Origin: Xiphydria camelus
Lineage: Eukaryota > Arthropoda > Insecta > Hymenoptera > Xiphydriidae
Assembly (NCBI GenBank): GCA_963678675.1
Contig: OY783193.1
Span: forward strand, 5,401,501-5,465,500
DNA: 64,000 nucleotides
Direction: 5' to 3'
The notes below the pieces were generated by a model. It saw only the letters and a list, made by a program, of their open reading frames with translations. It was not told where the DNA came from and did no database searches. Position numbers and translations under genes: made by a program. Within the stretch, counting starts at the first letter, position 1. Every line of letters starts with the position of its first letter. Of the stretch, positions 1-64,000 are shown one piece after another.

Positions 1-311
1 GTACGTCACGCGCGTGCAAGTGCAGCAACTCCCGCGTATACCTAGCCGCGGCACATGGTGTTTCCGTCGCCCGACTCTCTTTCTCTCTCTACCACGTCCG
101 AACTGTCCCGCACTCCCGTCGATGACCCGCCGCGAGATCGGCCAGTAGTTACGGTACGTCACTCGTCGAACTTTGCCTCCCGATCGGCTCGTTCCGGGGG
201 GTTGAGAGAGGGGGTGGGAGGGAGCAGGACGCGGGAGGTGGGAAAAGCACGACGCGGCGGCGGGATACGCGCGTATCCACCGCGCGGAAGCTCGCCGCGG
301 TCGAAACTCAC
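1..311 (-). other. Intron 3' of the basonuclin-family exon (start only)
   Basis: This is the beginning of the intron that follows the exon at 312-661, read on the minus strand. It opens with GTGAGT (complement of 306-311), a consensus donor. The rest is CpG-rich with purine and pyrimidine tracts, and I see no other gene or site in it. Reading frames that cross it on either strand look like GC-rich artefacts. Confidence 0.7.
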
Positions 312-661
312 CTGCAGTATGTATCCTCGATCGTAATCCTCGTGCGTCCAGCCGAACGCGGCGAGCAGACGGGTCACTTGCGCGTGCGGCAACTGGTTAA
401 ACAACTGATCGAGCAGGATCTTAAGCCGTATCGGTAGTGCGCGCGAGCCGTACAGGACGAGGGATGCGACGTCAAACGCGGCCGTCGGCTCGACAGTCTC
501 TGAAGCCGGTGGCCTCTCCTCCTTCTCCTCGACCTCGCCGCACTCCCCACCACCGTCGCCGGTCTCTACCCTCCCTCCGGCGCTTTTGTCCTCCCTACCA
601 ACCTGACGGGGGCCGGAGGCGACATCCCCACCACTGTGGAGGTTTGACAGTCGCGCGAGCG
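312..661 (-). CDS. disco: Internal coding exon of a basonuclin/Disconnected family zinc-finger protein
   Basis: The 350-nt exon encodes 116 codons plus two leading bases. The minus-strand acceptor is a pyrimidine tract ending TGTGTTGCAG before 661, and the donor is CTGCAG/GTGAGT at 312/311. The second half reads FDVASLVLYGSRALP, then IRLKILLDQLF, then GWTHEDYDRGYILQ. This is the block found near the N-terminus of vertebrate basonuclin 1 and 2, upstream of the paired C2H2 fingers. The start (ALARLS) fits the basonuclin segment ALDKLS. Between them is an acidic, low-complexity spacer (EVEEKEE) not seen in vertebrates. The family are nuclear DNA-binding regulators; fly disco and disco-related act in head and appendage patterning and neural development. 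The zinc fingers should lie left of the window. The reading frame runs on to 860, but the acceptor and the alignment argue for a start at 661. Family is confident; the exact paralogue (disco versus disco-r) is inferred. Confidence 0.82.
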
Positions 662-1987
662 CTGCAACACACGGAGAAAGAGAGAGGTTAGAGCGTTGCG
701 TTACGGCCGTGCCCGACACCCCCACCACGCCGACGACCCTCCGCGCGCCGATCCACCTTCTCCCACCGCGGCGACGACGACGATGTGCGACGGACGGACG
801 GACGGACGACGACGCTGCCGCTGCCAGCGAGCGCTCTCGCGACCCGTGGAGCCACGGCAAGCCCCGCGCGCGGCGCTCACCCTCCCCACCAACGCCGTGG
901 CAACCCTCGTGTCCTCCTCCACCTTTTCCCCCTCCTCATCCCCCACTCCACCCCCCGAAGCAGTGGTTCCGTGTCTCCCCCGTCGCACACACCCACTGCG
1001 ACGAGGGCGACGACGACGACGACGAGAGCGCGTCTCTCGTACTGTACGTCGCGAACGAGAGAGTCGCGCACGGCATCCCTACCACCGTTGTTCTCTCTCG
1101 TGGAACTCGGCTCCGCGGCGGGCATCCATCAACCTGCCGCCGATGGACCGAGAGCGCGCGAGACGACGCGGCGCGACCTTACGCGAGATCGGGTAAGGCC
1201 GACCCCGCGCGCGCGGCCGACGGGTAAGGCGGGGGCTCCACCTCGCGGACCTTGCTTCTCGCCGGAGGAATGCCTCTTCGCGACTCTCTCGGCGCGGTCG
1301 CCTCTCTCACTCCCTCTCCTCCTACTACCGCACTACTAGCGCGCTACCGCCGGATCCGCTCTGCCACTGCTGCTCTCTCTCCACAGCCGTCGTAACTCCT
1401 ACCGCGCGACGCGTCCTGCAGGGTGGAACGGCCGAGCGAAAAGAAGGCGTTGACCACCGTCCGCGCGGCTTTCCCCGCGGGAATATTCGCCGCGATTTCG
1501 TCACGCTTTTCGCGCGTCACACTTTTCTCGCGCCCGCGAAAGTTTTGACGAGGGAGCGTCGATGGAACGCTATGCGTTATCGCGCGCCGATTGCGGGTTT
1601 CGCGTGTGTGCGTAGGTACGCGCCGCGCGCGGGCTCGCGGTGAGCATATTGTACGAGCGTTCGTTTTCCACGCGGGAAAGTGAAAATGCGGATCTTCGCG
1701 CGCCGCGCGGCCGCTCGTAGGTACTTGCATATGCTTAGGAATGGTATCTCGCGCGTCGCTCGTGAATCACGCCTGATGACTCTTTCGATTTCTTCTCGTT
1801 AGTCCGCGGCGATCGCGGCGTAAAATTGCTCCGGTTTCTCCGTGCGAACGTCGACGTTAATTTCCCTCGAGACGAAATAACGATCGCGAGAGATCGGTTC
1901 TCCTTTATTTCTCATTTCCAATCGTTCGTTAATTCGTCGCGGCGTAAGATTTATCGAACGAACGATACTTATAGCCCGCGTTAAGAT
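662..1987. other. CpG-rich region, probable intron; no gene seen
   Basis: Immediately right of the exon, 662-690 is the minus-strand polypyrimidine tract of its acceptor. Beyond it the sequence is extremely CpG-rich to about 1730, with CGACGA-type short repeats, then becomes AT-richer. Several overlapping reading frames of 80-180 codons occur on both strands. They are rich in Arg, Pro, Ser and Ala and have no recognisable domain, so I do not call them. Confidence 0.6.
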
Positions 1988-2571
1988 AAAGACGTATGGG
2001 ACAGATCAGGATTGAGTCTTAATTATTGCGTGTGGCTCTCGTGTAATTTATAAGACTGAACCGTAAGTAGAATTTTTTTTTTTCGTTTCACTACAGACCC
2101 AGCTTCGTTTCGGTTTTCTTTATTTTAATCAGATTTAGGAAAGCCGTCTGATATAATAAATTCGGTTCAGATCTAAGAAATTAAAATTGCGATGTTTAAA
2201 TGACGTACAATTTATGAAGCCTGTCGGCAGTGATTGAAAATGAATACGCAGTAAATAAGCGATGTCAATTTTTAACACCATTTCACCGGTGTGGACTTAT
2301 TATATAGACATATGTCACATCTGGTGTCATTTAGTCTTATGCCATTGTTATTAAACACCAAAAGTGGGCTATTAGGTATACAGGTCCATTAGCACAGGAA
2401 AATTGGCATAGATCTAGAAGATATAAATGTCTAATCAACAACTGATCTCGAAATGATCAGGCCTACAGATAAATGCAGAAATTTACACGTAGGTACGGCT
2501 CAGTCTTACAAGCCACACAAGAGCCACACATAACGATTAAGACTCTATCCTGATCCGTCCCACGCATCTTT
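1988..2571. mobile_element. MITE with long (~75 bp) terminal inverted repeats, host of a second MITE
   Basis: The left end (AAAGACGTATGGGAC, then GATCAGGATTGAGTC) is repeated inverted at the right end (ending GTCCCACGCATCTTT). The match continues through a GTGTGGCTCT segment to an AGACTGA.CC motif, about 75 bp at roughly 85% identity. No coding sequence is present. The target duplication is unclear. A TA-flanked MITE occupies 2247-2408 inside it, so this element is the older one. Confidence 0.8.
2247..2408. mobile_element. TA-flanked MITE, 'GGTGTTAA' family (copy 1, nested)
   Basis: It shares TTTTTAACACCATTTCACC, GTGTCATTTAGTCTTATGCC and AACACCAAAAGTGG with the better-preserved copy at 56426-56575 and with 9940-10605. 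The left flank is TA and the right end is followed by TA. It sits inside the MITE at 1988-2571. No open reading frame is present. Confidence 0.72.
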
Positions 2572-3773
2572 TATTTATTTTCTCTCGGGAGAGCAATGAT
2601 CGAGCCGCGTATCTCACTCGCATCGATTTTTCGACGCGCGAATCTCGCGATTAGAATCACCCGGCGAGTCCGCGCGCCAATACCACGCCTTATCAGGCCC
2701 CGCCGAGAGGGGAAAAAAAAACGACAAGAGACCGCGCGGAAGAGAAAGACGCGCGCCGCGCAGCGCTGCCGCGAGAGATAGATCGTCGTGTATACGCACA
2801 GAAGGATCTATTAAACTTTTTTTTCTCCCACCAATCGATAACATTAAGAGGGCGGTGTGTCTTACACAAGGCATGGCCTTTGCTGGTGGCTCTCTGTTGT
2901 TGTCATTATAGGTACCACCGCGGGCCCCGCGTCGGCCTCGACCCCGCGCCTCGCGCTGGGACCCGGGAGAGCGCGAGCGTGGTCCCAGCGTGCGCTCAAT
3001 AGAAATCATGGACTCATCGCGATTGGGCGCCACTTGTCATTAATGACTCTCCGATTTTCGATTTAATTAAACCGTGATGACGATCTGCCACCTAGAGTGG
3101 TCTTTTCTCGGAAGAACGCGCCCACGTCTAGGCGCGCGGCAAGGGGAAGGGGCCAGCGCGGACGCGTATACCCGACGCTTCTCGATAATGACGCGACGCG
3201 ACCGTGTAAGCGCGATGGAAGACTCGCGCCGCCGGGGCCGATCGGTTTTGTTCGGGACACGCTTCTCTCGAGAGACATTTAAACCCACGCGGTGTGTGCA
3301 TGGGATTCATCGCCGTGCAGGAAGAGGCAACGTTTAATCGACTGGAGGTTTTCTCGGTAGGTGAGTCTGTGGGATAAATCCAACCTGTAAAGACAGTTGA
3401 CTGTACCGGTGTGGGTTTGTTATGTGTATATGTGTGTGGCGTGTGGCTGTGTAACTATTAATGTAAGTACACGCTTCTGGAGTGACGTTGGTACTCGGTC
3501 TCGGGAGAGTCGACGTCGTTGGGTTGTTAATTTACAATTTGTAGCGCGTTTAATTGAAACGTTTGAGAAGGCGCTGATGGGCATGGACGGTCGACAAATT
3601 GAATTGGTTCGATTTGACGCGGATGTTGACGGACGTTTTTCGATGTGCGCGCTTTGAGTTTTCTTTGGCATTGTTAATACAGCGAGAATGTATAACGGTT
3701 ATGAATTTTTTGTTGTGCAGTCGTCATACCTTTTTTAACTTAGCTATTTTAATATAGCTATATCTACATACTA
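2572..3773. other. Non-coding stretch, no feature recognised
   Basis: CpG-rich to about 3350 (short frames on both strands with no domain similarity), then AT-rich with TGTGTATATGTGTG-type low complexity around 3415-3450. I see nothing I can name. Confidence 0.5.
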
Positions 3774-4200
3774 TACTTTAAACAACATTTGTATTTTTAG
3801 TATATTTTTATGTAGGTAAAGCTTTTTTCCAATGCGTGCTTATGAAGATTGATATATTTCCTCGTGAAATTTCCCTCGTAAGTTTCATAACGGAGTACAT
3901 TAATTTTCGTAATCACGTATCGGATAAAAGCTTTACACACACTGCGAACAAAATTTGTATCTTTTTGTCATAATTTTATGCAAAACTTTTTTCCAATGCG
4001 TGATTATGAAAACTAATACAATTCCTTATGAAACTTCCCTTCATAAATTTCATATCGGTGTATGTTAAGCTTCCTAGTCATATAGGTACTGGATACAAGC
4101 TTTATATACATAATTATATTAAATTTAATACCATTTTTTTACAGTCTACCTACCTGCCTACAATTATATTAAATTTGACAAACAAATTCCTTTTACAGTG
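3774..4200. mobile_element. Three abutting copies of the 200-bp 'CACTGTAAAAA' palindromic MITE
   Basis: Copy 1 (3774-3939, truncated on the right), copy 2 (3940-4146) and the right-end remnant of a third (4147-4200). Diagnostic pieces are AAAGCTTTTTTCCAATGCGTG, the inverted AATCACGTAT..GGATAAAAGCTTTA, and the terminus TTTTTTTACAGTC followed by TA. TAGGTA insertions relative to the family sequence are visible at 3813-3818 and 4083-4088. The short reading frames across it are by-products. Confidence 0.8.
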
Positions 4201-5089
4201 TGTCTTATATAGAGTTTACAACTGCGAAAGAAAATCGTTATCAGAGGAGCTTAAATTCCAAAATACTGTAAACCACCATTCAGGAGAATATAGCGCCACA
4301 GCGCATTGCAATTTCTGTCTCTTCGCCGTACAGACCATTGCAGTGCACGCTCGAGCCCCGTAAAAAACAAATAGGATTACCTCGAACACAACCCTCGCCC
4401 CGCGATTTACCGGATTTTCGTACCTCTGGCTTTTTTTTCCGCGATCGCACCAAAATGACCGCGGTGGCGGCGGTGGTTACGCGCGCGGCGCAACGGACGT
4501 CGGATTGCCGAATGCGTGTAGGTATACGTGATCGTGCATTCGAACGCGCGTAGAAAAGAGCACATTTTTGCAGCACCGTCGTTTCTGCCCAATACGAGTC
4601 CATTGTGTGCGCCGATGCGTGTCAGAGCGCGCTCGTCGATAATAATTCGTTTTCGACGTTATGCCGGCAATTTTTTTTGTCGGAGCACGCGGGTGCACAG
4701 AGCAGCTATCGCGGGTCATCTCTCCGCCGTGTCGATTTCGATTGCGATAATTCAGTGGAAAGTGCAACAGTTTTCTTCCCCGAAGAGAGTGTTACTGCTG
4801 TAATATAACTACCTATTCTATTTCTCGGATCTCAATATATATAATATATGCTTTCAAATGTAAAAAGTCGGATTTTATTGTGGCGGATGACGAAAACACA
4901 GCTCGCTTCGATTTTGAATTACCTTAGACGCGAAAGGAATGGATTTTTACATTCTTCGGAAGGCCGAATAGCTGTTGCAGAAAAAAGAAATGTATTAGAT
5001 TTGATTAAATTAGCGTTCATGGACGGAGGAATGCAAATTTATTTCAGTTAAATCTACTATTTTTTTCTCCGTATACCTTCTCCGCTTTA
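4201..5089. other. Non-coding stretch, no feature recognised
   Basis: A CpG-rich island (about 4340-4760) lies between AT-rich flanks. Frames of 60-107 codons occur on both strands across the island, without recognisable domains. Confidence 0.5.
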
Positions 5090-5389
5090 CACCGAGAGAA
5101 ATAATTGCTGGTGTCAAGAAAAATGTTTTCTTCAATCAAAAACACGATACAATAGGTATGATTACAGAATCAAGCCATGGTTTTCTTTGCGCAACAAAAT
5201 ATTTGACTGGCTGGAATAAATTTTTCTTTCGCGGAAGAAGAATTTCTTATCCCAACGAAGATTTGTTTGAATCAAAAATAGGTATATATTCTGTGACGAA
5301 GAATCTGTTTTCTTAACAAAATTTAAGACCGTATATTATTGGTTCGATAATTATTTTTTGCCACTAGCTATTACCTATTTCTTTCTGTG
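5090..5389. mobile_element. TA-flanked MITE, 'AATTGCTGGTGTCAA' family (copy 1)
   Basis: Starts CACCGAGAGAAATAATTGC after TA and ends with GCTATTACCTATTTCTTTC then TGTG before TA. It is imperfectly palindromic. A second copy lies at 34179-34470 and a right-end fragment at 59798-59846. The shared interior includes TTCTTCAATCA.AAACA and a CGAGCCA/CAAGCCA.GGTTTTCTTT motif. Confidence 0.75.
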
Positions 5390-5456
5390 TAGAAAAGTGA
5401 ACCTATCGCTCGAAGTCCGTATCTCAAGATTCGACGAGTATTGATATAAATACTTA

Positions 5457-5601
5457 CACTGTAAAAAATTTGTATTTTTAATATACTTTTCTTTCAATAT
5501 AAACCTTTCTTTCGATACGTAATAATTAAAGTAAGCACGTATCAGGGATAAAAGCTTTATATACAATTGTATTAAATTTAATAACAATTTCTTTTACAGT
5601 A
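5457..5601. mobile_element. 'CACTGTAAAAA' palindromic MITE (internally deleted)
   Basis: Left end CACTGTAAAAAATTTGTATT after TA, right end TTCTTTTACAGTA. The interior retains AGCACGTATCAGGGATAAAAGC. About 145 bp instead of about 200 bp. Confidence 0.78.
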
Positions 5602-7355
5602 TGTCAAAAACAACACCGATAACAATCAAGTTTATGAAAAAAATGTTAAAAGTTAAACAATCTTATACCCTACTTACATATAGGTTATAGGAACGATACA
5701 GTTTTTCGTCCGGTAAAATTCTTCACTCTCGAACCCCGATAAATGAGGTTTACCCTAAATCTCCTTCCTGCTCTACTTACGCGCGATGGATACGGCCGAA
5801 GCATCACGGCCGTATAAATCGTCGATTTCCTCGACGCGGGAAACTGTTGGGATTCGCTTCGACCTTGAAGGGGGCGCCGGGGGGCGCGAGACCCAGGGAT
5901 CGCATATCGGGGTGTATCGGTTTCCGAAAGGGTGCGCAGGCGCGCGTACAATGCCCTGTACAAGGTATCGCTGGCAGAACTAATAGGTTTCCAATGGAGG
6001 CTCCCTGTCACCGGCGAAGTTCAGCGCGGAGGGAAGAGGCTACAATGCACTACAGGGGGAGGCAGGCACAGTCTTCTCTCCATGAAGAGTCTTCCCTCGA
6101 ATTGAATTTCAACCCGCAACGGTTTAGTGGCACCAGTCGGCAATTTCCATTTTCTTTTCCATACATGGTTTCCTCATACCTCAAAAATTAATTATACAGC
6201 AAGGACAGCTAATATTTATTGTTTAAAGAATGTATTTTTCAATTTAAAAATAACATCATAGTTTTCAATCTGGATGCCTGTCTGACATTCAGCAGTGAAC
6301 TAGTAGTAATCGAGAGCCTTTGATCAAACGTTACACATGCGCAAGGTCCGCGGATTGCGCGGCGCTGGTGCCTGAATGACGTCACGACACAGACACAGGC
6401 GCGCAAATGAGCGTTACTCCGATAATTTTTTTCTCACGGCAGAGCACGAGTACCTATCGCGTTTTTTTCAAAAACCGTCGTAAAAAAGATCGAATATCCC
6501 GCATAAAAATGATTTTTCCTAAAATCGTACCACTATCCCATTTCTCCCGTTGGCGTCGTCTCGCCTCGGCGCTCTCCTCCCTTCGCGCATTGTTCGCGGC
6601 GATCCGTCGACCCGGTCACGCCGCGTTTTCGAGGGATTCGCGCGCAATTCCGAACGGTTATCTTGCACTTTCGAACAATGGGCCGCACCTGCTGCCCCGT
6701 TGACACTTTAAGGGTGAAGAGGGCCGCGGGCCCGACCGAGAGTCGAAGGGTAGGAGGGAAACCGAGAGGGAGCGGCGCTTCGAGGATACCGCCACGGTCG
6801 TTACGCATGCAAACGCGAGGCGCTGCGGACGCGCGCGCGCGCGGGCCCCGGGAAAGGAGCCGCTAATTATCGAAACTATCATTTATTATGGCGGGGAGGG
6901 GGCGTGCTCGCACCGGCACGGGGCGCCGTCGAGACAAAAACTGCGAATCCGTGCGCTGCTCGGGGGTCCTGCGCCCTCTCTCACCCCTGGCTCGTCTTAT
7001 CCCACCTTTTCCTCTCGCTTTTCGCTCATTCCGCACTTTTTCAAAGTTCGCCGCGTGAGTTTCACGCGGGGGGGAGAGAGTCGATTTTTCGAGCTCGCGG
7101 GACACGAAACGATCGGGTGGTGTTTCTCTAGCGGGGGAGGGAAAGGGGAATGGCGCGGTGGCAGGGGTTCAGTGGATTCGCTACAGGTGCGGCGACTTCT
7201 TCTTGTGCTGGTTTCCAATTTTGCCGGGAATATCTTTGGTTTCGCTCGAGTGGATCGTAATTGAAACTTTGTGGGCGAAGAGGCGGTGTGTAATATCCCG
7301 GGTCGAGTTTTTTGACCTGGGAAGTCCTTGTACCGATAAAATTTTGCAGGACTAA
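5602..7355. other. Non-coding stretch, no feature recognised
   Basis: AT-rich around 6180-6300. Very CpG-rich from 6530 to 7130, with a GCGCGCGCG run near 6830 and the homeodomain-like core GCTAATTATCG near 6862. Several 70-130 codon frames overlap on opposite strands. One (5685-6011, minus) is somewhat less skewed, but I recognise no protein in it. Confidence 0.5.
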
Positions 7356-7789
7356 CAAGGAGAGTATTCGAGGTGTACCTCACCGATTTTCTTCATTCTG
7401 CGATATGTTGTAGTATATCAAAAAACGTTAGACACGTATTTTTTTGTACGTGCTAATTCGCTCATTCAAGGGGTGAAAATCACCCCTAAACTTGACCCCC
7501 TAAACCCAATTTTCTACGATTTCTCAAAAACTACGTTGAATTTCTTAACGAAACAAATTGAATATTCAATAAGGAATAATATTCAATTTGTTTCATTAAG
7601 AAATTAAACGTAGTTTTTGAGAAATCGTAAAAAATTGGTTTTAGGGGGTCAAGTTTAGGGGTGATTTTCACCCCTTAAATGACCGAATTAGCACGTACAA
7701 AAAAATACGTGTCTAATATTTTTTTTATATACTACAACATATCGCAGAATGAAGAAAATCGGTGAAGTACACCTCGAATACTCTCCTTG
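7356..7789. mobile_element. 434-bp near-perfect hairpin MITE with TAA target duplication
   Basis: Two arms of about 200 bp are inverted copies, starting CAAGGAGAGTATTCGAGGTG and ending with the complement. Within the arms are ATTTTCTTCATTCTGCGATA and GGGGTGAAAATCACCCC. The loop is only a few bases (near 7578). The flanks are TAA (7353-7355) and TAA (7790-7792). A 3-bp TAA duplication is typical of PIF/Harbinger-type elements. It has no coding sequence, and its transcript would form a long double-stranded RNA. Confidence 0.88.
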
Positions 7790-7792
7790 TAA

Positions 7793-8186
7793 GTGGAACA
7801 TATCAGGTCAAAAGAAACATTTCTCCCATTCACATTGAAAGCCTTGTTTGTCCTCTCAGATCCTAGTTATGGTTCTAATCAGAGGTTCGTGGGTTTAAAA
7901 CGGATAAATGTAAAACCCACGAAGACCTACTTTGATCTGCTGTATTGACTTTTGGAAGCACTCATTAAGCATAGAAAATCCTTCCGAATGTAACTATTGT
8001 CCCTACTCTAAATCCCCCCCCCCCCCCCCTCCTGCTTTCAAGGGACTCGTTCCGCGCGCGTATCGCCTTTTCGTCGAGAGATAACGGCGCGGAGAGACCT
8101 CGTGGTTATTAACCCGTCGCGAGATCTCACGTCGCCGGTCGACGCTATTGAAATCCTTTCCTGACATTTTCATGGTTTTTCTCCAG
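7793..8186. other. Non-coding stretch with a 16-bp poly-C run
   Basis: Contains an uninterrupted C run at 8014-8029 between two unremarkable segments. It ends in TTTTTCTCCAG (8176-8186), which resembles a splice acceptor directly before the SYF1-like pseudogene. Confidence 0.5.
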
Positions 8187-8722
8187 GTCACACTAAGGTC
8201 CATGCACAAGTATGTCCCGAAACTGTGGATATGTAGAAGTGAAATTGTTGATTTAATCTCGAAATCGAGACATACTCGTTCAACGTCGAAGAAATTATTC
8301 GAGCTGGCCTAGAGACATTTCCTGATAATTTAGGACCTCTCTGGAATTCACCAGCGGATTATTATACGCGGGCTGGTAATTTTGACGGGGCCAACGATAT
8401 TTATGAAGAAGCAATGAAAAAAGTAACGAACGTGGAGGACCTCAACAAAGTATTTGAGGCGTACACACAATTTGAGAGATTCATTCTCAGAAAAGAAATA
8501 GCGGAACGTGAGGAAAATCCTGATCCGACGGAAAATGACATTGAAGCAGAACTCTGCCGGTTGGAGGATTATTTGTCGGAAAGGCAGATGGTTTTGATTA
8601 ATGGCATAATGTTAAAAGAAAATCCGAATTATGCCAACGAATGGATGAAAAGTGTTGAGTTATGCGACGATGAGCCGAAATATTCAAAATATTCGACCCG
8701 GGATGCTGTTAGATTTTACTAA
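8187..8722 (+). pseudogene. Partial SYF1/XAB2-like (pre-mRNA splicing factor) pseudogene fragment
   Basis: Two segments in different frames together match a stretch of SYF1 (XAB2), a HAT/TPR-repeat scaffold of the Prp19-associated spliceosome complex. Segment one (about 8187-8275) contains LWICRSEIVDLISK. Segment two (8276-8722) contains SFNVEEIIRAGLETFPD, LGPLWNSPADYYTRAG, DIYEEAMKKV, then a region like AYTQFE...LINGIMLKENPN..EWMKSVEL. The order and spacing follow the family, but a one-base frame change near 8275 separates the segments, and only about 180 of the roughly 800 residues expected are present. No intron interrupts the fragment, which suggests a retrocopy, though I see no poly-A tail after 8722. 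An alternative is a decayed genomic duplication. A short ORF (8414-8722) could still be translated. Confidence 0.75.
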
Positions 8723-8958
8723 GCTACTTTAGGTTTTGCCAGTACAACAAACTCGACTCGGGATTGTTACGTAACACGTACACATGTGTACGTCACGTTC
8801 CACTTTATCAATGCGTTACGTAAGATGTGGCATTAGAAAATTACACGGAGAGAGAAGAGTGTATTAATCACTATTATACTGGATAACAGACTTGACATTC
8901 CGGGGAAAGTATTGCACGCATTGCTTTATTCTATTAGAGCTATTCTATTCTCGTAGTA
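8723..8958. other. Short AT-rich spacer, nothing recognised
   Basis: Contains a small imperfect palindrome around ACGTAACACGTACACATGTGTACGT (8769-8793). No gene or repeat family recognised. Confidence 0.45.
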
Positions 8959-9199
8959 TACTGAGCAAAAATAATTTGGTCAATTTAACCACAATTTTGG
9001 AGGCTATAATCGAATTGTTCAGCGAAATATAGACCCTCCGTCTGTTTGGTTTGAAATGACTACTTTTTGGCTAGAACAATTAAACATTTGATTAAAATAA
9101 CTGAATATTTGGTTCGATCGACCAGTATTTTAATTAGAATGACTAGACGCGTTTGACTAGACACGTTTTTTCATTTTGACCTAATCATTTTTCTCATTG
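8959..9199. mobile_element. TA-flanked MITE, 'CACTGAGAAAAATAA / GGTCAATTTAACC' family
   Basis: Left end TACTGAGCAAAAATAATTTG after TA, right end CCTAATCATTTTTCTCATTG before TA. The interior has repeated TTTGGTT/AACCAAA motifs and a GACTAG..CACGTTT segment shared with 31663-31923, 14987-15207, 55959-56418 and several fragments. No coding capacity. Confidence 0.78.
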
Positions 9200-9939
9200 T
9201 AGCTCCACGTCGAATCATAATCACATCTTTCCCGTTTCACGGTAAAATTCCATTGCCGAAATTACGAAATATCAGATAACAATACAAACGCTCTCTTCCA
9301 TAATAAGAGATGCTCCAAAAATACAATGCACTCCCGATCCGAGCGCTTGATCGATACCGATCATTTTTTATAGTCGCCTCAGTGTGCCCAATCTGTATAC
9401 GCACACCCTCGAGAGATCATTATCTCGCGGCGATAATGAGCGAAGGGTTAATGAGATCGCTTTTGCGCGCCTCGCTGACACAATCCGACCGCGGGGAACG
9501 AAAGTGTTTCTTTGTGCTCCGATCGCCCCGGCTTACACAACACAATATCCTCCTGTGATCGAAGCGACGAAGACGCTAATTTCTTTCGACAATTCCAATC
9601 CCTCGCGTCGAGGAGCGAGTGTGGGTATACACTCCTCCTCGTTCCCATTAATCACGAAAGCGCTGCGAAATCCTATCGGCGATGGGATCTCAAATATATT
9701 CTCGCCTGCGCCCAGCGACCACGACGCAACGAATAACGACCGCGTCGACGCAGTGGCTCGTAACTGTCCCAATAGCAGGACACGTCTTATAGTAGCCGGA
9801 CATGTTTGAGTATAATTCAAATTACTGAATGGGATAGCACGGAACGACTAGTGGACAAAAAATGTTCAATAAATTAAGGATGTGTACAGGAAGTATCACT
9901 TGTAAGAATCTCGAGTAAAATCTGCCGTAACGATTTTTA
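9200..9939. other. Non-coding stretch, no feature recognised
   Basis: Moderately CpG-rich between 9330 and 9780. The frames there (up to 141 codons on plus, 95 on minus) overlap on opposite strands and show no domain. Confidence 0.5.
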
Positions 9940-9988
9940 CACGGTAAAAAAGTGCTGTTCATCTTTAATACCATTTCACTGGTGTACA

Positions 9989-10158
9989 TACTGAAAAACA
10001 TATTTAGCTAATCCAGCTATATTTCTGGCTGCCTCAGACATTATTTGGTGGCAACTAGAAAAATATTGCTAGCGTAACAAGAAAATTCTTGCTATTGCGA
10101 AGAAAATTATCACTGCAATTACTATAATTTTCTAGTTGTGGCCCAATTTTTTTGAGTG
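9989..10158. mobile_element. 'CACTGAAAAAA..GGCTGCCTCAGAC' MITE (copy 1)
   Basis: Contains TTAGCTAATCCAGCTATATT, TCTGGCTGCCTCAGAC, GCTATTGCGAAGAAAATTATC and the terminus TTTTTTTGAGTG before TA. Closely related to 26040-26200 and, inverted, to 45325-45482. It carries an extra TTATTTGGTGG beside the CAGAC motif relative to the other copies. Confidence 0.85.
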
Positions 10159-10169
10159 TAGAACCTGTA

Positions 10170-10520
10170 CACATGGTGGATCATTGGATCTGCGACACGG
10201 CAAATATGGTGTATGCGATTTATGGAACTATAGACGTAGAGTGTTATCGTCGATTGGCCGTGATGGATAGGAGAGGTTAATCAGGTTCGGTAACTGTAAT
10301 GATGAAATTCTTAAACCGAATTAGGTACTCCTAATTCTCATCAGACTCAGAGTGAAATCTAGTAAGAATCAGGCGTACCTACCTGATTAAAGAATTTTAT
10401 TCATTGGCAGTTGCTAATCCTGCTTAACTTCTCCTAGTCACCACGATGATGCTTATCGTCTACAGTTCCACAAAATCGTATACCATATTTGCTACGTTGT
10501 AAATTCAATAATTCACCCTG
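10170..10520. mobile_element. 351-bp palindromic MITE with TA target duplication
   Basis: The left arm (GGCAAATATGGTGTATGCG, AACTATAGACG, AGGAGAGGTTAATCAGG) is mirrored on the right (CGTATACCATATTTGC, GTCTACAGTTCC, CCTGCTTAACTTCTCCTAG). TA at 10168-10169 and at 10521-10522 bound it. Excision restores the host MITE sequence, which confirms the ends. Confidence 0.82.
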
Positions 10521-10605
10521 TATATACCACATTCAGTTTCATGCCATTGTTATCTAATACCAAAAGAGGTCTAAGTAGATCCACGCTTCCGAATTTTTTA
10601 CAGTA

Positions 10606-12595
10606 TAGTGCCGTTTGAATACTTTGCTCAGCCATCGGGATATATTGATAAAGTTACCTTAAAATTACGAGTTTCAAATATAATTAAACCACGCGAATCG
10701 TCGCGAGCGCCAATCCGTAGGAGCCAAGACCGGAGGAGGATAAGCTGCACCGCGAGGCGAACCCATTTGTACGGTACTGTAAACAGAGGCTTCGCGGGGT
10801 TACGGGGCGAGAGTAAATGGTATGTAAACCGTCCCGACTTCCACCCTTAGCCGCTGCTGGCCCAGGGCTCCGCAAACTCCATTAAAACATTACGCACGTG
10901 CCGATGCACTCGGAAAATCAGATGTGACTATCCTACTCCGTTACGTATTGACATTACCTACCCCTGCCCCCTCCCACCGCCCTTTCTCTAGCGTTTTGTC
11001 CGAGCTGCACAGACGGATTACTCCGGGAAGTTCGAGTCTACGAACGATGGACCAGCGCGGGTCTGGATCCGGGAGAGTTTAGAAATCCGCGATGGTTTCT
11101 TTGGAAAAAAGTTGATGATTGTATTTACGGTATTTTTTAAATGCTTGACCCCAAGTCGTAATCCTGTTTAATTCGGTCGTAACATAAAAAAATATTCACA
11201 TTTTTTTAATCAAATTTGTTATCCGTATACACATTTAATAACATAAACGAAAAAGAAACGTTTTGAAAAAATCATTATTCGCTGAGTTGTAAGTGCGTTT
11301 CTCTCTACAAGATTGTGACGTCATTAGAAAGGCAGATAAACGCATTTAAACCAAGTAACGAGTGCGGGGGAGATAGTCTTACTAGACTATGACGTAGTTG
11401 AATCTCAAAATATCATTTTCCAGCTTAAAAAGGGGGAAAATGAAAAATAAAAATATATACAGGTATACACACCTACGGGGTACATAATGTCACCAAATTT
11501 TTCAAATCTGCAAAAATAATTAATGTCGAAACCGAACGTACGTTAATAAAACGAAAATGAATTAGAGATGAACATGTCAAATATTTTCCACTAACTATAA
11601 GTTTAAAATTGAAGAATGAAACGATGATGAATTTATGACGGTGACTCAATTAATCTTCCTCGATTTCGATAAATTTTCATTCCATCTCTTCTTTCGAGTC
11701 TACATACACATCGTTTCAATATCCGGACATTTTGCCAAACCGATGCGAATATCTCATTTTATCGCGAAGAACATTTTTATATAAACCTGATAAACCCCTT
11801 TTCCAATCGAATTAGAAGCATCGCAAAGTCTTGCCAACAAAGTACAACGAGAGAGACGGGGTTGAAAGAACGACTCTCCCAACTCGTGAAAGGTAACCGA
11901 CTGTTAATCACCTTTCGTAACATTGTCGACGTCGTCGGGGGAGGGAACACGGAGGGACGGAGACAGTCGCGGAAAGGGAAGAAAAAAAGAGAGCGGGAGA
12001 GGCCAGCGCGTGCGTGTAACCGTGGCGCGGACGCACACCCGCGCGGCGACGAGCCGCATATTGGATTTCTTTCGTTCGAAAGCCGACGATTAAGGTCGTT
12101 TTAAAAAATAATATAGCTGCTACCACGGGGCCATTTGTCTTCCCCCGTCCGTGGAGTCGCGCGCTGCGGGAATCTGTTCCGTGAGACCCGCAAAATAATT
12201 GTTCGAGAGATGGGTTCCCATTCTGTCCTCCGGGAGGCAGCTCTCGGACCGACCCAATTCGACGAACTTTTGTGATCCAAATGGGATGAGTCGACGATTG
12301 ATGTTTGTGCCAGGATTCCTCGAGGAATTTATCGATTCCGCCACGGTGCGAACGCCGATTCGTCTCCTCGTTCCGCCGCGGCCCGGGGGATTCTCGTTTC
12401 GAGTCATCGAATTTCGAGGGGAGGAAGTGCGCGTATTGTACAATAATTGGTACGAACGTCCGATTCGTTTTTTCTCTTCGTGGAGAGAGGGGACGTTAAA
12501 CGGCAAATTACTAAAATATGCACAAACTGCTTTAAGGTGTTTTTGGAAGTTTCTTCACTTATTGCAAAAAATATATATTTTTAATATATATATTA
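10606..12595. other. Non-coding stretch, no feature recognised
   Basis: CpG-rich patches at 10690-10880 and 11930-12090 with short arginine-rich frames, and AT-rich sequence between. A purine-rich run (GGAAAGGGAAGAAAAAAAGA) lies near 11970. Around 12120-12500 both strands carry a 128-141 codon frame with no recognisable domain. Confidence 0.5.
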
Positions 12596-12725
12596 TTAGT
12601 TATTCTAACCAAAATACTGGTTAATTTAACCAAACACACACAGATGGAGGATCTATATTTCACCAAACGGTTCGGACACCATCTCCAGGATTTTAGTTGA
12701 ATTAACCAAGAGATTTTTCTCGGTG
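12596..12725. mobile_element. Truncated MITE of the 'CACTGAGAAAAATAA' family
   Basis: The right half is preserved: ATTCTAACCAAAATACTGG, CAGATGGAGGATCTATATTT, CACCAAACGGTTCGG, CTCCAGGATTTTAGTTGA and the end TTTTTCTCGGTG. The left half is missing. Confidence 0.72.
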
Positions 12726-13766
12726 CACCAAAAACGATTCACTGTATAATTAATTTTTTTTTAAATTGTATGATAACCGAACAACTCGATGCTATTATAT
12801 ACCTAATCGCGTTATTTGATAAGAAAGTATTATCGCCCACGTGAAATATGCCCATGCGAACCACATAGGACCCACAATTTCCATCCTACAGCGACTCATT
12901 TGACGGCGGTTATTAAATGTTATTTACGCTCGTCGCGGAGTGCGTGCACACGCGTGCGGCCGGCATGCACGCGGGTCCACGCGCATCGAGCGAGGTGGAC
13001 GCGCGCAGCGGTCGTGGGTCGGGCCCCACCTTTGATGTGACCGCCTCGAGACTCCCCCGGCGAAGAAATCACTCCCCGATGCCCGTTTGACATTTTCACT
13101 ACGGGGGATGAAATATGATAATAATAGGTTTAACTCCGTCCCGGTCAGTCTCGACCGACTGTCCACCTCAAATTGGCTGGAAACTTTTTCCGTGTCTCCG
13201 CCGATATTTTTCTGGATCACCGGACGGCCGCGCGAACGGTCGCGTTTCGTCGAGCGAACGCGAGGATTATACGGGCGACGAGGCTCAACTTTTGTCGGTT
13301 AAACGGATTGCCCGGTTATCCGGCGTGCCCCGCAGTTTTACGGTGATTTCACGGGATCGAACGGGGCTTCGGAAGCTAACTCGCGTTGACCTCGTGGGAC
13401 CGCGGCGCCTCTACGGGGTGCGGCGCAAAGAGGATGCAAAGACGGATGGATGTCGGTTTTTTCGGGGACAATGAGCGAGCGCTCGTTTTGCAAACTTTCT
13501 CGGCAGTATTTCGCGTGTTGGGAGCGAATCCTGAGGATCGTTTTTCTGATCTTCCGCGACGATTCTGGTACCTATCTAATAGATGTGATGTTCACTACGA
13601 GATTAATGGCGATTATCTCCTTATCGGTACGCTTCAGTCTATAATGATACAAGAATTTTTTAAAGACCGAAGTATGGTCTTCGAAAAGTTCTATATCACT
13701 ATCGGCTGAAAGTTTACGGAAAAGGAGATAATGGCGTTTACAGAAATATACCGCAGTACGTATGCG
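12726..13766. other. Non-coding stretch, no feature recognised
   Basis: CpG-rich 12920-13480, with short frames on both strands lacking domains. AT-rich afterwards. Confidence 0.5.
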
Positions 13767-14060
13767 CACAGAATAAAATGATTTTACAGTCTCAGAGCAA
13801 AACTAGGTTTTGCTGAGAATGTTTTGCTATCATATGATACAAATATTATCTGCCGCAGCGAAAGATATGCCCAATAGCGGTAAAAATATTTGCTGGGATG
13901 GCAAACATTTTTACCGAAAAAACTTCACTGTGATTGCAGTTACATTTACTCTGTTATCGGACATATCTTTTACTGACTCGGATAACATTTTTGTCACGAC
14001 GGTAGAAAACGTCCAGCAAAACCTATAGTTCTGCTAAGACTGCAAAATAATTTTTTTTCG
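13767..14060. mobile_element. Foldback MITE, 'AGCAAAACTAGGTTTTGCT' family (copy 1)
   Basis: Imperfect palindrome of 294 bp. The left arm carries AAAATGATTTTACAGTCTC, AGCAAAACTAGGTTTTGCT and GCGAAAGATATGCCCAATA. The right arm carries the inverse (GGACATATCTTTTACTG, AGCAAAACCTATAGTTCTGC, GACTGCAAAATAATTTTTT). It is followed by TA. The relative at 17563-17781 shares the same blocks. Confidence 0.8.
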
Positions 14061-14724
14061 TACATAATATATACAGCAGATTTTGTATACATTTCATTTG
14101 CCACCATCGCACACACACATACACACGGAGCAATCAATCGCGTCTAAATTTACAAATCGTACCGCCGCGATTCGATCCCGCAGCGGCCGCAACGGCAAGC
14201 GTAACGATTAAATTGTATTATCCGATCCCGCGTCGACGTCCGACAAATTGACGTTTCTCGCACTATTAATATCTATTATCCGACCGGAAGCGCGGGCGGC
14301 AGAGCGGGTGACGTGCCCGTGACGTCACTGCCGGTCAACTACAAGTATTTCGCATTAGGCCACCCGCTCCGTCCGATGGCGCTCCTAATTAATTGGGTTA
14401 AAAAGACGTTAGCCGAATTGATTCGGACGTCTATTCGTTCCACTCCGCGGGCCGTTCGAGATAAAGTTATTATCTCGCGCGGCCGTTTCGTTTCAATTTA
14501 GATACGCGTTCTGCCACTTTGGGACGGCCGCATCGAGTACGCGTTATCGCGATGCGGGGAGGAAGCGAGAGAGGGAGGAGGCTGGATGCGGGGTGAGTGC
14601 AGATGGACCGTCAGGGCCGTCGAGCATTATTAAGCTCCAGTTCGATAACGGAGGAATTATACGGCGGCATCAGAAATAATTGGAGTTGCGTCAGTTATAC
14701 TCTTTTACATTCTCTGTATCGATA
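14061..14724. other. Non-coding; candidate regulatory DNA rich in homeodomain-like cores
   Basis: No open gene. The segment 14150-14520 has CGATTAAATTG, TATTAATATCTATTATCC, two TGACGT sites close together (14308, 14321; the second in the palindrome GTGACGTCAC) and CCTAATTAATTGGG. It lacks MITE sequence and its composition is balanced. Enhancer activity is inference only. Confidence 0.25.
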
Positions 14725-14929
14725 CATTAAAAGAAATTTCTATTAAATTTAATATAATTGTATAAAAAGCTTTTATCCAATACGTGATTATGAACATTAA
14801 TAGGTATAGGTACTCTGGCATGAAATTTCCAACGAAAATTTTTTAGGGAAATATTAATTTTCATAATCACGTCTTGGAAAAAAGCTCTTTACAAAAGGAG
14901 ATATATAAAAATAAAATTTTTTTACTGTG
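14725..14929. mobile_element. 'CACTGTAAAAA' palindromic MITE (full length)
   Basis: 205 bp from CATTAAAAGAAATTTC (after TA) to TTTTTTTACTGTG. Contains AAAAAGCTTTTATCC, AATACGTGATTATGA and the inverted TTTTCATAATCACGTC. Two successive TAGGTA-type insertions (14801-14812) distinguish it from sister copies. Confidence 0.8.
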
Positions 14930-14986
14930 CAGGTATATGAAAATATGACTGCAATTGTATTATAATACTTATTTCCAGAAAATTAG

Positions 14987-15207
14987 TATTGAGGAAAATA
15001 ATTAATTAATTTCAGCAAAATCTTGGAAGCGATGACCAAATTTGGCCGGTTAGCTGTTTGATGAAATGCGATGATTAAACTGACCACTTTTTGGTCAGAA
15101 TAACAAAATATTTAGGCAGTTCAACTGACCAGTATTTTAGTTAGAATAACTAAACACATTTAACTAGATGAGTTTTGTCATTTTAACCTAATTATTTTTC
15201 TTCATGC
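14987..15207. mobile_element. MITE of the 'CACTGAGAAAAATAA' family
   Basis: Right portion ACTGACCAGTATTTTAGTTA, GAATAACTAAACACATTTAA and the end TTTTAACCTAATTATTTTTC, all shared with 31663-31923. The left end is degraded (TATTGAGGAAAATAATTAAT). Confidence 0.72.
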
Positions 15208-15488
15208 AGCGATTAAGTACCCAAACATTGTGGAAACAATGAAAATATCTCTCTCGCAGTCGGTAATAATTTTATTTTCAAAGCAGCGGCATTATTACAG
15301 CTTTCGCGATAATTTTATTGCTTCGTATTGAAGCGCGATATTTTACTTCATCGTATCAATTCACCATTAGTATTCCTTGCCCACCTCGTTACATTTTCCG
15401 CGATAATAATATCGTTTTCGACCGGTATTTATAGCGATCATTACCACAGCAAATTTTAATATCCGCGCGGTATTTTAATTGCTCGATA
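15208..15488. other. AT-rich spacer, nothing recognised
   Basis: Alternating CGATAAT/ATTATCG words between two MITEs. No gene or repeat family identified. Confidence 0.45.
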
Positions 15489-15715
15489 CACCGAGCGAAA
15501 AATGTAGTAGATTTGACTGAATCGGCGGTTACGGGTGGGTGGGGAATGCACATTTAATTACTTGGACTAATAATTGACTAGAATGAACTAAAGCCTGTTT
15601 CCTTCAAATAGCCGTTAATCGTTACAAACAAATTTATCAGTCGGGGCAACTAATTCTGCATTTCCCCACCCGTAAACACCGATTTAATCAAGTATACCAT
15701 TTTTTTCGCTCAGTA
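15489..15715. mobile_element. Palindromic TA-flanked MITE with ~70-bp inverted repeats
   Basis: Left end CACCGAGCGAAAAATGTAG after TA; right end CCATTTTTTTCGCTCAGTA before TA. The inverted blocks continue through GATTTGACTGAATCGGCGGTT and TACGGGTGGGTGGGGAATGCA against TGCATTTCCCCACCCGTAAAC and ACCGATTTAATCAAGTATACC. I see one copy in this window. Confidence 0.83.
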
Positions 15716-16412
15716 TATAGATACACAAATATAAGAAAAATATTTGTTTTCCGTCAGAAGTACAATAGCAGCGTCCCGAGCACTTTACGGCCCGTTTAAC
15801 TAAGAATGCCCGGCCACGAATGCATTTTGCCGGTCAAAAACATTTTCCCCCGCGCATTTCATGCCCCCTCGACGTTTCTCCGGGCCATCTCGCGTTGCGA
15901 AGCCGAGAAATGTATCTCCTTTCGAGACCGAGTCGAGTGGCTTACGAACTTTCCATTGAAGTCCGTTCGCGCGGGTAACGAGTAACCGGCCAACAAAGGA
16001 ATTAGCAAATGACCGCGGTGCCCCGGTGAAACACCGGCGAGCACGAGGGAGGAGGAACGGAGAAGCGAAAGGGGGTGGCGGCTGGTTCGTGTCGAGAGAG
16101 ACGATCGCGCGCGAGCGGTTTTTCTTTTTGGAGTGGCTCCCCGCGCGCGCGCGCCACAGACAATCGCGACCCGCTCTGGTACAAATTTTGGAAAACACTG
16201 TAGCGCCCACAAAGGGGCTCCGACATCCCTTTGTCCGCCTGTCACCGTACCCGCGGGAGAACCCCCAAAGATCGAATCGGGCCTCGTTCGGCGAGTGCGG
16301 GCTGTTAGGGGGTGGGAGGCGGAAGAAATTACTATCGATCATTTCGGAGGAAAGCAGCGAGATGGAGAGCGAAACGCAAAGTTTCTCTAATCGATTGCGT
16401 ACGCGGAACAAT
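15716..16412. other. Non-coding CpG-rich stretch
   Basis: CpG-rich from 15780 to 16330. A 203-codon minus-strand frame (15800-16411) overlaps a 135-codon plus frame. Neither has a recognisable domain, and both look like GC artefacts. Confidence 0.5.
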
Positions 16413-16644
16413 GTTGACTTCGGAAAAATTTAATATATTTGAGATGAATAGGAATGTATTCAAATCGAACAAACGACTATTTGAATTAAACAAATGTTCT
16501 ACTGGAATCGTATTCAATTAAAAAGGTATACAAAACATTTATTTAGTTCAAATAGACTTTTGTTCGATGTGAATAAATTCCTGTTTATCTCTGATAAAGT
16601 TTTCTATTAGGTTTGTATTCAACTATAGACATTTTCCCTTAGTG
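16413..16644. mobile_element. Probable MITE, 'AATAAATTCCTGTTTAT' family
   Basis: The right part (GATGTGAATAAATTCCTG, TTTATCTCTGATAAAGTTTTC, TATTAGGTTTGTATTCAA, end TTTTCCCTTAGTG before TA) matches a fragment at 34488-34582. The inner part is imperfectly palindromic (GTATTCAAATCG / GAATAAATTCC). The left boundary is approximate. Confidence 0.55.
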
Positions 16645-17392
16645 TACCTGCATGTCGAAAATAAAAGAGTGTTAAGTAGTACGACATTTTGACAACTTTC
16701 TCCTATTTGCATCATTCGTGAAATATCTAAATAAACTCTCAAAGTTATCTTATTTTGTGCGTTATACTCTTTTTACTCGGCGAAAAATCGTCGTCGATGG
16801 CGACGACGACGACGACGACGACGACGAAGTCAGAGACGATACAGCCCGAAGGTTTGCACGATGACGCGCGATTTACACGAGGTTCCCGAGATGAGCGGAG
16901 ATATAGAGACCTTAAACACAATGCCGAGCCTGTGGGTAGCCATTGACAAAAACAGCCGTGTCATCCCGCCATGATACACCCCATTGTGCCTCCGAAGGAC
17001 CTTCTGGGACGGTATTATCGTTTCTATATCTTTTTATTAGACTCGGTTATGATTTCTCCGCGGCCCCCGGTTTCTCATTGTCGTAGGAGCGACGCGAGGT
17101 GGCCGCGGATGAGACGAAGCTACTAGAAAGTCGGCGGGAGATGTGTGGAGGAGGATGAGTCTAGTCCGGCGCCGTGATTCCTATCCACACGTGTATAACG
17201 ACGCGTAATTCATTTTCATTCCATTATATTCGTCGATCGTCAGAGCGGGATTGCAGCTTGACGTCTGTGACGCCAGTAGAGTACATTAGGCGTCATTTTC
17301 ACGTTAGAAAATGTATAATTTGTTGAATTTTCTTGTGAATCAAAAACAAGCTGTCGTAGTACCAGAGAAATGAATATTTTTAATCTTTCCCA
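16645..17392. other. Non-coding stretch with a (GAC)n microsatellite
   Basis: A (GAC/CGA)n trinucleotide tract lies at 16797-16827, inside a threonine-rich frame of 63 codons that I reject. The rest is ordinary mixed sequence with no recognisable gene. Confidence 0.55.
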
Positions 17393-17560
17393 GGCGGAAA
17401 AGTTCGATACGGATTATATGTAGTCTTATATGTGAATTATATATGATTTCTCTATATAAGCCACATATGGACTATATTTGGATTGTACACAAATTTAAAA
17501 TTCAAATAAGCCATATATCCATATATGGACGATATATAAATCATACAGAACTTTTCCGCC
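17393..17560. mobile_element. MITE with GGCGGAAAAG inverted termini (copy 1)
   Basis: Starts GGCGGAAAAGTTCGATACGG and ends GAACTTTTCCGCC, followed directly by TA. The interior is rich in CATATA words. A second copy is at 35825-36053 and a fragment near 51586 (TAGGCGGAGAAAATTTT). Its GG..CC termini matter for the TAGGTA pattern reported in the findings. Confidence 0.75.
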
Positions 17561-17562
17561 TA

Positions 17563-17781
17563 TACGGAACAAAATATATTTCTCAATCTGAGCAAAACTA
17601 GATTTTGCTGGGCAGATTTTGCTATCATGACAAAAATATTAGGTATCTGTGGCAGCAAAAGATATGTCCAATAACAGCAAATGTAACTGCGATCATAGTG
17701 AATTTTTTGTTTGCTATCCTAGAGAAGAAGTACTCAGTAAAACCTAGTTTTGTTAAAACTGCAAAATCATTTTTCTCCGTG
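17563..17781. mobile_element. Foldback MITE, 'AGCAAAACTAGGTTTTGCT' family (copy 2)
   Basis: TA-flanked on both sides. Shares GAGCAAAACTAGATTTTGCT, GCAGCAAAAGATATGTCCAA, AAAACCTAGTTTTGTTAAAA and the end TTTTTCTCCGTG with copy 1. Carries a TAGGTA at 17640-17645 where copy 1 has only TA. Confidence 0.8.
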
Positions 17782-18858
17782 TAGGTTCCGAGGCACTCTA
17801 TAGTCCCCCGTATCGCACATAAACCCATAAAGATAGGGGCCAACATCAAGATAGATACCCAAGAAACGCTAATTATTCGATTAAACTCCATCGATTAAAC
17901 CCACAGGTACATCGTTCCAAGAAGGGAATAAACTCCACCTATCGAGCCACTCGTAAAGCATTCCGTCGCTGCCAGGAAGAGTCGAAAATCCGAAAGGAGA
18001 AAAAAAGTCCGAACAATACCCCCCTGCGGAACCGTCATTAACGGGTCTCTCCTCTCTCGGTTTTCAAGAGAATCGTCGGGCAATTACCCCGCGGTCGGCC
18101 GCGCGCGCAAAGTGCAAAGGTGACAGAGGCCGCGGAGGGTGATTGATTTTAGCGAAAACGCGGATCGGGGAGTAATTTGTCAAGCTGTCAGCGTTCCGTC
18201 TCGCCCGGAGAACGGTGCGAGCGTGCACCGGGCACACACGCGGTGGTTGCGCGGGGCGCTGGTAACGGACAACGCGCGGGAGAGGCGATATATAGCATAG
18301 GAGAGATACCGATCTCCTTCTCCTTAACGCTGATCGTTCCCGCGCGGGCTCCGGTTAGGCGCGGAGGAGCCGCCGGTGTCGTGTGTTACACGGATATATA
18401 AAATGATTCTCGGGCTGTCGTATACAGGTCCGAGAGAGACGGCCAGGGATCGCGGCTACGGTTCCCCCGTACGTTCGACCCGTGGGCCGGAGGATCCTCC
18501 GCGTTTGATGGCGGGACAGGCGCCTAAGTACGGCGCGCGAACGTCTAGATGCGTTAGCATAACGCGGTCGTGGGAACGCTCGTGCGGATCTCGAAGAACG
18601 AAGTTAATGAGGGACTTCGAGAGGAGGGAATTGTAAACGTGTCGTGTGTTAAAGGGATGCTGTCCCTCCCGCGAGACATCTTTACTGCGAGCGCGTCCAG
18701 CTCCTCTCGCTTCGGTCGTGCTCTGCGCGCGGGACGGATATATCGTACTCTCGGCTTGGTAGGAAAGGTACGGAATGGATGTGAGGATTTGCAGATTTAA
18801 AAACCGAGATGTATTGATTTTGCATTATACTCTTGAAGGATTTATATTCACATTATTA
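17782..18858. other. Non-coding stretch, no feature recognised
   Basis: CpG-rich 18070-18760. TATATATA-like words (18284-18296, 18391-18400) could serve as TATA boxes, but no coding sequence follows. Overlapping short frames show no domain. Confidence 0.5.
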
Positions 18859-18973
18859 CACTGAAAAGGATGATATGACATTAAATATTAAACAAGTGGT
18901 GTTAATTTTTAACATCATTTTACCGGTGTGGACTTAGGTATACTATATGAAACTAAAGTGACTCATAAGGATA

Positions 18974-18974
<1 letters not shown>
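18859..18974. mobile_element. Truncated 'GGTGTTAA' family MITE
   Basis: CACTGAAAAGG after TA, then AAGTGGTGTTAATTTTTAAC and ACCGGTGTGGACTTA. The right half is replaced by the AC microsatellite. Confidence 0.65.

Positions 18975-19065
<91 letters not shown>
18975..19065. repeat. (AC)n microsatellite, 91 bp uninterrupted
   Basis: Perfect dinucleotide repeat with no interruption, so likely highly polymorphic. It directly abuts a truncated MITE. Confidence 0.97.
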
Positions 19066-19069
<4 letters not shown>

Positions 19070-19119
19070 TACCTCATTATTAGTGAATTTTTGGCCTACA
19101 TCGATATGAGACTTTATCG

Positions 19120-19210
19120 TAGATAAAAATGTTCGTAATCACGCGTATTGAATAAAAGCTTTATATATTATAAGATTATATTAAATTTAATGCAAATTTT
19201 GTGTACAGTG
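19120..19210. mobile_element. Right half of a 'CACTGTAAAAA' MITE
   Basis: GTAATCACGCGTATTGAATA, AAAGCTTTATATA, TATTAAATTTAATGCAAATT and the end GTACAGTG before TA. Confidence 0.75.
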
Positions 19211-20009
19211 TAGGCAATGTTTGCTAATTATCCCGAATCAAATCCATTCCAACGAACTTTCCTCTATTCAAAAGTTTTAGATACCGTCTTTCTCCGGAAA
19301 ACACGAGAGTCAGACGTCTCCCCGGTTACCCCACTGTATTCAATTTTACTCCATCACCGATCAAAATTACTCACGCATTCCTCAACTGCAAGAAATCTCC
19401 AATAAATCGCGTCGAATCTCTTTTTCTCCGATGCATGGCAACGGTCGTTACACACAATCGCCCTATTATAACTATAACTAGATCTATACGCCTGTAACTA
19501 TCGATCCGTTTTACACCGAGGAGTTACACCTCGTTAAACCCATCATCCCGCGGCACCGCGCGCTACATGGAAGAAGCTATACGCGCGCGCGCGCGCGCGC
19601 GTAACGTCGAAACGCCATAAATCGTGTTAATTAAATCTCGTTGCGGCCTGGTATAATATAAAAGCGCGGGTCGCGCGAGTAACAAACGCTCGCGGCGCAC
19701 GCATGTCGGGGATTGTTATCTGCGCGCTTGTAGCCCGGGTGTCAAGACGTTAGTCGGCGCGCTGGGGGGTGCTAGGGGTTGCCGGGCCGGGGCGAAAAAG
19801 AGTCACGGCTTTTTCCGGAACCCCCCGGTGTCTTTGGTGCGCCATTAACACCCCTCGCGAGTCGGCGGGCCCCGGCTACGACCTGCCCCGGCTATCTCGA
19901 ATCAGGGTTTATTAAAAGACGCGCGCTGAAAGCAGCCGTTCGTTCGTTGCGTGGGACTTGATTGGGTTTTACGATCGGGCAGCTGCGAGAGCTGCCCGGA
20001 GAGCGAGAG
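19211..20009. other. Non-coding stretch, no feature recognised
   Basis: Contains an alternating CG run (about 19581-19601). A TATAATATAAAAGCG word near 19654 is TATA-box-like, but no gene is evident downstream. The 60-codon frames are GC artefacts. Confidence 0.5.
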
Positions 20010-20010
20010 C

Positions 20011-20043
<33 letters not shown>

Positions 20044-20158
20044 AGGGAGTGAGAGGGGAAGAGGAAGAGGGAGCATCCTTCGATGAGAGAGTCGAAAGGA
20101 ACTCCTTGTGTAAGAGAGGGAAGGAGAGGAAGAGGAGAGAGAGGTGGACTCTCTCTCA
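20010..20158. repeat. (GA)n tract and surrounding purine-rich block
   Basis: A (GA)n run of about 28 bp, then GGGAGGGAGGGAG, then imperfect GAGGAAGAGG purine sequence to about 20158. The plus strand is almost purely purine, which could form triplex (H-) DNA. Confidence 0.85.
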
Positions 20159-20241
20159 TTGTCAGTAAGGAAGAGATGGCCTTGCGCGTTTTACCCTCTT
20201 GCTTTCGCGGAGTTCTATATTTAAAGGTGCAAGAAATGTCA

Positions 20242-20453
20242 CACTGAGAACAAAAATTGTTTGATTTAACTCAACTTTGCGGTTGCGTACGGCCAACTAA
20301 ATATACAATTATTTACAAAAATATTTAGTCGAAGCACTTAAACATTCACTTGCTTCTACTAAATTTTAGTTACGTTAATATACACATTTGCTGAGATAAT
20401 TACGACCGTCGAGTTCAAAATAGTTGTTACAACTACTTTTCTTTTTCTCAGTA
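20242..20453. mobile_element. MITE, 'CACTGAGAACAAAAATTG' family (copy 1)
   Basis: Left end CACTGAGAACAAAAATTG then TTTGATTTAACTCAACTTT; right end TTTTTCTCAGTA before TA. Relative at 61979-62121. Confidence 0.75.
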
Positions 20454-20455
20454 TA

Positions 20456-20518
20456 GATACGTATTGGAAAAAAGCTTTATATAAAAGTATATGAAAAATA
20501 ATCTTTTTTCTCACAGTG
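20456..20518. mobile_element. Right-end fragment of a 'CACTGTAAAAA' MITE
   Basis: GATACGTATTGGAAAAAAGC then TTTATATAAAAGTATATG and the end TTTTCTCACAGTG. It abuts the previous MITE. Confidence 0.7.
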
Positions 20519-21595
20519 CATATAATGAGAAAACACACATACACAAGAACTCTCTTTAAATAAATTTGTCTCGGTACACGGCAAATGGAAAAAAATCAGC
20601 AAGAGCGGTACACGCACAAAGTGGGCGACGCGCTTCAAGGGGGGGGGGGGGGGGGGTTCCCACGAGACGCCGAGCGGCGGAGAGGGAGCGCGGTCACGGA
20701 GGGGAGACCATCGGAAAGGGGTTTATTAATATCGATCCCCGCGAGTCGTGTCGTCGGGGTCCATTAACGCGATAATTAATAGCCGACATCGTCGCCGGTA
20801 CGAATATCGCATATTATTAGTACACGCGTGATATGCGGACCCGAAGTATGCGCGTAGAGCGTCACATTTGAATAACACGCCGGCGAACTCGCGCATAAAT
20901 TTCTAATTACAAGAAAGCCCGACTGTGTCCGCCCGCGATCCGCCGCTCGCCGCGCCGTGTCTCGCGTCCCACTACCCCTCCGGGGGCGCAAGTCGTCGCG
21001 CTGCAGCCAGGGCGGAGAGCGGTGCAGCGCTCCGAAAGAAAAGAGTTAAATATTCTCAAGCTGCTTTACAAATCGCCGCGCTTCGAAAGTTGCTTTATCT
21101 ACTGACGATAAGAGCAGGAAGTGCTCGCGCGTTTCGGAGCAACGGGAAAAATGTTATTGCGAAGTATCAATGTGGCACGTTTTGTATATGTTGCTATTTT
21201 TACGATAATTCTATCGGCTGAAAGCGGTAAGACAAAGTTTCTCGTCAAACTGGTTTGTTTTATTAGCCATTATTTTCTGTGCTAAGAAAACAATTTATTA
21301 GAGTCAACTAAACATGTTTTTGAATAGTTCTAACAGCACATTCATTCAATGAGAATGAATATCGATTGGACATACGTACTTATATAAAAATTATTGATTG
21401 AATATTATTTGAATAAAATTTATATTCATTCAAATCGAATGTGGACGTGCTCTTTTAGAACTTCCCAGAAACACGTTTATTTCGACCAAGAAAATTTCTT
21501 TCTCTTGTCAGAGCAGCTATTAGTTATTGCTGGGTTATTAAATTGCGTGCAATGCAATTATGGCATTCCTAAATTCGAAATCCCTTCGTAATAAT
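20519..21595. other. Non-coding stretch with an 18-bp poly-G run and AT-rich palindromic remnants
   Basis: An uninterrupted G run lies at 20639-20656. CpG-rich to 21160. At 21260-21475 a diverged inverted repeat (CATTCATTCAATGAGAATGAAT; TTCATTCAAATCGAATG) looks like a decayed MITE, with unclear ends. No coding sequence is recognised. Confidence 0.5.
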
Positions 21596-21700
21596 TGTGG
21601 CGACCCGTCACGCTACGGCGGCCTGCCGCCAGATGGCGCCCGGACATCCCGGCCCACGACTCTCGGCTTCTCGCTAGTGGTCCTACGACGGGCAAGTTAC

Positions 21701-21708
21701 TATATAAG
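21701..21708 (+). promoter_or_regulatory. TATA box of the ribozyme-bearing element (copy 1)
   Basis: TATATAAG, conserved at the same distance upstream of the ribozyme in the 48-kb copy (48331-48338). Transcription starting 25-30 nt downstream would begin 10-15 nt before the ribozyme, so nearly the whole transcript would lie 3' of the cleavage site. Confidence 0.55.
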
Positions 21709-21741
21709 ACCGCAACTGTCCGTCTCTAACGGAGGACCACA

Positions 21742-21811
21742 GAGCGTCTAAGGCAGGAGTCGGCCTAGCCTTACTGACGAGTCCACAGGCCGACTCCGAG
21801 ACGAGACGCTC
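21742..21811 (+). ncRNA. Hammerhead ribozyme (type III layout), copy 1
   Basis: Stem III 5' strand GAGCGU with cleavage triplet GUC (C at 21748). Stem I UAAGGC/GCCUUA (21749-21754, 21768-21773). Core box CUGACGA (21774-21780). Stem II GUCC/AGAC (21781-21784, 21799-21802). Then GAGA and stem III 3' strand CGCUC (to 21811). Stem I is perfect. Stem II has one mismatch, and the core GAAA has an A-to-G change at the invariant A14 position (21805), so this copy is probably inactive. The open stem is III. The 3' strand of stem III (CGCTC) is exactly the target site duplicated by the inserted transposon. Confidence 0.85.
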
Positions 21812-23384
21812 CACAGTGGTCGATTTCGCACATCGGCCATTCTGAAAAAAGTGAAACCAATCATTCAGATTTTCAGATAATGTAAATAGGCAATCTAACA
21901 TCTAATGTGATTCAAGAGATGCTTCATAATAAAGAAAACACGGAAATTGATTCGAAAATTTCAGTTTACCGCTTTTTTTCAAGTGCAATCTGCAGTACCG
22001 GCAAAAACGCCGACGGCAGCGCATTGTCGTGCCATCATTGTGAGCCCTGTTTCGAGCCGATTATATGCGCTTATGACTTTTTTGAGGTTAGATAACTAAA
22101 TACGTTGTTTTGTTCTTTGAGCGACCTGAATTTCATCTAGAACGGTGAGTTTATTGAAATGTTACGACGTTAAGAACCTTTTGTTGTTTCAACGTCACCT
22201 CCGTTACCCACAAAAATGACTAAAGTTTGAATAACCTCGATGTATTCACTTGTAAAGATTGGCGATTTCGGAAACAAAGTTAGACGATGACAAAAAGTAC
22301 AACCAGTATTTTCTCCCTAATTTTATTTGATGTATTTCGGAAGAAAACTAGGTAACGGAGGTGACATGAAATGAGATCGGATAGTTAACGTCTCACTTGC
22401 CATCAATGGCACTTCTTCAAAAAATATTTTAAACTCGTCCTATTTTGACAGATCATGCCTCCAACTTCCAAAAGAGAATTGATGGCCAAATCTCGGAAGA
22501 AACAAAAACAGGATGCTGACAAATGGGAGGAGTATAAAAAAAAAGAAAGAGAACGAAAAAAAGTAGCTTACTACAAAAAAAAAGCAACTATGACTGAAGC
22601 GGATCTGTTAGATCTAAGAAGATATAATAATAAAAAGCAACATAAATCTCGACAATTAAAGAAAATGGCTGATATAGCCTTATCTCAAAGTCCTACTAGA
22701 AAAAGGGGTTCGTACAAATGCCCTCAAAGTTTTGGAAAAGCTGTTAGTAAGGTCACTGCTGCACTTCCAAGAAGCCCAAGTAAACGAAAAGCCGTAGTAA
22801 ATGAATTGGTAAAAAGGACAAGCGATCCAGAAACCTGGTTTAAATTCAAGAATCTCTCCAATCCTGGCCTTCCGAAGGAAAATGAAACAAGAGCTCTGGT
22901 TGAAAAAATTTTTTTATAACGATAATGTAAGTCGTCAAGCTCCAGGAAAGCGTGATGTCAAATCGATAAAAAATAGCGAAACCGGAAAGCGAGAACGCAT
23001 TCCAGTACGTCATATGCTAATGAATGTCAGCGACGCGTATTATGAGTTTATAAAGGAAAATCCTGATGTGAAAGTTTCCTTAGCGTATTTCTATTCATTT
23101 CGGTCTAAATGCGTTCTTCCCGCAACTCAAACACCACATAATGTTTGTGTATGTAAATGTCATTGTAATTTTTCGTTTGCTGTCGAATCAGTTCACACTT
23201 GTTGCGAAGTATGAGTAATAAGTAAATAAATTATATGTAAAATCATTTTTGTTATTTCCACATTGATTGTATAATTGATAGTAGGTACCTTTCGCTAATA
23301 TTTGTTATTCTGGTCTTGAAATATAGATTCTATATGTGTGAAAAAACAAAAATCGACCCTAAATGTGCGAAATCGACCACTGTG
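21812..23384 (+). mobile_element. DNA transposon, 1573 bp, CACAGTG termini, 5-bp target duplication
   Basis: The two ends are 22-bp perfect inverted repeats (21812-21833 and 23363-23384) beginning CACAGTGGTCGATTTCGC. The target CGCTC is duplicated (21807-21811 and 23385-23389). It carries one broken gene (22455-23214), a possible 5' leader intron (22145-22451, GTGAGT..TTTTGACAG) and AATAAA at 23225-23230. The CAC-beginning TIR and 5-bp GC-rich duplication resemble Transib elements; CMC/Chapaev elements also begin CAC but make shorter duplications. The gene fragment does not let me decide the superfamily. Confidence 0.82.
22455..23214 (+). pseudogene. Transposase-associated gene of the inserted DNA transposon, frameshifted and short
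   Basis: The first frame (22455-22919) gives a very basic, Lys/Arg/Glu-rich N-terminus (about residues 1-75, coiled-coil-like). A neutral segment follows, ending NPGLPKENETRALVEKI. A T7 run (22909-22915) has one base too many. Reading past it in the next frame continues smoothly: YNDNVSRQAPGKRD, then IPVRHMLMNVSDAYYEF, then a Cys/His cluster TPHNVCVCKCHCNF near the stop at 23214. Both halves together are about 250 residues. I recognise this Cys-rich module as one found in multicopy, transposon-encoded proteins of insects and cnidarians, but I cannot name the superfamily. No DDE/DDD catalytic core is visible, so the copy is likely internally deleted. The T7 indel could also be a sequencing error. 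Confidence 0.65.
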
Positions 23385-23489
23385 CGCTCCGCCGATAAAT
23401 GGCGATCGCTCTTTTCGCGACACCATTATAGTCCAATTCGGATCGGATTGTGCCGTTCTCATCATTCGGTAAGGTTTTTCTGTTGCAAA

Positions 23490-23560
23490 TTGCAGTCTGT
23501 TGCAGGAGTCGGCCTAGCCTTACTGACGAGTCCACAGGCCGACTCCGGGACGAAATGCTC
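23490..23560 (+). ncRNA. Hammerhead ribozyme copy 2 (5' strands decayed)
   Basis: Core CUGACGA (23523-23529), a perfect stem II GUCC/GGAC (23530-23533, 23548-23551), intact GAAA (23552-23555) and stem III 3' strand UGCUC. The 5' side has drifted: TGCAGTC, TGTTGC and AGGAGTCGGCC replace the expected stem III and stem I strands, so neither stem pairs. Not expected to cleave alone. The cleavage position is 171 nt after that of copy 1 once the transposon is removed. Confidence 0.7.
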
Positions 23561-23603
23561 CGCCAATTAGATGTCGAAGTCACTTTTCGTTCGCCACAAT
23601 AAT

Positions 23604-24745
23604 GATTTTTGTCCTTGTTCCTTGACACGTTTGACGCATACTTCGGGCATGAAGAAGTGGCATATTATATTCGAGAATAACAACTCGCGTTCGCTATTCG
23701 CTTACGGATCGAAAGCACGACGGAAAAACGCGGCACTTCTCATATATCCTCCCCTATAGACAGCTATGCCATGCGTTCGATAATAAAAAAAATAACAGCC
23801 CAGCCCCAGACTCTTGAATTTCACCGACGACGGCGCGAGAGCACACGACTTACAACGCGCTCGACCGTCCGACGAGACGAGGTGATAATTACTTCTACCC
23901 GAGGGGCGGGAAAGGGGAGCGAGAGCAGGAGGCGCGGTGGATGAGAGCCGCGTTTGGTTATTGAAACTACGGATGAGGACGCGCGCGGTGGTAACGTCGC
24001 CGCGGCGTTCTCGGCCCGCCCGCTATCCGGAACGTTAAATTACATTTACGACGCGCGCGGTCGACGACGGGTAATCTCGGTCACACAGAGAGAGAGAGAG
24101 AGAGAAGGCACCGTTGATCGCGCGACGTTTATTAATACTCAGGTATTATTGTAATATATATATATACGGGGGCGGTTGCGCAACCTCATAAACGCCCGGG
24201 CTTATGGTGGGGCATGAGGAAAGAGAGAGAGGGATAGAGGGAAGGGGGGAAACCCCTTGTGACACTAAAATCTCGAGTTTACACCCCGCAACCAACGTTT
24301 ACGGGTCTCTTTGAACGTCGCCGCCATTGACGTCTCTGTCATCCCAATTAGGACGCAATAAAATTCCAGGTTTTTGTCGGACGCGGACGGCGGCGACGGC
24401 GGGGGTTCGGCGGAGTTTAGGGTTGAAGAGCGCGCGCAAGGGTTTTCCGGAGATCGCGTCGTGCGAGGGTCCAGGGAGGGTGCGAGGAGTGTTTTCCCTC
24501 TCTCAGGGGAGATATACCTGTTATTTTATTTCGCGGGACGCGTCCGCCGCTCCGCTCGTTTATAGTTGGTTCTCCTGGACGCGCGGGACTTCCGGGTTTA
24601 CCGCGAATTCCGTCGCGTTTCCCTTTTCTTCGGACGGCGCGCCCTTTAATTCCGGAGTTTTTAGTAAAAGATGACAAAGGGAGTTGTTCTTTTTTTTCTT
24701 ATCGATGTAGACGAGAATAAAGCGAAACATTCTCGAACTCATTTT
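23604..24745. other. Non-coding stretch with simple repeats
   Basis: (GA)n at 24087-24105 and TATATATATA at about 24154-24165. CpG-rich 23820-24060 and 24370-24660. A purine-rich segment (GAAAGAGAGAGAGGG) lies at 24220-24250. No gene recognised. Confidence 0.5.
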
Positions 24746-25325
24746 CGTTGAGCGAGAAGAATGATTAGCAATGTTAGCTAAACGTTTGGTTGATATGAGA
24801 ACAACGAAATATTTTTATTGCGACGACAAATGTTTGATTGGCATAACCAAACATTTTAGAAATATTACGCGGAAATAAAAGAATTAGCCATTTTTACAGT
24901 GTCCTCCAATAATAGGGATCCTCGAGGTTAAAATTTGAATTTTTTAAGAGACACAGCGCAATTTTTACAACGCGTAACAGTATAATCCCATAAACATTCG
25001 TTTCAAATTAACAGGAGTAAGTTTTAACCTATAAACTGATGTTCAAATTCTGTTACAAACTGTAAAAAGTACACGGAGAGAAGAGTATAGGTAGGTATAT
25101 ATATAGGTATCTATTAAAAAATTCAATCTTTCACCTCGAAGAAGGATAAACCGCAAAAATTCATCGGATTTCTCATCATTTTTTACTAATCCTTTTTCTC
25201 CGTGACACGATGCCACAACCAACATTTATTTATCGTAACCGAAAGTTTGTCGTCACGATACAAATATTTCGTTGTTCCACATCAATCAAACGTTTGGTTA
25301 ACACTACTCATCATTTTTCTTAGTG
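24746..25325. mobile_element. Composite foldback element with nested small MITE
   Basis: The outer arms match inverted: AACGTTTGGTTGATATGAG, AACAACGAAATATTTTTATTG and GACGACAAATGTTTGATTGG on the left against TCGTCACGATACAAATATTTC, GTTGTTCCACATCAATC and AAACGTTTGGTTAACAC on the right. The right end is TTTTTCTTAGTG. A smaller element with CACGGAGA termini lies inside at 25072-25204. The left boundary is approximate. Confidence 0.68.
25072..25204. mobile_element. Nested small MITE with CACGGAGA termini
   Basis: CACGGAGAGAAGAG after TA on the left; CCTTTTTCTCCGTG on the right. 133 bp, AT-rich, non-coding. Confidence 0.55.
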
Positions 25326-26039
25326 TTCGAAATAAATAAATAACTTACAATTTTCCGCAAATAAGTAGTAATTCATTCACGAATAACTGAATCTCCACGG
25401 CTTCTTCCTTCCTCTTTTTACTCGTCTATTTGAAAGGTGCGAATTCTCCTTTCGATTCGACCGGATATCAATAAAATCCATCAAGTACGAATACGTTAAG
25501 TTCACAGCATTTCACCCGCACGCTCATTCGCGTGTCGACGTGAAACGTCGCTGCGACATCGAAGCGCAACAAACTCGCTCGCCTTTCCGCGCGCGCATAC
25601 GCGCCGCTGCACATCGAAAGATCAGCCGGACGAGCCGGCGGGCAGGTACAGGGCTCTGCGGACGCGCGCGACGACTTTCAGTGTGGTTTTCCAGCGGTCG
25701 GGACAGAAAAGCCGCGTAGAACGAATCGCGGGACACGGCGGGGGGGCGGCACAGAAAACAAGATCTCATCTAGATAGGTAGACGCGCGCGCTCGCGCTCC
25801 CTACTCGCACCCACTGACGTTGCACGCCCGTGCAACTGCCATGCACCATTAGCCGAGACACTGCAGCGCGAGGGAATCCTCTCGTACGGGAGAGGACGGG
25901 GGTCTCGGGGAAGATAGAAAAGAAATTGAGAGAAAAAAGCCACGAAACGAGAGTCACGATACATGGATCTCCCTTCTTCTTCCTGTTTTAGCGCTGGTCG
26001 CGCGCTGAACGGCGTGTCTTTCCTGTAATATCGTGCCTG
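25326..26039. other. Non-coding stretch, CpG-rich part without gene
   Basis: CpG-rich 25500-25870. Overlapping minus-strand frames of 63-90 codons have no domain. Nothing else seen. Confidence 0.5.
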
Positions 26040-26200
26040 CACTGAAAAAAGTATTTAGCTAATCCAGCTATATTTCTGGCTGCCTCAGACACAACTAGAA
26101 AAATATTGCTAGCGTAGCAAGAATTCTTGCTATTGCGAAGAAAATTATCACTGCAATTACTATAAGTAATTTTCTAGTTGTGGCCAAATTTTTTTGAGTG
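26040..26200. mobile_element. 'CACTGAAAAAA..GGCTGCCTCAGAC' MITE (copy 2)
   Basis: CACTGAAAAAAGTATTTAGC, TCTGGCTGCCTCAGACACAA, AGCAAGAATTCTTGCTATTG and the end TTTTTTTGAGTG. It is flanked by TG on both sides rather than TA. Confidence 0.88.
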
Positions 26201-27272
26201 TGCGCGTTAACCATCCTCGCGATGCGCGTCGCTTATCGCTCTATAGTGGAATTCTGGGAGACGAGGGGATGGGGATGAGGGTGGAAGGGGGATGTAAACG
26301 TTCGAATTTAAAATCGCACGAAAGGTCGTCGGCGAATCGATGGCCGAGGATATACGTCGACGTATATCATAATATCTGTATTTACTTACCGTAATTTAAG
26401 CTAATTATATAAAAATCGAAAAGTAGGGGCGATTGCGCAACAGTAATGCTAATAATTTCAAATCGAATTGCGATTGGATGTTGAAATGGTCATCAAATCA
26501 TTCGTTGGTCGCACGTACGTTGCACTGCCAATATTGAAGTGAGCTGATGCACGCATAATTGCATAATGATGCGGTGCAGCGTTGTTTGCAGTATCGATAC
26601 AATATTTATCTACGCTGCAATATTAACTGCGTAATATTAGCCATCCATGCGTTTTAATATTAACCGACTGCGTTATAACATCAATTCTCTCTGCGTGTAA
26701 TAAGACGTCGATAGTCCGCTCGATCGTGGGCTAAGAGGGAGGCGGTCAATTATGACGAGCTGTATTAATGGCTAATTATCGTATCGCTGCAGGCGGTGTA
26801 CGCGTATGTGTGAATTAGTTGTCTATGATCTAATATTAACTACACAGGTTGCAGTGTTGACTCTTTCACAGCGGTAAGACTTTACGGAAAAGGCAATTAT
26901 TTTTATAGAGGTTGAGCTTAAGCTTTTTTACTCAATTAAAAAAGTAAACAGAATTAAGACGTCGGTGTATCTACTAATTTCAGTTTGTCTCTATCGAAAC
27001 GAACTTGTACCCTCTCCAGTTTGACTTATACACTTTGGATTGACTCAATTTGTCTACCACTGTAAATTGATTGATGAGACGCGCAGCTTTTTACTGTTTG
27101 CAGCAAAAGGCGAACGTGCCATTGTACGATGCATTCAGTAGGTACACTGCATAGCATTATGCTTCTCCACATCTCCCCCATTCTGCACTAATTTTTCTCC
27201 GTATCTATAATTTATGTGCAATGAGATTCTCTTTATCGAGAGACTTTACAATCCCAATGTGCTCAAAATACA
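26201..27272. other. Non-coding stretch; candidate regulatory segment near 26730-26830
   Basis: No coding sequence. 26560-26830 is rich in ATTAAC/GTTAATATT/TAATGGCTAATTATCG words and not built from the MITEs seen elsewhere. Regulatory function is inference. Confidence 0.3.
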
Positions 27273-27383
27273 CACCGAGAAAAATAATTAGGTTAAGATG
27301 ACAAAACGCGCGCATCTAGTTAAATACGTTTAGTTATTCCAACCGAAATACTCAATACGATATATTAATAATTTTTCTCAGTG
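27273..27383. mobile_element. Short (111 bp) copy of the 'CACTGAGAAAAATAA' MITE
   Basis: CACCGAGAAAAATAATTAGG, ATCTAGTTAAATACGTTTAG, TTATTCCAACCGAAATACTC and the end ATTTTTCTCAGTG. The central part is deleted. Both flanks are CA. Confidence 0.78.
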
Positions 27384-30300
27384 CATCGTCCAAAATGCAT
27401 GGCGGTAAAAATCCTCCTATTTTGCCAACCCTGGACACACTCATTTCCTCCCCCCCTCTCCCTCAACCTTCATCATCCCTCGTCTTATTTCCAGCAGAGA
27501 TTCAACGATCGTCGTTGCACCTTCCAACGATGCACCGCATCTTATAGATATACACTTCGATTCGCAGTCACCGTATCATCGCAATTCCATCTTCTCCCTG
27601 GTGAGAACGCTCGCGCGCTACACGGCGAAGTCGTGAAAAGGTTCGCGTTACGCGAAGGGTCGAGATAAAGAGAGAGGAGCGCGGACGAGTGGCAACGGGG
27701 GATGAGGAGGGAGAGGGGGGGGGGGGAAGAGGGAAATAGAAGGATGGAACGCGCGAGAGAGTTCAGCACCTGCCTTCAATTCGGAAAGGCGTCGAGCCTC
27801 GTGGCTGGCGTAGAGTACCTATATGATGGCGCGAACAGAGAGAGAGAGAGAGAGAGAGAGACTAGACGCGCGGGGCTCAAATAGATGGTTTCAACCGTGG
27901 CATGAGAGTGGTTCCGTATAGGAGAGATGTTATCTGATTTGGTGGGAGGCATCCGCGCCGATATGTATACAATGCCATAGTCGGGAATATTACAGCCTTG
28001 ACAAATTGCCGCGCTCTGAAGGCCGACCCCGGTAATTACGGGGCAGCCGCGTGGATACCTACGTACCCGCGTATAAGCGCGGCGCGAACCTCTCCGCGAC
28101 TGTAGCTACGTTTCTCTGTCCGTTTCCTGTCGTCGCACGAATATACGCGCGGATACGTGCACGCGAGCGATGGTTAAGAACGTGCAGGCGAAACGGGGAG
28201 TAGGATAACCCGCAGCGGGAGGGAAGGTCGAGAATCGCTGAGCGGGCGAGCGAAACTCGACCATACGGGGTATCGATTGCCCGATCTCCGAACGAGTCGC
28301 GACATTGACCGTGAGAGGTAGTGTTTCGCGAGGCGGATCATGGGATTGTGTGCTTGGATCGCGGTGAAGTTGATTGTTGGGAAAATGTGGCGTAACGAAC
28401 GCTCAAGTACCTATGCACCGATAAGAAATGTAATCGAATCGTCCGAATGTTGTCAACTGACCCTTTTCCGGTTAATTCGATTGATATTTTTATCGAATCG
28501 ATCGTGGCTTCATCTATTCAATAAAAATATCATTCGAGACAACTAGAGGAAAGTCAGTTGACGGCATTTCTTTATCATATACCTACTCTTTAGAGTTTTT
28601 GAATACACAGACATTTTTCGTTTTTGTAATTTCGCGGTGAGCTTACCACCTCGCGTATTAATTTAAGTAATCAATAGGTAATTATTAAGATGATCGAAGA
28701 CTGATTTAGTATTTTTTTCACTCCATTCCATTGCGAGTTTGATTAAAACGGAGGAAGTAAGTTTTTTTCAGTTAATACAGCAATTCGAAGTTGATTCGAT
28801 TCATCTTCGGAGCAATATTCTTAATCAGACTTGTACAGATTTTGAAATAATAGCGGGAAATATCAACAGATTTTTACCTCCAATTAAGCGGAGATATAAA
28901 AGACCCCAGCGATTACTCCCTTCGATAAATAAATATCCCTCCAATTGAAATCATTCACCCATCTATCCTCATTTCCAGCGTCGATATCGATAACGAATTC
29001 CAATGCCGAATTAATTCGTTCGGAGATAACGTAGTCACCCCACCCCTTTACAAACGCCGCCAATTTTTTCCCCGCGCTTCACGCGCACCATCCGTAATTG
29101 CCGGGAAGCGCGAATCCGACGATACCGCCGAGGGTTCGCCCGAAGGATGACGATTCCCGGTTTCCGTTGCCGCGTGCCCCATATTATCCAATGAAAGGTG
29201 TTTCGTAATTGAATATTTATTCGCGGCGTCGAGGAGACCGGAAGAAGCGGATACGAGGATCGATCGTTGTCGAAAAGCGAGGAAATGCGCGTCTCTTGCG
29301 TTCGCCACGCGATTACGATCGATCCTCTCCGTTGCTCCGATCGGAAAGAGGAGAAAAGAGCAGTAGAACTTTGCAATATACGTCTTAACTCGACTGCAAA
29401 CTGCAGTTTGTTCGAATCAAAGAGATTTTCATCCCAATTAATCCGCAGAAATTCATAGTCACGATTCACAACTTTACAACGATGTCTAATTTACTTCGAC
29501 GAAGGTATAACCGCGCGCGCGTCTCGCCGAGACACACGGATCGCGAAATTTTCCTCAACCGCGCCGCCGGATAATAGGGAGAGCGTAGCATAGTCGCGCG
29601 CTCGGGCGGCATTAGCATTTTCCGGCTTTTTCACAGATTACTTCGGCGTCGCCATTAGCGGACCTAATTTATGCATCATCAGCGCGAGCTGAGCGCAACC
29701 CTTTCCCCGCGGCCCCTACCTGCCGCCCCAAAAACCCCATCCTGCATCCATCTTTCGGCTGAAAAGTTTCTAAAGATTCCCCCGTTCGGCAGGAGAGAGA
29801 CAGAGAGGGGGAGGATTTAAGAGAGCGGGATAGTAACACAGCGCGCCGCGCGTCTTAATTACGTCCAAAGGGGCTGGCGTGCCGCGCGCGCGCGCCTTTC
29901 AGCGTAATATGGAAACGATCTCCGCTCCTTTTATACAAATAACAAAGGGGCTATAAACGGTAGGTACCTGTCCGCAGAGGATTGCCGAGGGACAAAAGGA
30001 CTATAAATTCATAAACGTGTCGCGCAGGGCGGGAGGGACGCGAAGGGGGGAGGACTCGATGGAGGAGAGCACCGCGCGCGGCACGCCGAGACGAGCCGTG
30101 ACGACAATAAGACAATAATCTCCCGTTCCTTTCCCGAGCGCTGCGCCTTCCTCGGAAACCGGGGAACAATGCCGTCGGATATCGTTTTCCTCTCGCTTTG
30201 GCCTGGGCATCCTGCATCCCTTTCGACTCGCTCGTTTTCGTTACTACGGAGATTCTTATACTTATGTGGAGGTTCGAATAATACAGTGAGCTCGCCATCG

Positions 30301-30407
30301 CGCTTTTGATTGAAGGATAAATGTTTTTGGCATCAGCAATTATTTCTTACAACGTAATCTGACATTTTACTCGAGTCTTCGTATTCCGCTTACATCGATT
30401 TAACATA
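27384..30407. other. Non-coding stretch with simple repeats
   Basis: Holds a G12 run (27715-27726), (GA)n at 27837-27862, a GTCAACTGAC..GTCAGTTGAC inverted pair about 100 bp apart (28454-28562) and CpG-rich patches at 28000-28340, 29040-29330, 29500-29600 and 29830-30180. The segment 29640-29690 (GCCATTAGCGGACCTAATTT, ATGCATCATCAGCGCG) could be regulatory. Minus-strand frames up to 144 codons carry no recognisable domain. Confidence 0.5.
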
Positions 30408-30604
30408 CACTGAGAAAAAAAAAGATTAAAAATTATTCTGTTAGGAGGATAATGTGAGTAGGTACGAAAGGTAAAAGAAATCAAAAATTATCTTTCCAGG
30501 GTTTAAAATTTCACCTTTCTTAGGATAATTTTTGATCTATTTTACCTTTCGTACTCAGATTATCCTTCTAGCACAATAATTTTTAATATTTTTTTTTCTC
30601 AGTG
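30408..30604. mobile_element. 197-bp palindromic MITE with perfect TA target duplication
   Basis: CACTGAGAAAAAAAAAGATT after TA, mirrored by ATATTTTTTTTTCTCAGTG before TA. The arms pair over most of their length (ATAATGTGAG..ACGAAAGGTA against TACCTTTCGTACTCAGATTAT). The left arm alone has an extra TAGGTA at 30459-30464. Confidence 0.88.
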
Positions 30605-31662
30605 TACGACTGCAGCATCTCCGGATACATTTACATACGCACGCACGCACGCTCTCGTGCTCGCCATACAGATGACTACAATATAAATTAAATTATCAAA
30701 ACCAGACCACGATACGTTTCATTCAATACTTTGAACGATATCAGTCCTTTTTTCGAACCTACTACAACGGAAAGATAATACCTGCGTACAACGGAGCGAA
30801 GGACTAAAATAAAATAAAGCAAGGACGCGAAAGAGCGAGAGGCACGAGTCTATCACGGCGCTCGTACGTCGGCCAATTACGTCGTCGCGAGCACTCGAGC
30901 TTATTACACGTTATACGCTCGTTTCGCGGTGCACTCCGATTGGTCGGGGTTCGGTTCGTTATCCGTGTGTGCGCGCGCGCGCGCGCACTTACATCGCGGT
31001 GCTCGAGACGCGAGCGACAAAGTTCCGGGAAGAAAAAATCCGCGCGCGCGCGCACGTCCATTGGCGCGTTTACGGCATGTAATAGAAGCCAGGTGCGTGT
31101 CCGGTTTCCGTGGCGTCGTTAAACCGACCGCGCGCGCGCGCACGGCTATACTTCGTTGCGAGAGACGCGGAGGGGCCACATCGCGTGGCGCTAAGCGGGC
31201 GGGCGACTCGAGCGGAACTATACGTATAATATCGGCGTTCCGGATAATTTCTTTGCGCTCGGTGAGCGAGAGGCAATCGCGAGACGTCGGCGGATGATTT
31301 TTTAACGATCCGGATGAAGATCCCGCCTGTCGTCGAGGAATTGTACGAAGAAAAGCGAGTCGTTGGCTCGAAGATCAAAAATGAACTTCCATGTACCTCA
31401 TTTTTCCGAGGGTAGCACGAAAAATCGAACGATTTTTACGTGAAAAGGAGAAACAGAGAAGGATATTAAAATTTAATTAGCTTTAGAGGCGTTTTATCGT
31501 TGTTATGACTACATTTTGTCATCTGGAATTGTATGACAGCTTGTCGAACATTTATACTTAATTTCAACCGCGATTAATTACGAAAACGTATCGTTATTTA
31601 TTCGTTTCATACAACCGAAGAATGAAAACGTCAGAAGAGCTTGCTGAAAATCAAGCATCACA
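30605..31662. other. Non-coding stretch with several alternating CG runs
   Basis: Three separate GCGCGCGC blocks (about 30968-30986, 31042-31056, 31129-31142) lie within a CpG-rich island. Frames on both strands over the island are artefacts. Confidence 0.55.
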
Positions 31663-31923
31663 CACCGAGAAAAATAACTTCGTCAATCAAACCAAAATCC
31701 TGGAGATGATGACCAAACCGTTTGGTGAAATATGGATTCTCCATCTGTTTGGTTAATCTGACCATTTGTTGCATAGAATAATTAAACGTTTGGTTGGAAT
31801 AACTAAACATTTGGTTAAAATAACTTGATATTTGATTAAACTGACCAGTATTTTGGATAGAAGAACTAAACATATTAACTAGATGCTTTGTCATTTTAAC
31901 CCGGGTAATGATTTTTCTCAGTG
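31663..31923. mobile_element. Best full-length copy (261 bp) of the 'CACTGAGAAAAATAA' MITE
   Basis: CACCGAGAAAAATAACTTCG, CAAACCAAAATCCTGGAG, GACCAAACCGTTTGGTGAAA, TGGATTCTCCATCTGTTTGG, repeated AACTAAACATTTGGTTA-type words, and the end TGATTTTTCTCAGTG. Both flanks are CA. Use this as the reference for the fragments at 12596, 14987, 40030, 41797 and 55959. Confidence 0.85.
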
Positions 31924-32017
31924 CACTTTTTATCGAAATCAATTTGCCTCAAATTTAGAAAAAGCTCGAAAGACGTCCCTGACGCATTTCTCTGTTCCAT
32001 TTCAAAGTGCGCATCTA
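31924..32017. other. Short spacer between MITEs
   Basis: About 90 bp of unremarkable sequence separating two elements. Confidence 0.4.
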
Positions 32018-32221
32018 CAGTGTAAACAGATTTATACTTTTAATACATCTTTCCATAAAGCTTTTTTCCAATACGTCATTATGAAAATTAACATATCTCC
32101 TTATAAAATTCCCCTTATAAATTTCATAACGGTGTATATTACATTTCATAATCACGTATCTCTAATAAAAGCTTTGTATTCTATTATATTAAATTTAATA
32201 CATTTTTTTTTAGGTACAGTG
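32018..32221. mobile_element. 'CACTGTAAAAA' palindromic MITE (204 bp)
   Basis: CAGTGTAAACAGATTTATAC after TA, CATAAAGCTTTTTTCCAATA, CGTCATTATGAAAATTAAC, the inverted CATAATCACGTATC and the end TTTTAGGTACAGTG. The TAGGTA at 32211-32216 interrupts the terminus. Confidence 0.82.
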
Positions 32222-33195
32222 CAGACGAAAATGGCATCGCGTAACGCGCGAGAGCCATTTCGTTTTCCTCCGGAAACTCGCGTGATGATGTCACCAACAA
32301 TGGAGCGAGCGCCGCGATTGGAGCGCCGGGGTCGCTCCCCTGTCACGGCCGTCGTCGCGACGTCGGACGCCTCTCTATTGGCGGGGCTCACTCGAAGCCA
32401 GGTGCGCGCTTCCCCGTTCCCGTGACGTCATTAAACCACCCATCATTCCGGGGGGAGAGAGAGCGAGGGCATTGTGTAACGGGCGGGGGATGCCATGCAG
32501 CTGCTAACGAGGATGGGTTCGCCAACCACTATCGCCGCGGCAATAGGGATTCCGCGAGCGTACAGAGGACGCCAGGGGGAGAGGAATGGCCGACTTTGAT
32601 TCGATATTAAGTCCTTGCTCCCCCGCGCGCGCGGGTCCGCAGTTTTCTACGGTGGGTTCGCCTGGTTTGTTAGGTGGTGCGCACGTGTGAGTACCTTCCC
32701 AGACTTTGTGTGTGTGGATGTTGGCATAGGTGCGGGAGCTCAGCAATAACACGACTGTCGCGCCACGTGTCCCACGTGACGCGGGGCGAGGCACTCTCTT
32801 TTCTTGCTTCCCTCAAAATGGCCTTTCGATTGAAGCTTCGCCGCTGTTCGTGTCTTTGAAATGCATTTCGTTGGCTCCGAAGGATGCGCTTTTCGGTAAA
32901 ATGAAAATACTTTTCTGGTGAAATAAAATATGTAATCGAATTTAGGAGACGTTAATTAGATTTAATTTGAATTTAGATTATACTTTTGTGCATCTTTCTT
33001 ATAATGAGCAAGTCATGTCGAGTATTGGATCGACCTTAACGAGGTATTTAACCGACAGTTCGATTTATTGATCGAAATAGATTTTTCGATATTCTTCAGA
33101 TCGGTCAGGGATTCGAAAGTATTCATGTTCAATGAAAACAGAGGTGAATAAATAATAGCGGATTTATGTACCTAATCGAACTAGACCGATATCAG
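32222..33195. other. Non-coding stretch, no feature recognised
   Basis: CpG-rich to about 32800 (GCGCGCG near 32625), AT-rich afterwards. No domain in the 60-180 codon frames; the 180-codon frame starting at 31883 is built on the MITEs. Confidence 0.5.
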
Positions 33196-33295
33196 CACTG
33201 TAAAAAAATTTGTCGTGATTTTCATAATCACGTAGGTATTGGATAGAAGCTTTATATACAATTACATTAAATTTAATAACATTTTTTTTACAGTG
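33196..33295. mobile_element. Internally deleted 'CACTGTAAAAA' MITE (100 bp)
   Basis: CACTGTAAAAAAATTTG joins directly to TCGTGATTTTCATAATCACG, then AAGCTTTATATACAATTACA and TTTTTTTTACAGTG. TAGGTA is present at 33233-33238. Confidence 0.82.
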
Positions 33296-34178
33296 AAATT
33301 TAGTCAAAGACAATATTTTCGTTTAAATAAATCATCCAGTTTTGAGTCTATTTTACGGAGATACAGTCAATTTTGTTTGTTGAAATAGATTCCACCGCGA
33401 AGGGTTTTTAAGTACACGCTTCTTATTTATCCCATTTATTCTCAATTAAGTGATCAAAGATATCAACATCCGTAGCGCGAGAGGCAGCGCGCGCACAGGT
33501 AAATGCGAAAATGCAGCGCCCAAACGACGAGAGAATTTTCCCACAGATTTTTCCGAACCGCTCGGCGGTCCAGAGCCATTTTGGATTACACGCGACCCCC
33601 ACTCGAAACCGGAGGATATTGGATGTAGTGCCGTCACGAGAGACCGAAGCGGGGGCGGGTGTGCGCGCGGGGACGGGGACAGAGGGTGCCCGAGAGGGGA
33701 CAGGAACGAGGTCTCAGAGCTCCCTAATGAAAGAGAGCCGAGCTCCCACTCAACTAGTTCTCATCTGTCCGGTTTCCCATGCGAAATAAAATATCGCTAA
33801 TCACTCGTATACGCAGGGTTGTAAGTACCTTCCGTGCGCGGGAGCATCTGTGTTTTTAGCCGGCGAGCTCTCTTCCTCTATTTCTCTCTCGCGCGCTCTT
33901 CCCACGCGCTTCGTAGGCCTCCTTTTCCCAATACGTGCGGAGCTTTCCTTTCTTTTTATAGAGACTTTATTGTGTCGTTCACGGTATTCGTATCACGACA
34001 TTCCTCTTCGAAATGGGAAATCATTTGGATATTGAAGGAGAAAGAGTACCTACTCAAACGTATAGAAAAGGATTTACTTGAATACGAACCTATATATAAT
34101 GTGTAGGGAATTTATTCACAAAGATTAGGAATTTATAGGCAACGAGATGAACAAAATGTAGAGTAAATAAATGTTCTA
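33296..34178. other. Non-coding stretch, no feature recognised
   Basis: Moderately CpG-rich 33470-33700, with frames of 92-116 codons lacking domains. Otherwise AT-rich. Confidence 0.5.
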
Positions 34179-34470
34179 CACTTAAACGAATAATTGCTAG
34201 TGCTAAAAAATGTTTTTTTTTCTTCAATCAGAAACATATAGTTCAAGGATCGAGCCACGGTTTTCTTTAAGTAAGAAAATATTTGTAAGGCTTAAGTGAT
34301 TGTTTTTTTTTTTCGCGAAGATAGAATTTCTCGTCTCAACGAAGGTATATTCTTGAATTAAGAATATAATATATTCATCGACCAGGAATCTATATTCTTT
34401 AAAATTCTTAAGATCTTATGTTCTTGGTTCAAAAAATATTTTTTGACATTAGCAATTGTTTCTCTCAGTC
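34179..34470. mobile_element. TA-flanked MITE, 'AATTGCTGGTGTCAA' family (copy 2)
   Basis: Starts CACTTAAACGAATAATTGC after TA and ends GACATTAGCAATTGTTTCTC then TCAGTC before TA. Interior palindrome CAATCAGAAACA and GGATCGAGCCACGGTTTTC as in 5090-5389. Confidence 0.78.
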
Positions 34471-34487
34471 TACTAAATTCGCAGAAC

Positions 34488-34582
34488 CTTTGTCCAGACT
34501 TTTTTCCCGATGCGAATAAATTCCTGTTTATAGCAAATAAACTTTCTAGTAGGTTCATATTCAAATAAATCTTTTCTCAATG
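34488..34582. mobile_element. Fragment of the 'AATAAATTCCTGTTTAT' MITE
   Basis: GATGCGAATAAATTCCTGTT, AAACTTTCTAGTAGGTTCAT and the end TCTTTTCTCAATG before TA, parallel to 16555-16644. Confidence 0.6.
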
Positions 34583-35082
34583 TAAACAAACTTCTAATTT
34601 AGTGTAATATTAGATCGACGTATTACACGAATTCCGATTCAACCGCCTCTATCCCAGGACCATGCACACGTATTAAAAAAAAATGATCCGACAATCGAAA
34701 ACTAACGACGACGACGATAATGACAACGACGACGACGCATAAATTTCTACCGCTAAAATTCAATAGATCGGCGTCCTCATCGCGGATCGCGCACAGCCTC
34801 CGACGACGACGAGTGACGTGAAAGGAGTTTCGTCCCCGGAGCCATATGTGTCGAAGGAGGACAGAGAGAGAGAGAAAGAGAGACGAGTACCGAAACGGGG
34901 CACCTATGATGGCCGCTTTCCTGTCGGCTGAATAAAAAATTCGGTTTCAAAACGGCAGTCCGACAACCCTTTGTGCGGACAGAAGGGCGCCCCTTCAGAC
35001 CCGGAGAGCGTGCACAATGCGGAGGGCGTGTGTCTCTTCGATGTGCCCTATTTACACAACGACAATCTCCCTCTCTCGCTCG

Positions 35083-35114
<32 letters not shown>

Positions 35115-35824
35115 CGCCACCCCGACCCACCACTATCGCCCCTGCATATTGGCGTGGACAAACCCCTGGTGCATTGTAGGACCCCTCGAGCGATTCCAGC
35201 CAATCGGGGTGGCCGTATGACGATTTTATTATGAAAAAAAGAGAGAACCCGAACGACAGGAGGATGAGGAAGGGGGTGGCGGCGGAACGGCGAACCCCTC
35301 GAACGCGAAGGGGTTACTTACACGCGCGTCCCGAATGTTTGTCGTGTCCGCGTTAAATGGTCGACGACAATGGCGAGGAAAATGTTGCGCGCCCCCGAGG
35401 GAGGCTCGCTTTTTTCACTCTTTCCTTCGAATCTCGTGCCCTTTGAGGGAGAGGGTGGTGCGCGCGGAGGTTACCTACGGCCGAGATAATCGAGTTAAAC
35501 GCCCGAACGAATCGAACCCTCGAATTCGGGACGTTGGTACAGGAAGTGGGGTGGGGAATGGGCGATGGTTTCCGTAAAATTTTTGCTATCGTCTTATGAG
35601 TTTGCGTAGAGATCAAAGGGAGACGTTGCCGAGTTTTCCTCGTTGTTAATGTCAAATGCATCGTTGCATCGTGAGATCAATATGTGTGCGAGATCGAAGT
35701 AAATTAATAATATTACCATTCATCTCGACCACGTTGCAAGTTGACCTGGATGCAACAATTCCGATATCTTGTTACTACAATCAGAATCTCACCGATTAAA
35801 AGAACTATAGAGATATCGCGCCCA
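34583..35824. other. Non-coding stretch with a CT/CG compound simple repeat
   Basis: ACGACGACGACG-type repeats near 34705-34735 and (GA)n near 34863-34878. A CTCTCTCT..CGCGCGCGCG compound tract lies at about 35064-35118. CpG-rich to 35580. No gene recognised. Confidence 0.55.
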
Positions 35825-36053
35825 GACGGAGAAAAGTTCTATATATTTTTTATATGTGGTTTTGGTCATAGATATATGGATTACATACTATATGATTTCT
35901 ATATTAACCATATAATGACTATATATAGCTTTTTCAATGTTTGTATAATCCATATACAGTCCTTATATGGTTAATATAGAAATCATATAATCCATATATG
36001 ACCAAAACTACGCATATGTATTATATATACTAAATGTTTAGAATTTTTCCGCT
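35825..36053. mobile_element. MITE with GGCGGAAAAG-type termini (copy 2)
   Basis: GACGGAGAAAAGTTCTATAT on the left and TTTAGAATTTTTCCGCT on the right. The inside is a long palindrome (TATGTGGTTTTGGTCATAG, ATGATTTCTATATTAACC against GGTTAATATAGAAATCAT, ATATATGACCAAAACTACG). 229 bp. Confidence 0.8.
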
Positions 36054-37564
36054 TCGATGGCGCCAAAATCAACCACGATTTCTAGTTAAATTATGGTTCT
36101 TTCAACCAGATTTTTCTCCGAGTCTGTCCAATTCCGAATACGATACACTACCTCGTCTCCTCCCTTATCAACGGCGTCGTCGTGCCTCCAGAAGCGAACA
36201 CAAGAGCCGCCAAGGAGAAAACGAGCTCGCGGCGGACAGCCTGCCATCGCGCGGCGCGTAGCGCACCTGTCGTCGACGATCGAACCGCGATAAATGGCGT
36301 TTCACGAAATCCTCCCCGATTCCTCGTTTCGGGTCCGCGCAGAGGCAGGTAGATCGGACGGAACCCGAACGAGCGACCCATACACACGTGCGCGCGTAAA
36401 GACACCACAGGGTGTGTATGCAGAGGTACGGCGCGTCGCGCTATACACGCGGAAAGGATGGCGGAAGTAATATACATAAAAGTAATGACCGAGACCGAGG
36501 CCACATGTCATCTTTCCGGCGACGGTCAAGCAGTTTTACGGTCATCGCTGTATTTTGTGTGCTTTTTTTTCGCCCCCTTCGTGAGCCGGAAGTATATTCG
36601 GAGTAGAGGGAAGAGGAGGAGGGCTGACAGGTTCCCTCTTCCCTCCGCGCGGTCACCGCGCCGCGGATAAAGGATATAAAGGAGCGAGAGACTGCGCGAG
36701 CAACGCGACGACGAGCGGAACGATTATCGGCAAACGAGAGAAACCACAGTCGCGCCTGTCGTCGCCGCTATGCGCCCTGCGGAGGCCCGCCATATGCGCG
36801 CGCGGTCGACGCCGCTCCGCCAGGACACCGCTCCGCACACGGGTTCCCGGCGCCGAACACAACCCGTCCTGTGCGCGCGGATCTCGTTCGAGCCGCGTCG
36901 CACGGCGCACGAGACCTCGCGACATCTGCTCGATTCGAATTCGGAGGCCTGCGCTCTCTCACTCTCTCTTTCTCGCCGGTTCATCTCCCGGCCGCCTCTC
37001 TATCCTGCGAAAACCTCCGAAACTCGAGCCGACCGTCCGAACGGATAATTACGCTTGGCGGAATAATTGGAATTAGGCGGGGGGGAATAGCCGCGCGATG
37101 CGAGCCGTCGTTCCACCGATAATTTGTTCCTCCCCGCACTCCCGATCTCCTCTACGGTTGTTCCCTCTTCGTCGCTCCGTTCCGTTTCGATGTTTCGTCT
37201 CGTCATTCGATTGGTTCTTGTTTCTTCGTGCGGGGCGGCTTTTTGTGGAACGACCTCGATCGTCTTCCGGTTCGTATCTATCGTTTCGAGGACGTGTGTA
37301 AATCAAATTTGAGGACAATTCGGAAATTCGTATTTTTTTGCTTAGTTGGAATTGATTGGTTTCTTCCGTCTGTATCGGATGATTGCTTTTCTATCGAGTT
37401 ATAGTTCTGATAATTTTCGAACAGAGTGAAGCGAACAGTTGTTGACTCCTTCAACACTAATTGACCATCCCTTTCATAACAAATGCATTCGATAGAAAGA
37501 GAGAGGGGGGGGGGGGAAGGGAGGGAGAGAGATAGGTCAATTACCTACTGTATAATTTTGTTTG
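36054..37564. other. CpG-rich non-coding stretch, one weak promoter-like spot
   Basis: CpG island-like 36150-37300. GGATAAAGGATATAAAGGAGCG near 36664-36685 resembles a TATA region, but the 70-90 codon frames after it have no domain. A G12 run sits at 37505-37516 inside a purine-rich segment. Confidence 0.45.
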
Positions 37565-37787
37565 TATTGTAAACAAAATTTGTATCATTAATATACGTTT
37601 ATGTAAAGCTTTTTTCAATACGTGATTATGAAAATTAATGTACTCCGTAATCATGACAATTAATATCCTATTTCCTCATGAAATTGCCTTCATAAATCTT
37701 ATGACGGACTACATTAATTTTCAGAATCACGTATTAGATAAAACTTTATATAAAAGTATATTAAGATTGCAAATTTCTTTTACAGTG
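37565..37787. mobile_element. 'CACTGTAAAAA' palindromic MITE (223 bp)
   Basis: TATTGTAAACAAAATTTG, TATGTAAAGCTTTTTTCAAT, ACGTGATTATGAAAATTAAT, the inverted CAGAATCACGTATTAG and TTTCTTTTACAGTG before TA. Contains a small internal duplication of the ATGAAAATTAATGTACTCC / ATGACAATTAATATCC segment. Confidence 0.82.
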
Positions 37788-38463
37788 TAGCCAATGAGAA
37801 TGTCGTAAAGAGTCTTACGTAATATGTCCTTCTCACGAACGGAAAGTAACAAAAATAACAAAGAAGGAAAAGGAAGAGGAAGAGGTAGGAAATCGAGCGA
37901 AATCAGCGGAGTGGCGGACGGGCGCCGAGTCAAAGTCACCCGACGCGAATCGCCTCGTGTCCACATGGACGCGACGTTAATTAGTTCGCGGCACGGGTAA
38001 AGCGATACCCCGACTCCAATTAGAATGATATCGGGAGCCGATGCTGCCGCGCGCACGACACATCGTTAATTTGTTTACAAGTTTCACGACCCGCTCATCG
38101 TGCCGCGGGGGCGCGGGTTAAGGTACGGGGCGCGCGTATGTAGGTGAGCCGGGAAAGTCCCGTCGCGCGCTGCACGTGTTACGTCGCAGGCGGATTGTAT
38201 GGGTACGCGGTATCGAAATGCGAACGGACAGACGTTTAATGAGTTTTGTTCCGGAGCGCCCGTTGTGCACCGCCAGTCGCCCTGTCGTATCGGCCGAAGC
38301 GGAATATTCGTGATTGCCGGGGAGGCAAACATGCCGCGAAGCCAAATTAAGCGGAAGTAGCTCTGCGCGCGGCTCGACCGTTGCTTCAAAAAGAATAATG
38401 GTGCGCGTATTAGGTACAGCAAAAAGGGGTTGTAAATAAAAAGCGATAGATCCTTTTTTATTC
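37788..38463. other. Non-coding stretch, CpG-rich
   Basis: A GAAGGAAAAGGAAGAGGAAG purine tract at about 37861, then CpG-rich sequence to 38400 with minus-strand frames lacking domains. Confidence 0.5.
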
Positions 38464-38708
38464 TTCTGTAAAAAAATGTGCATTAAATTTAACATAATTG
38501 TATATAAAATTTTCATCCTCAATACGTGATTATGAAAATTAATATACTCCGTTATGAAATTTATAAGGGAAATTTCATAAAAAAATATATTACTTTTCAT
38601 AATTACGTAGTATAATATATTAATTTTCATAATGGTGTAGGTATTGGAAAAAAAAGCTTTACATTAAAGTAGGTACTTATATTAAAAATAAGAATTTTTT
38701 TTACTGTG
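38464..38708. mobile_element. 'CACTGTAAAAA' palindromic MITE (245 bp, partly duplicated)
   Basis: TTCTGTAAAAAAATGTGCAT, CCTCAATACGTGATTATG, ATGAAATTTATAAGGGAAAT, TTTCATAATTACGTAGTATA and TTTTTTTTACTGTG before TA. The TTTTCATAAT arm segment is present twice (38597 and 38623). Two TAGGTA insertions (38638-38643, 38670-38675). Confidence 0.82.
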
Positions 38709-39619
38709 TACCTATTTAGTTTGCCCTTACAATTAAAGGTATTGTTATTGGTAAGACGATGTGTCGCGCGAGAAAATTGTGAATAAAGGAATAATTTTTA
38801 ACCTCACGAGATATGTAAATTTTCTATCTCCTTTTTCAGTTAATTGCGAAATCAGTTCTTTCCATTTTACTTTTTATTTTCCCCTTTTAGATCCTCATAT
38901 CCTTTTATTCTTCGCGTAAGTATTTTATTGTGATAATAATGGTGGCTTATAGAGCTTCGAATTAGATCAGAATATTTAATTTTCTCGCTTCGCATTTCAA
39001 CGATTAATTATCAAATTGACTGAATATTGAATTACTCCAACTAATTACAGGTAAAAGTATCCTCGTATCTGATTTAACCGGTGAATTTTTTTGTTTTCAT
39101 TCCACATCCGAATGCAATCGTACCGATTACCACATTTTACCCCGCACCCTCCCACTCGCCCAATAACCATTCGACTCCGGTGGTCGAACGGAGCGCAGTC
39201 ACCTGGCCGAGCGGAATTATGTCACCTGGCGCAGCGCGCGGTCGCGTGAAAAGTCGAAACGAAATGCAGGGAACTAATTTACGCGCGTAGCGCCGCCCAT
39301 ATTCCGCGTTCGACTCAGGTGGCCCAGGAGAGGAAGACGACGTTACTTTCTTCTACCTGAAAGAAAGTCCCGCCGCCGAGACGCTTATGCGCGTACGGGG
39401 TAGCTATAACTCCGTGCACGTTACGAGCCGTGTTGAATCGCGTCCTCGACCCGTTTTCCTCGATCCCTCCTGTCGGCTCGCCGCGTCGCGCGCACCCTTC
39501 TCTGATCCTTCTTCGACTCTCTTTTTCTACGCTATTAGTTATCACTTTCTCACTCTTTCTCCATGCTACTATCGCTCTCTCACTCTCTCTCTCTATCTTT
39601 TATTTGTTCTTGATATATG
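38709..39619. other. Non-coding stretch, no feature recognised
   Basis: AT-rich to 39060, CpG-rich 39180-39520, then pyrimidine-rich (CTCTCACTCTCTCTCTCT) to 39600. Confidence 0.5.
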
Positions 39620-39839
39620 TATATCGTTTCGTCTAAGCAAACTGTTGATGCATCTCTCTCTCTCTCTCTCTCTCTATTATATAAAATAGTTTTTTCGATG
39701 CATCAAAAACCCTCGCCGACACAATGTTCTCTTATTATCGCGATAAGACTACTTGACTGCGCCGGTAAACACGACGACGCTCAGTCGGCGGTGTTTCTTT
39801 ATGGTACCTATATCGTTTCGTCTAAGCAAACTGTTGATG
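39620..39839. repeat. 31-bp perfect direct repeat flanking 158 bp, with a (CT)n tract
   Basis: TATATCGTTTCGTCTAAGCA followed by AACTGTTGATG occurs at 39620-39650 and again, identically, at 39809-39839. (CT)n lies at about 39652-39675, and GATGCATC occurs just after the first copy and again near 39699. A 133-codon plus frame spans the area but shows no domain. Confidence 0.85.
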
Positions 39840-40029
39840 TATTTGAATTAAGAAATAGTTGCAAAAATCACTTCAGTGACAACTATTCGAGTCTTTGTAA
39901 TCTGCACGACACTGAGAATCGTTTATTTGTAGTTGATAAAAGTACACTCCAAAATATACGGTGTAATAAATATTTCATTCAGACCAACAGATATTCCTTC
40001 ATTATTACTGAGTGTTAACTGTTCAGATT

Positions 40030-40159
40030 CGTTGAAATAATTACACATTTGATTCCACTGATCAGTATTTTCGATAGAATAACTAAACGTGTTTAACTAG
40101 ATGCGTTTCTTTTTTTTTATTCATTCCGTCTCATCTTAATCTAATTATTTTTCTCAGTG
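40030..40159. mobile_element. Right-end fragment of the 'CACTGAGAAAAATAA' MITE
   Basis: ACTGATCAGTATTTTCGATA, GAATAACTAAACGTGTTTAA, CTAGATGCG, a T-rich expansion, and the end CTAATTATTTTTCTCAGTG. Confidence 0.72.
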
Positions 40160-40954
40160 CGACAAGGACGATCGAATTGACCGAGTCTTTCCTAGCACCG
40201 TTTCACGGCAAATCGCCGGTCGTCGACGCATTCTTGTCGCAGCTGTAAACCTACATACATCCCCGCGCGCGATAAATCCGCGCATTTTTTTCCCGTGAGG
40301 TCGCCCCTAATCTCCGGGCGGATCTCGTCTCGACGGCACGACTCATTACGATAAGCGAGTGATGTCACGCGCCCGCGTATTCCTCTCTCTCGCGCGGCGC
40401 ACGCGAAAGAGCCGCGACGTACGAGGCGAGCTGCCAGGTATATGAAGAGGGAGAGACTCGAACGCGGGTAGAGTACGTGGCATCGATCAAACGCGCCACG
40501 AGTCACGGCGCGCGGTGACATCAGAGACTTCCGAGCACCTCGCGCGATATAGGCACACCCACAATTACACGCGTTTACGTATACAACGCGTGCATGTACG
40601 TAAGCGCGCGCCATTCTATCGCATCTCCGTTTCCCATGGAATACATTACACCGGGCGACGTGCGTTACAATGCGGTCCTCTCTGGAAGACAGATTATCAT
40701 CGAGAAGCGATATCTGTAGTCGTCGCTGAGCGTGTGTGCGGCGGTATCGCGCCGTGCGGTCTCCTTGCCGCGTGGATATATGTAGAGGTCGATTCAGAAG
40801 AAAAGGTCGTCGTTCGAATGTTGGAAGCCAATGGTTGACACGGAGCCAAAAGAGCTGATATAATATTGGAGTATTTGAGAATCGATAAGGGAAGCCGTCC
40901 GGATAGACTTGTATGATCGTCACGACGTTTATATAAATTACGATAATTGATCAT
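40160..40954. other. CpG-rich non-coding stretch with the longest spurious frame of the window
   Basis: A 243-codon minus-strand frame (40192-40923) is the longest here, but its composition (Arg-rich, no domain, opposite frames also open) and the CpG-rich base composition argue that it is a by-product. Confidence 0.5.
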
Positions 40955-41303
40955 TCTAAAGTTTACTTAATTTTTGTCGCATGAGTTCAGAGAAATCATC
41001 GTTCTTCAAAACATTCTTAAAGTTAAGTATATTATAATGTGATTTAAATTGATCGTTATATATTGGTAACATATTATATTTACGAAAAATTGTGCATAAA
41101 TTTAATAAATGTTTAGCTGATTGCGATAATTGGTCGCGCGCGCGCTCTGAGAAGTTTATATTTTTCTGCTGTATGAGTTCAAAAAAGTTATTGTTCTTGA
41201 AACAATTATTAAATTTACATCATAATGCGTATTAAATTAATCGCTGTATTAATAACATATTTACGAAAAATTGTGCAATATCGAATAAATGTTTAGCATT
41301 TTA
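40955..41303. repeat. Diverged tandem duplication (~175-bp unit, two copies)
   Basis: Both units share AAGTTTA.T, GCATGAGTTCA/GTATGAGTTCA, TTCTTCAAAACATTCTTAAA / TTCTTGAAACAATTATTAAA, ATTTACGAAAAATTGTGCA and TAATAAATGTTTAGC / GAATAAATGTTTAGC. Related sequence lies inverted at about 44110-44325 and, in part, at about 46340-46420, so this is a dispersed family. Confidence 0.7.
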
Positions 41304-41796
41304 TTTATGCTAATTTGAAATTATCTCATGAGCTAAGACTACCTAAAGTTGCTGCACAATTTATGGACACTTGTCTAACTGGTTGCATTTTCGAGCATTG
41401 TTGATATTCGGTCGGTAGCACAATGAAAAATATAAGGAACAAGGAAAATGAATAAGGATTTCAATTAATCATGGATGCAGTATATTGAAAGGCGACGAAT
41501 CGAAAGCCTCTTCCTTGTTCCATATTCCTCATATTTTTGATGAATGGTCCTGTATATTACTACGCCAATTTATTGATGAATGATTCTCTACATTGTGCGA
41601 TACCTACGGTACGATATCCTAGGTGATGTCACACGGAGACGAACGCATTGTTCGCGAAAAATAATATTCATTGCAGAAACTGCAATGTCACATAAATGCC
41701 GCAGAGATTGACCTTGTGTGACGCATAGGACACACTCTACACATTACGAAAAATGTTTGATTTAGCATACGGCTTGTTCTTTCGTATTTAAACAAA
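41304..41796. other. AT-rich non-coding stretch
   Basis: Contains AAAATATAAGGAACAAGGAA and its imperfect inverse TTCCTTGTTCCATATTCCTC about 80 bp apart. This may be a decayed foldback element. No gene. Confidence 0.45.
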
Positions 41797-41959
41797 AAAT
41801 GGTTAATCTAACCAGAGAGATTGGGGATCCATATTTCACCAAACGGTTTGGTCATGGTTTCCAGGATTTTGGTTTGATTGACCTGGTTATTTTTGTCAGT
41901 ACATATTGGAAAAAAGCTTTATACAAAAGTACACTAAAAATGCAATTTCTTTAACAGTG
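41797..41959. mobile_element. Two abutting MITE right-end fragments
   Basis: 41797-41900 is the 'CACTGAGAAAAATAA' family (CACCAAACGGTTTGGTCATG, TTTCCAGGATTTTGG, end TTTTTGTCAGTA). 41901-41959 is the 'CACTGTAAAAA' family (CATATTGGAAAAAAGC, end TTTAACAGTG before TA). Confidence 0.75.
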
Positions 41960-42505
41960 TAATCCTTCAAGAATAATTGTACAAGGACTACATTTTTCAC
42001 CGCTTTTTATAAATAAAGAATTTCCTCCCGTCCCCATCGAAAAAAAACGCTTTTCCGTCTCCAACCTGTAATATCAAATCGCGAGCCGTCCGAGTCCCGC
42101 GAAGCGAAAACATGCGAATTTCTATTCGAGGCACGACACCACAGCTGTAACCACATTTACACAGCCGGTATACGTATATCCACAAGAGTCCGACCTCTTC
42201 TTTCCCGCGTGCGGATAATTGCCGGGAGATTCGACCTTTCCTTATCGATCGCGCGCATCGATTTCGCGTGTCTCGGAACGTCGAGGAGGAGTAGGACTTC
42301 CTCTTTTTCTCGATTCGTCGCTAATTCGCGATCGATTCCGTGCGCTCGGCTTCGCTTCGACGGCGATGGAAGGGGGAGAACGGAGACCCCCTCCCCCTCC
42401 CCGAGGAGGTCGAGGTTCATCCCCGCGAAGAAGCCGGACGAGCTTCCTCTTCCTCCTCTTCACGCAACGACGCGGCTCTATAGACGTATATATATATATA
42501 TAATA
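41960..42505. other. Non-coding stretch ending in a (TA)n tract
   Basis: CpG-rich 42200-42480, with overlapping frames on both strands and no domain. (TA)n at about 42486-42503. Confidence 0.5.
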
Positions 42506-42731
42506 CACATGCCGTGTGAGGCTTAACTTACTCGCCAGGAAAGAGGAAACTTCAATCGCTATTATCTCGTTATCTATGCATTTTTCTTCTATATCGATAT
42601 AAGAATTTTTTGTAGATAAAGACGTGATCTTCAAAAAACTATTATATAAATATGAACGAAAAGCTCATAGTTAATGAGATAATAGTGATTGAAGTTACTT
42701 TCCCAGCGAGTAAGTTTAGCCTCATGTGGTA
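42506..42731. mobile_element. Palindromic MITE, ~80-bp arms
   Basis: Left arm TGTGAGGCTTAACTTACTCG, AACTTCAATCGCTATTATC, TCGTTATCTATG; right arm CATAGTTAATGAGATAATAG, TGATTGAAGTTAC, CGAGTAAGTTTAGCCTCATG. TA precedes the left end. The right end is approximate because TATA-rich sequence follows. Confidence 0.75.
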
Positions 42732-44099
42732 TACATATATACACATACGCGCACACACGTTTCGTACGAAAGAGTAACGTGGCGCGTATATGGAGACGGG
42801 GGTGGGACGTGGGGGGGGACCCCATTGTATGGAAATCGCACTGAGAGTCTCTCGGGGCAGAAGCAACGACTGTGACCAGCGGCTGGCTACCCGCCTACTC
42901 GTAATGTCCCTGTCAAGAAAGCGGCAAGCTTCGCTCGCGCGAGACCCGTAAAATCGGTCGCAGGTGTGTCGTGCTCGCCGGCCCTCGCCTTCCCGTGAGC
43001 GATACGATTCTATCGTACCTACCAACGCGTACGGGATAATTGCGCCGATGGTCGGGATAACGAAAACACCGATGTAATCGGTCACGTTACCGGCTCTGTG
43101 CGTCCTTTTCTCTCAATAATGAAATATACATCGTCGGTACGATCCGCCGGCGATCGCTCGACGGCGAATTAACCGTTTATCGATCAACATTAAACATTAG
43201 GCCAATAATGGACGCTCGCCGAAATCCGCCCAACGTAATCGCATCCGTTGCTTCGCTACGTGGTTACGAAAACCGAGTGAAATACGAAACGCGATCGGTT
43301 CGATCGAAAAAAAAAAAAGGAAGAAAAGAACTGTTCGATGCGCTCGCTCGATTACGCGAGCACCTCTTTAATTCTCCATTTCATTATCGCTCCATCCTCC
43401 GCGCCCAGGTATCGCCTCGTTATCAGCGACAGCGTATACCGCGCTCGCGTAATCTCGCCGCGGATTCGCTCGCAAATCGTCGGAGGCTCCCGACCGCGCG
43501 CGGCGCTCGTAACGCACACGCTCGGCGATCGACGCGCACCCTGAAATACCGCTTCCCGTAAATTATCGGAGCGCCTCGCGGTAATAAAACCACCGAATAA
43601 AACGGCGGGATGAAATTTATACGACGTATTTACGGAGTCGCGGGCGCGCGTCTCGGGGATCGGTGTCGGGCGGAATCGAACGAGACACCTCGTTGCGCCG
43701 AGAGGTCAGGACCGGCGCGAGACCTCCTGCGGACGAGCGTCGGGACGACGACTGCTGGCCCCGTCGTAAAAGTCATTTCTTTCGTGAGGGGAGGGACAGG
43801 TGACCGCGCGGTTGCGCGCGTCAACCGCTCGACGTTGAGAGGGGCCTCCTCTTGCGCGCGCGGCGCGATAGGCGGAGAAAATAATGAGAACAGCGACGGG
43901 CCGGGAGGTGCAGCGCGAGCGCGGAGTGACGGCGCGCGCGGTGTACGCGTCATCGTCGCGCGTTCTCCCCCACTTATTGCTGCGCATTGTTATGTTTGCG
44001 TTCGCTGCGAGTGTGCATCGCGGGTGTGGAACGACAGAGAAGTGAGATTTTAGAGAGAGAATATTTTGAATTCGGTTTTCTCATAAATATATAATATTA
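42732..44099. other. CpG-rich non-coding stretch
   Basis: CpG-rich throughout, with a G8 run near 42812 and A12 near 43309. Around 43150-43215 are words such as GAATTAACCGTTTATCGATC and CCAATAATGG that could bind homeodomain proteins. The frames at 43610-44053 and opposite strands carry no recognisable domain. Confidence 0.5.
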
Positions 44100-44330
44100 A
44101 TTTTTTTAAATTCAATTCGTAATCTGTAAACATAGGTATTTAATATCTCACAATGAAACTTTCGGGAATTCAATATAAGTGCAATTTTTCGTAAATATGT
44201 TGCTACGATAAATACAGCGATTAATTCGAATTATTATACATTATAACATAAGCGCGTGGCAATTTATTTGTAGAATATTTATTTTTTTTTAATTCACACG
44301 ACAAAACAAGCGTAAACTTTAGAATATTCT
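44100..44330. repeat. Inverted copy of the 175-bp dispersed repeat (see 40955-41303)
   Basis: Read on the minus strand it contains TCTAAAGTTTACGCTTG, AATTAATCGCTGTATTTATC and CATATTTACGAAAAATTGCA, in the same order as the tandem units near 41 kb. Confidence 0.6.
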
Positions 44331-45324
44331 GGGAAAATACGAGTAGCTCTATCGATCGAAGCATTACCGAGCTTCATCCACGACGCTCCACCGAAAATCG
44401 AAAGTCTTCCACGTTATTCCTCGTATAAATCGGCGCCGAATCGCGTCTCTCTCCGAGCGGGATCGCGCAGAGGTATCCGGGTGGCTTCCTTCGGGCGTCC
44501 TTAAGGAGCTGAAGGCAATAATCTCGATGGCTCGCCAATTACGTTCGTCTCGTGGCCATCTGCTCCTTCCCGATGAACACGGAGAAAGAGAGAGAGCGAG
44601 AGAGGGGGGGGGGGGGAAGAGAGACCCGGTGGCCGTGCGTACCGCTGCGCACTCCTCCCGTTCTCCACCTTTCTTCTATCCCCCTCCTCCCGTCCGCGCT
44701 AACCCTCCCATAAAACGAAACGCAAGAACCGAAATCGATGCCCGTGACCGCGGTTTGTCGCGATGATCACACGATCCGTCGTCCCTCCTCGCGCCGGATG
44801 AGGGGTTAGAGGAACTTGAGTTATGGGATATTGTGACCGCCGCGCGCGCGTTCGGCCGCGCCGCGGACACAGACCGATGTATAATTACGCCGAAATCGTA
44901 GTCGGTGATGGCCATACGGACGGACCCCTGTATACGCACACTCGCGTACTCGGGTTCTACGCGCGCACGGCGGGCCCGAAAATTGATCACGTACCCGACG
45001 CGGTCTGTCATTATCGGGAATAAAAGTCACCGCGCTACTAAAGAAATTTCGTGGGGCGACAATCCTCGCGGACGAGTGTAGGATCTCTCTTCGTATTTTC
45101 GACCGAGGATCGCTTCGGACGTCTCGGGCGCACGCGTGTAAGTGCCGCTTTGATTTGCGGGCCGCCGTGTAATGCTATTATTAAGTCGCGTTGTCGTTTT
45201 CGCGGTTGGATTTGCGACTGTTTCTTATTGTCGCTTCACTTTTATGCTTTCGTCGATATTAGTACTTTTTCAATTATCTTCGCCGGTATCTTCGTTATTA
45301 TTGGCGAACTCTGGTGTTGTATTA
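44331..45324. other. CpG-rich non-coding stretch with a G13 run
   Basis: G13 at 44604-44616 inside a purine tract. CpG-rich to 45150. No domain in the overlapping frames. Confidence 0.5.
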
Positions 45325-45482
45325 CACTCAAAAAAATTTGGCCACAACTAGAAAATTATAGTAATTGCAGTGATAATTTTTTTTCGCAATAGCAAGAATT
45401 CTTGCTACGCTAGAAATATTTTTCCAGTTGTGTCTGAGGCAGCCAGAAATATAGTTGGATTAGCTAAATACTTTTTTCAGTG
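45325..45482. mobile_element. 'CACTGAAAAAA..GGCTGCCTCAGAC' MITE (copy 3, inverted)
   Basis: CACTCAAAAAAATTTGGCCA after TA; TGCAGTGATAATTTTTTTTC, AGCAAGAATTCTTGCTACGC, GTCTGAGGCAGCCAGAAATA and ACTTTTTTCAGTG before TA. 158 bp with intact target duplication. Confidence 0.9.
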
Positions 45483-47146
45483 TAGGTACTTTGCAATGCT
45501 TTGCTTTTACAATCGTTTCTCTGGAATTTCGTTTAACTATTGAGATTATTGTTTTAAGGGGGCCATGGGAATTTTTCCGAGTTAGCTTCTCTTTTGGAAC
45601 GCTTTAGCTTGTTTAATTGGGTAGATATATTTATAACTGCAACGAATTTTGCATCGCTTCCATTATCGTTACGAAATCTATCCGCAAAACACGACGCATG
45701 AAACAATCCGTGAAGGGAAATCGATGATGAGTGTCCATCGAAAGAAGAAGGAGAAGCGCGCGCGTGCGCGCGGCTTCTACGGGAGATACGAAAAAGGAGA
45801 AAAATAGAATGTATGATACACGAAGAGGTTGGCGAGGTGGAAGGGGGACGACTGGCCGGCAATTATCCACGGTAGACGAAAAGCGACCGCTGCCCGCGCG
45901 CCGAGGGGCAACGGGCGTTAATTTTCTTTTGAGAAATAGGAAGCCGATTAGCATAGGAAGGAGGCGATCCCCCTATTGTAACGCGAGGAGGGCTCGCTTT
46001 CGGCCGTGTCCGCCGGACTCGCGGACCGTGGCGCCGGCTTCCAAGGGGCCGCGCGCGCGAGGCGCGAATGTGTCTCGGGAGAAGAGAGGCGCGAGAAACT
46101 CTCGAGTCTCCTATCTCGCGCGCGAGAAAGTCGCAATCGCACGCGCGCCCGCGCGCTCCGTTTCCGCAGGATGGATACACTCGCTCGGGCGTTTCGGAGG
46201 ATGCGCATCACTTTTTATGCGTTTCGCGATCAAACGTGAATTGGGAGAGATTTTAAATCCTCGCAAAAAAGAAGGTTTCTTTCCAGATGGACTTGTGTGA
46301 TCGTCGCGAGGTTCGTATAAAGTAAAATAATTGATTGCTCTAAAGTTTACGTTTGTCTTACCGCGTGGATTTGAAGAAATAACTACTTATTCTTAAATTA
46401 ATCGTCAGATTTACCCTAAAAAATTATGTTGATGAATTTGGAGCCGCCTATAACGCAAGAGAGTTTCATCATCTATATTTCTCCTTGGAGTCGAAGAAGC
46501 TAAAGGAAATAATCTGTACAATTATACAAATTGAAAAAAATACTTGCGTAATATTTCCAGTCGTCGTGAAACGGTCGAAAATATTGCCACGAATTTTGCC
46601 GTCAAAGCAAAACCAAATACAATATTTTTTTCAACCTACGTCAGCTTTTTCAAGGGATGGAGGGTTGTGTTACGAGTGAGTACGGATAAAAGGGGTCGTA
46701 CTGTACCCATATATCCCTTTCTCTCCGTATACGAGCCGAGGTTCGGGGAGGGCTCCACGTCACATTCGTTTCGAACGGGGTCTGCTGCGTGGAGCGAGGG
46801 TCGCGCAGAAAATAATTACGAGAGTTCGTCGTCGTGCCTGGCCCTGGCGAATTCGCTCGCGTGCAGCGTGGAGCCGACCGATAACGAGCTGCGCCGCTGC
46901 ACGGCGCTTCGTCGTATCGGGCTTCGCACGCGCGTGCACATACGGTGTGCGTATAGAGAGTAAAACGTTAATGACGGTTCTAGATATGGGATTTGAAATT
47001 GGATGGAAGAATTCGCACGCTTAGCGAAAAGGAAAATTATATGTAGGTACCTACCGATATACGCGAATCACGTGTTAATTCATAAAGCTTAAATATTAAA
47101 TAAGTTGAGTTATTATGAATCTTTCACAAATAAATTCAAGATTTTA
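45483..47146. other. Non-coding stretch, CpG-rich centre
   Basis: CpG-rich 45730-46200 and 46730-46950. A fragment of the 175-bp dispersed repeat (TGATTGCTCTAAAGTTTACG) lies near 46330. The 189-codon plus frame 45731-46300 overlaps minus frames and has no domain. Confidence 0.5.
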
Positions 47147-47254
47147 AAAATAAATCATTCCACTTATTCGCACATCAAAAAAAATAAAATTTATTTACGA
47201 ACCAATTTTATTTTATTTTTAATTGATGTGCGAATAAGTGGAATGATTTATTTT
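47147..47254. mobile_element. Near-perfect 108-bp hairpin (small MITE or hairpin locus)
   Basis: AAATAAATCATTCCACTTAT, TCGCACATCAA on the left is the exact inverse of TTGATGTGCGA, ATAAGTGGAATGATTTATTT on the right. The central part (AAAATAAAATTTATTTACG, CAATTTTATTTTATTTTT) pairs with a small bulge. No protein. Confidence 0.8.
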
Positions 47255-48207
47255 AGGCAGTTAATTTGACTGGTGTTTTACTGAGAGTCCTATTGAGCCT
47301 CGATTATCTCGAAACTCATGAGGTTTTTGTCGAAATTGGTAGAATACTATTTTGTAGAATATATTTCGATCTACAACAAATCTCTATAGCAGTATAGGCA
47401 AAAAATCCATAGATAACGAGATAATCACCCGCCGGAACGACCGTCTCAGAATGCGCTACCATACGGTAGTTCTAGTGTCAATTAAAAACCATGCGCAACT
47501 CGCGCGCAACAGACCATCGGCGCTTAAAATGAATTCCCTTTCGCACTGCAACCAAACATACAAACCGACTTCTCTCAGTTACCAAAACGAACGGAACTTT
47601 GCAATTCACGCCGGAAACATCGCGCGTGGCTAGACGCGAGAAAATCTCCGCGCCTACGAGGATACCGCGCAGTCCCGCGCGCGGATCCGCGTGTGGCCAA
47701 CCCCCCGCCCTCGAGTTATTAGCCGAGCCCGCTCTTCGTTAAGCCGGCGGGTTAACATTATAAATTTATCAGTGAGAAACGGGCGACCAAAAGAAACGCG
47801 TTGATCGAAAGATGGAGGTAGGAGGTTCACCTCTGACCTCCAGAAGTATTTCGATATACGCTCTCGTGCCGCGGAGATATTTATTGGAGATAATTACAAG
47901 AGCGGTCGTAAAGTCTTGGACGGGCCCGTTTCTTAGCTGATATCTTACACGGACGGGAGTAGAGAGGCTTGCGCGCACTCTATACGCGGTGTTCCTTTCG
48001 AGTCGGCTGCACGCGAAGGAGAGAAGTCGAAATCGAACGACAGTCGCCTCGTGTAATTCTCTACGCGAGAGAAAGTATCGTTTTTATGCAATTACACGTT
48101 GCATCATACTTTTTCCGTCGCGAATGAAATTTCAGATTTCTCCGAGAAATTCTTCAAGGATCACATTGAAAAGCTATAATTTATTTGATTTCTCTTCGCG
48201 TTGATTT
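47255..48207. other. Non-coding stretch with a second, looser inverted pair
   Basis: GATTATCTCGAAACTCATG (47300) and CATAGATAACGAGATAATC (47409) form an imperfect inverted pair of about 20 bp and may be a decayed foldback element. CpG-rich afterwards, with no gene. Confidence 0.5.
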
Positions 48208-48330
48208 TGTGAATACCCGTCACGCTGCGGCGGCCTGACGCCAGATGGCGCCGACCCTCTCGGCCCTCGACTCACGGCTCCCGGCCCACGGCTCTCGGCT
48301 CTCGGTAGTGGTCCGACGACGGGCAGTCAT

Positions 48331-48338
48331 TATATAAG
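48331..48338 (+). promoter_or_regulatory. TATA box of the ribozyme-bearing element (copy 2)
   Basis: TATATAAG, 34 nt before the first ribozyme base, the same spacing as in the 21.6-kb copy (21701-21708 to 21742). Confidence 0.5.
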
Positions 48339-48371
48339 AACGTAACTGCCGGTTTCTCACGGAGGACTACA

Positions 48372-48441
48372 GAGCGTCTAAGTCAGGAGTCGGCCTAGCC
48401 TTACTGACGAGACCACAGGCCGACTCCGGGACGAAACGCTC
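48372..48441 (+). ncRNA. Hammerhead ribozyme copy 3, all core nucleotides intact
   Basis: Stem III GAGCGU (48372-48377) pairs fully with ACGCUC (48436-48441). GUC triplet with C at 48378. Stem I UAAGUC/GCCUUA has one mismatch. Core CUGACGA (48404-48410) and GAAA (48433-48436) are intact. Stem II GACC/GGAC has one mismatch at the second pair. This is the copy most likely to retain some cleavage, with the C17/U1.1 bond between 48378 and 48379 as the predicted site. Confidence 0.87.
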
Positions 48442-48480
48442 GGCCGATTAGATGGAGACCACACCTTTTCGCCACAATTT

Positions 48481-49189
48481 CAATTCAGTACATTTCCGTG
48501 AGTTCAACAGATCTCCCTTTAACTTTGTAGGGATCTCTTTCGACAATTGAGCAATTAATTTGGGTATTTCTTACACGGTCATCTTCCTTGTCCACCCTTT
48601 CATGTAAAATCACGGAAGGTGTTCGAGCAATTTTTAACGGTATTTAAAATTCCAAATATTTGTTAAATGTTGGCGAGAAATATGAAAACGATTCAAGAGT
48701 TTTTGTCAGCTTTCGACGCATTCGTGCTGCTGATACCTCGCAAGTTCTCCCCTCGATGGATTTACTTCCCGACCACCCCGTATACGTATAGTCGCGCGGA
48801 GAGTCGAGGTGGTTGAAGATAGCACTCGGATAGCGAGCCGCCGCCGTGCAACTCGCGGAATGAAAATCGATCAGAGAGCCCGGCCCGCGAGGATCGAGAT
48901 GATGCATCGATATCAAAAGTTGCAGAGTGGTTTCGCGCTTCCACCCGATGGAATCGGTGTTTGTCGGGGGAATATGTCCGGGGCAATTTGGATTGGGAAT
49001 TATTCGCAATTTTCTTTATCTCGCTTCTGATATATATGTACCCGTATATATAGATATAGATGTACATAATTTATAGATCCGTTCCGAGTGTTATGCCACA
49101 CGGAGGCACGACTCGATATCGACCTCGGAGAGTCCGAAGTTGCAGTTGTAGCTGCATAGAGTCGCTCGCTGGTTTTCACGGGATAGCTG
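48481..49189. other. Non-coding stretch, no feature recognised
   Basis: Ordinary mixed sequence with TATATATAGATATAGATG near 49046-49063. Overlapping frames of 73-121 codons lack domains. Confidence 0.5.
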
Positions 49190-49428
49190 CACTGTAAAAA
49201 TTATTTGTATTTTTAATATACTTTTACACAAAGCTTTTTTCGAATACGTAATTATGAAAATTAATACCTGCATTCCGTAATTATGAAAATTAATATATTT
49301 TTATATGAAATTGCAATTTTAAATTTCATAACGGAATAAATTAATCTTCATAATCACGTATTAGAGAGAGAGAGATAAAAGCTTTATATAAAATTATATT
49401 ACATTTTTCAAAAATTCTGTTTACAATG
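49190..49428. mobile_element. 'CACTGTAAAAA' palindromic MITE (239 bp)
   Basis: CACTGTAAAAATTATTTGTA, CACAAAGCTTTTTTCGAATA, TAATTATGAAAATTAATACC, TTCATAATCACGTATTAG and TTTACAATG before TA. A (GA)n expansion of 12 bp interrupts the right arm at about 49363-49374. Confidence 0.82.
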
Positions 49429-50631
49429 TAGTACCTGTACAGTTGTACATAGTAAATAGAAATATGTCCTCACAGTCGATGGGTTCTAGCAATAAAGATG
49501 TAATAAAAAATGATGTAATGTAATAATAAAATTTTTTACAGTATATCGTTGTGGGCGTTGCGTATCAATTATTTATATAAGTATCTGTATTTTTTTGCAG
49601 AGGCGTTTCAGCACCGTCAACTTTTTATTACCCCTTGAAGCAAACATTTCGCATTTTCTAGGAATGCAACGCGTTTCGAAAGATTTTGCTCTTATTTAGC
49701 CACGACGGGCGATAAAGGTATTAAATACCATTTCTTCCTGTCGATGTTAATAAAAAGGACGTTTCGCGTGTGAAAAACGGTACCGCTGAAGATAATTTAT
49801 GGTTACAGCAATATCGTGATAACGAAACGTAATAAGATCAACGAGAAAGATCGCAGTTAAGGCTTTCTTATTGGCACTGCTGAACACGAAAACATCAAAT
49901 TTATGAGACGATAAAATCGATCGACGAAGTCGGCAAAGCCTCGGAATCACGAGAATAAGTGTTGAACGACGAGACCAACGGACGTCCGTTTCGTTTTTTC
50001 GCACGAATATTCCGCACTTGCGCGGAGACACTCCTCGACCCTCGCCGGCGGGAGGCTAACGGAGGAAACATTATTCTCCGGATTATCATAATTTGACTTC
50101 CCCTGAGACTCGCCGATGCTCCTGAATATGTATGGTTCGCTAATTAGAGTCAAGTGCGTCCGCGGAAGGAGGACGATCGCTCGTAACACAAAGTTCGCGC
50201 GTGCGAAGGAACGATGCAACAATGTTGCTTATTGAATCTAGGTCCTCCTCGCAACAACTCTTTTGTTCCGATTAGGATAGCCTCAAATAATAGGGTGCGG
50301 TTGATAATCACGATATAATCGCGCATAGACTTCCGGGTTGTATACCTATGTATAATATTGCCTCCCCGTAAGGAAAAATGATTTATTCGATTAAATGCGA
50401 AGGTTTACTTGCACGAAATAAAGTGCATTCGATGAGATAAACTCTATGGCGTAGTTCATTTCTGTTATAAATTCACGAGTGTATCCCTTCCTTTTTTCCT
50501 ACACTGATTGTGAGAGATAAATTGCGTAGAATTAACTCAACGTTTATCTATACATTAATAACTAAATATTTTATCGGCCCGAGTACCAAATATTTATTTG
50601 TCCCAATAAAATACTTGTTCTCAATAAACTA
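49429..50631. other. Non-coding stretch, no feature recognised
   Basis: TTTTTTACAGTATATC near 49533 may be another MITE terminus. The rest, including 49750-50220, has overlapping frames below 95 codons without domains. Confidence 0.5.
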
Positions 50632-50831
50632 CATTGAAAAATAATTGTATTTCAAATATACTTTTAAGTCAAGCTTTTTTCTAACACGTTATTATGAAAA
50701 TGATATATTTCTTTGTGAAATTGCTCTTTTAAATTTCATAACGGAGTATATTAATTTTCATAATCACGTATTGGATAAAAGCTTTATACGCAATTGTATT
50801 AAGTTTAATAGGTACAATTTTTTGTACAGTG
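50632..50831. mobile_element. 'CACTGTAAAAA' palindromic MITE (200 bp)
   Basis: CATTGAAAAATAATTGTATT after TA, AAGCTTTTTTCTAACACG, CATAATCACGTATTGGATAA and TTTTTGTACAGTG before TA. TAGGTA at 50809-50814. Confidence 0.83.
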
Positions 50832-51836
50832 TATATCGATTTGAGCCAATAAAATATTGAATTAGTAATAATACAAATAACCGTTCAGTTTAGATTCTAC
50901 GAAATGTTTCTCTCAGTGCATCCAGATAGGGTGCATTGTGCACGCTGCACGTATACTTAGAGCAGGTGGATGCACAGTGCCACGCACCGTACGATGGAAA
51001 TGCGCTTTTGGCAGCAACTGTACGCCGCGCTATCGCCCCTTAAATTGCAGCGTTACATGACGAACTGCCACTAAGCAGAAACGTTTATTATTCTATTATC
51101 ATCGCGAATAATGTAAAACGACGCGCTCGCTGTGTTGTCGACGGCCTGGGAGGCCTTCTGGCACTCTCATTCTCCTGCCTCCCTCTTTCCTTTTCTCTTC
51201 CCCTCGACAAAGCCGCGCCGGTCGCGCGTTATCTTCTCACCGTACACAATAATTCGCGATAAATGTTTCCTGCACACGCGCATTTCTCGAACTATCGCGT
51301 TGGATCAATCCGAGAAAAGGACGACGCGGAGTCGTCGCGAGCCGCGCGGACGGTACGAGTTTTGTAGTTGCTACTGAGGCACTTATACATTATGTTAGAG
51401 GAAAATTAAGAAGAAGCCATACATATTTTGTAAAATTGTGTTTTTTAAAGAAATCACTACAGCTATTGCATTTAAATCGATTGATCGTCGAAGGTAAAAT
51501 AAAATATCGAAATGTATTTATACTTATAACTGATAAAGAGTTTCGAAAAATGATTCATCCCCTCGAAATCTGGTGATGAATAGGCGGAGAAAATTTTTTA
51601 TTGTAAAAATTCCCCGATAATCATGGAATGTATAGGCATAATTGAAAATTTCGTGTTAGAATCGGTTCACTTATTTTAGTATGTTGAAATCAACCGATTC
51701 TCCGTGTTAATTCAATATTTTGTTGAGTTGAAATTAAAAGAAAGAATGTGTATTAAAATTAACACGAAGAATGCTAAATTATCGCGAAGAATTGATTGAT
51801 CTTCACATACAACAAAAATTCGTTGACCGATTCCGA
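50832..51836. other. Non-coding stretch with small hairpins
   Basis: GTGCATTGTGCACGCTGCAC near 50930-50950 is imperfectly palindromic. AGAATCGGTT / AACCGATTCT (51658 and 51692) form a 10-bp hairpin. TAGGCGGAGAAAATTTT near 51583 is a terminus of the GGCGG-type MITE. No gene. Confidence 0.5.
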
Positions 51837-52037
51837 TACTGTAAAAAAATTTGTATTAAATTTAATACAATTCTACATAAAGCTTTTGTTCAATACGTCG
51901 TTATGAAAATTAATATACTCCGTTATATGAAATTTATACGGGTAATTCCATAAGGAAATATATTAATTTTCATAATCACGTGTTGACAAAAATGCTTTAT
52001 ATAAAAGTGTCTTAAAAATACAAATTTTCCTACAGTG
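51837..52037. mobile_element. 'CACTGTAAAAA' palindromic MITE (201 bp)
   Basis: TACTGTAAAAAAATTTGTAT, ACATAAAGCTTTTGTTCAAT, TTATGAAAATTAATATACTC, TTTTCATAATCACGTGTTG and TTTTCCTACAGTG. Confidence 0.84.
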
Positions 52038-54540
52038 CACAAAATTTCCAACTTTACAACAATTTTTCCTCGGACATTTTTCTCCACGCATCCTAATCCT
52101 ACATTAATTTCGATGAAACGAACCATCGAGAACAATAATTTCTGTAGAATTTTTTATAAACCAAAATCTAGCGTCTCGTTTTTTGGAAGCGACTCCTCGT
52201 GCGCGATCTGCACGATATTACGCGGCGCGACTCGCTTAAATACCATTGTGAAATACCAACACCCGGGTATGTAATAATCCGCCCGTATTTCCATGGGCTC
52301 GCGAGATCGGCGCAGCGATTCGAGAACGCGCGGCGCGGAAGTGTAAGTTTCACAGCTGTAAACGCCGCTGTAGCGTTCCTCGGAATCGACTAGCATCTAA
52401 TTACGTACACGCGGATTACGCTTCCTCGGTAGAAGAACGCCCTGACGCGAGCGTTTTCTCTCTCTCTCTCTCTCTTTCTTTTATCCCCACGTGTCTATTA
52501 AGTACAAACTAACGTAAGATCGTAAGAGCGCGCCTTCCTCCGAGAAAAAAAAAAACGCAAGCCGTCCACTCAAACTCGTCGACGCGACTCTCGGGGGGAG
52601 GAGAAGACGATCGACAGATGCGTGACGTACGAGTAACGGGTCGAAATCGGTTCCGAGACGCTCGAGAAGATCGACGGTCGCGAACGTGTACCGCGCGCCG
52701 CGGCAATTTGGGTCACGCGTCCCGGTTCCTCGCGCGCCGCGCGTTTCCGGGTTGCGGGAATTAATAAAACCGTCGCGACGCCGCGCGTTCCAGAGAAATT
52801 CGGGCGAGAAAGACGGGCGACCCGAATGAATCGCAGAGGCGAACTTCGGGCGCGACGTCAACCGACCGACTTCGCCGAGCATCCGCTTAATTAATTTAGA
52901 ATCCTGGAGAGTTTAGCTCATCGACGGCACTCGCTGCGATTTGTCATCCGTAATTCGGTGTTTAACGCTCGTCCGCCACGCGGAACGCTAAAACGTAAAC
53001 TAGTATTCCCGTAAAACCGCTTTTTCTTCTTTCGAAGCGGATTCAAGCGGACGGCGAAAAGGTTGTTTCTTTTTTTTTTTTTTACGGTTAAAATCTGTCC
53101 AGCTACGTATTTATAGGTGCACTGACTTCTTCGTAATTCTATCTCTCGGTGCCGAGGTAATAATATGTATGAGCGTAACTGTTCTCGCCCGAGATTTCAT
53201 CACTTTTATGACCGCTGCGTTAATTATACGAAAACTGTGTATAATGAACTGGAATGCAATTATATTTCGATTCTGTGAATTCCGCTCTCCCCCCTCTGTC
53301 TGCGGTTGCCGTAAAATGTGCGGTTGAAATGAAAAATAGTATCCGTACGAACTTTGCTTCCTGAAAAAGTACGTAATACCTACATTTTTATAAGTCTACC
53401 GTTACATTAACAAATTTTCTCCCATAAACTGCACAGTTTTCTCGCTCAATCTTGAACGACAATATCTTTCCAGTGATTTGGAGCAACCGTATTATTATAC
53501 TTTCGACTACAAATTCTTGTCCAACGCGGAGAAAGAGATAGAACGTTCAAAAAATACATGCATATTCATCGAACGGTACTTTCTGCATTCCGCCGCAAAA
53601 GCGGAGCATATGGGCTGCGGCGTAACGCTTTCGTTCCCCGGCGAAGCGCGCGCGAGTTACCGCAGTGACAGTTAAATAATTTCGGGGCCGATGTCTCGGG
53701 AGCGATTCCGCACGCTCGTGACCGGAGCTCGAGCGGTAATTAAACCGAACATGCGGCGCGGCCAATTAAGAAAGACCGACGAGAAGATTTTCGGGCAGCG
53801 CGCGACACGCGATGCACTTTCGCCGAGGGCGTCCCGCGCGCGCGTTCTCTTCCGAGTAGCTGCTGCCGTCGTCGCGCTGTGTCACAGGAAGCGGCCGAAA
53901 TCAACGATACGGGATCTCGAACGGCGGCGGTGGTGACGGCAGCGGGGCAAGCGGCACTTCGGAATAATGCCAGATTCCGGGCGCATTAATTAGCAAAAAC
54001 GCTAAGTGGATTTCGTCACGGTAATTAGTCCGAGGAAAGAAGCGCGGCCTGCGGAGAAGGCGCGTTGAAGGTGCGAGTATACGGAGTACACATAGCACAC
54101 GCGCCGCGGTCCGAGTCGCATCCGAAATGAGCGAGGCATCACTCGCGACGTGGCGTAAGCTATACGGCAATTGGATACGATCGTGGGGAGTCTTAGTTCG
54201 TTCGTTAGTTGTTAGTAACAGATACTTTGAAAAAATAGATGTATTATTATTTTGTGAGAAACTTCCCGGATCGAAATTATAGACCTACTCGTTTAGGCTT
54301 AGGTACGTAGGTCGGTTTTTCATCGTACTGAAACCCTATGTTAAGCCTAAAGTATTCCGTTAGTGAACATTTCACCATCTCAAGGTTTAAAATAGGAGCT
54401 TATAGGCTGAATAGACCAATGGTAGGTCGAATGGAGTATTAAGAATATCAAAGTAGGGGTAAAATTTCAATTCGGGCCATTATTGAGTTGAAGATGTAAG
54501 AAATAAAATGCACCATACGTAGTAAGGTAAACGCACTCTC
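52038..54540. other. Non-coding stretch; candidate regulatory patches
   Basis: CpG-rich 52190-52990 and 53530-54180, with (CT)n at about 52455-52477. Segments 53690-53775 and 53960-54035 combine TAATTAAACCG, CCAATTAAG, GCATTAATTAGC and GGTAATTAGTCC with CpG-rich sequence and no MITEs. These are the best places to test for enhancer conservation. No coding exon recognised. Confidence 0.4.
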
Positions 54541-54542
54541 TC

Positions 54543-54621
54543 TCTGATAGCCGAACGGTTAAGACCAGTATTCAAAGACAAATCGAAGTTTGACAATCGT
54601 TGGTTCAATTTCAATCGCGAT
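54543..54621 (+). other. tRNA-like (Pol III A/B-box) degenerate element
   Basis: TAGCCGAACGG (54548-54558) fits the A box / D-arm with one change. GTTGG-TTCAATT-TCAAT (54599-54615) folds as a T-arm with a 7-nt loop and contains a B box. Spacing suits a Leu/Ser-type tRNA with a long variable arm. No acceptor stem forms and the anticodon stem does not pair, so this is not a functional tRNA. Confidence 0.3.
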
Positions 54622-55958
54622 CTTTGTTCTTTTACGAACTCCCTTTCAATTTCTATAAACTAATCGCACATTGTTGACTTAATTTTGTATATTATGCAGA
54701 GATTTCAATTTATTTGGTTACTTACTAAAAGCTCTGTAAAAGAATTCAATTTTATAGCGAGCAATTTGCGATGTACAACGAATAACGTGTGCAGTTTATA
54801 AGAAAAATACACACGAGAGAGGAAAATGTCTTCACACCGATCGGCGAGAACCGTAGAGTACGAATCGATGGAAGGGAGCCGTACGGTTTGTGCGTAGCGT
54901 CGCGGGGAAGGAAGGAATTAGCATCTGACACCTTTAACGCCTTCAATATCCTGCCGGATGCGGTAGCAGTATAACTTTAACGAGTACTTCTTCGCCTCCG
55001 TTCGCCGCGGCTTTTTTAACGACACGGAGAGGACGGGAGGTAGAGGAACGAGACCGCGGAGCGGCCGAGGACTTATCGGCAGCTCTCCTAACGAGCGAAT
55101 TATCTAAATCTGGCAGGTACCGCTGGCTGTACGCGCGCGCGTGTTGAAATAGGCGCATATATAACACTTCCGTTACGAATTCCTAATGTGCGAGCAAGCG
55201 TTGATGATCGCTCTATTCATTAAAGGCGTATTCGGCTGCGAAATGAAACTAAATAAATTCGACTTTCATATCAGTATCGCGATACCGTAAAAGCTCTTCC
55301 TTCCTTTCAATTTTAAAGCGTCGACGCAGCTGTGAGTTTCTAATTCTCCGCGGAGTTTAAAGATATTTATTCGAAATTCAATTTACCACAAAACGACGTC
55401 GCCAAAGATTCTCAAATTGTCTAAAAAATCACTCCCTTCTTCGCAATAGCGTAACGCCTCGAAGTTCGTGGAATTTTCAAGCGCTTCAATTTACCCTGCG
55501 CCATCGCGAAAAATATCTACATACCTGCTTGCCACCCCGGAAATCGACGCCGAGTAAAGGCACTCCGGAGTGCTCGCGCGGCAGAGGCGGGAGAGTGACT
55601 GACGCGGCTATAAGACGCTTTTCGAAACCGACCTCTTTAATTGAACCGCGCCACCACCACCCGAGAGTCTCGATAAGAGGGTCCGAAAGCGTTTCACAAG
55701 ACGAAATTGCCATGCAGCGCGTATGCAAGGGGTAAGTTTGGCATGAAAGCCTCGAGGTGCACGCCCCTCGCGGAGGCCGCACCCCGCGGGGATTAGCGTG
55801 CCTCCATAGGTACCCCTTTCTCTACGGGGAGAAAGACATATATTTATACCGTAAAAGACGGGGGAAGGGATGTATGCTATAGGGGTGCGAGGGGCACGCG
55901 GATCTTTGAAAGGTAGATTCAAGCTCATTGGATCCATCCAGGCTTAGGCTCCTCTATG
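54622..55958. other. Non-coding stretch, no feature recognised
   Basis: CpG-rich 55000-55150 and 55500-55800. Frames up to 109 codons (minus) without domains. Confidence 0.5.
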
Positions 55959-56418
55959 CAGTGAGAAAAATAACTTCATTTTAAAATGACAGAACGCGTA
56001 TCTGGTTAAACAAATGCATTTATTCTAACCAAAATACTCTCTAGTAAGTTGAATCAAATATTTATTTATTCTTAAATGTTCAGTAATTTTAATTGTATGA
56101 CTAGTTATTCTAACCAGAAAATCCGCGGAAAAAAACCAGAAATTTGTACTGCTTCATCCAGTAGCCCTGAGACTCGAGGTCAATTTCAAGAATTTGTACA
56201 GAGGAAAATGTTTAATGTGCTGCTTACAATAGTACATAAAAATGTCTCTTCTGCACAAATTCTTGAGGATAAGCAGTGAAAATTGTTGTTTTTTTCCGTG
56301 TGGTCAGTTTAACCAAGCAGATGAAGGATCTACCATATATCAATATCTATTATCATCAAACGGTTTGGTTATGGTCTCCAGGATTTTGGTTTGATTGATC
56401 AGCTTATTTTTCTCAGTG
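55959..56418. mobile_element. 'CACTGAGAAAAATAA' MITE carrying an insertion
   Basis: CAGTGAGAAAAATAACTTC, AACGCGTATCTGGTTAAAC and ATTCTAACCAAAATACTC on the left; TTTAACCAAGCAGATGAAGG, CATCAAACGGTTTGGTTATG and ATTTTTCTCAGTG on the right. The element is interrupted by 56124-56300. Confidence 0.78.
56124..56300. mobile_element. Insertion inside the 55.9-kb MITE, C(G/A)CGGAAAAAAAC termini
   Basis: CGCGGAAAAAAACCAG on the left; GTTGTTTTTTTCCGTG on the right. An inner inverted pair CAAGAATTTGTAC / CACAAATTCTTG forms a hairpin. 177 bp, non-coding. Confidence 0.6.
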
Positions 56419-56425
56419 TGGAGTA

Positions 56426-56575
56426 CACTGCAAACAATTCTGTGGTGTGGACCTACATCGACCACTTTTGGTGTTAGATAACAATGGCATAAGACTGAAT
56501 GACACCAGATGTGGTACATATAGGTTCACACAGATGAAATGGTGTTAAAAGTTAACACCATTTTTTTACCGCGTG
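56426..56575. mobile_element. 'GGTGTTAA' family MITE, intact reference copy (150 bp)
   Basis: CACTGCAAACAATTCTGTGG after TA; ACCACTTTTGGTGTTAGATA, ACAATGGCATAAGACTGAAT, GTTAACACCATTTTTTTACC and GCGTG before TA. Inner hairpin GGTGTTAAAAGTTAACACC. Confidence 0.85.
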
Positions 56576-59500
56576 TATAGGAAAATATTACCCCAGACAA
56601 GCGGTTTTCCGGAGTTTTCAGCGAGAAGATCGAAGTATCTTCAAATCGACTGCGCGGCTTAGCGAAAAATTACGGAAGTTCGAGTACGGCTGTAACATTA
56701 ATTCCGCGCATCCCCGCCGTAAATTTCATCTCCCCGTGTATCGCGCGCACCCCCGCGCGCCGCGCCGTCATCATAAACCCTGCAGATGCGAGTTCGCGGT
56801 TGACCCATCGGCTTCGGTTTCCAATATGTCCGGGGCTTTTTCACATCTAAATTTTGCAATAATCCGCCCCGGCTTGACGGACCCCTTCCTCCCTCCCGCC
56901 CCCTTGGGTACTTCGGCGATACCACGCGATACGATGCGCGCGCGATACCAGATATTCGGGGGCTCGGTATTGTGGCGGTGCGGATGGACGGATGGGTGAC
57001 TCATTATTTCGGCAGTCTCTCATTTTCGTATATCGTACACGCACGCTTGTGTATGTGTATATCTCGCGTTCACGTGATCGTGCTCTTATCCACTCGCGCG
57101 CAGAATGAAGGATCGATGCGTACTCGTATACTTGTACCTACACAGAGAAGAAGAATTAGTTGGATCTACTGAAAATTACTTGCGGGGTCGCAAGTAATTA
57201 TTTATTTTTATCAATAGCATTTTTCAATACGTCAATCGATTTTAACGTATAGAAATAAGTGGATTGACTTAATCATACAATTTCCAACTGTGTTTAGAGT
57301 ACATGCAGTAAGATATATTATATTCCACGGCGTAGATAATGAAATCTATTTCACATGTACTTATGTATAAGGAAACTAATCACCGACCCATTTAATAAGC
57401 GCAATATGATAAAATCTCTGGAGCCAATCGACAAATCTTACTTTCATTCGCGCTAAATCGTATTATCCTTTCATAAGGACTTAAAATACGTCCACCCCCC
57501 AAACACCAAAAAAAAAAAAATAATCCAAAACATCGCCGAACGGAAGAACGACCTGCGCCATCAAACGAATTTGCGAGAAGCGACGAGGCAGTCACGGATT
57601 TGCGGGCCACCAATGTATCGGCAAAAGGCCGCGCGACGGATCGTCGGCCCGGAAACGCGCGACGCGAAGGAGGAAGAGCGAAAGAATGCGAATAACTGAG
57701 AAGCGAGAAAGCGCGATACGGGGAGGAGATACACACTCGCCAAGATCGTTCTTAATCACGTATGGAACACATTGCCCACGGCCTCCCGGAGGGTACACAC
57801 AACGCGCACCCTTCGCGAGGTCGAGGAAACGCGATATCCTTTATTCCCGTACGCGTCGTCGTTATCGCACGGCAAACTCCTTCCCGGTTGCGAGAGGAAC
57901 CACACACGCACGCGTCCGTATCTCTCGCACCCGGTGCGCTCTCCCTTCTCCCTATAACGCGCGTAAAACCTCCCCGCCGCTGCAGCGCGGTTGTCGATTT
58001 TACGAACCGCGAACGAGAGAACCACGCGCCCTCCCTTTATTCCCTCTTCTTTTCTCAGGTGCAGACACTCTCCGACATTGGTTACCGCGCGCGCGCGCGC
58101 GCGCAGCCGGACGTCGGGTCGTATCGAGAAGCGCCGGAGAAATAAGTCGAGAGTACCCACCGCGCGCGTAAATATCTCGGGGTAAACAGCGCCCGGCGGC
58201 GGGCGAGGGAAGGTGGCGCGGGGGTGCGGGATAGGTGAAGGGGCTTTAGCAAATGAAATTTTTCCCCGAGAAATAGGCGAATTTGGATACCTAATTCGAG
58301 GGAAGTGTGTGTGTGTCTCTCTCCCTCTCTTGCCACGGCGACGCCACCCGGCCGCAAATGGGATTACGGCGATCCCGGTAACCGCACTTCAAACGGCGCT
58401 TTATTCACCCTCCGCCGAATTGACAATCGACAGAATTGATACGGCGCGGCGCGGCGCGGTTTCGGCGCGCGCTCGCGCTCGCGCTTTCTCCCTTTTTGCC
58501 TCACGCTCGCGCGCGCGCGCGCGTGTGAAATATCGCCGGAGGGCCCCGCGCCGATAAATTCTATTCCGCGCCCCCTTTGCCCCTCAATGGCGGGACCGAT
58601 TCGTTAAGCCCTTTTACGGCTGAAGAAATTAACTGCACGGCGGAGGTCGCGCCGCGGCTTTCGCGTGGGTGTATCGCCCTTATCGCGTGTGGAGGTATTC
58701 GAAGTCGGTCGCGGTGGTTGAAACATTAACCGAAAGGATTTGGTACGAGATTGATACGGTGGAATTTGAATCGCGCTGTTGGTGCGATTGAATCGATTGA
58801 GTAAAATTTCCATTATTTTTTCACTAATGCTTCAGAGTATACCTACATAAATTCTAAGGTATACATAGTGCGAATAACTTATTTTAGTAGTAGATTTCAA
58901 TTGTCACCAGAAGTTGTTTCAATTATTTCAAACTAGTAAAATAGTTTACTATTAAATTGGTTCTTATTAGGACTATATTTATCATATTAATCTCAATAGT
59001 ATAGGTACCTATCTATATATAATTATTTAACAGTAGTTATTGTCACTAAACGCATAATAAGATGTAATATAAAAATCGTTCCTGTAACTAAGAAAATTTT
59101 TACTCCGCAAGATAGTTAATCTCTTACCCTCGATCTTTCTCTCATTATAAAAGTAACGTTTTCTGCGTTCAAATTTCTAAGTATGATTGAGCTATGCAAT
59201 TTAGCATTTCAATTTTTCTGAATCATCTGACTTCTCTCATTAACTGCTATGAACATATTTCTTCTTAGATGCATCGTAAAATTGCACGGTAGCATCTAAA
59301 ACAAAAATATGTCAATATGTAGAATATTTCATATTATCGGTATGGTCCGGTCATAAGATGCTGGCATCGTAATTTCAAATGGAATATTTTCTCTATGTAC
59401 GTAGGTCGCAATACTTCAGGCATTCGTATACCCATATTCGAGGTTCTTTTCCTTTCGCAACTAAGCAAACGCGATCGAGGCGGATACGCGTTACTCCCAG

Positions 59501-59797
59501 CGGAGATCCGCGACCGCCGATATAATTGTCGAGCTATACGACGGCGTGCGTCCTTCCATCGCATCAGTGCCCCAGGTGCGGCTGTGCCACATGTTGCGCG
59601 ACCTTCTATTACGGCACCTCCCATTTGCTTATCTCTCGGATGTCGCGGAGAAAGAAACTTTGCTTTTAGTTTTTCGATCTTTTATTTCGTCATATCAATG
59701 CTCATAACTCAATTTTTCGGCGAATTACGTCATACAAATTTACAGGTACGTTCTTTTGGCATTTCAATCGACTTTTACGGTGTTTAGACGTTTTTGG
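56576..59797. other. CpG-rich to AT-rich non-coding stretch
   Basis: CpG-rich 56700-56960 and 57550-58600, with CG runs at about 58086-58105 and 58508-58523. (GT)n-like GTGTGTGTGTCTCTC near 58307. AT-rich 58800-59400. Another CpG-rich piece (59440-59620) has opposite frames of 96 and 130 codons. None shows a domain. Confidence 0.5.
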
Positions 59798-59846
59798 CCT
59801 TAGACATGCGATATTTTTTTGACACTAACAATTGTTTCCCTCAGTG
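59798..59846. mobile_element. Right-end fragment of the 'AATTGCTGGTGTCAA' MITE
   Basis: TTTTTTTGACACTAACAATT then GTTTCCCTCAGTG before TA, as at the right ends of 5090-5389 and 34179-34470. Confidence 0.65.
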
Positions 59847-60919
59847 TACGACGCGAGTGCGAGAGAGAAGAAACGGTTGACCCCCGGAGTGCAGTCGCGC
59901 AGCGGACGGATGCGCGCGGCATCGATAACGAGAGACGGGCGCAAGAGTACCGTTGTTCTCTCCGCGGGCCTCGCTTCGCCCTCCTCGTTTTCGGCAAGGG
60001 CATCGCGCCGCGCACCCGCCGACGTTAATTCGATCGCGATAAAATCGCGAGCGACAACCGTAAAGTGCTGCTCTCCCGCGCGTAATTGCTCGACATCCGG
60101 CTCGAGATTGAGAGCCCCGCTGATATATCGCGCGAACGGAGCTCGATTCCGCTTTTTGTCGCGGTGAGAGAGAAGCCGAGGTGGCTTCCGAATTTGGCGT
60201 GCGCGCGCGCGGTGCGAAGTCTCTTTGGCTTTGGAGATCTGTGTTTGATGAGGAGACAAAAAAGACGCATAAAAACAGGAGAGACGTCAATCTATGACTA
60301 CGCGTGTATTACGCGGATTTTTCCAGGAATTTTAGGCCAGTTTTTTGATTTTTATTCGCGCGTAATTATGAACCATTAAAGGCGACGCATTGCGGGATTT
60401 TCTTTGTACTATTTATATGGTAGATAGGAACTCTTCGTCATCGTCCTCGTCGAGCTTTACGTCGGAACGAGTTCGCGAGACGCCGAAGCTTGATATCGAG
60501 CGAAGCTCGCGAGCTTTTCATTCGAGGATCCCCCGAGCTGCGTTCTCCGCGAAACGGGACCGCCTGAAAAGGGGAACCCCGAGCGCGGGACTTAATTAAT
60601 GTACGAAAACATTCTAACGAATCGGCGAGGGCGAAGCGCGCGCGTGCGCGCGTATTCGCTCGAGTGGGTATCCTCTTCAGATGCCACGAGAAAGGAGAAC
60701 GTGCTTCAGTAAAGTAGATATGTACTTATTCCATTTTGTTATACAATTATTCCCGTTGCAATTGGGATTTAGAAGTAAGACTCATCGAACTGTACGGCGG
60801 AAAGTGATTGAATTTGAGTCGCGTTTTAGGTTTCAGATAGGTTTATCGCGTATTAGTTCTATGCTACATTTTTCCTTTCTTCTGGCTACGAAGATTCTTC
60901 TATTCTATTCTTCTTTTTT
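59847..60919. other. CpG-rich non-coding stretch
   Basis: Dense CpG 59850-60260 and 60470-60660. Frames up to 149 codons overlap on both strands (artefacts). Confidence 0.5.
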
Positions 60920-61225
60920 CTACGCATTCTTTTTTCTGGTTATCGGATTTAATTTTGTCAACGAATTTTCCGATTTTCACTTGTAGTGTGTAGCAATCTC
61001 TTACGCGTTTTTTTTAGCTCTATACCATATTTAGTATATCCCTCTTTCTGTTTATCGAATACAATTTTATTTACAAATTTCCCGATTTTCATTTCTCGCA
61101 AGTAGTAATTTTATATATTCTTTCTAGCTCTATACACTACATTCTATGCATTCTTTTTTCTATTTATTGAATTCAATTATATTTACAAACTTCTCGGTTT
61201 TTATGTCTGTCGAGTAGTCAAAAAA
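60920..61225. repeat. Three diverged tandem units (~105 bp) of T-rich sequence
   Basis: Each unit carries a CGCATTCTTTTTTCT-like start, TATCG(G/A)AT..AATTTT, (CC/TC)CGATTTTCA(C/T)T and AGCTCTATAC. Starts are near 60920, 61031 and 61136. AT-rich and non-coding; origin unknown. Confidence 0.65.
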
Positions 61226-61978
61226 TACCATTTTATTGAAAGAAAAATTCGGAAAAACGAAAGAGATATTCTATAATGTCTTGTAATTTTCCGATTCAAA
61301 ACTCAGGACATGATCACTTCCTCTTGTATTATAAAAATACAAAAATTCCGAATATCCAAATTTGTATTTGTCGCCGACAATCAACGCATTTCAGTGAAAT
61401 TCGTCAAGCGAGATCTCGTTCCTTCCTCATCACAGCCGTCGACTCGAGGAGACGGTTTTGAATCATTCGTACGACGAGACGTCGAGGGCCGGCGAGTGTG
61501 ATGAGCCTGACAATCGGTCGGCGTTTTTGATCGTCACTGCCGCGGGTGAAAATCCAATTTGTCAGGCAATTTGGCCCGCGACAAAATTTAAATCGCAAAG
61601 CATATTTCGCACCGCCGACCGCGGGGTCGGGACGGCAGGGGAAGGGGGCGGATGTCCTTGCCGGGGATCCAAAGTGGATAGGGGTAATACGCGGTAAAAC
61701 GTGTTCGAGGGTGAATCCGAAATTTAGGGACGCCTGGTGGCGCGTAATCTCATTTTTCAGCGCGGACCGAGCCGCGGTGCGCGTCTCGGTGTGCAGTGAC
61801 AAAGTGACGAGCGGACCCCTCTTTTTAGACGGAGCGACAGTCGCACGCGAAAATCCTTGAAACGCGGCACGTGACGTGGATCGGCTGTTACGGAAAGGTT
61901 ATTAACTATAGTCGACATGGTCACAACCGGGAAATCAAAATTGAAAATAATATTCGAGTCGCACAACGTAGGTTTTAT
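61226..61978. other. Non-coding stretch, no feature recognised
   Basis: Moderately CpG-rich 61430-61870. Overlapping frames of 79-132 codons on both strands without domains. Confidence 0.5.
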
Positions 61979-62121
61979 CACTGAGAACAAAAAATTGTTT
62001 GATTTAGCTCAATTTTGAAGTTGCAGGCAGTCAGCCTGCATATTTATGTAGTTGTTTCAGCAAATATGTAGTTAAAGTAACCCTAAAATTTAGTTGAATC
62101 AAACGATTTTATTTCTCAATG
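61979..62121. mobile_element. MITE, 'CACTGAGAACAAAAATTG' family (copy 2)
   Basis: CACTGAGAACAAAAAATTG then TTTGATTTAGCTCAATTTTG; right end ATTTTATTTCTCAATG before TA. An inner GCAGGCAGTCAGCCTGC palindrome. Confidence 0.75.
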
Positions 62122-63105
62122 TATATGAACAACCCTTAACTACTTTCTATTCAATAGACGTTATTTTCATCCCTTACTATAACTCCAAATAAATTGTTTT
62201 CTTCCTTTCTCTATCATTTATTTTCCTCCTCTTCTTCCTCCTTCTTCTTCAATAATTCCACCACTTTACCGTATTATTACAAGTCGTTTACGTTAAGAAT
62301 TTAGATATACCTACCATAAATAAGCGGAAGCTGATACCTATCACACGTGATTTGAATTAAGTGGCGTAAAATCGTCATGTGTCAAAAACGCACATGATGA
62401 CATACGTAGTATACATGATTTCGAACGGTAGTAGAAGCTGAGCAGCAGAGTACTTGAATATTTATATGTAAACATATCCATGAATAAAGTACAGAGCATA
62501 CATATAACCGATACACGCGTATACAAGACATTATATCTGACGGTTATACCACGTATCCATGCGTAAAGTCACTTGAGACGCACACGCTGTGGAACTCGAG
62601 TAGTCGGCTGCTCTCTCGGACTAAGATTCCCGACGGAGCGACGGAAAGAGACGGAGAAAGCACGCGCGCTCGTCCGGGTAGTTTAATAAACCGACCAACT
62701 TCGTCGAAAAATCGTTCGCCGCTTTATAAAATATGGTCGAGAGACGCGCCCTCCGGGTACAGATTTATCCCCATTGTGTGCCCCGTGCGCGGCGCACGGT
62801 CCAACCGCGGCTTGACACTTGTCACCTGGTTTTATCGTGTCGTTAAACGTCCCGAGCCGCAGTATCGACACCAACGACGCTTAATTGTATTATTTACTGC
62901 CGCGACGGAATGTCGTCCTCTCGGTCTCGCGCGGTCGACGATTCGTTTTCTCGCGTTTATAGACGACGGGAAGAAAAATGGATCGCTCGTATCTGTTGAT
63001 TTCCGTACGATAACTACCAACTCGCGAACGGGAGAAATGGAAGAACGCATTATTTTCCGTTCTTTCGGCGGAATTGTCATTCGAATGAATGGAAAAGAGT
63101 TAAAG
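62122..63105. other. Non-coding stretch, no feature recognised
   Basis: Pyrimidine-rich 62225-62255. CpG-rich 62570-62980. TTTATAAAATATGGTCG near 62720 is AT-core sequence in CpG-rich surroundings. No domain in the short frames. Confidence 0.5.
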
Positions 63106-63620
63106 ACGAACTTAATTTCACTTGAATCAACCATACAACGTTTATATGAAAGGAAATATAATTCGTTTGGTATTTTTATATTTTAAAGAAGAAGAAAGAA
63201 GTTAAAGTAACGCTTCATTTTACTTGGATCAACCATACAATTTTACATGAAAAAAAAAACACAATTCGTTTAATAGATATTTCTTATCTCTTAATAGGGA
63301 AAAAATATCGCAGCGAAAAAAATGTAGGGAGCAAAAATTAATACGTCTCTCTTCATAAGGAGAATTCAAAGTCGAGGGAAGGAGGAAGACCTTACAGAAG
63401 AAGAAGAAAACAGGCACATAGGTACAGTTGTGCTTAATTTATGTTAATTTAGATCAACTACACAACGTTTATATCAAAAAGGAAATGTAATTTATTTAGT
63501 ATTTCTGATATCTTAATCGAGAAAGGATATCGTAAAAAAAAGAAATACAGGGACCAGAAATTAAAACATCTCTTATCGCCGAGAAAAAGAATTCAAAACC
63601 AAGGGAAGGAGGAAGACCGC
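63106..63620. repeat. Diverged tandem repeat (~225-bp unit, two full plus one partial copy)
   Basis: AATCAACCATACAACGTTTA (63124), GATCAACCATACAATTTTAC (63228) and GATCAACTACACAACGTTTA (63453) start successive units. Shared downstream words are AATT(C/T)(G/A)TTTA, TTCTTATCTCTTAATAGGG / TCTGATATCTTAATCGAG, and GGGAAGGAGGAAGACC at 63375 and 63602. Purine-rich, non-coding. Confidence 0.7.
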
Positions 63621-64000
63621 AGCGGCCGCGCGGTTTGTCGCCGCGTGGGATCGCGCGTCTCGCGCGCCGTGCCACGGATCGGATTGAATGAGACGTGTGA
63701 ATTTCGGCCGAGTCCTGTTATACCGAGGAATAATTATATACGAAAAAAGGGAGCACAGCGAGAGAAGGAGAGGGACCATTGTGGACCCCGTCCGTAATTG
63801 AGACGTTTCTCAGGGCACGCACACCTCCACTTGGCAATTAGCCGCGCCGCGTTGCGTATAGAGCGTAATCGCGCGTGAATATGTGTAGCCCTCGCGTGTG
63901 TGGGTTCATGCGCGAGCACACGCGTTCGCGAATCGCGTCGCAGTGCCTACCGCTCGTTCCTGTACAACGGTGTGCGAAAAAAGTCGACGTAAGTATATCC
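63621..64000. other. CpG-rich right edge, possible splice donor at the end
   Basis: No coding sequence recognised. GTCGAC/GTAAGT at about 63984-63995 matches a plus-strand donor consensus, so a leader exon of a gene to the right is conceivable, but nothing else supports it. Confidence 0.3.

Follow-up and report, generated by a model that had tools for sequence, protein, structure and literature searches.

The window analyzed here, i.e., the whole stretch of 64 kb, contains three sequences with the plan of a type III hammerhead ribozyme (Table 1). The shared layout consists of stem III GAGCGU/ACGCUC, a GUC cut site, stem I UAAGGC/GCCUUA, a CUGACGA box, stem II GUCC/GGAC, and a GAAA box. A previous sequence-only reading had reported these three sites and their plan, and we confirmed both, with the gap-free fit of copy 2 at 23491-23560 rather than 23490-23560. 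The alignment also bore out its statements that each copy has a lesion of its own and that the type III sequence is located inside an LTR, downstream of a TATA box (48 nt to the predicted cut in copies 1 and 3). Copy 1 is split by a nested DNA transposon, which is no part of the retrozyme; a comparison of the transposon ORF with 64 candidates gave no homolog at E up to 0.001. For the host, 128 matches to the insect odorant-receptor family support an insect, as had been proposed; a CpG observed/expected ratio of 1.61 would fit Hymenoptera.

Table 1. Features associated with the three hammerhead copies in the window.
Feature	Position	Strand	Remarks
Copy 1 LTR, U3 part	21596-21741	+	Begins TGTGGCGA; 85.6% identity to nearest fetched subfamily A LTRs
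Copy 1 TATA box TATATAAG	21701-21708	+	Predicted cut site 48 nt further on
Copy 1 hammerhead	21742-21811	+	Predicted cut between 21748 and 21749; A14 to G and distal stem II mismatch
DNA transposon in copy 1	21812-23384	+	1573 bp, 22-bp terminal inverted repeats, just 3' of ribozyme
Repeated target CGCTC, then copy 1 LTR U5 end	23385-23422	+	U5 96.7% identity over 30 nt to subfamily B
Copy 2 hammerhead	23491-23560	+	5' strands of stems III and I missing
Copy 2 U5 end (..TTCGCCACA)	23561-23598	+	Nearest are older copies L038 and L007 (93.3% over 30 nt) and L003 (88.9% over 36)
Left ATTT, probable 4-bp target duplication of copy 3	48204-48207	+	Flanking sequence
Copy 3 LTR, U3 part	48208-48371	+	86.9% identity to L007 over 160 nt
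Copy 3 TATA box	48331-48338	+	Predicted cut site 48 nt further on
Copy 3 hammerhead	48372-48441	+	Predicted cut between 48378 and 48379; one mismatch in stem I, one in stem II
Copy 3 loop I kissing arm GGAGTCGGCCT	48386-48396	+	Helix 3, columns 15-25
Copy 3 loop II kissing arm AGGCCGACTCC	48417-48427	+	Helix 3, columns 46-56
Copy 3 U5, ending CGCCACA	48442-48476	+	Belongs to copy 3 LTR
Right ATTT, probable 4-bp target duplication of copy 3 (solo LTR)	48477-48480	+	Flanking sequence

Two results agree with the earlier view that these sequences are not due to chance. The copies score 26/28, 23/28, and 26/28 against the plan, and none of 100,000 shuffles per copy reached its score when the hairpin arms were held fixed and the other 36 positions were shuffled. 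The decisive result is that a 27-nt piece of the ribozyme core has 667 exact copies in the 357-Mb genome and its reversed control has none. A scan with a loose descriptor was not significant alone (15 matches in 30 shuffled windows, ~0.5 each). An exact 22-mer had no match in either the viral or the prokaryotic collection. When up to three mismatches were allowed, the 5' half of the ribozyme was found 960 times in the genome (control 0).

Many of the 27-mer copies are arranged as direct pairs, each LTR of a complete short element containing one. Genomic loci were sampled among the matches listed (the first 100 per search), and at least 40 had exactly two complete LTRs. Three of the 40 were dropped for repeated flanks; of the 37 with distinct flanks, 34 have both LTRs from one and the same subfamily, and the mixed-subfamily loci L050, L058, and L062 were set apart. 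Among these 34 elements from the matches listed, the 4-bp target duplication is exact in 28; a primer site (TGGTGACCCCGACGTGAT) is present in 32, a polypurine tract in 33, and an identical LTR pair in nine. The six without an exact duplication are L009 and L030 (each one letter off), L068, L051, L054, and L020; that of L068 fits once the LTR end is set one base earlier, and L051 and L054 are parts of tandem arrays. The primer site is probably of the tRNA-Trp type: the Rfam primer-site family of Rous sarcoma virus, which primes with tRNA-Trp, falls on this site in four of four loci with scores below its cut-off.

The elements are 874-1079 bp in total length, some exceeding the 1000 bp used here as the upper limit for a TRIM, with LTRs of 214-250 bp (TRIM criterion ~100-350 bp). 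A hammerhead was resolved in both LTRs of 14 of the first 15 pair loci, three of which have the same flanks, and in these 14 the unit from cut site to cut site measures 629-865 nt; G+C content was 0.60-0.62 in five of five units. The interior lacks a long conserved reading frame. In eight elements the longest plus-strand ATG frames encode 62-122 aa, are repetitive, and are unlike between subfamilies; in some frame there are also runs of 121-220 aa without a stop.

Sequence comparisons point to constraint on the ribozyme. The two subfamilies (LTRs of 250 and 214 bp) have an identical 70-nt ribozyme and strongly different U3 parts: an A copy and a B copy match at 70/70 ribozyme positions, and their U3 alignment has 83 matches, 21 mismatches, and 46 gap positions. 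Within subfamily A (35 LTRs), differences per site are 0.004 in the ribozyme, 0.058 in U3, and 0.048 in U5, and the 15 of these LTRs found by the primer-site pattern gave 0.002, 0.043, and 0.048, respectively. In subfamily B, the values are 0.009 for the ribozyme, 0.023 for U3, and 0.007 for U5, which is thus no less conserved than the ribozyme. The divergence figures include L058, the locus that L077 extends. Among the matches listed, the common 70-mer is present letter for letter in 61 of the 79 LTR copies from the 37 loci. The ribozyme was also found in 20 of 20 loci detected by a primer-site-and-leader pattern instead of the ribozyme, with the common 70-mer exact in 33 of 43 copies; this pattern was itself taken from ribozyme-bearing elements.

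A set of 91 ungapped copies (35 distinct), which leaves out eight fetched loci as repeats and all gapped or shorter matches, was used for the structural features. The core CUGANGA..GAAA, a GUH cut site, and three stems in type III order are flawless in 54 of these 91 copies, among the matches listed. This form is the common one, in line with the earlier suggestion that the window copies decayed independently from an undamaged ancestor. Few positions change less than those of the core (0.016 per site per distinct copy), but most copies behind this figure were found with a pattern over ribozyme positions 14-40, so conservation at those positions is biased. The compensatory changes proposed as a test were not convincingly found: only three of 945 pair cells changed on both sides among the 35 distinct copies, and the window alignment gave no support for covariation either.

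Stem I has only 6 bp and stem II only 4 bp, and they are capped by loops of 13 and 14 nt. In all three window copies, loop I and loop II are complementary over 11 nt with both arms invariant. This complementarity is absent from the sequence-only reading. In the predicted ribozyme layout, an 11-nt helix would connect loop I with loop II while both stems are in place. Energy minimization instead gives a plain 11-bp hairpin (copy 1, -37.4 kcal/mol; nested hammerhead alone, -12.0), with z-scores of -5.35, -3.27, and -5.01 for the three copies; because of this, the active fold would need the loop-loop helix alongside stems I and II. The earlier reading had named the lack of a covariance-model match above threshold as an outcome that would count against it, and with Rfam this was the outcome in the window and in undamaged genomic copies. 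In the window there was no hammerhead match at E up to 5, and in four of four loci with undamaged copies RF00008 scored 21.7 bits (cut-off 48.5) and RF00163 21.9 (cut-off 34). We attribute this miss to the unusual loops, as neither the core nor any stem of the common form is damaged.

The dominance of the hairpin among predicted folds and the invariance of both arms in the three window copies raise the possibility that the ribozyme is real but that its 11-bp loop-loop helix is mainly an off-switch, with cutting weak or timed, e.g., sparing finished circles. We consider this unlikely. Because the arms pair loop I with loop II, nothing on paper prevents them from forming together with stems I and II, and in a type II hammerhead such a pseudoknot raises activity, as its shortening lowers the rate by ~20- to over 100-fold (PMC3088659). 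The off-switch reading overlaps with the one that we prefer and differs from it in the role of the kissing helix.

An ordinary TRIM that moves via linear RNA, with the ribozyme as a passenger or a transcript trimmer, would likewise have standard LTRs with a primer site, a polypurine tract, and target duplications of 4 bp. This is improbable in our judgment. Cutting in both LTRs would be expected to delete the terminal redundancy that a linear template requires for strand transfer; young copies have nevertheless retained a nearly unchanged ribozyme. Moreover, three insertions would be easier to derive from a circular template. L063 has two partly differing LTRs inside one target duplication, L068 does likewise with its LTR end set one base earlier, and L077 is a two-unit insertion with the target duplication AAGG. 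Gene conversion or recombination with a DNA circle could also yield structures of these kinds.

A still weaker candidate holds that there is no ribozyme and that the conserved 70 nt form an RNA or DNA hairpin for dimerization, packaging, or R-region strand transfer. The hairpin z-scores, the Rfam scores below cut-off, and the lack of covariation are in its favor, but it leaves the core, stem I, and stem II unexplained, given that no arm-preserving shuffle matched any copy, and the core is among the least changed parts (partly inside the search pattern); we regard it as very improbable.

The window copies are old, separate LTR insertions. Copy 1 combines a subfamily-A-like U3 with a subfamily-B-like U5, copy 2 has the U5 of an older subfamily, and copy 3 has an older U3. 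ATAAT flanks copy 1 on its 5' side and copy 2 on its 3' side, which would fit the earlier proposal that one small element holds all three. This proposal was rejected because the copies differ in subfamily, including copies 1 and 2 in their U5s; copy 3, moreover, is a solo LTR 25 kb off, flanked by its own ATTT. ATAAT as a target duplication common to copies 1 and 2 was rejected for the same reason. The spacer before copy 2 showed no relation to the U3 of copy 3 (104 of 500 shuffles were equally good).

Among three candidate helper loci read, two have reverse transcriptase domains and one of these also has integrase. This locus, L083, exceeds the cut-off for reverse transcriptase, RNase H, and integrase domains and has a sub-threshold protease match, together with the same primer site as the retrozyme, the polypurine tract GGGGGGGAGTA, LTR ends TGTGGC..CACA, and the target duplication AGGG; CTGANGA is absent from its LTRs. 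With these end boxes in common with the retrozyme, this Ty3/gypsy element is a candidate helper.

LTR retrozymes are described as plant elements and animal retrozymes as non-LTR in the available parts of the literature compared (PMC4918200, PMC7229834, PMC7761336). The insect family has the anatomy of the plant elements, namely, LTR hammerheads, target duplications, a primer site, a polypurine tract, and Ty3/gypsy end boxes. As far as those accounts go, the likeness includes a type III hammerhead per LTR and 4-bp target duplications, as well as a primer site and polypurine tract common with Ty3/gypsy, a non-coding interior, a unit of ~700 nt, G+C above 55%, and solo LTRs (Cervera et al., 2016, PMC4918200; PMC7229834, PMC7761336). 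In contrast, plant LTRs are ~330-350 bp and the plant loops are short with non-Watson-Crick contacts (PMC7936874). The plant primer site, as described, is of the tRNA-Met type, whereas that found here is probably of the tRNA-Trp type. Metazoan non-LTR retrozymes share the animal host, the hammerhead, and a small non-coding unit, but in the sections available they are described with type I hammerheads in 150-450 bp tandem repeats of low G+C and without the LTR, primer site, and polypurine tract that the insect family has (Cervera and de la Peña, 2020, PMC7229834).

Other animal systems resemble the family in part. The hammerheads of termite and toad HDV-like RNAs and of termite and dipteran genomes are also type III with a Watson-Crick loop-loop pseudoknot; unlike the present ones, they are described as having a 5-bp stem I with an internal loop and an extra hairpin, a 6-bp stem II, and a 4-nt pseudoknot motif, and the termite genomic copies are isolated (PMC7936874). 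In the text available, its authors' search for that architecture gave none in hymenopterans (PMC7936874). A crystal structure places a pseudoknot within the active fold, as predicted here, but as a 6-bp pseudoknot in place of helix II instead of 11 nt linking two stem loops (PMC11300833, as available in part). PbTRIM of a harvester ant is likewise a non-coding hymenopteran miniature LTR element with 4-bp target duplications and a TATA box; by its description it differs in LTRs of 152-184 bp, a tRNA-Leu primer site, and AT-rich target duplications, and a ribozyme goes unmentioned in the part available (PMC3532108). Helenus and Ajax, some in wasps, are miniature LTR elements as well, with an LTR part that is described as derived from a small RNA gene (a tRNA in Helenus) instead of a ribozyme (PMC10886601).

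Taken together, we consider it likely that the window sites represent old LTRs from an insect family of non-coding LTR retrotransposons with a high copy number. The conserved type III hammerhead sequence in the LTRs of this family would, by prediction, cut the element RNA, which would then likely circularize and be copied with the help of a Ty3/gypsy element, in the manner of plant LTR retrozymes. Transcription would start between the TATA box and the cut site, and the RNA would fold as a hammerhead with its two loops pairing over 11 nt. Cutting after GUC in each LTR would release a unit of ~610-870 nt without cap or poly(A) tail, and a host ligase could close it to a circle; RtcB is the usual animal enzyme for such ligation. 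tRNA-Trp may then prime reverse transcription on the circle such that two LTRs are restored, and the helper integrase would insert the product. We lean only slightly toward the broader proposal that animals have their own LTR retrozymes, represented by a recently active, Ty3/gypsy-mobilized family with an 11-bp, full-turn kissing helix between two parallel stems, whose two-unit insertions and mosaic LTRs in single target duplications may have been left by reverse transcriptase running around circular RNA.

A hammerhead layout with a full-loop kissing helix was not encountered in the available parts of the literature compared, and the retrozyme family that carries it falls below Rfam cut-offs. 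With this family it can be tested whether, in animals, an LTR-type reverse transcriptase uses RNA circles that a ribozyme has made. Insects have been named among the possible donors of type III elements to plants (PMC7761336, in the part available), and a common origin of the plant and insect families likewise becomes testable.

Three hammerhead ribozyme sequences occur in the window (copies 1, 2 and 3), with the letters at each place as the sequence-only reading had given them. Over 70 aligned columns, they share the claimed plan of stem III GAGCGU/ACGCUC, the GUC triplet, stem I UAAGGC/GCCUUA, CUGACGA, stem II GUCC/GGAC, and GAAA. None of the three is free of lesions, and the lesions differ among copies, as had also been noted: in copy 1, A14 is replaced by G and stem II ends distally in a C-A mismatch; in copy 2, stems III and I have both lost their 5' strands; and copy 3 has one mismatch each in stems I and II. 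A permissive type III descriptor that allowed one mismatch in each stem matched copy 3 only in the window; this test alone is worthless because it gave 15 matches in 30 dinucleotide-shuffled windows. In a sharper test, the hairpin arms (outer 6/6, inner 11/11) were fixed and the other 36 positions shuffled, and the layout scored was that of the earlier reading, hence fixed beforehand. The scores of copies 1, 2, and 3 (26, 23, and 26 of 28) were reached by 0 of 100,000 such shuffles each, which agrees with the claim that the pattern exceeds chance.

Features in the window and in locus L077, which carries an insertion of two retrozyme units
Feature	Coordinates	Details
Hammerhead copy 1	21742-21811	
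Hammerhead copy 2	23491-23560	
Hammerhead copy 3	48372-48441	
DNA transposon splitting copy 1	21812-23384	1573 bp, perfect 22-bp terminal inverted repeats, CGCTC duplication
Frame related to HAT repeats of splicing factor SYF1	8252-8722	Pfam PF23220, E 5.9e-35; possibly an exon or decayed copy
Near-perfect palindrome, about 445 bp	7351-7794	92.8% in BLAST against its own reverse strand; probably an inverted-repeat element
L077 two-unit insertion	2628-4125	locus oriented with the ribozyme forward

The window lies at C10:5401501-5465500 of an assembly of 357 Mb in 38 contigs. The insect odorant-receptor family PF02949 has 128 matches in this genome and none in 14 control genomes, which identifies the host as an insect, and the CpG observed/expected ratio is 1.61, a value that fits Hymenoptera. 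A 27-mer running from loop I to the start of stem II has 352 + 315 = 667 exact genomic copies, and its reversed, uncomplemented control has none in the genome. Allowing three mismatches at most, the 36-nt 5' half gave 488 + 472 = 960 genomic matches (control, 0). Among the matches listed (100 per search), many form direct pairs 610-870 bp apart. The order LTR, primer site, interior, polypurine tract, LTR was found in 14 of the 15 pair loci fetched first; L020 lacks the primer site, and L015, L016, and L023 have flanks identical to each other's.

Among the fetched loci, 40 have two complete LTRs, 37 of them with distinct flanks, and 34 of these 37 have both LTRs of one subfamily (A, LTR of about 250 bp ending ..CGCCACA; B, LTR of 214 bp ending ..CGCCAAA). 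These 34 elements carry exact 4-bp target duplications in 28 cases (24 different words), the primer site GTGACCCCGACGTGAT in 32, and a polypurine tract ending GGGAGTAC in 33, and nine have LTR pairs without any difference. The primer site, which we take to be of the tRNA-Trp type, was matched below cut-off by the Rfam Rous sarcoma virus primer-site family in 4/4 loci. Solo LTRs with exact target duplications were also found (L001, L002, L005, and L008).

The ribozyme is the conserved part of the LTR. Its common form, a 70-mer, is present letter for letter in 61 of the 79 LTR copies of the 37 distinct-flank loci, and in 32/35 A LTRs and 34/48 B LTRs. Between L012 (A) and L010 (B), the ribozyme is identical at 70/70 positions, whereas the part of the LTR 5' of it (U3) has 83 matches, 21 mismatches, and 46 gap positions, and the part 3' of it (U5) has 29, 5, and 2, respectively. 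The mean difference per site within A is 0.004 for the ribozyme, 0.058 for U3, and 0.048 for U5; within B, the values are 0.009, 0.023, and 0.007, so that U5 is as conserved as the ribozyme there. For loci found by primer site and retrozyme leader, the values are as follows (A, 15 LTRs: 0.002, 0.043, and 0.048; B, 23 LTRs: 0.008, 0.020, and 0.007). The ribozyme is present in 20/20 of these loci (43 copies, of which 33 match the 70-mer exactly), which represent a subset of primer sites only, as the leader was taken from ribozyme-bearing elements. Among the window copies, U3 is more diverged than the ribozyme between copies 1 and 3 (Fisher p 0.047), as is U5 in the three copy pairs (Fisher p 0.0017, 0.033, and 0.0053).

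Two checks proposed with the sequence-only reading gave no support. The Rfam hammerhead search of the whole window had no match at E up to 5. Searched alone, copy 1 matched RF00163 at 13.1 bits and copy 3 matched RF00008, in another register, at 18.1 bits. The best scores from four loci that carry undamaged copies were 21.9 bits for RF00163 (cut-off 34) and 21.7 bits for RF00008 (cut-off 48.5). These low scores are probably due to the long loops. A model built from copies 1-3 finds all three by construction, and also matches the opposite strands of copies 1 and 3 (28.9 and 24.2 bits) because the hairpin is symmetric; its next match is at E 0.18. Compensatory changes are practically absent (3/945 cells in 35 distinct genomic copies), and a young family sampled within one species is no decisive test of covariation.

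Loops I (13 nt) and II (14 nt) have an 11-nt complementarity, GGAGUCGGCCU with AGGCCGACUCC, in all three window copies. Under the usual energy model, the complementary stretches fold into a hairpin of 11 bp (-37.4 kcal/mol and z -5.35 for copy 1); when the loops are left unpaired, the nested hammerhead comes to -12.0 in copy 1 and -3.2 in copy 3, and the loop duplex by itself to -22.3. The 11 loop-loop pairs are compatible with stems I and II if they form a kissing complex. We infer that the kissing helix and both stems fit together in space, which is easier because 11 bp is about one turn of A-form helix. A T25 to G variant, common to L077 and locus L049 and seen in 4/43 copies of the loci found by primer site and leader, breaks the last kissing pair and is possibly a sub-lineage with 10 pairs. 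Such pseudoknots are described as occurring in all hammerhead types, and those of type III as going with a two-base-pair difference between stems I and II (Perreault et al., PMC3088659); the insect ribozyme has this difference (6 vs. 4 bp).

The LTR setting of the three window copies stands, but not the single small element proposed earlier, as the copies match different subfamilies. The U3 of copy 1 resembles subfamily A (85.6%) and its U5 resembles subfamily B (96.7% over 30 nt). The U5 of copy 2 belongs to an older subfamily, and the U3 of copy 3 is of an older type (86.9% to L007). Each copy is therefore an old insertion of its own; copy 3 is a 269-bp solo LTR flanked by ATTT on both sides. 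In the transposon that splits copy 1, a 154-aa frame (22455-22919) had no Pfam match over cut-off and no homolog found. The TATA box reported before the ribozyme was recovered as a TATATAAG box 48 nt upstream of the cut site in copies 1 and 3, from which we infer that transcription would start some 20 nt upstream of the cut site.

The 18-nt primer site has 135 + 141 = 276 genomic matches, 125 with the retrozyme leader, and three other primer-site loci were examined for a helper. L083 is a Ty3/gypsy-type element: its reverse transcriptase (RT), RNase H, and integrase domains exceed their cut-offs, and a match to a retroviral-type protease stays under its own. The element has the target duplication AGGG and LTRs of 284 bp (start TGTGGC, end CACA) that contain no CTGANGA; it also has the primer site and, as polypurine tract, CGGGGGGGAGTA. 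An RT domain is present in L081, and the one frame tested in L082 had no Pfam match. The kinship of the retrozymes with L083 is of the same kind as that described between plant retrozymes and Ty3/gypsy elements, by primer site, polypurine tract, and LTR ends (Cervera et al., PMC4918200). L083 is a candidate for moving the retrozymes.

Published accounts assign LTR retrozymes, with their type III hammerheads, to plants and describe animal retrozymes as non-LTR, mostly with type I hammerheads (PMC7229834, PMC7761336, PMC7936874). One of them names insects as carriers of type III elements and refers to a paper "in preparation" (PMC7761336), and another found atypical type III hammerheads in termites and flies, with none of that architecture in hymenopterans (PMC7936874). 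Among the open-licence papers listed, none reports an animal LTR retrozyme in its title or the beginning of its abstract; an earlier account may exist.

A transcript with a ribozyme in each LTR would yield, by cleavage at both cut sites, a monomer of 610-870 nt (G+C 0.60-0.62). Such a monomer would be without the terminal redundancy needed for LTR reverse transcription, a need that a circle would not have; the circle route is the plant retrozyme model (PMC7761336). Folded as circles, 5/5 monomers were more stable than shuffles (z -2.0 to -4.5; 20 shuffles each). Several unusual insertions are compatible with a circle template but no proof of it. L077 has LTR_B, interior, LTR_A, interior, and LTR_B between AAGG duplications, with both changes of type inside the shared leader; a single crossover with a DNA circle is another route to this pattern. 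LTRs that differ in part, as in L063 (duplication TTAC) and L068 (duplication ACCT, provided that its LTR is taken to end one base earlier), do not come from standard reverse transcription, and gene conversion can produce them. L062 has one A and one B LTR and may be a plain recombinant, since it is without target duplication. In the 5' LTR of L063, stem I of the ribozyme is interrupted by an insertion of about 146 bp, whose inverted ends are AGGCCATCAC..GTGATGGCCT. Other tandem arrays are L079 (contig C20; three B LTRs and two interiors), L080 (contig C10; mixed subfamilies), and L078 (contig C6; truncated). Judged from its sequences, the family has the anatomy of LTR retrozymes and most likely works like one, and its full membership would depend on an RNA circle.
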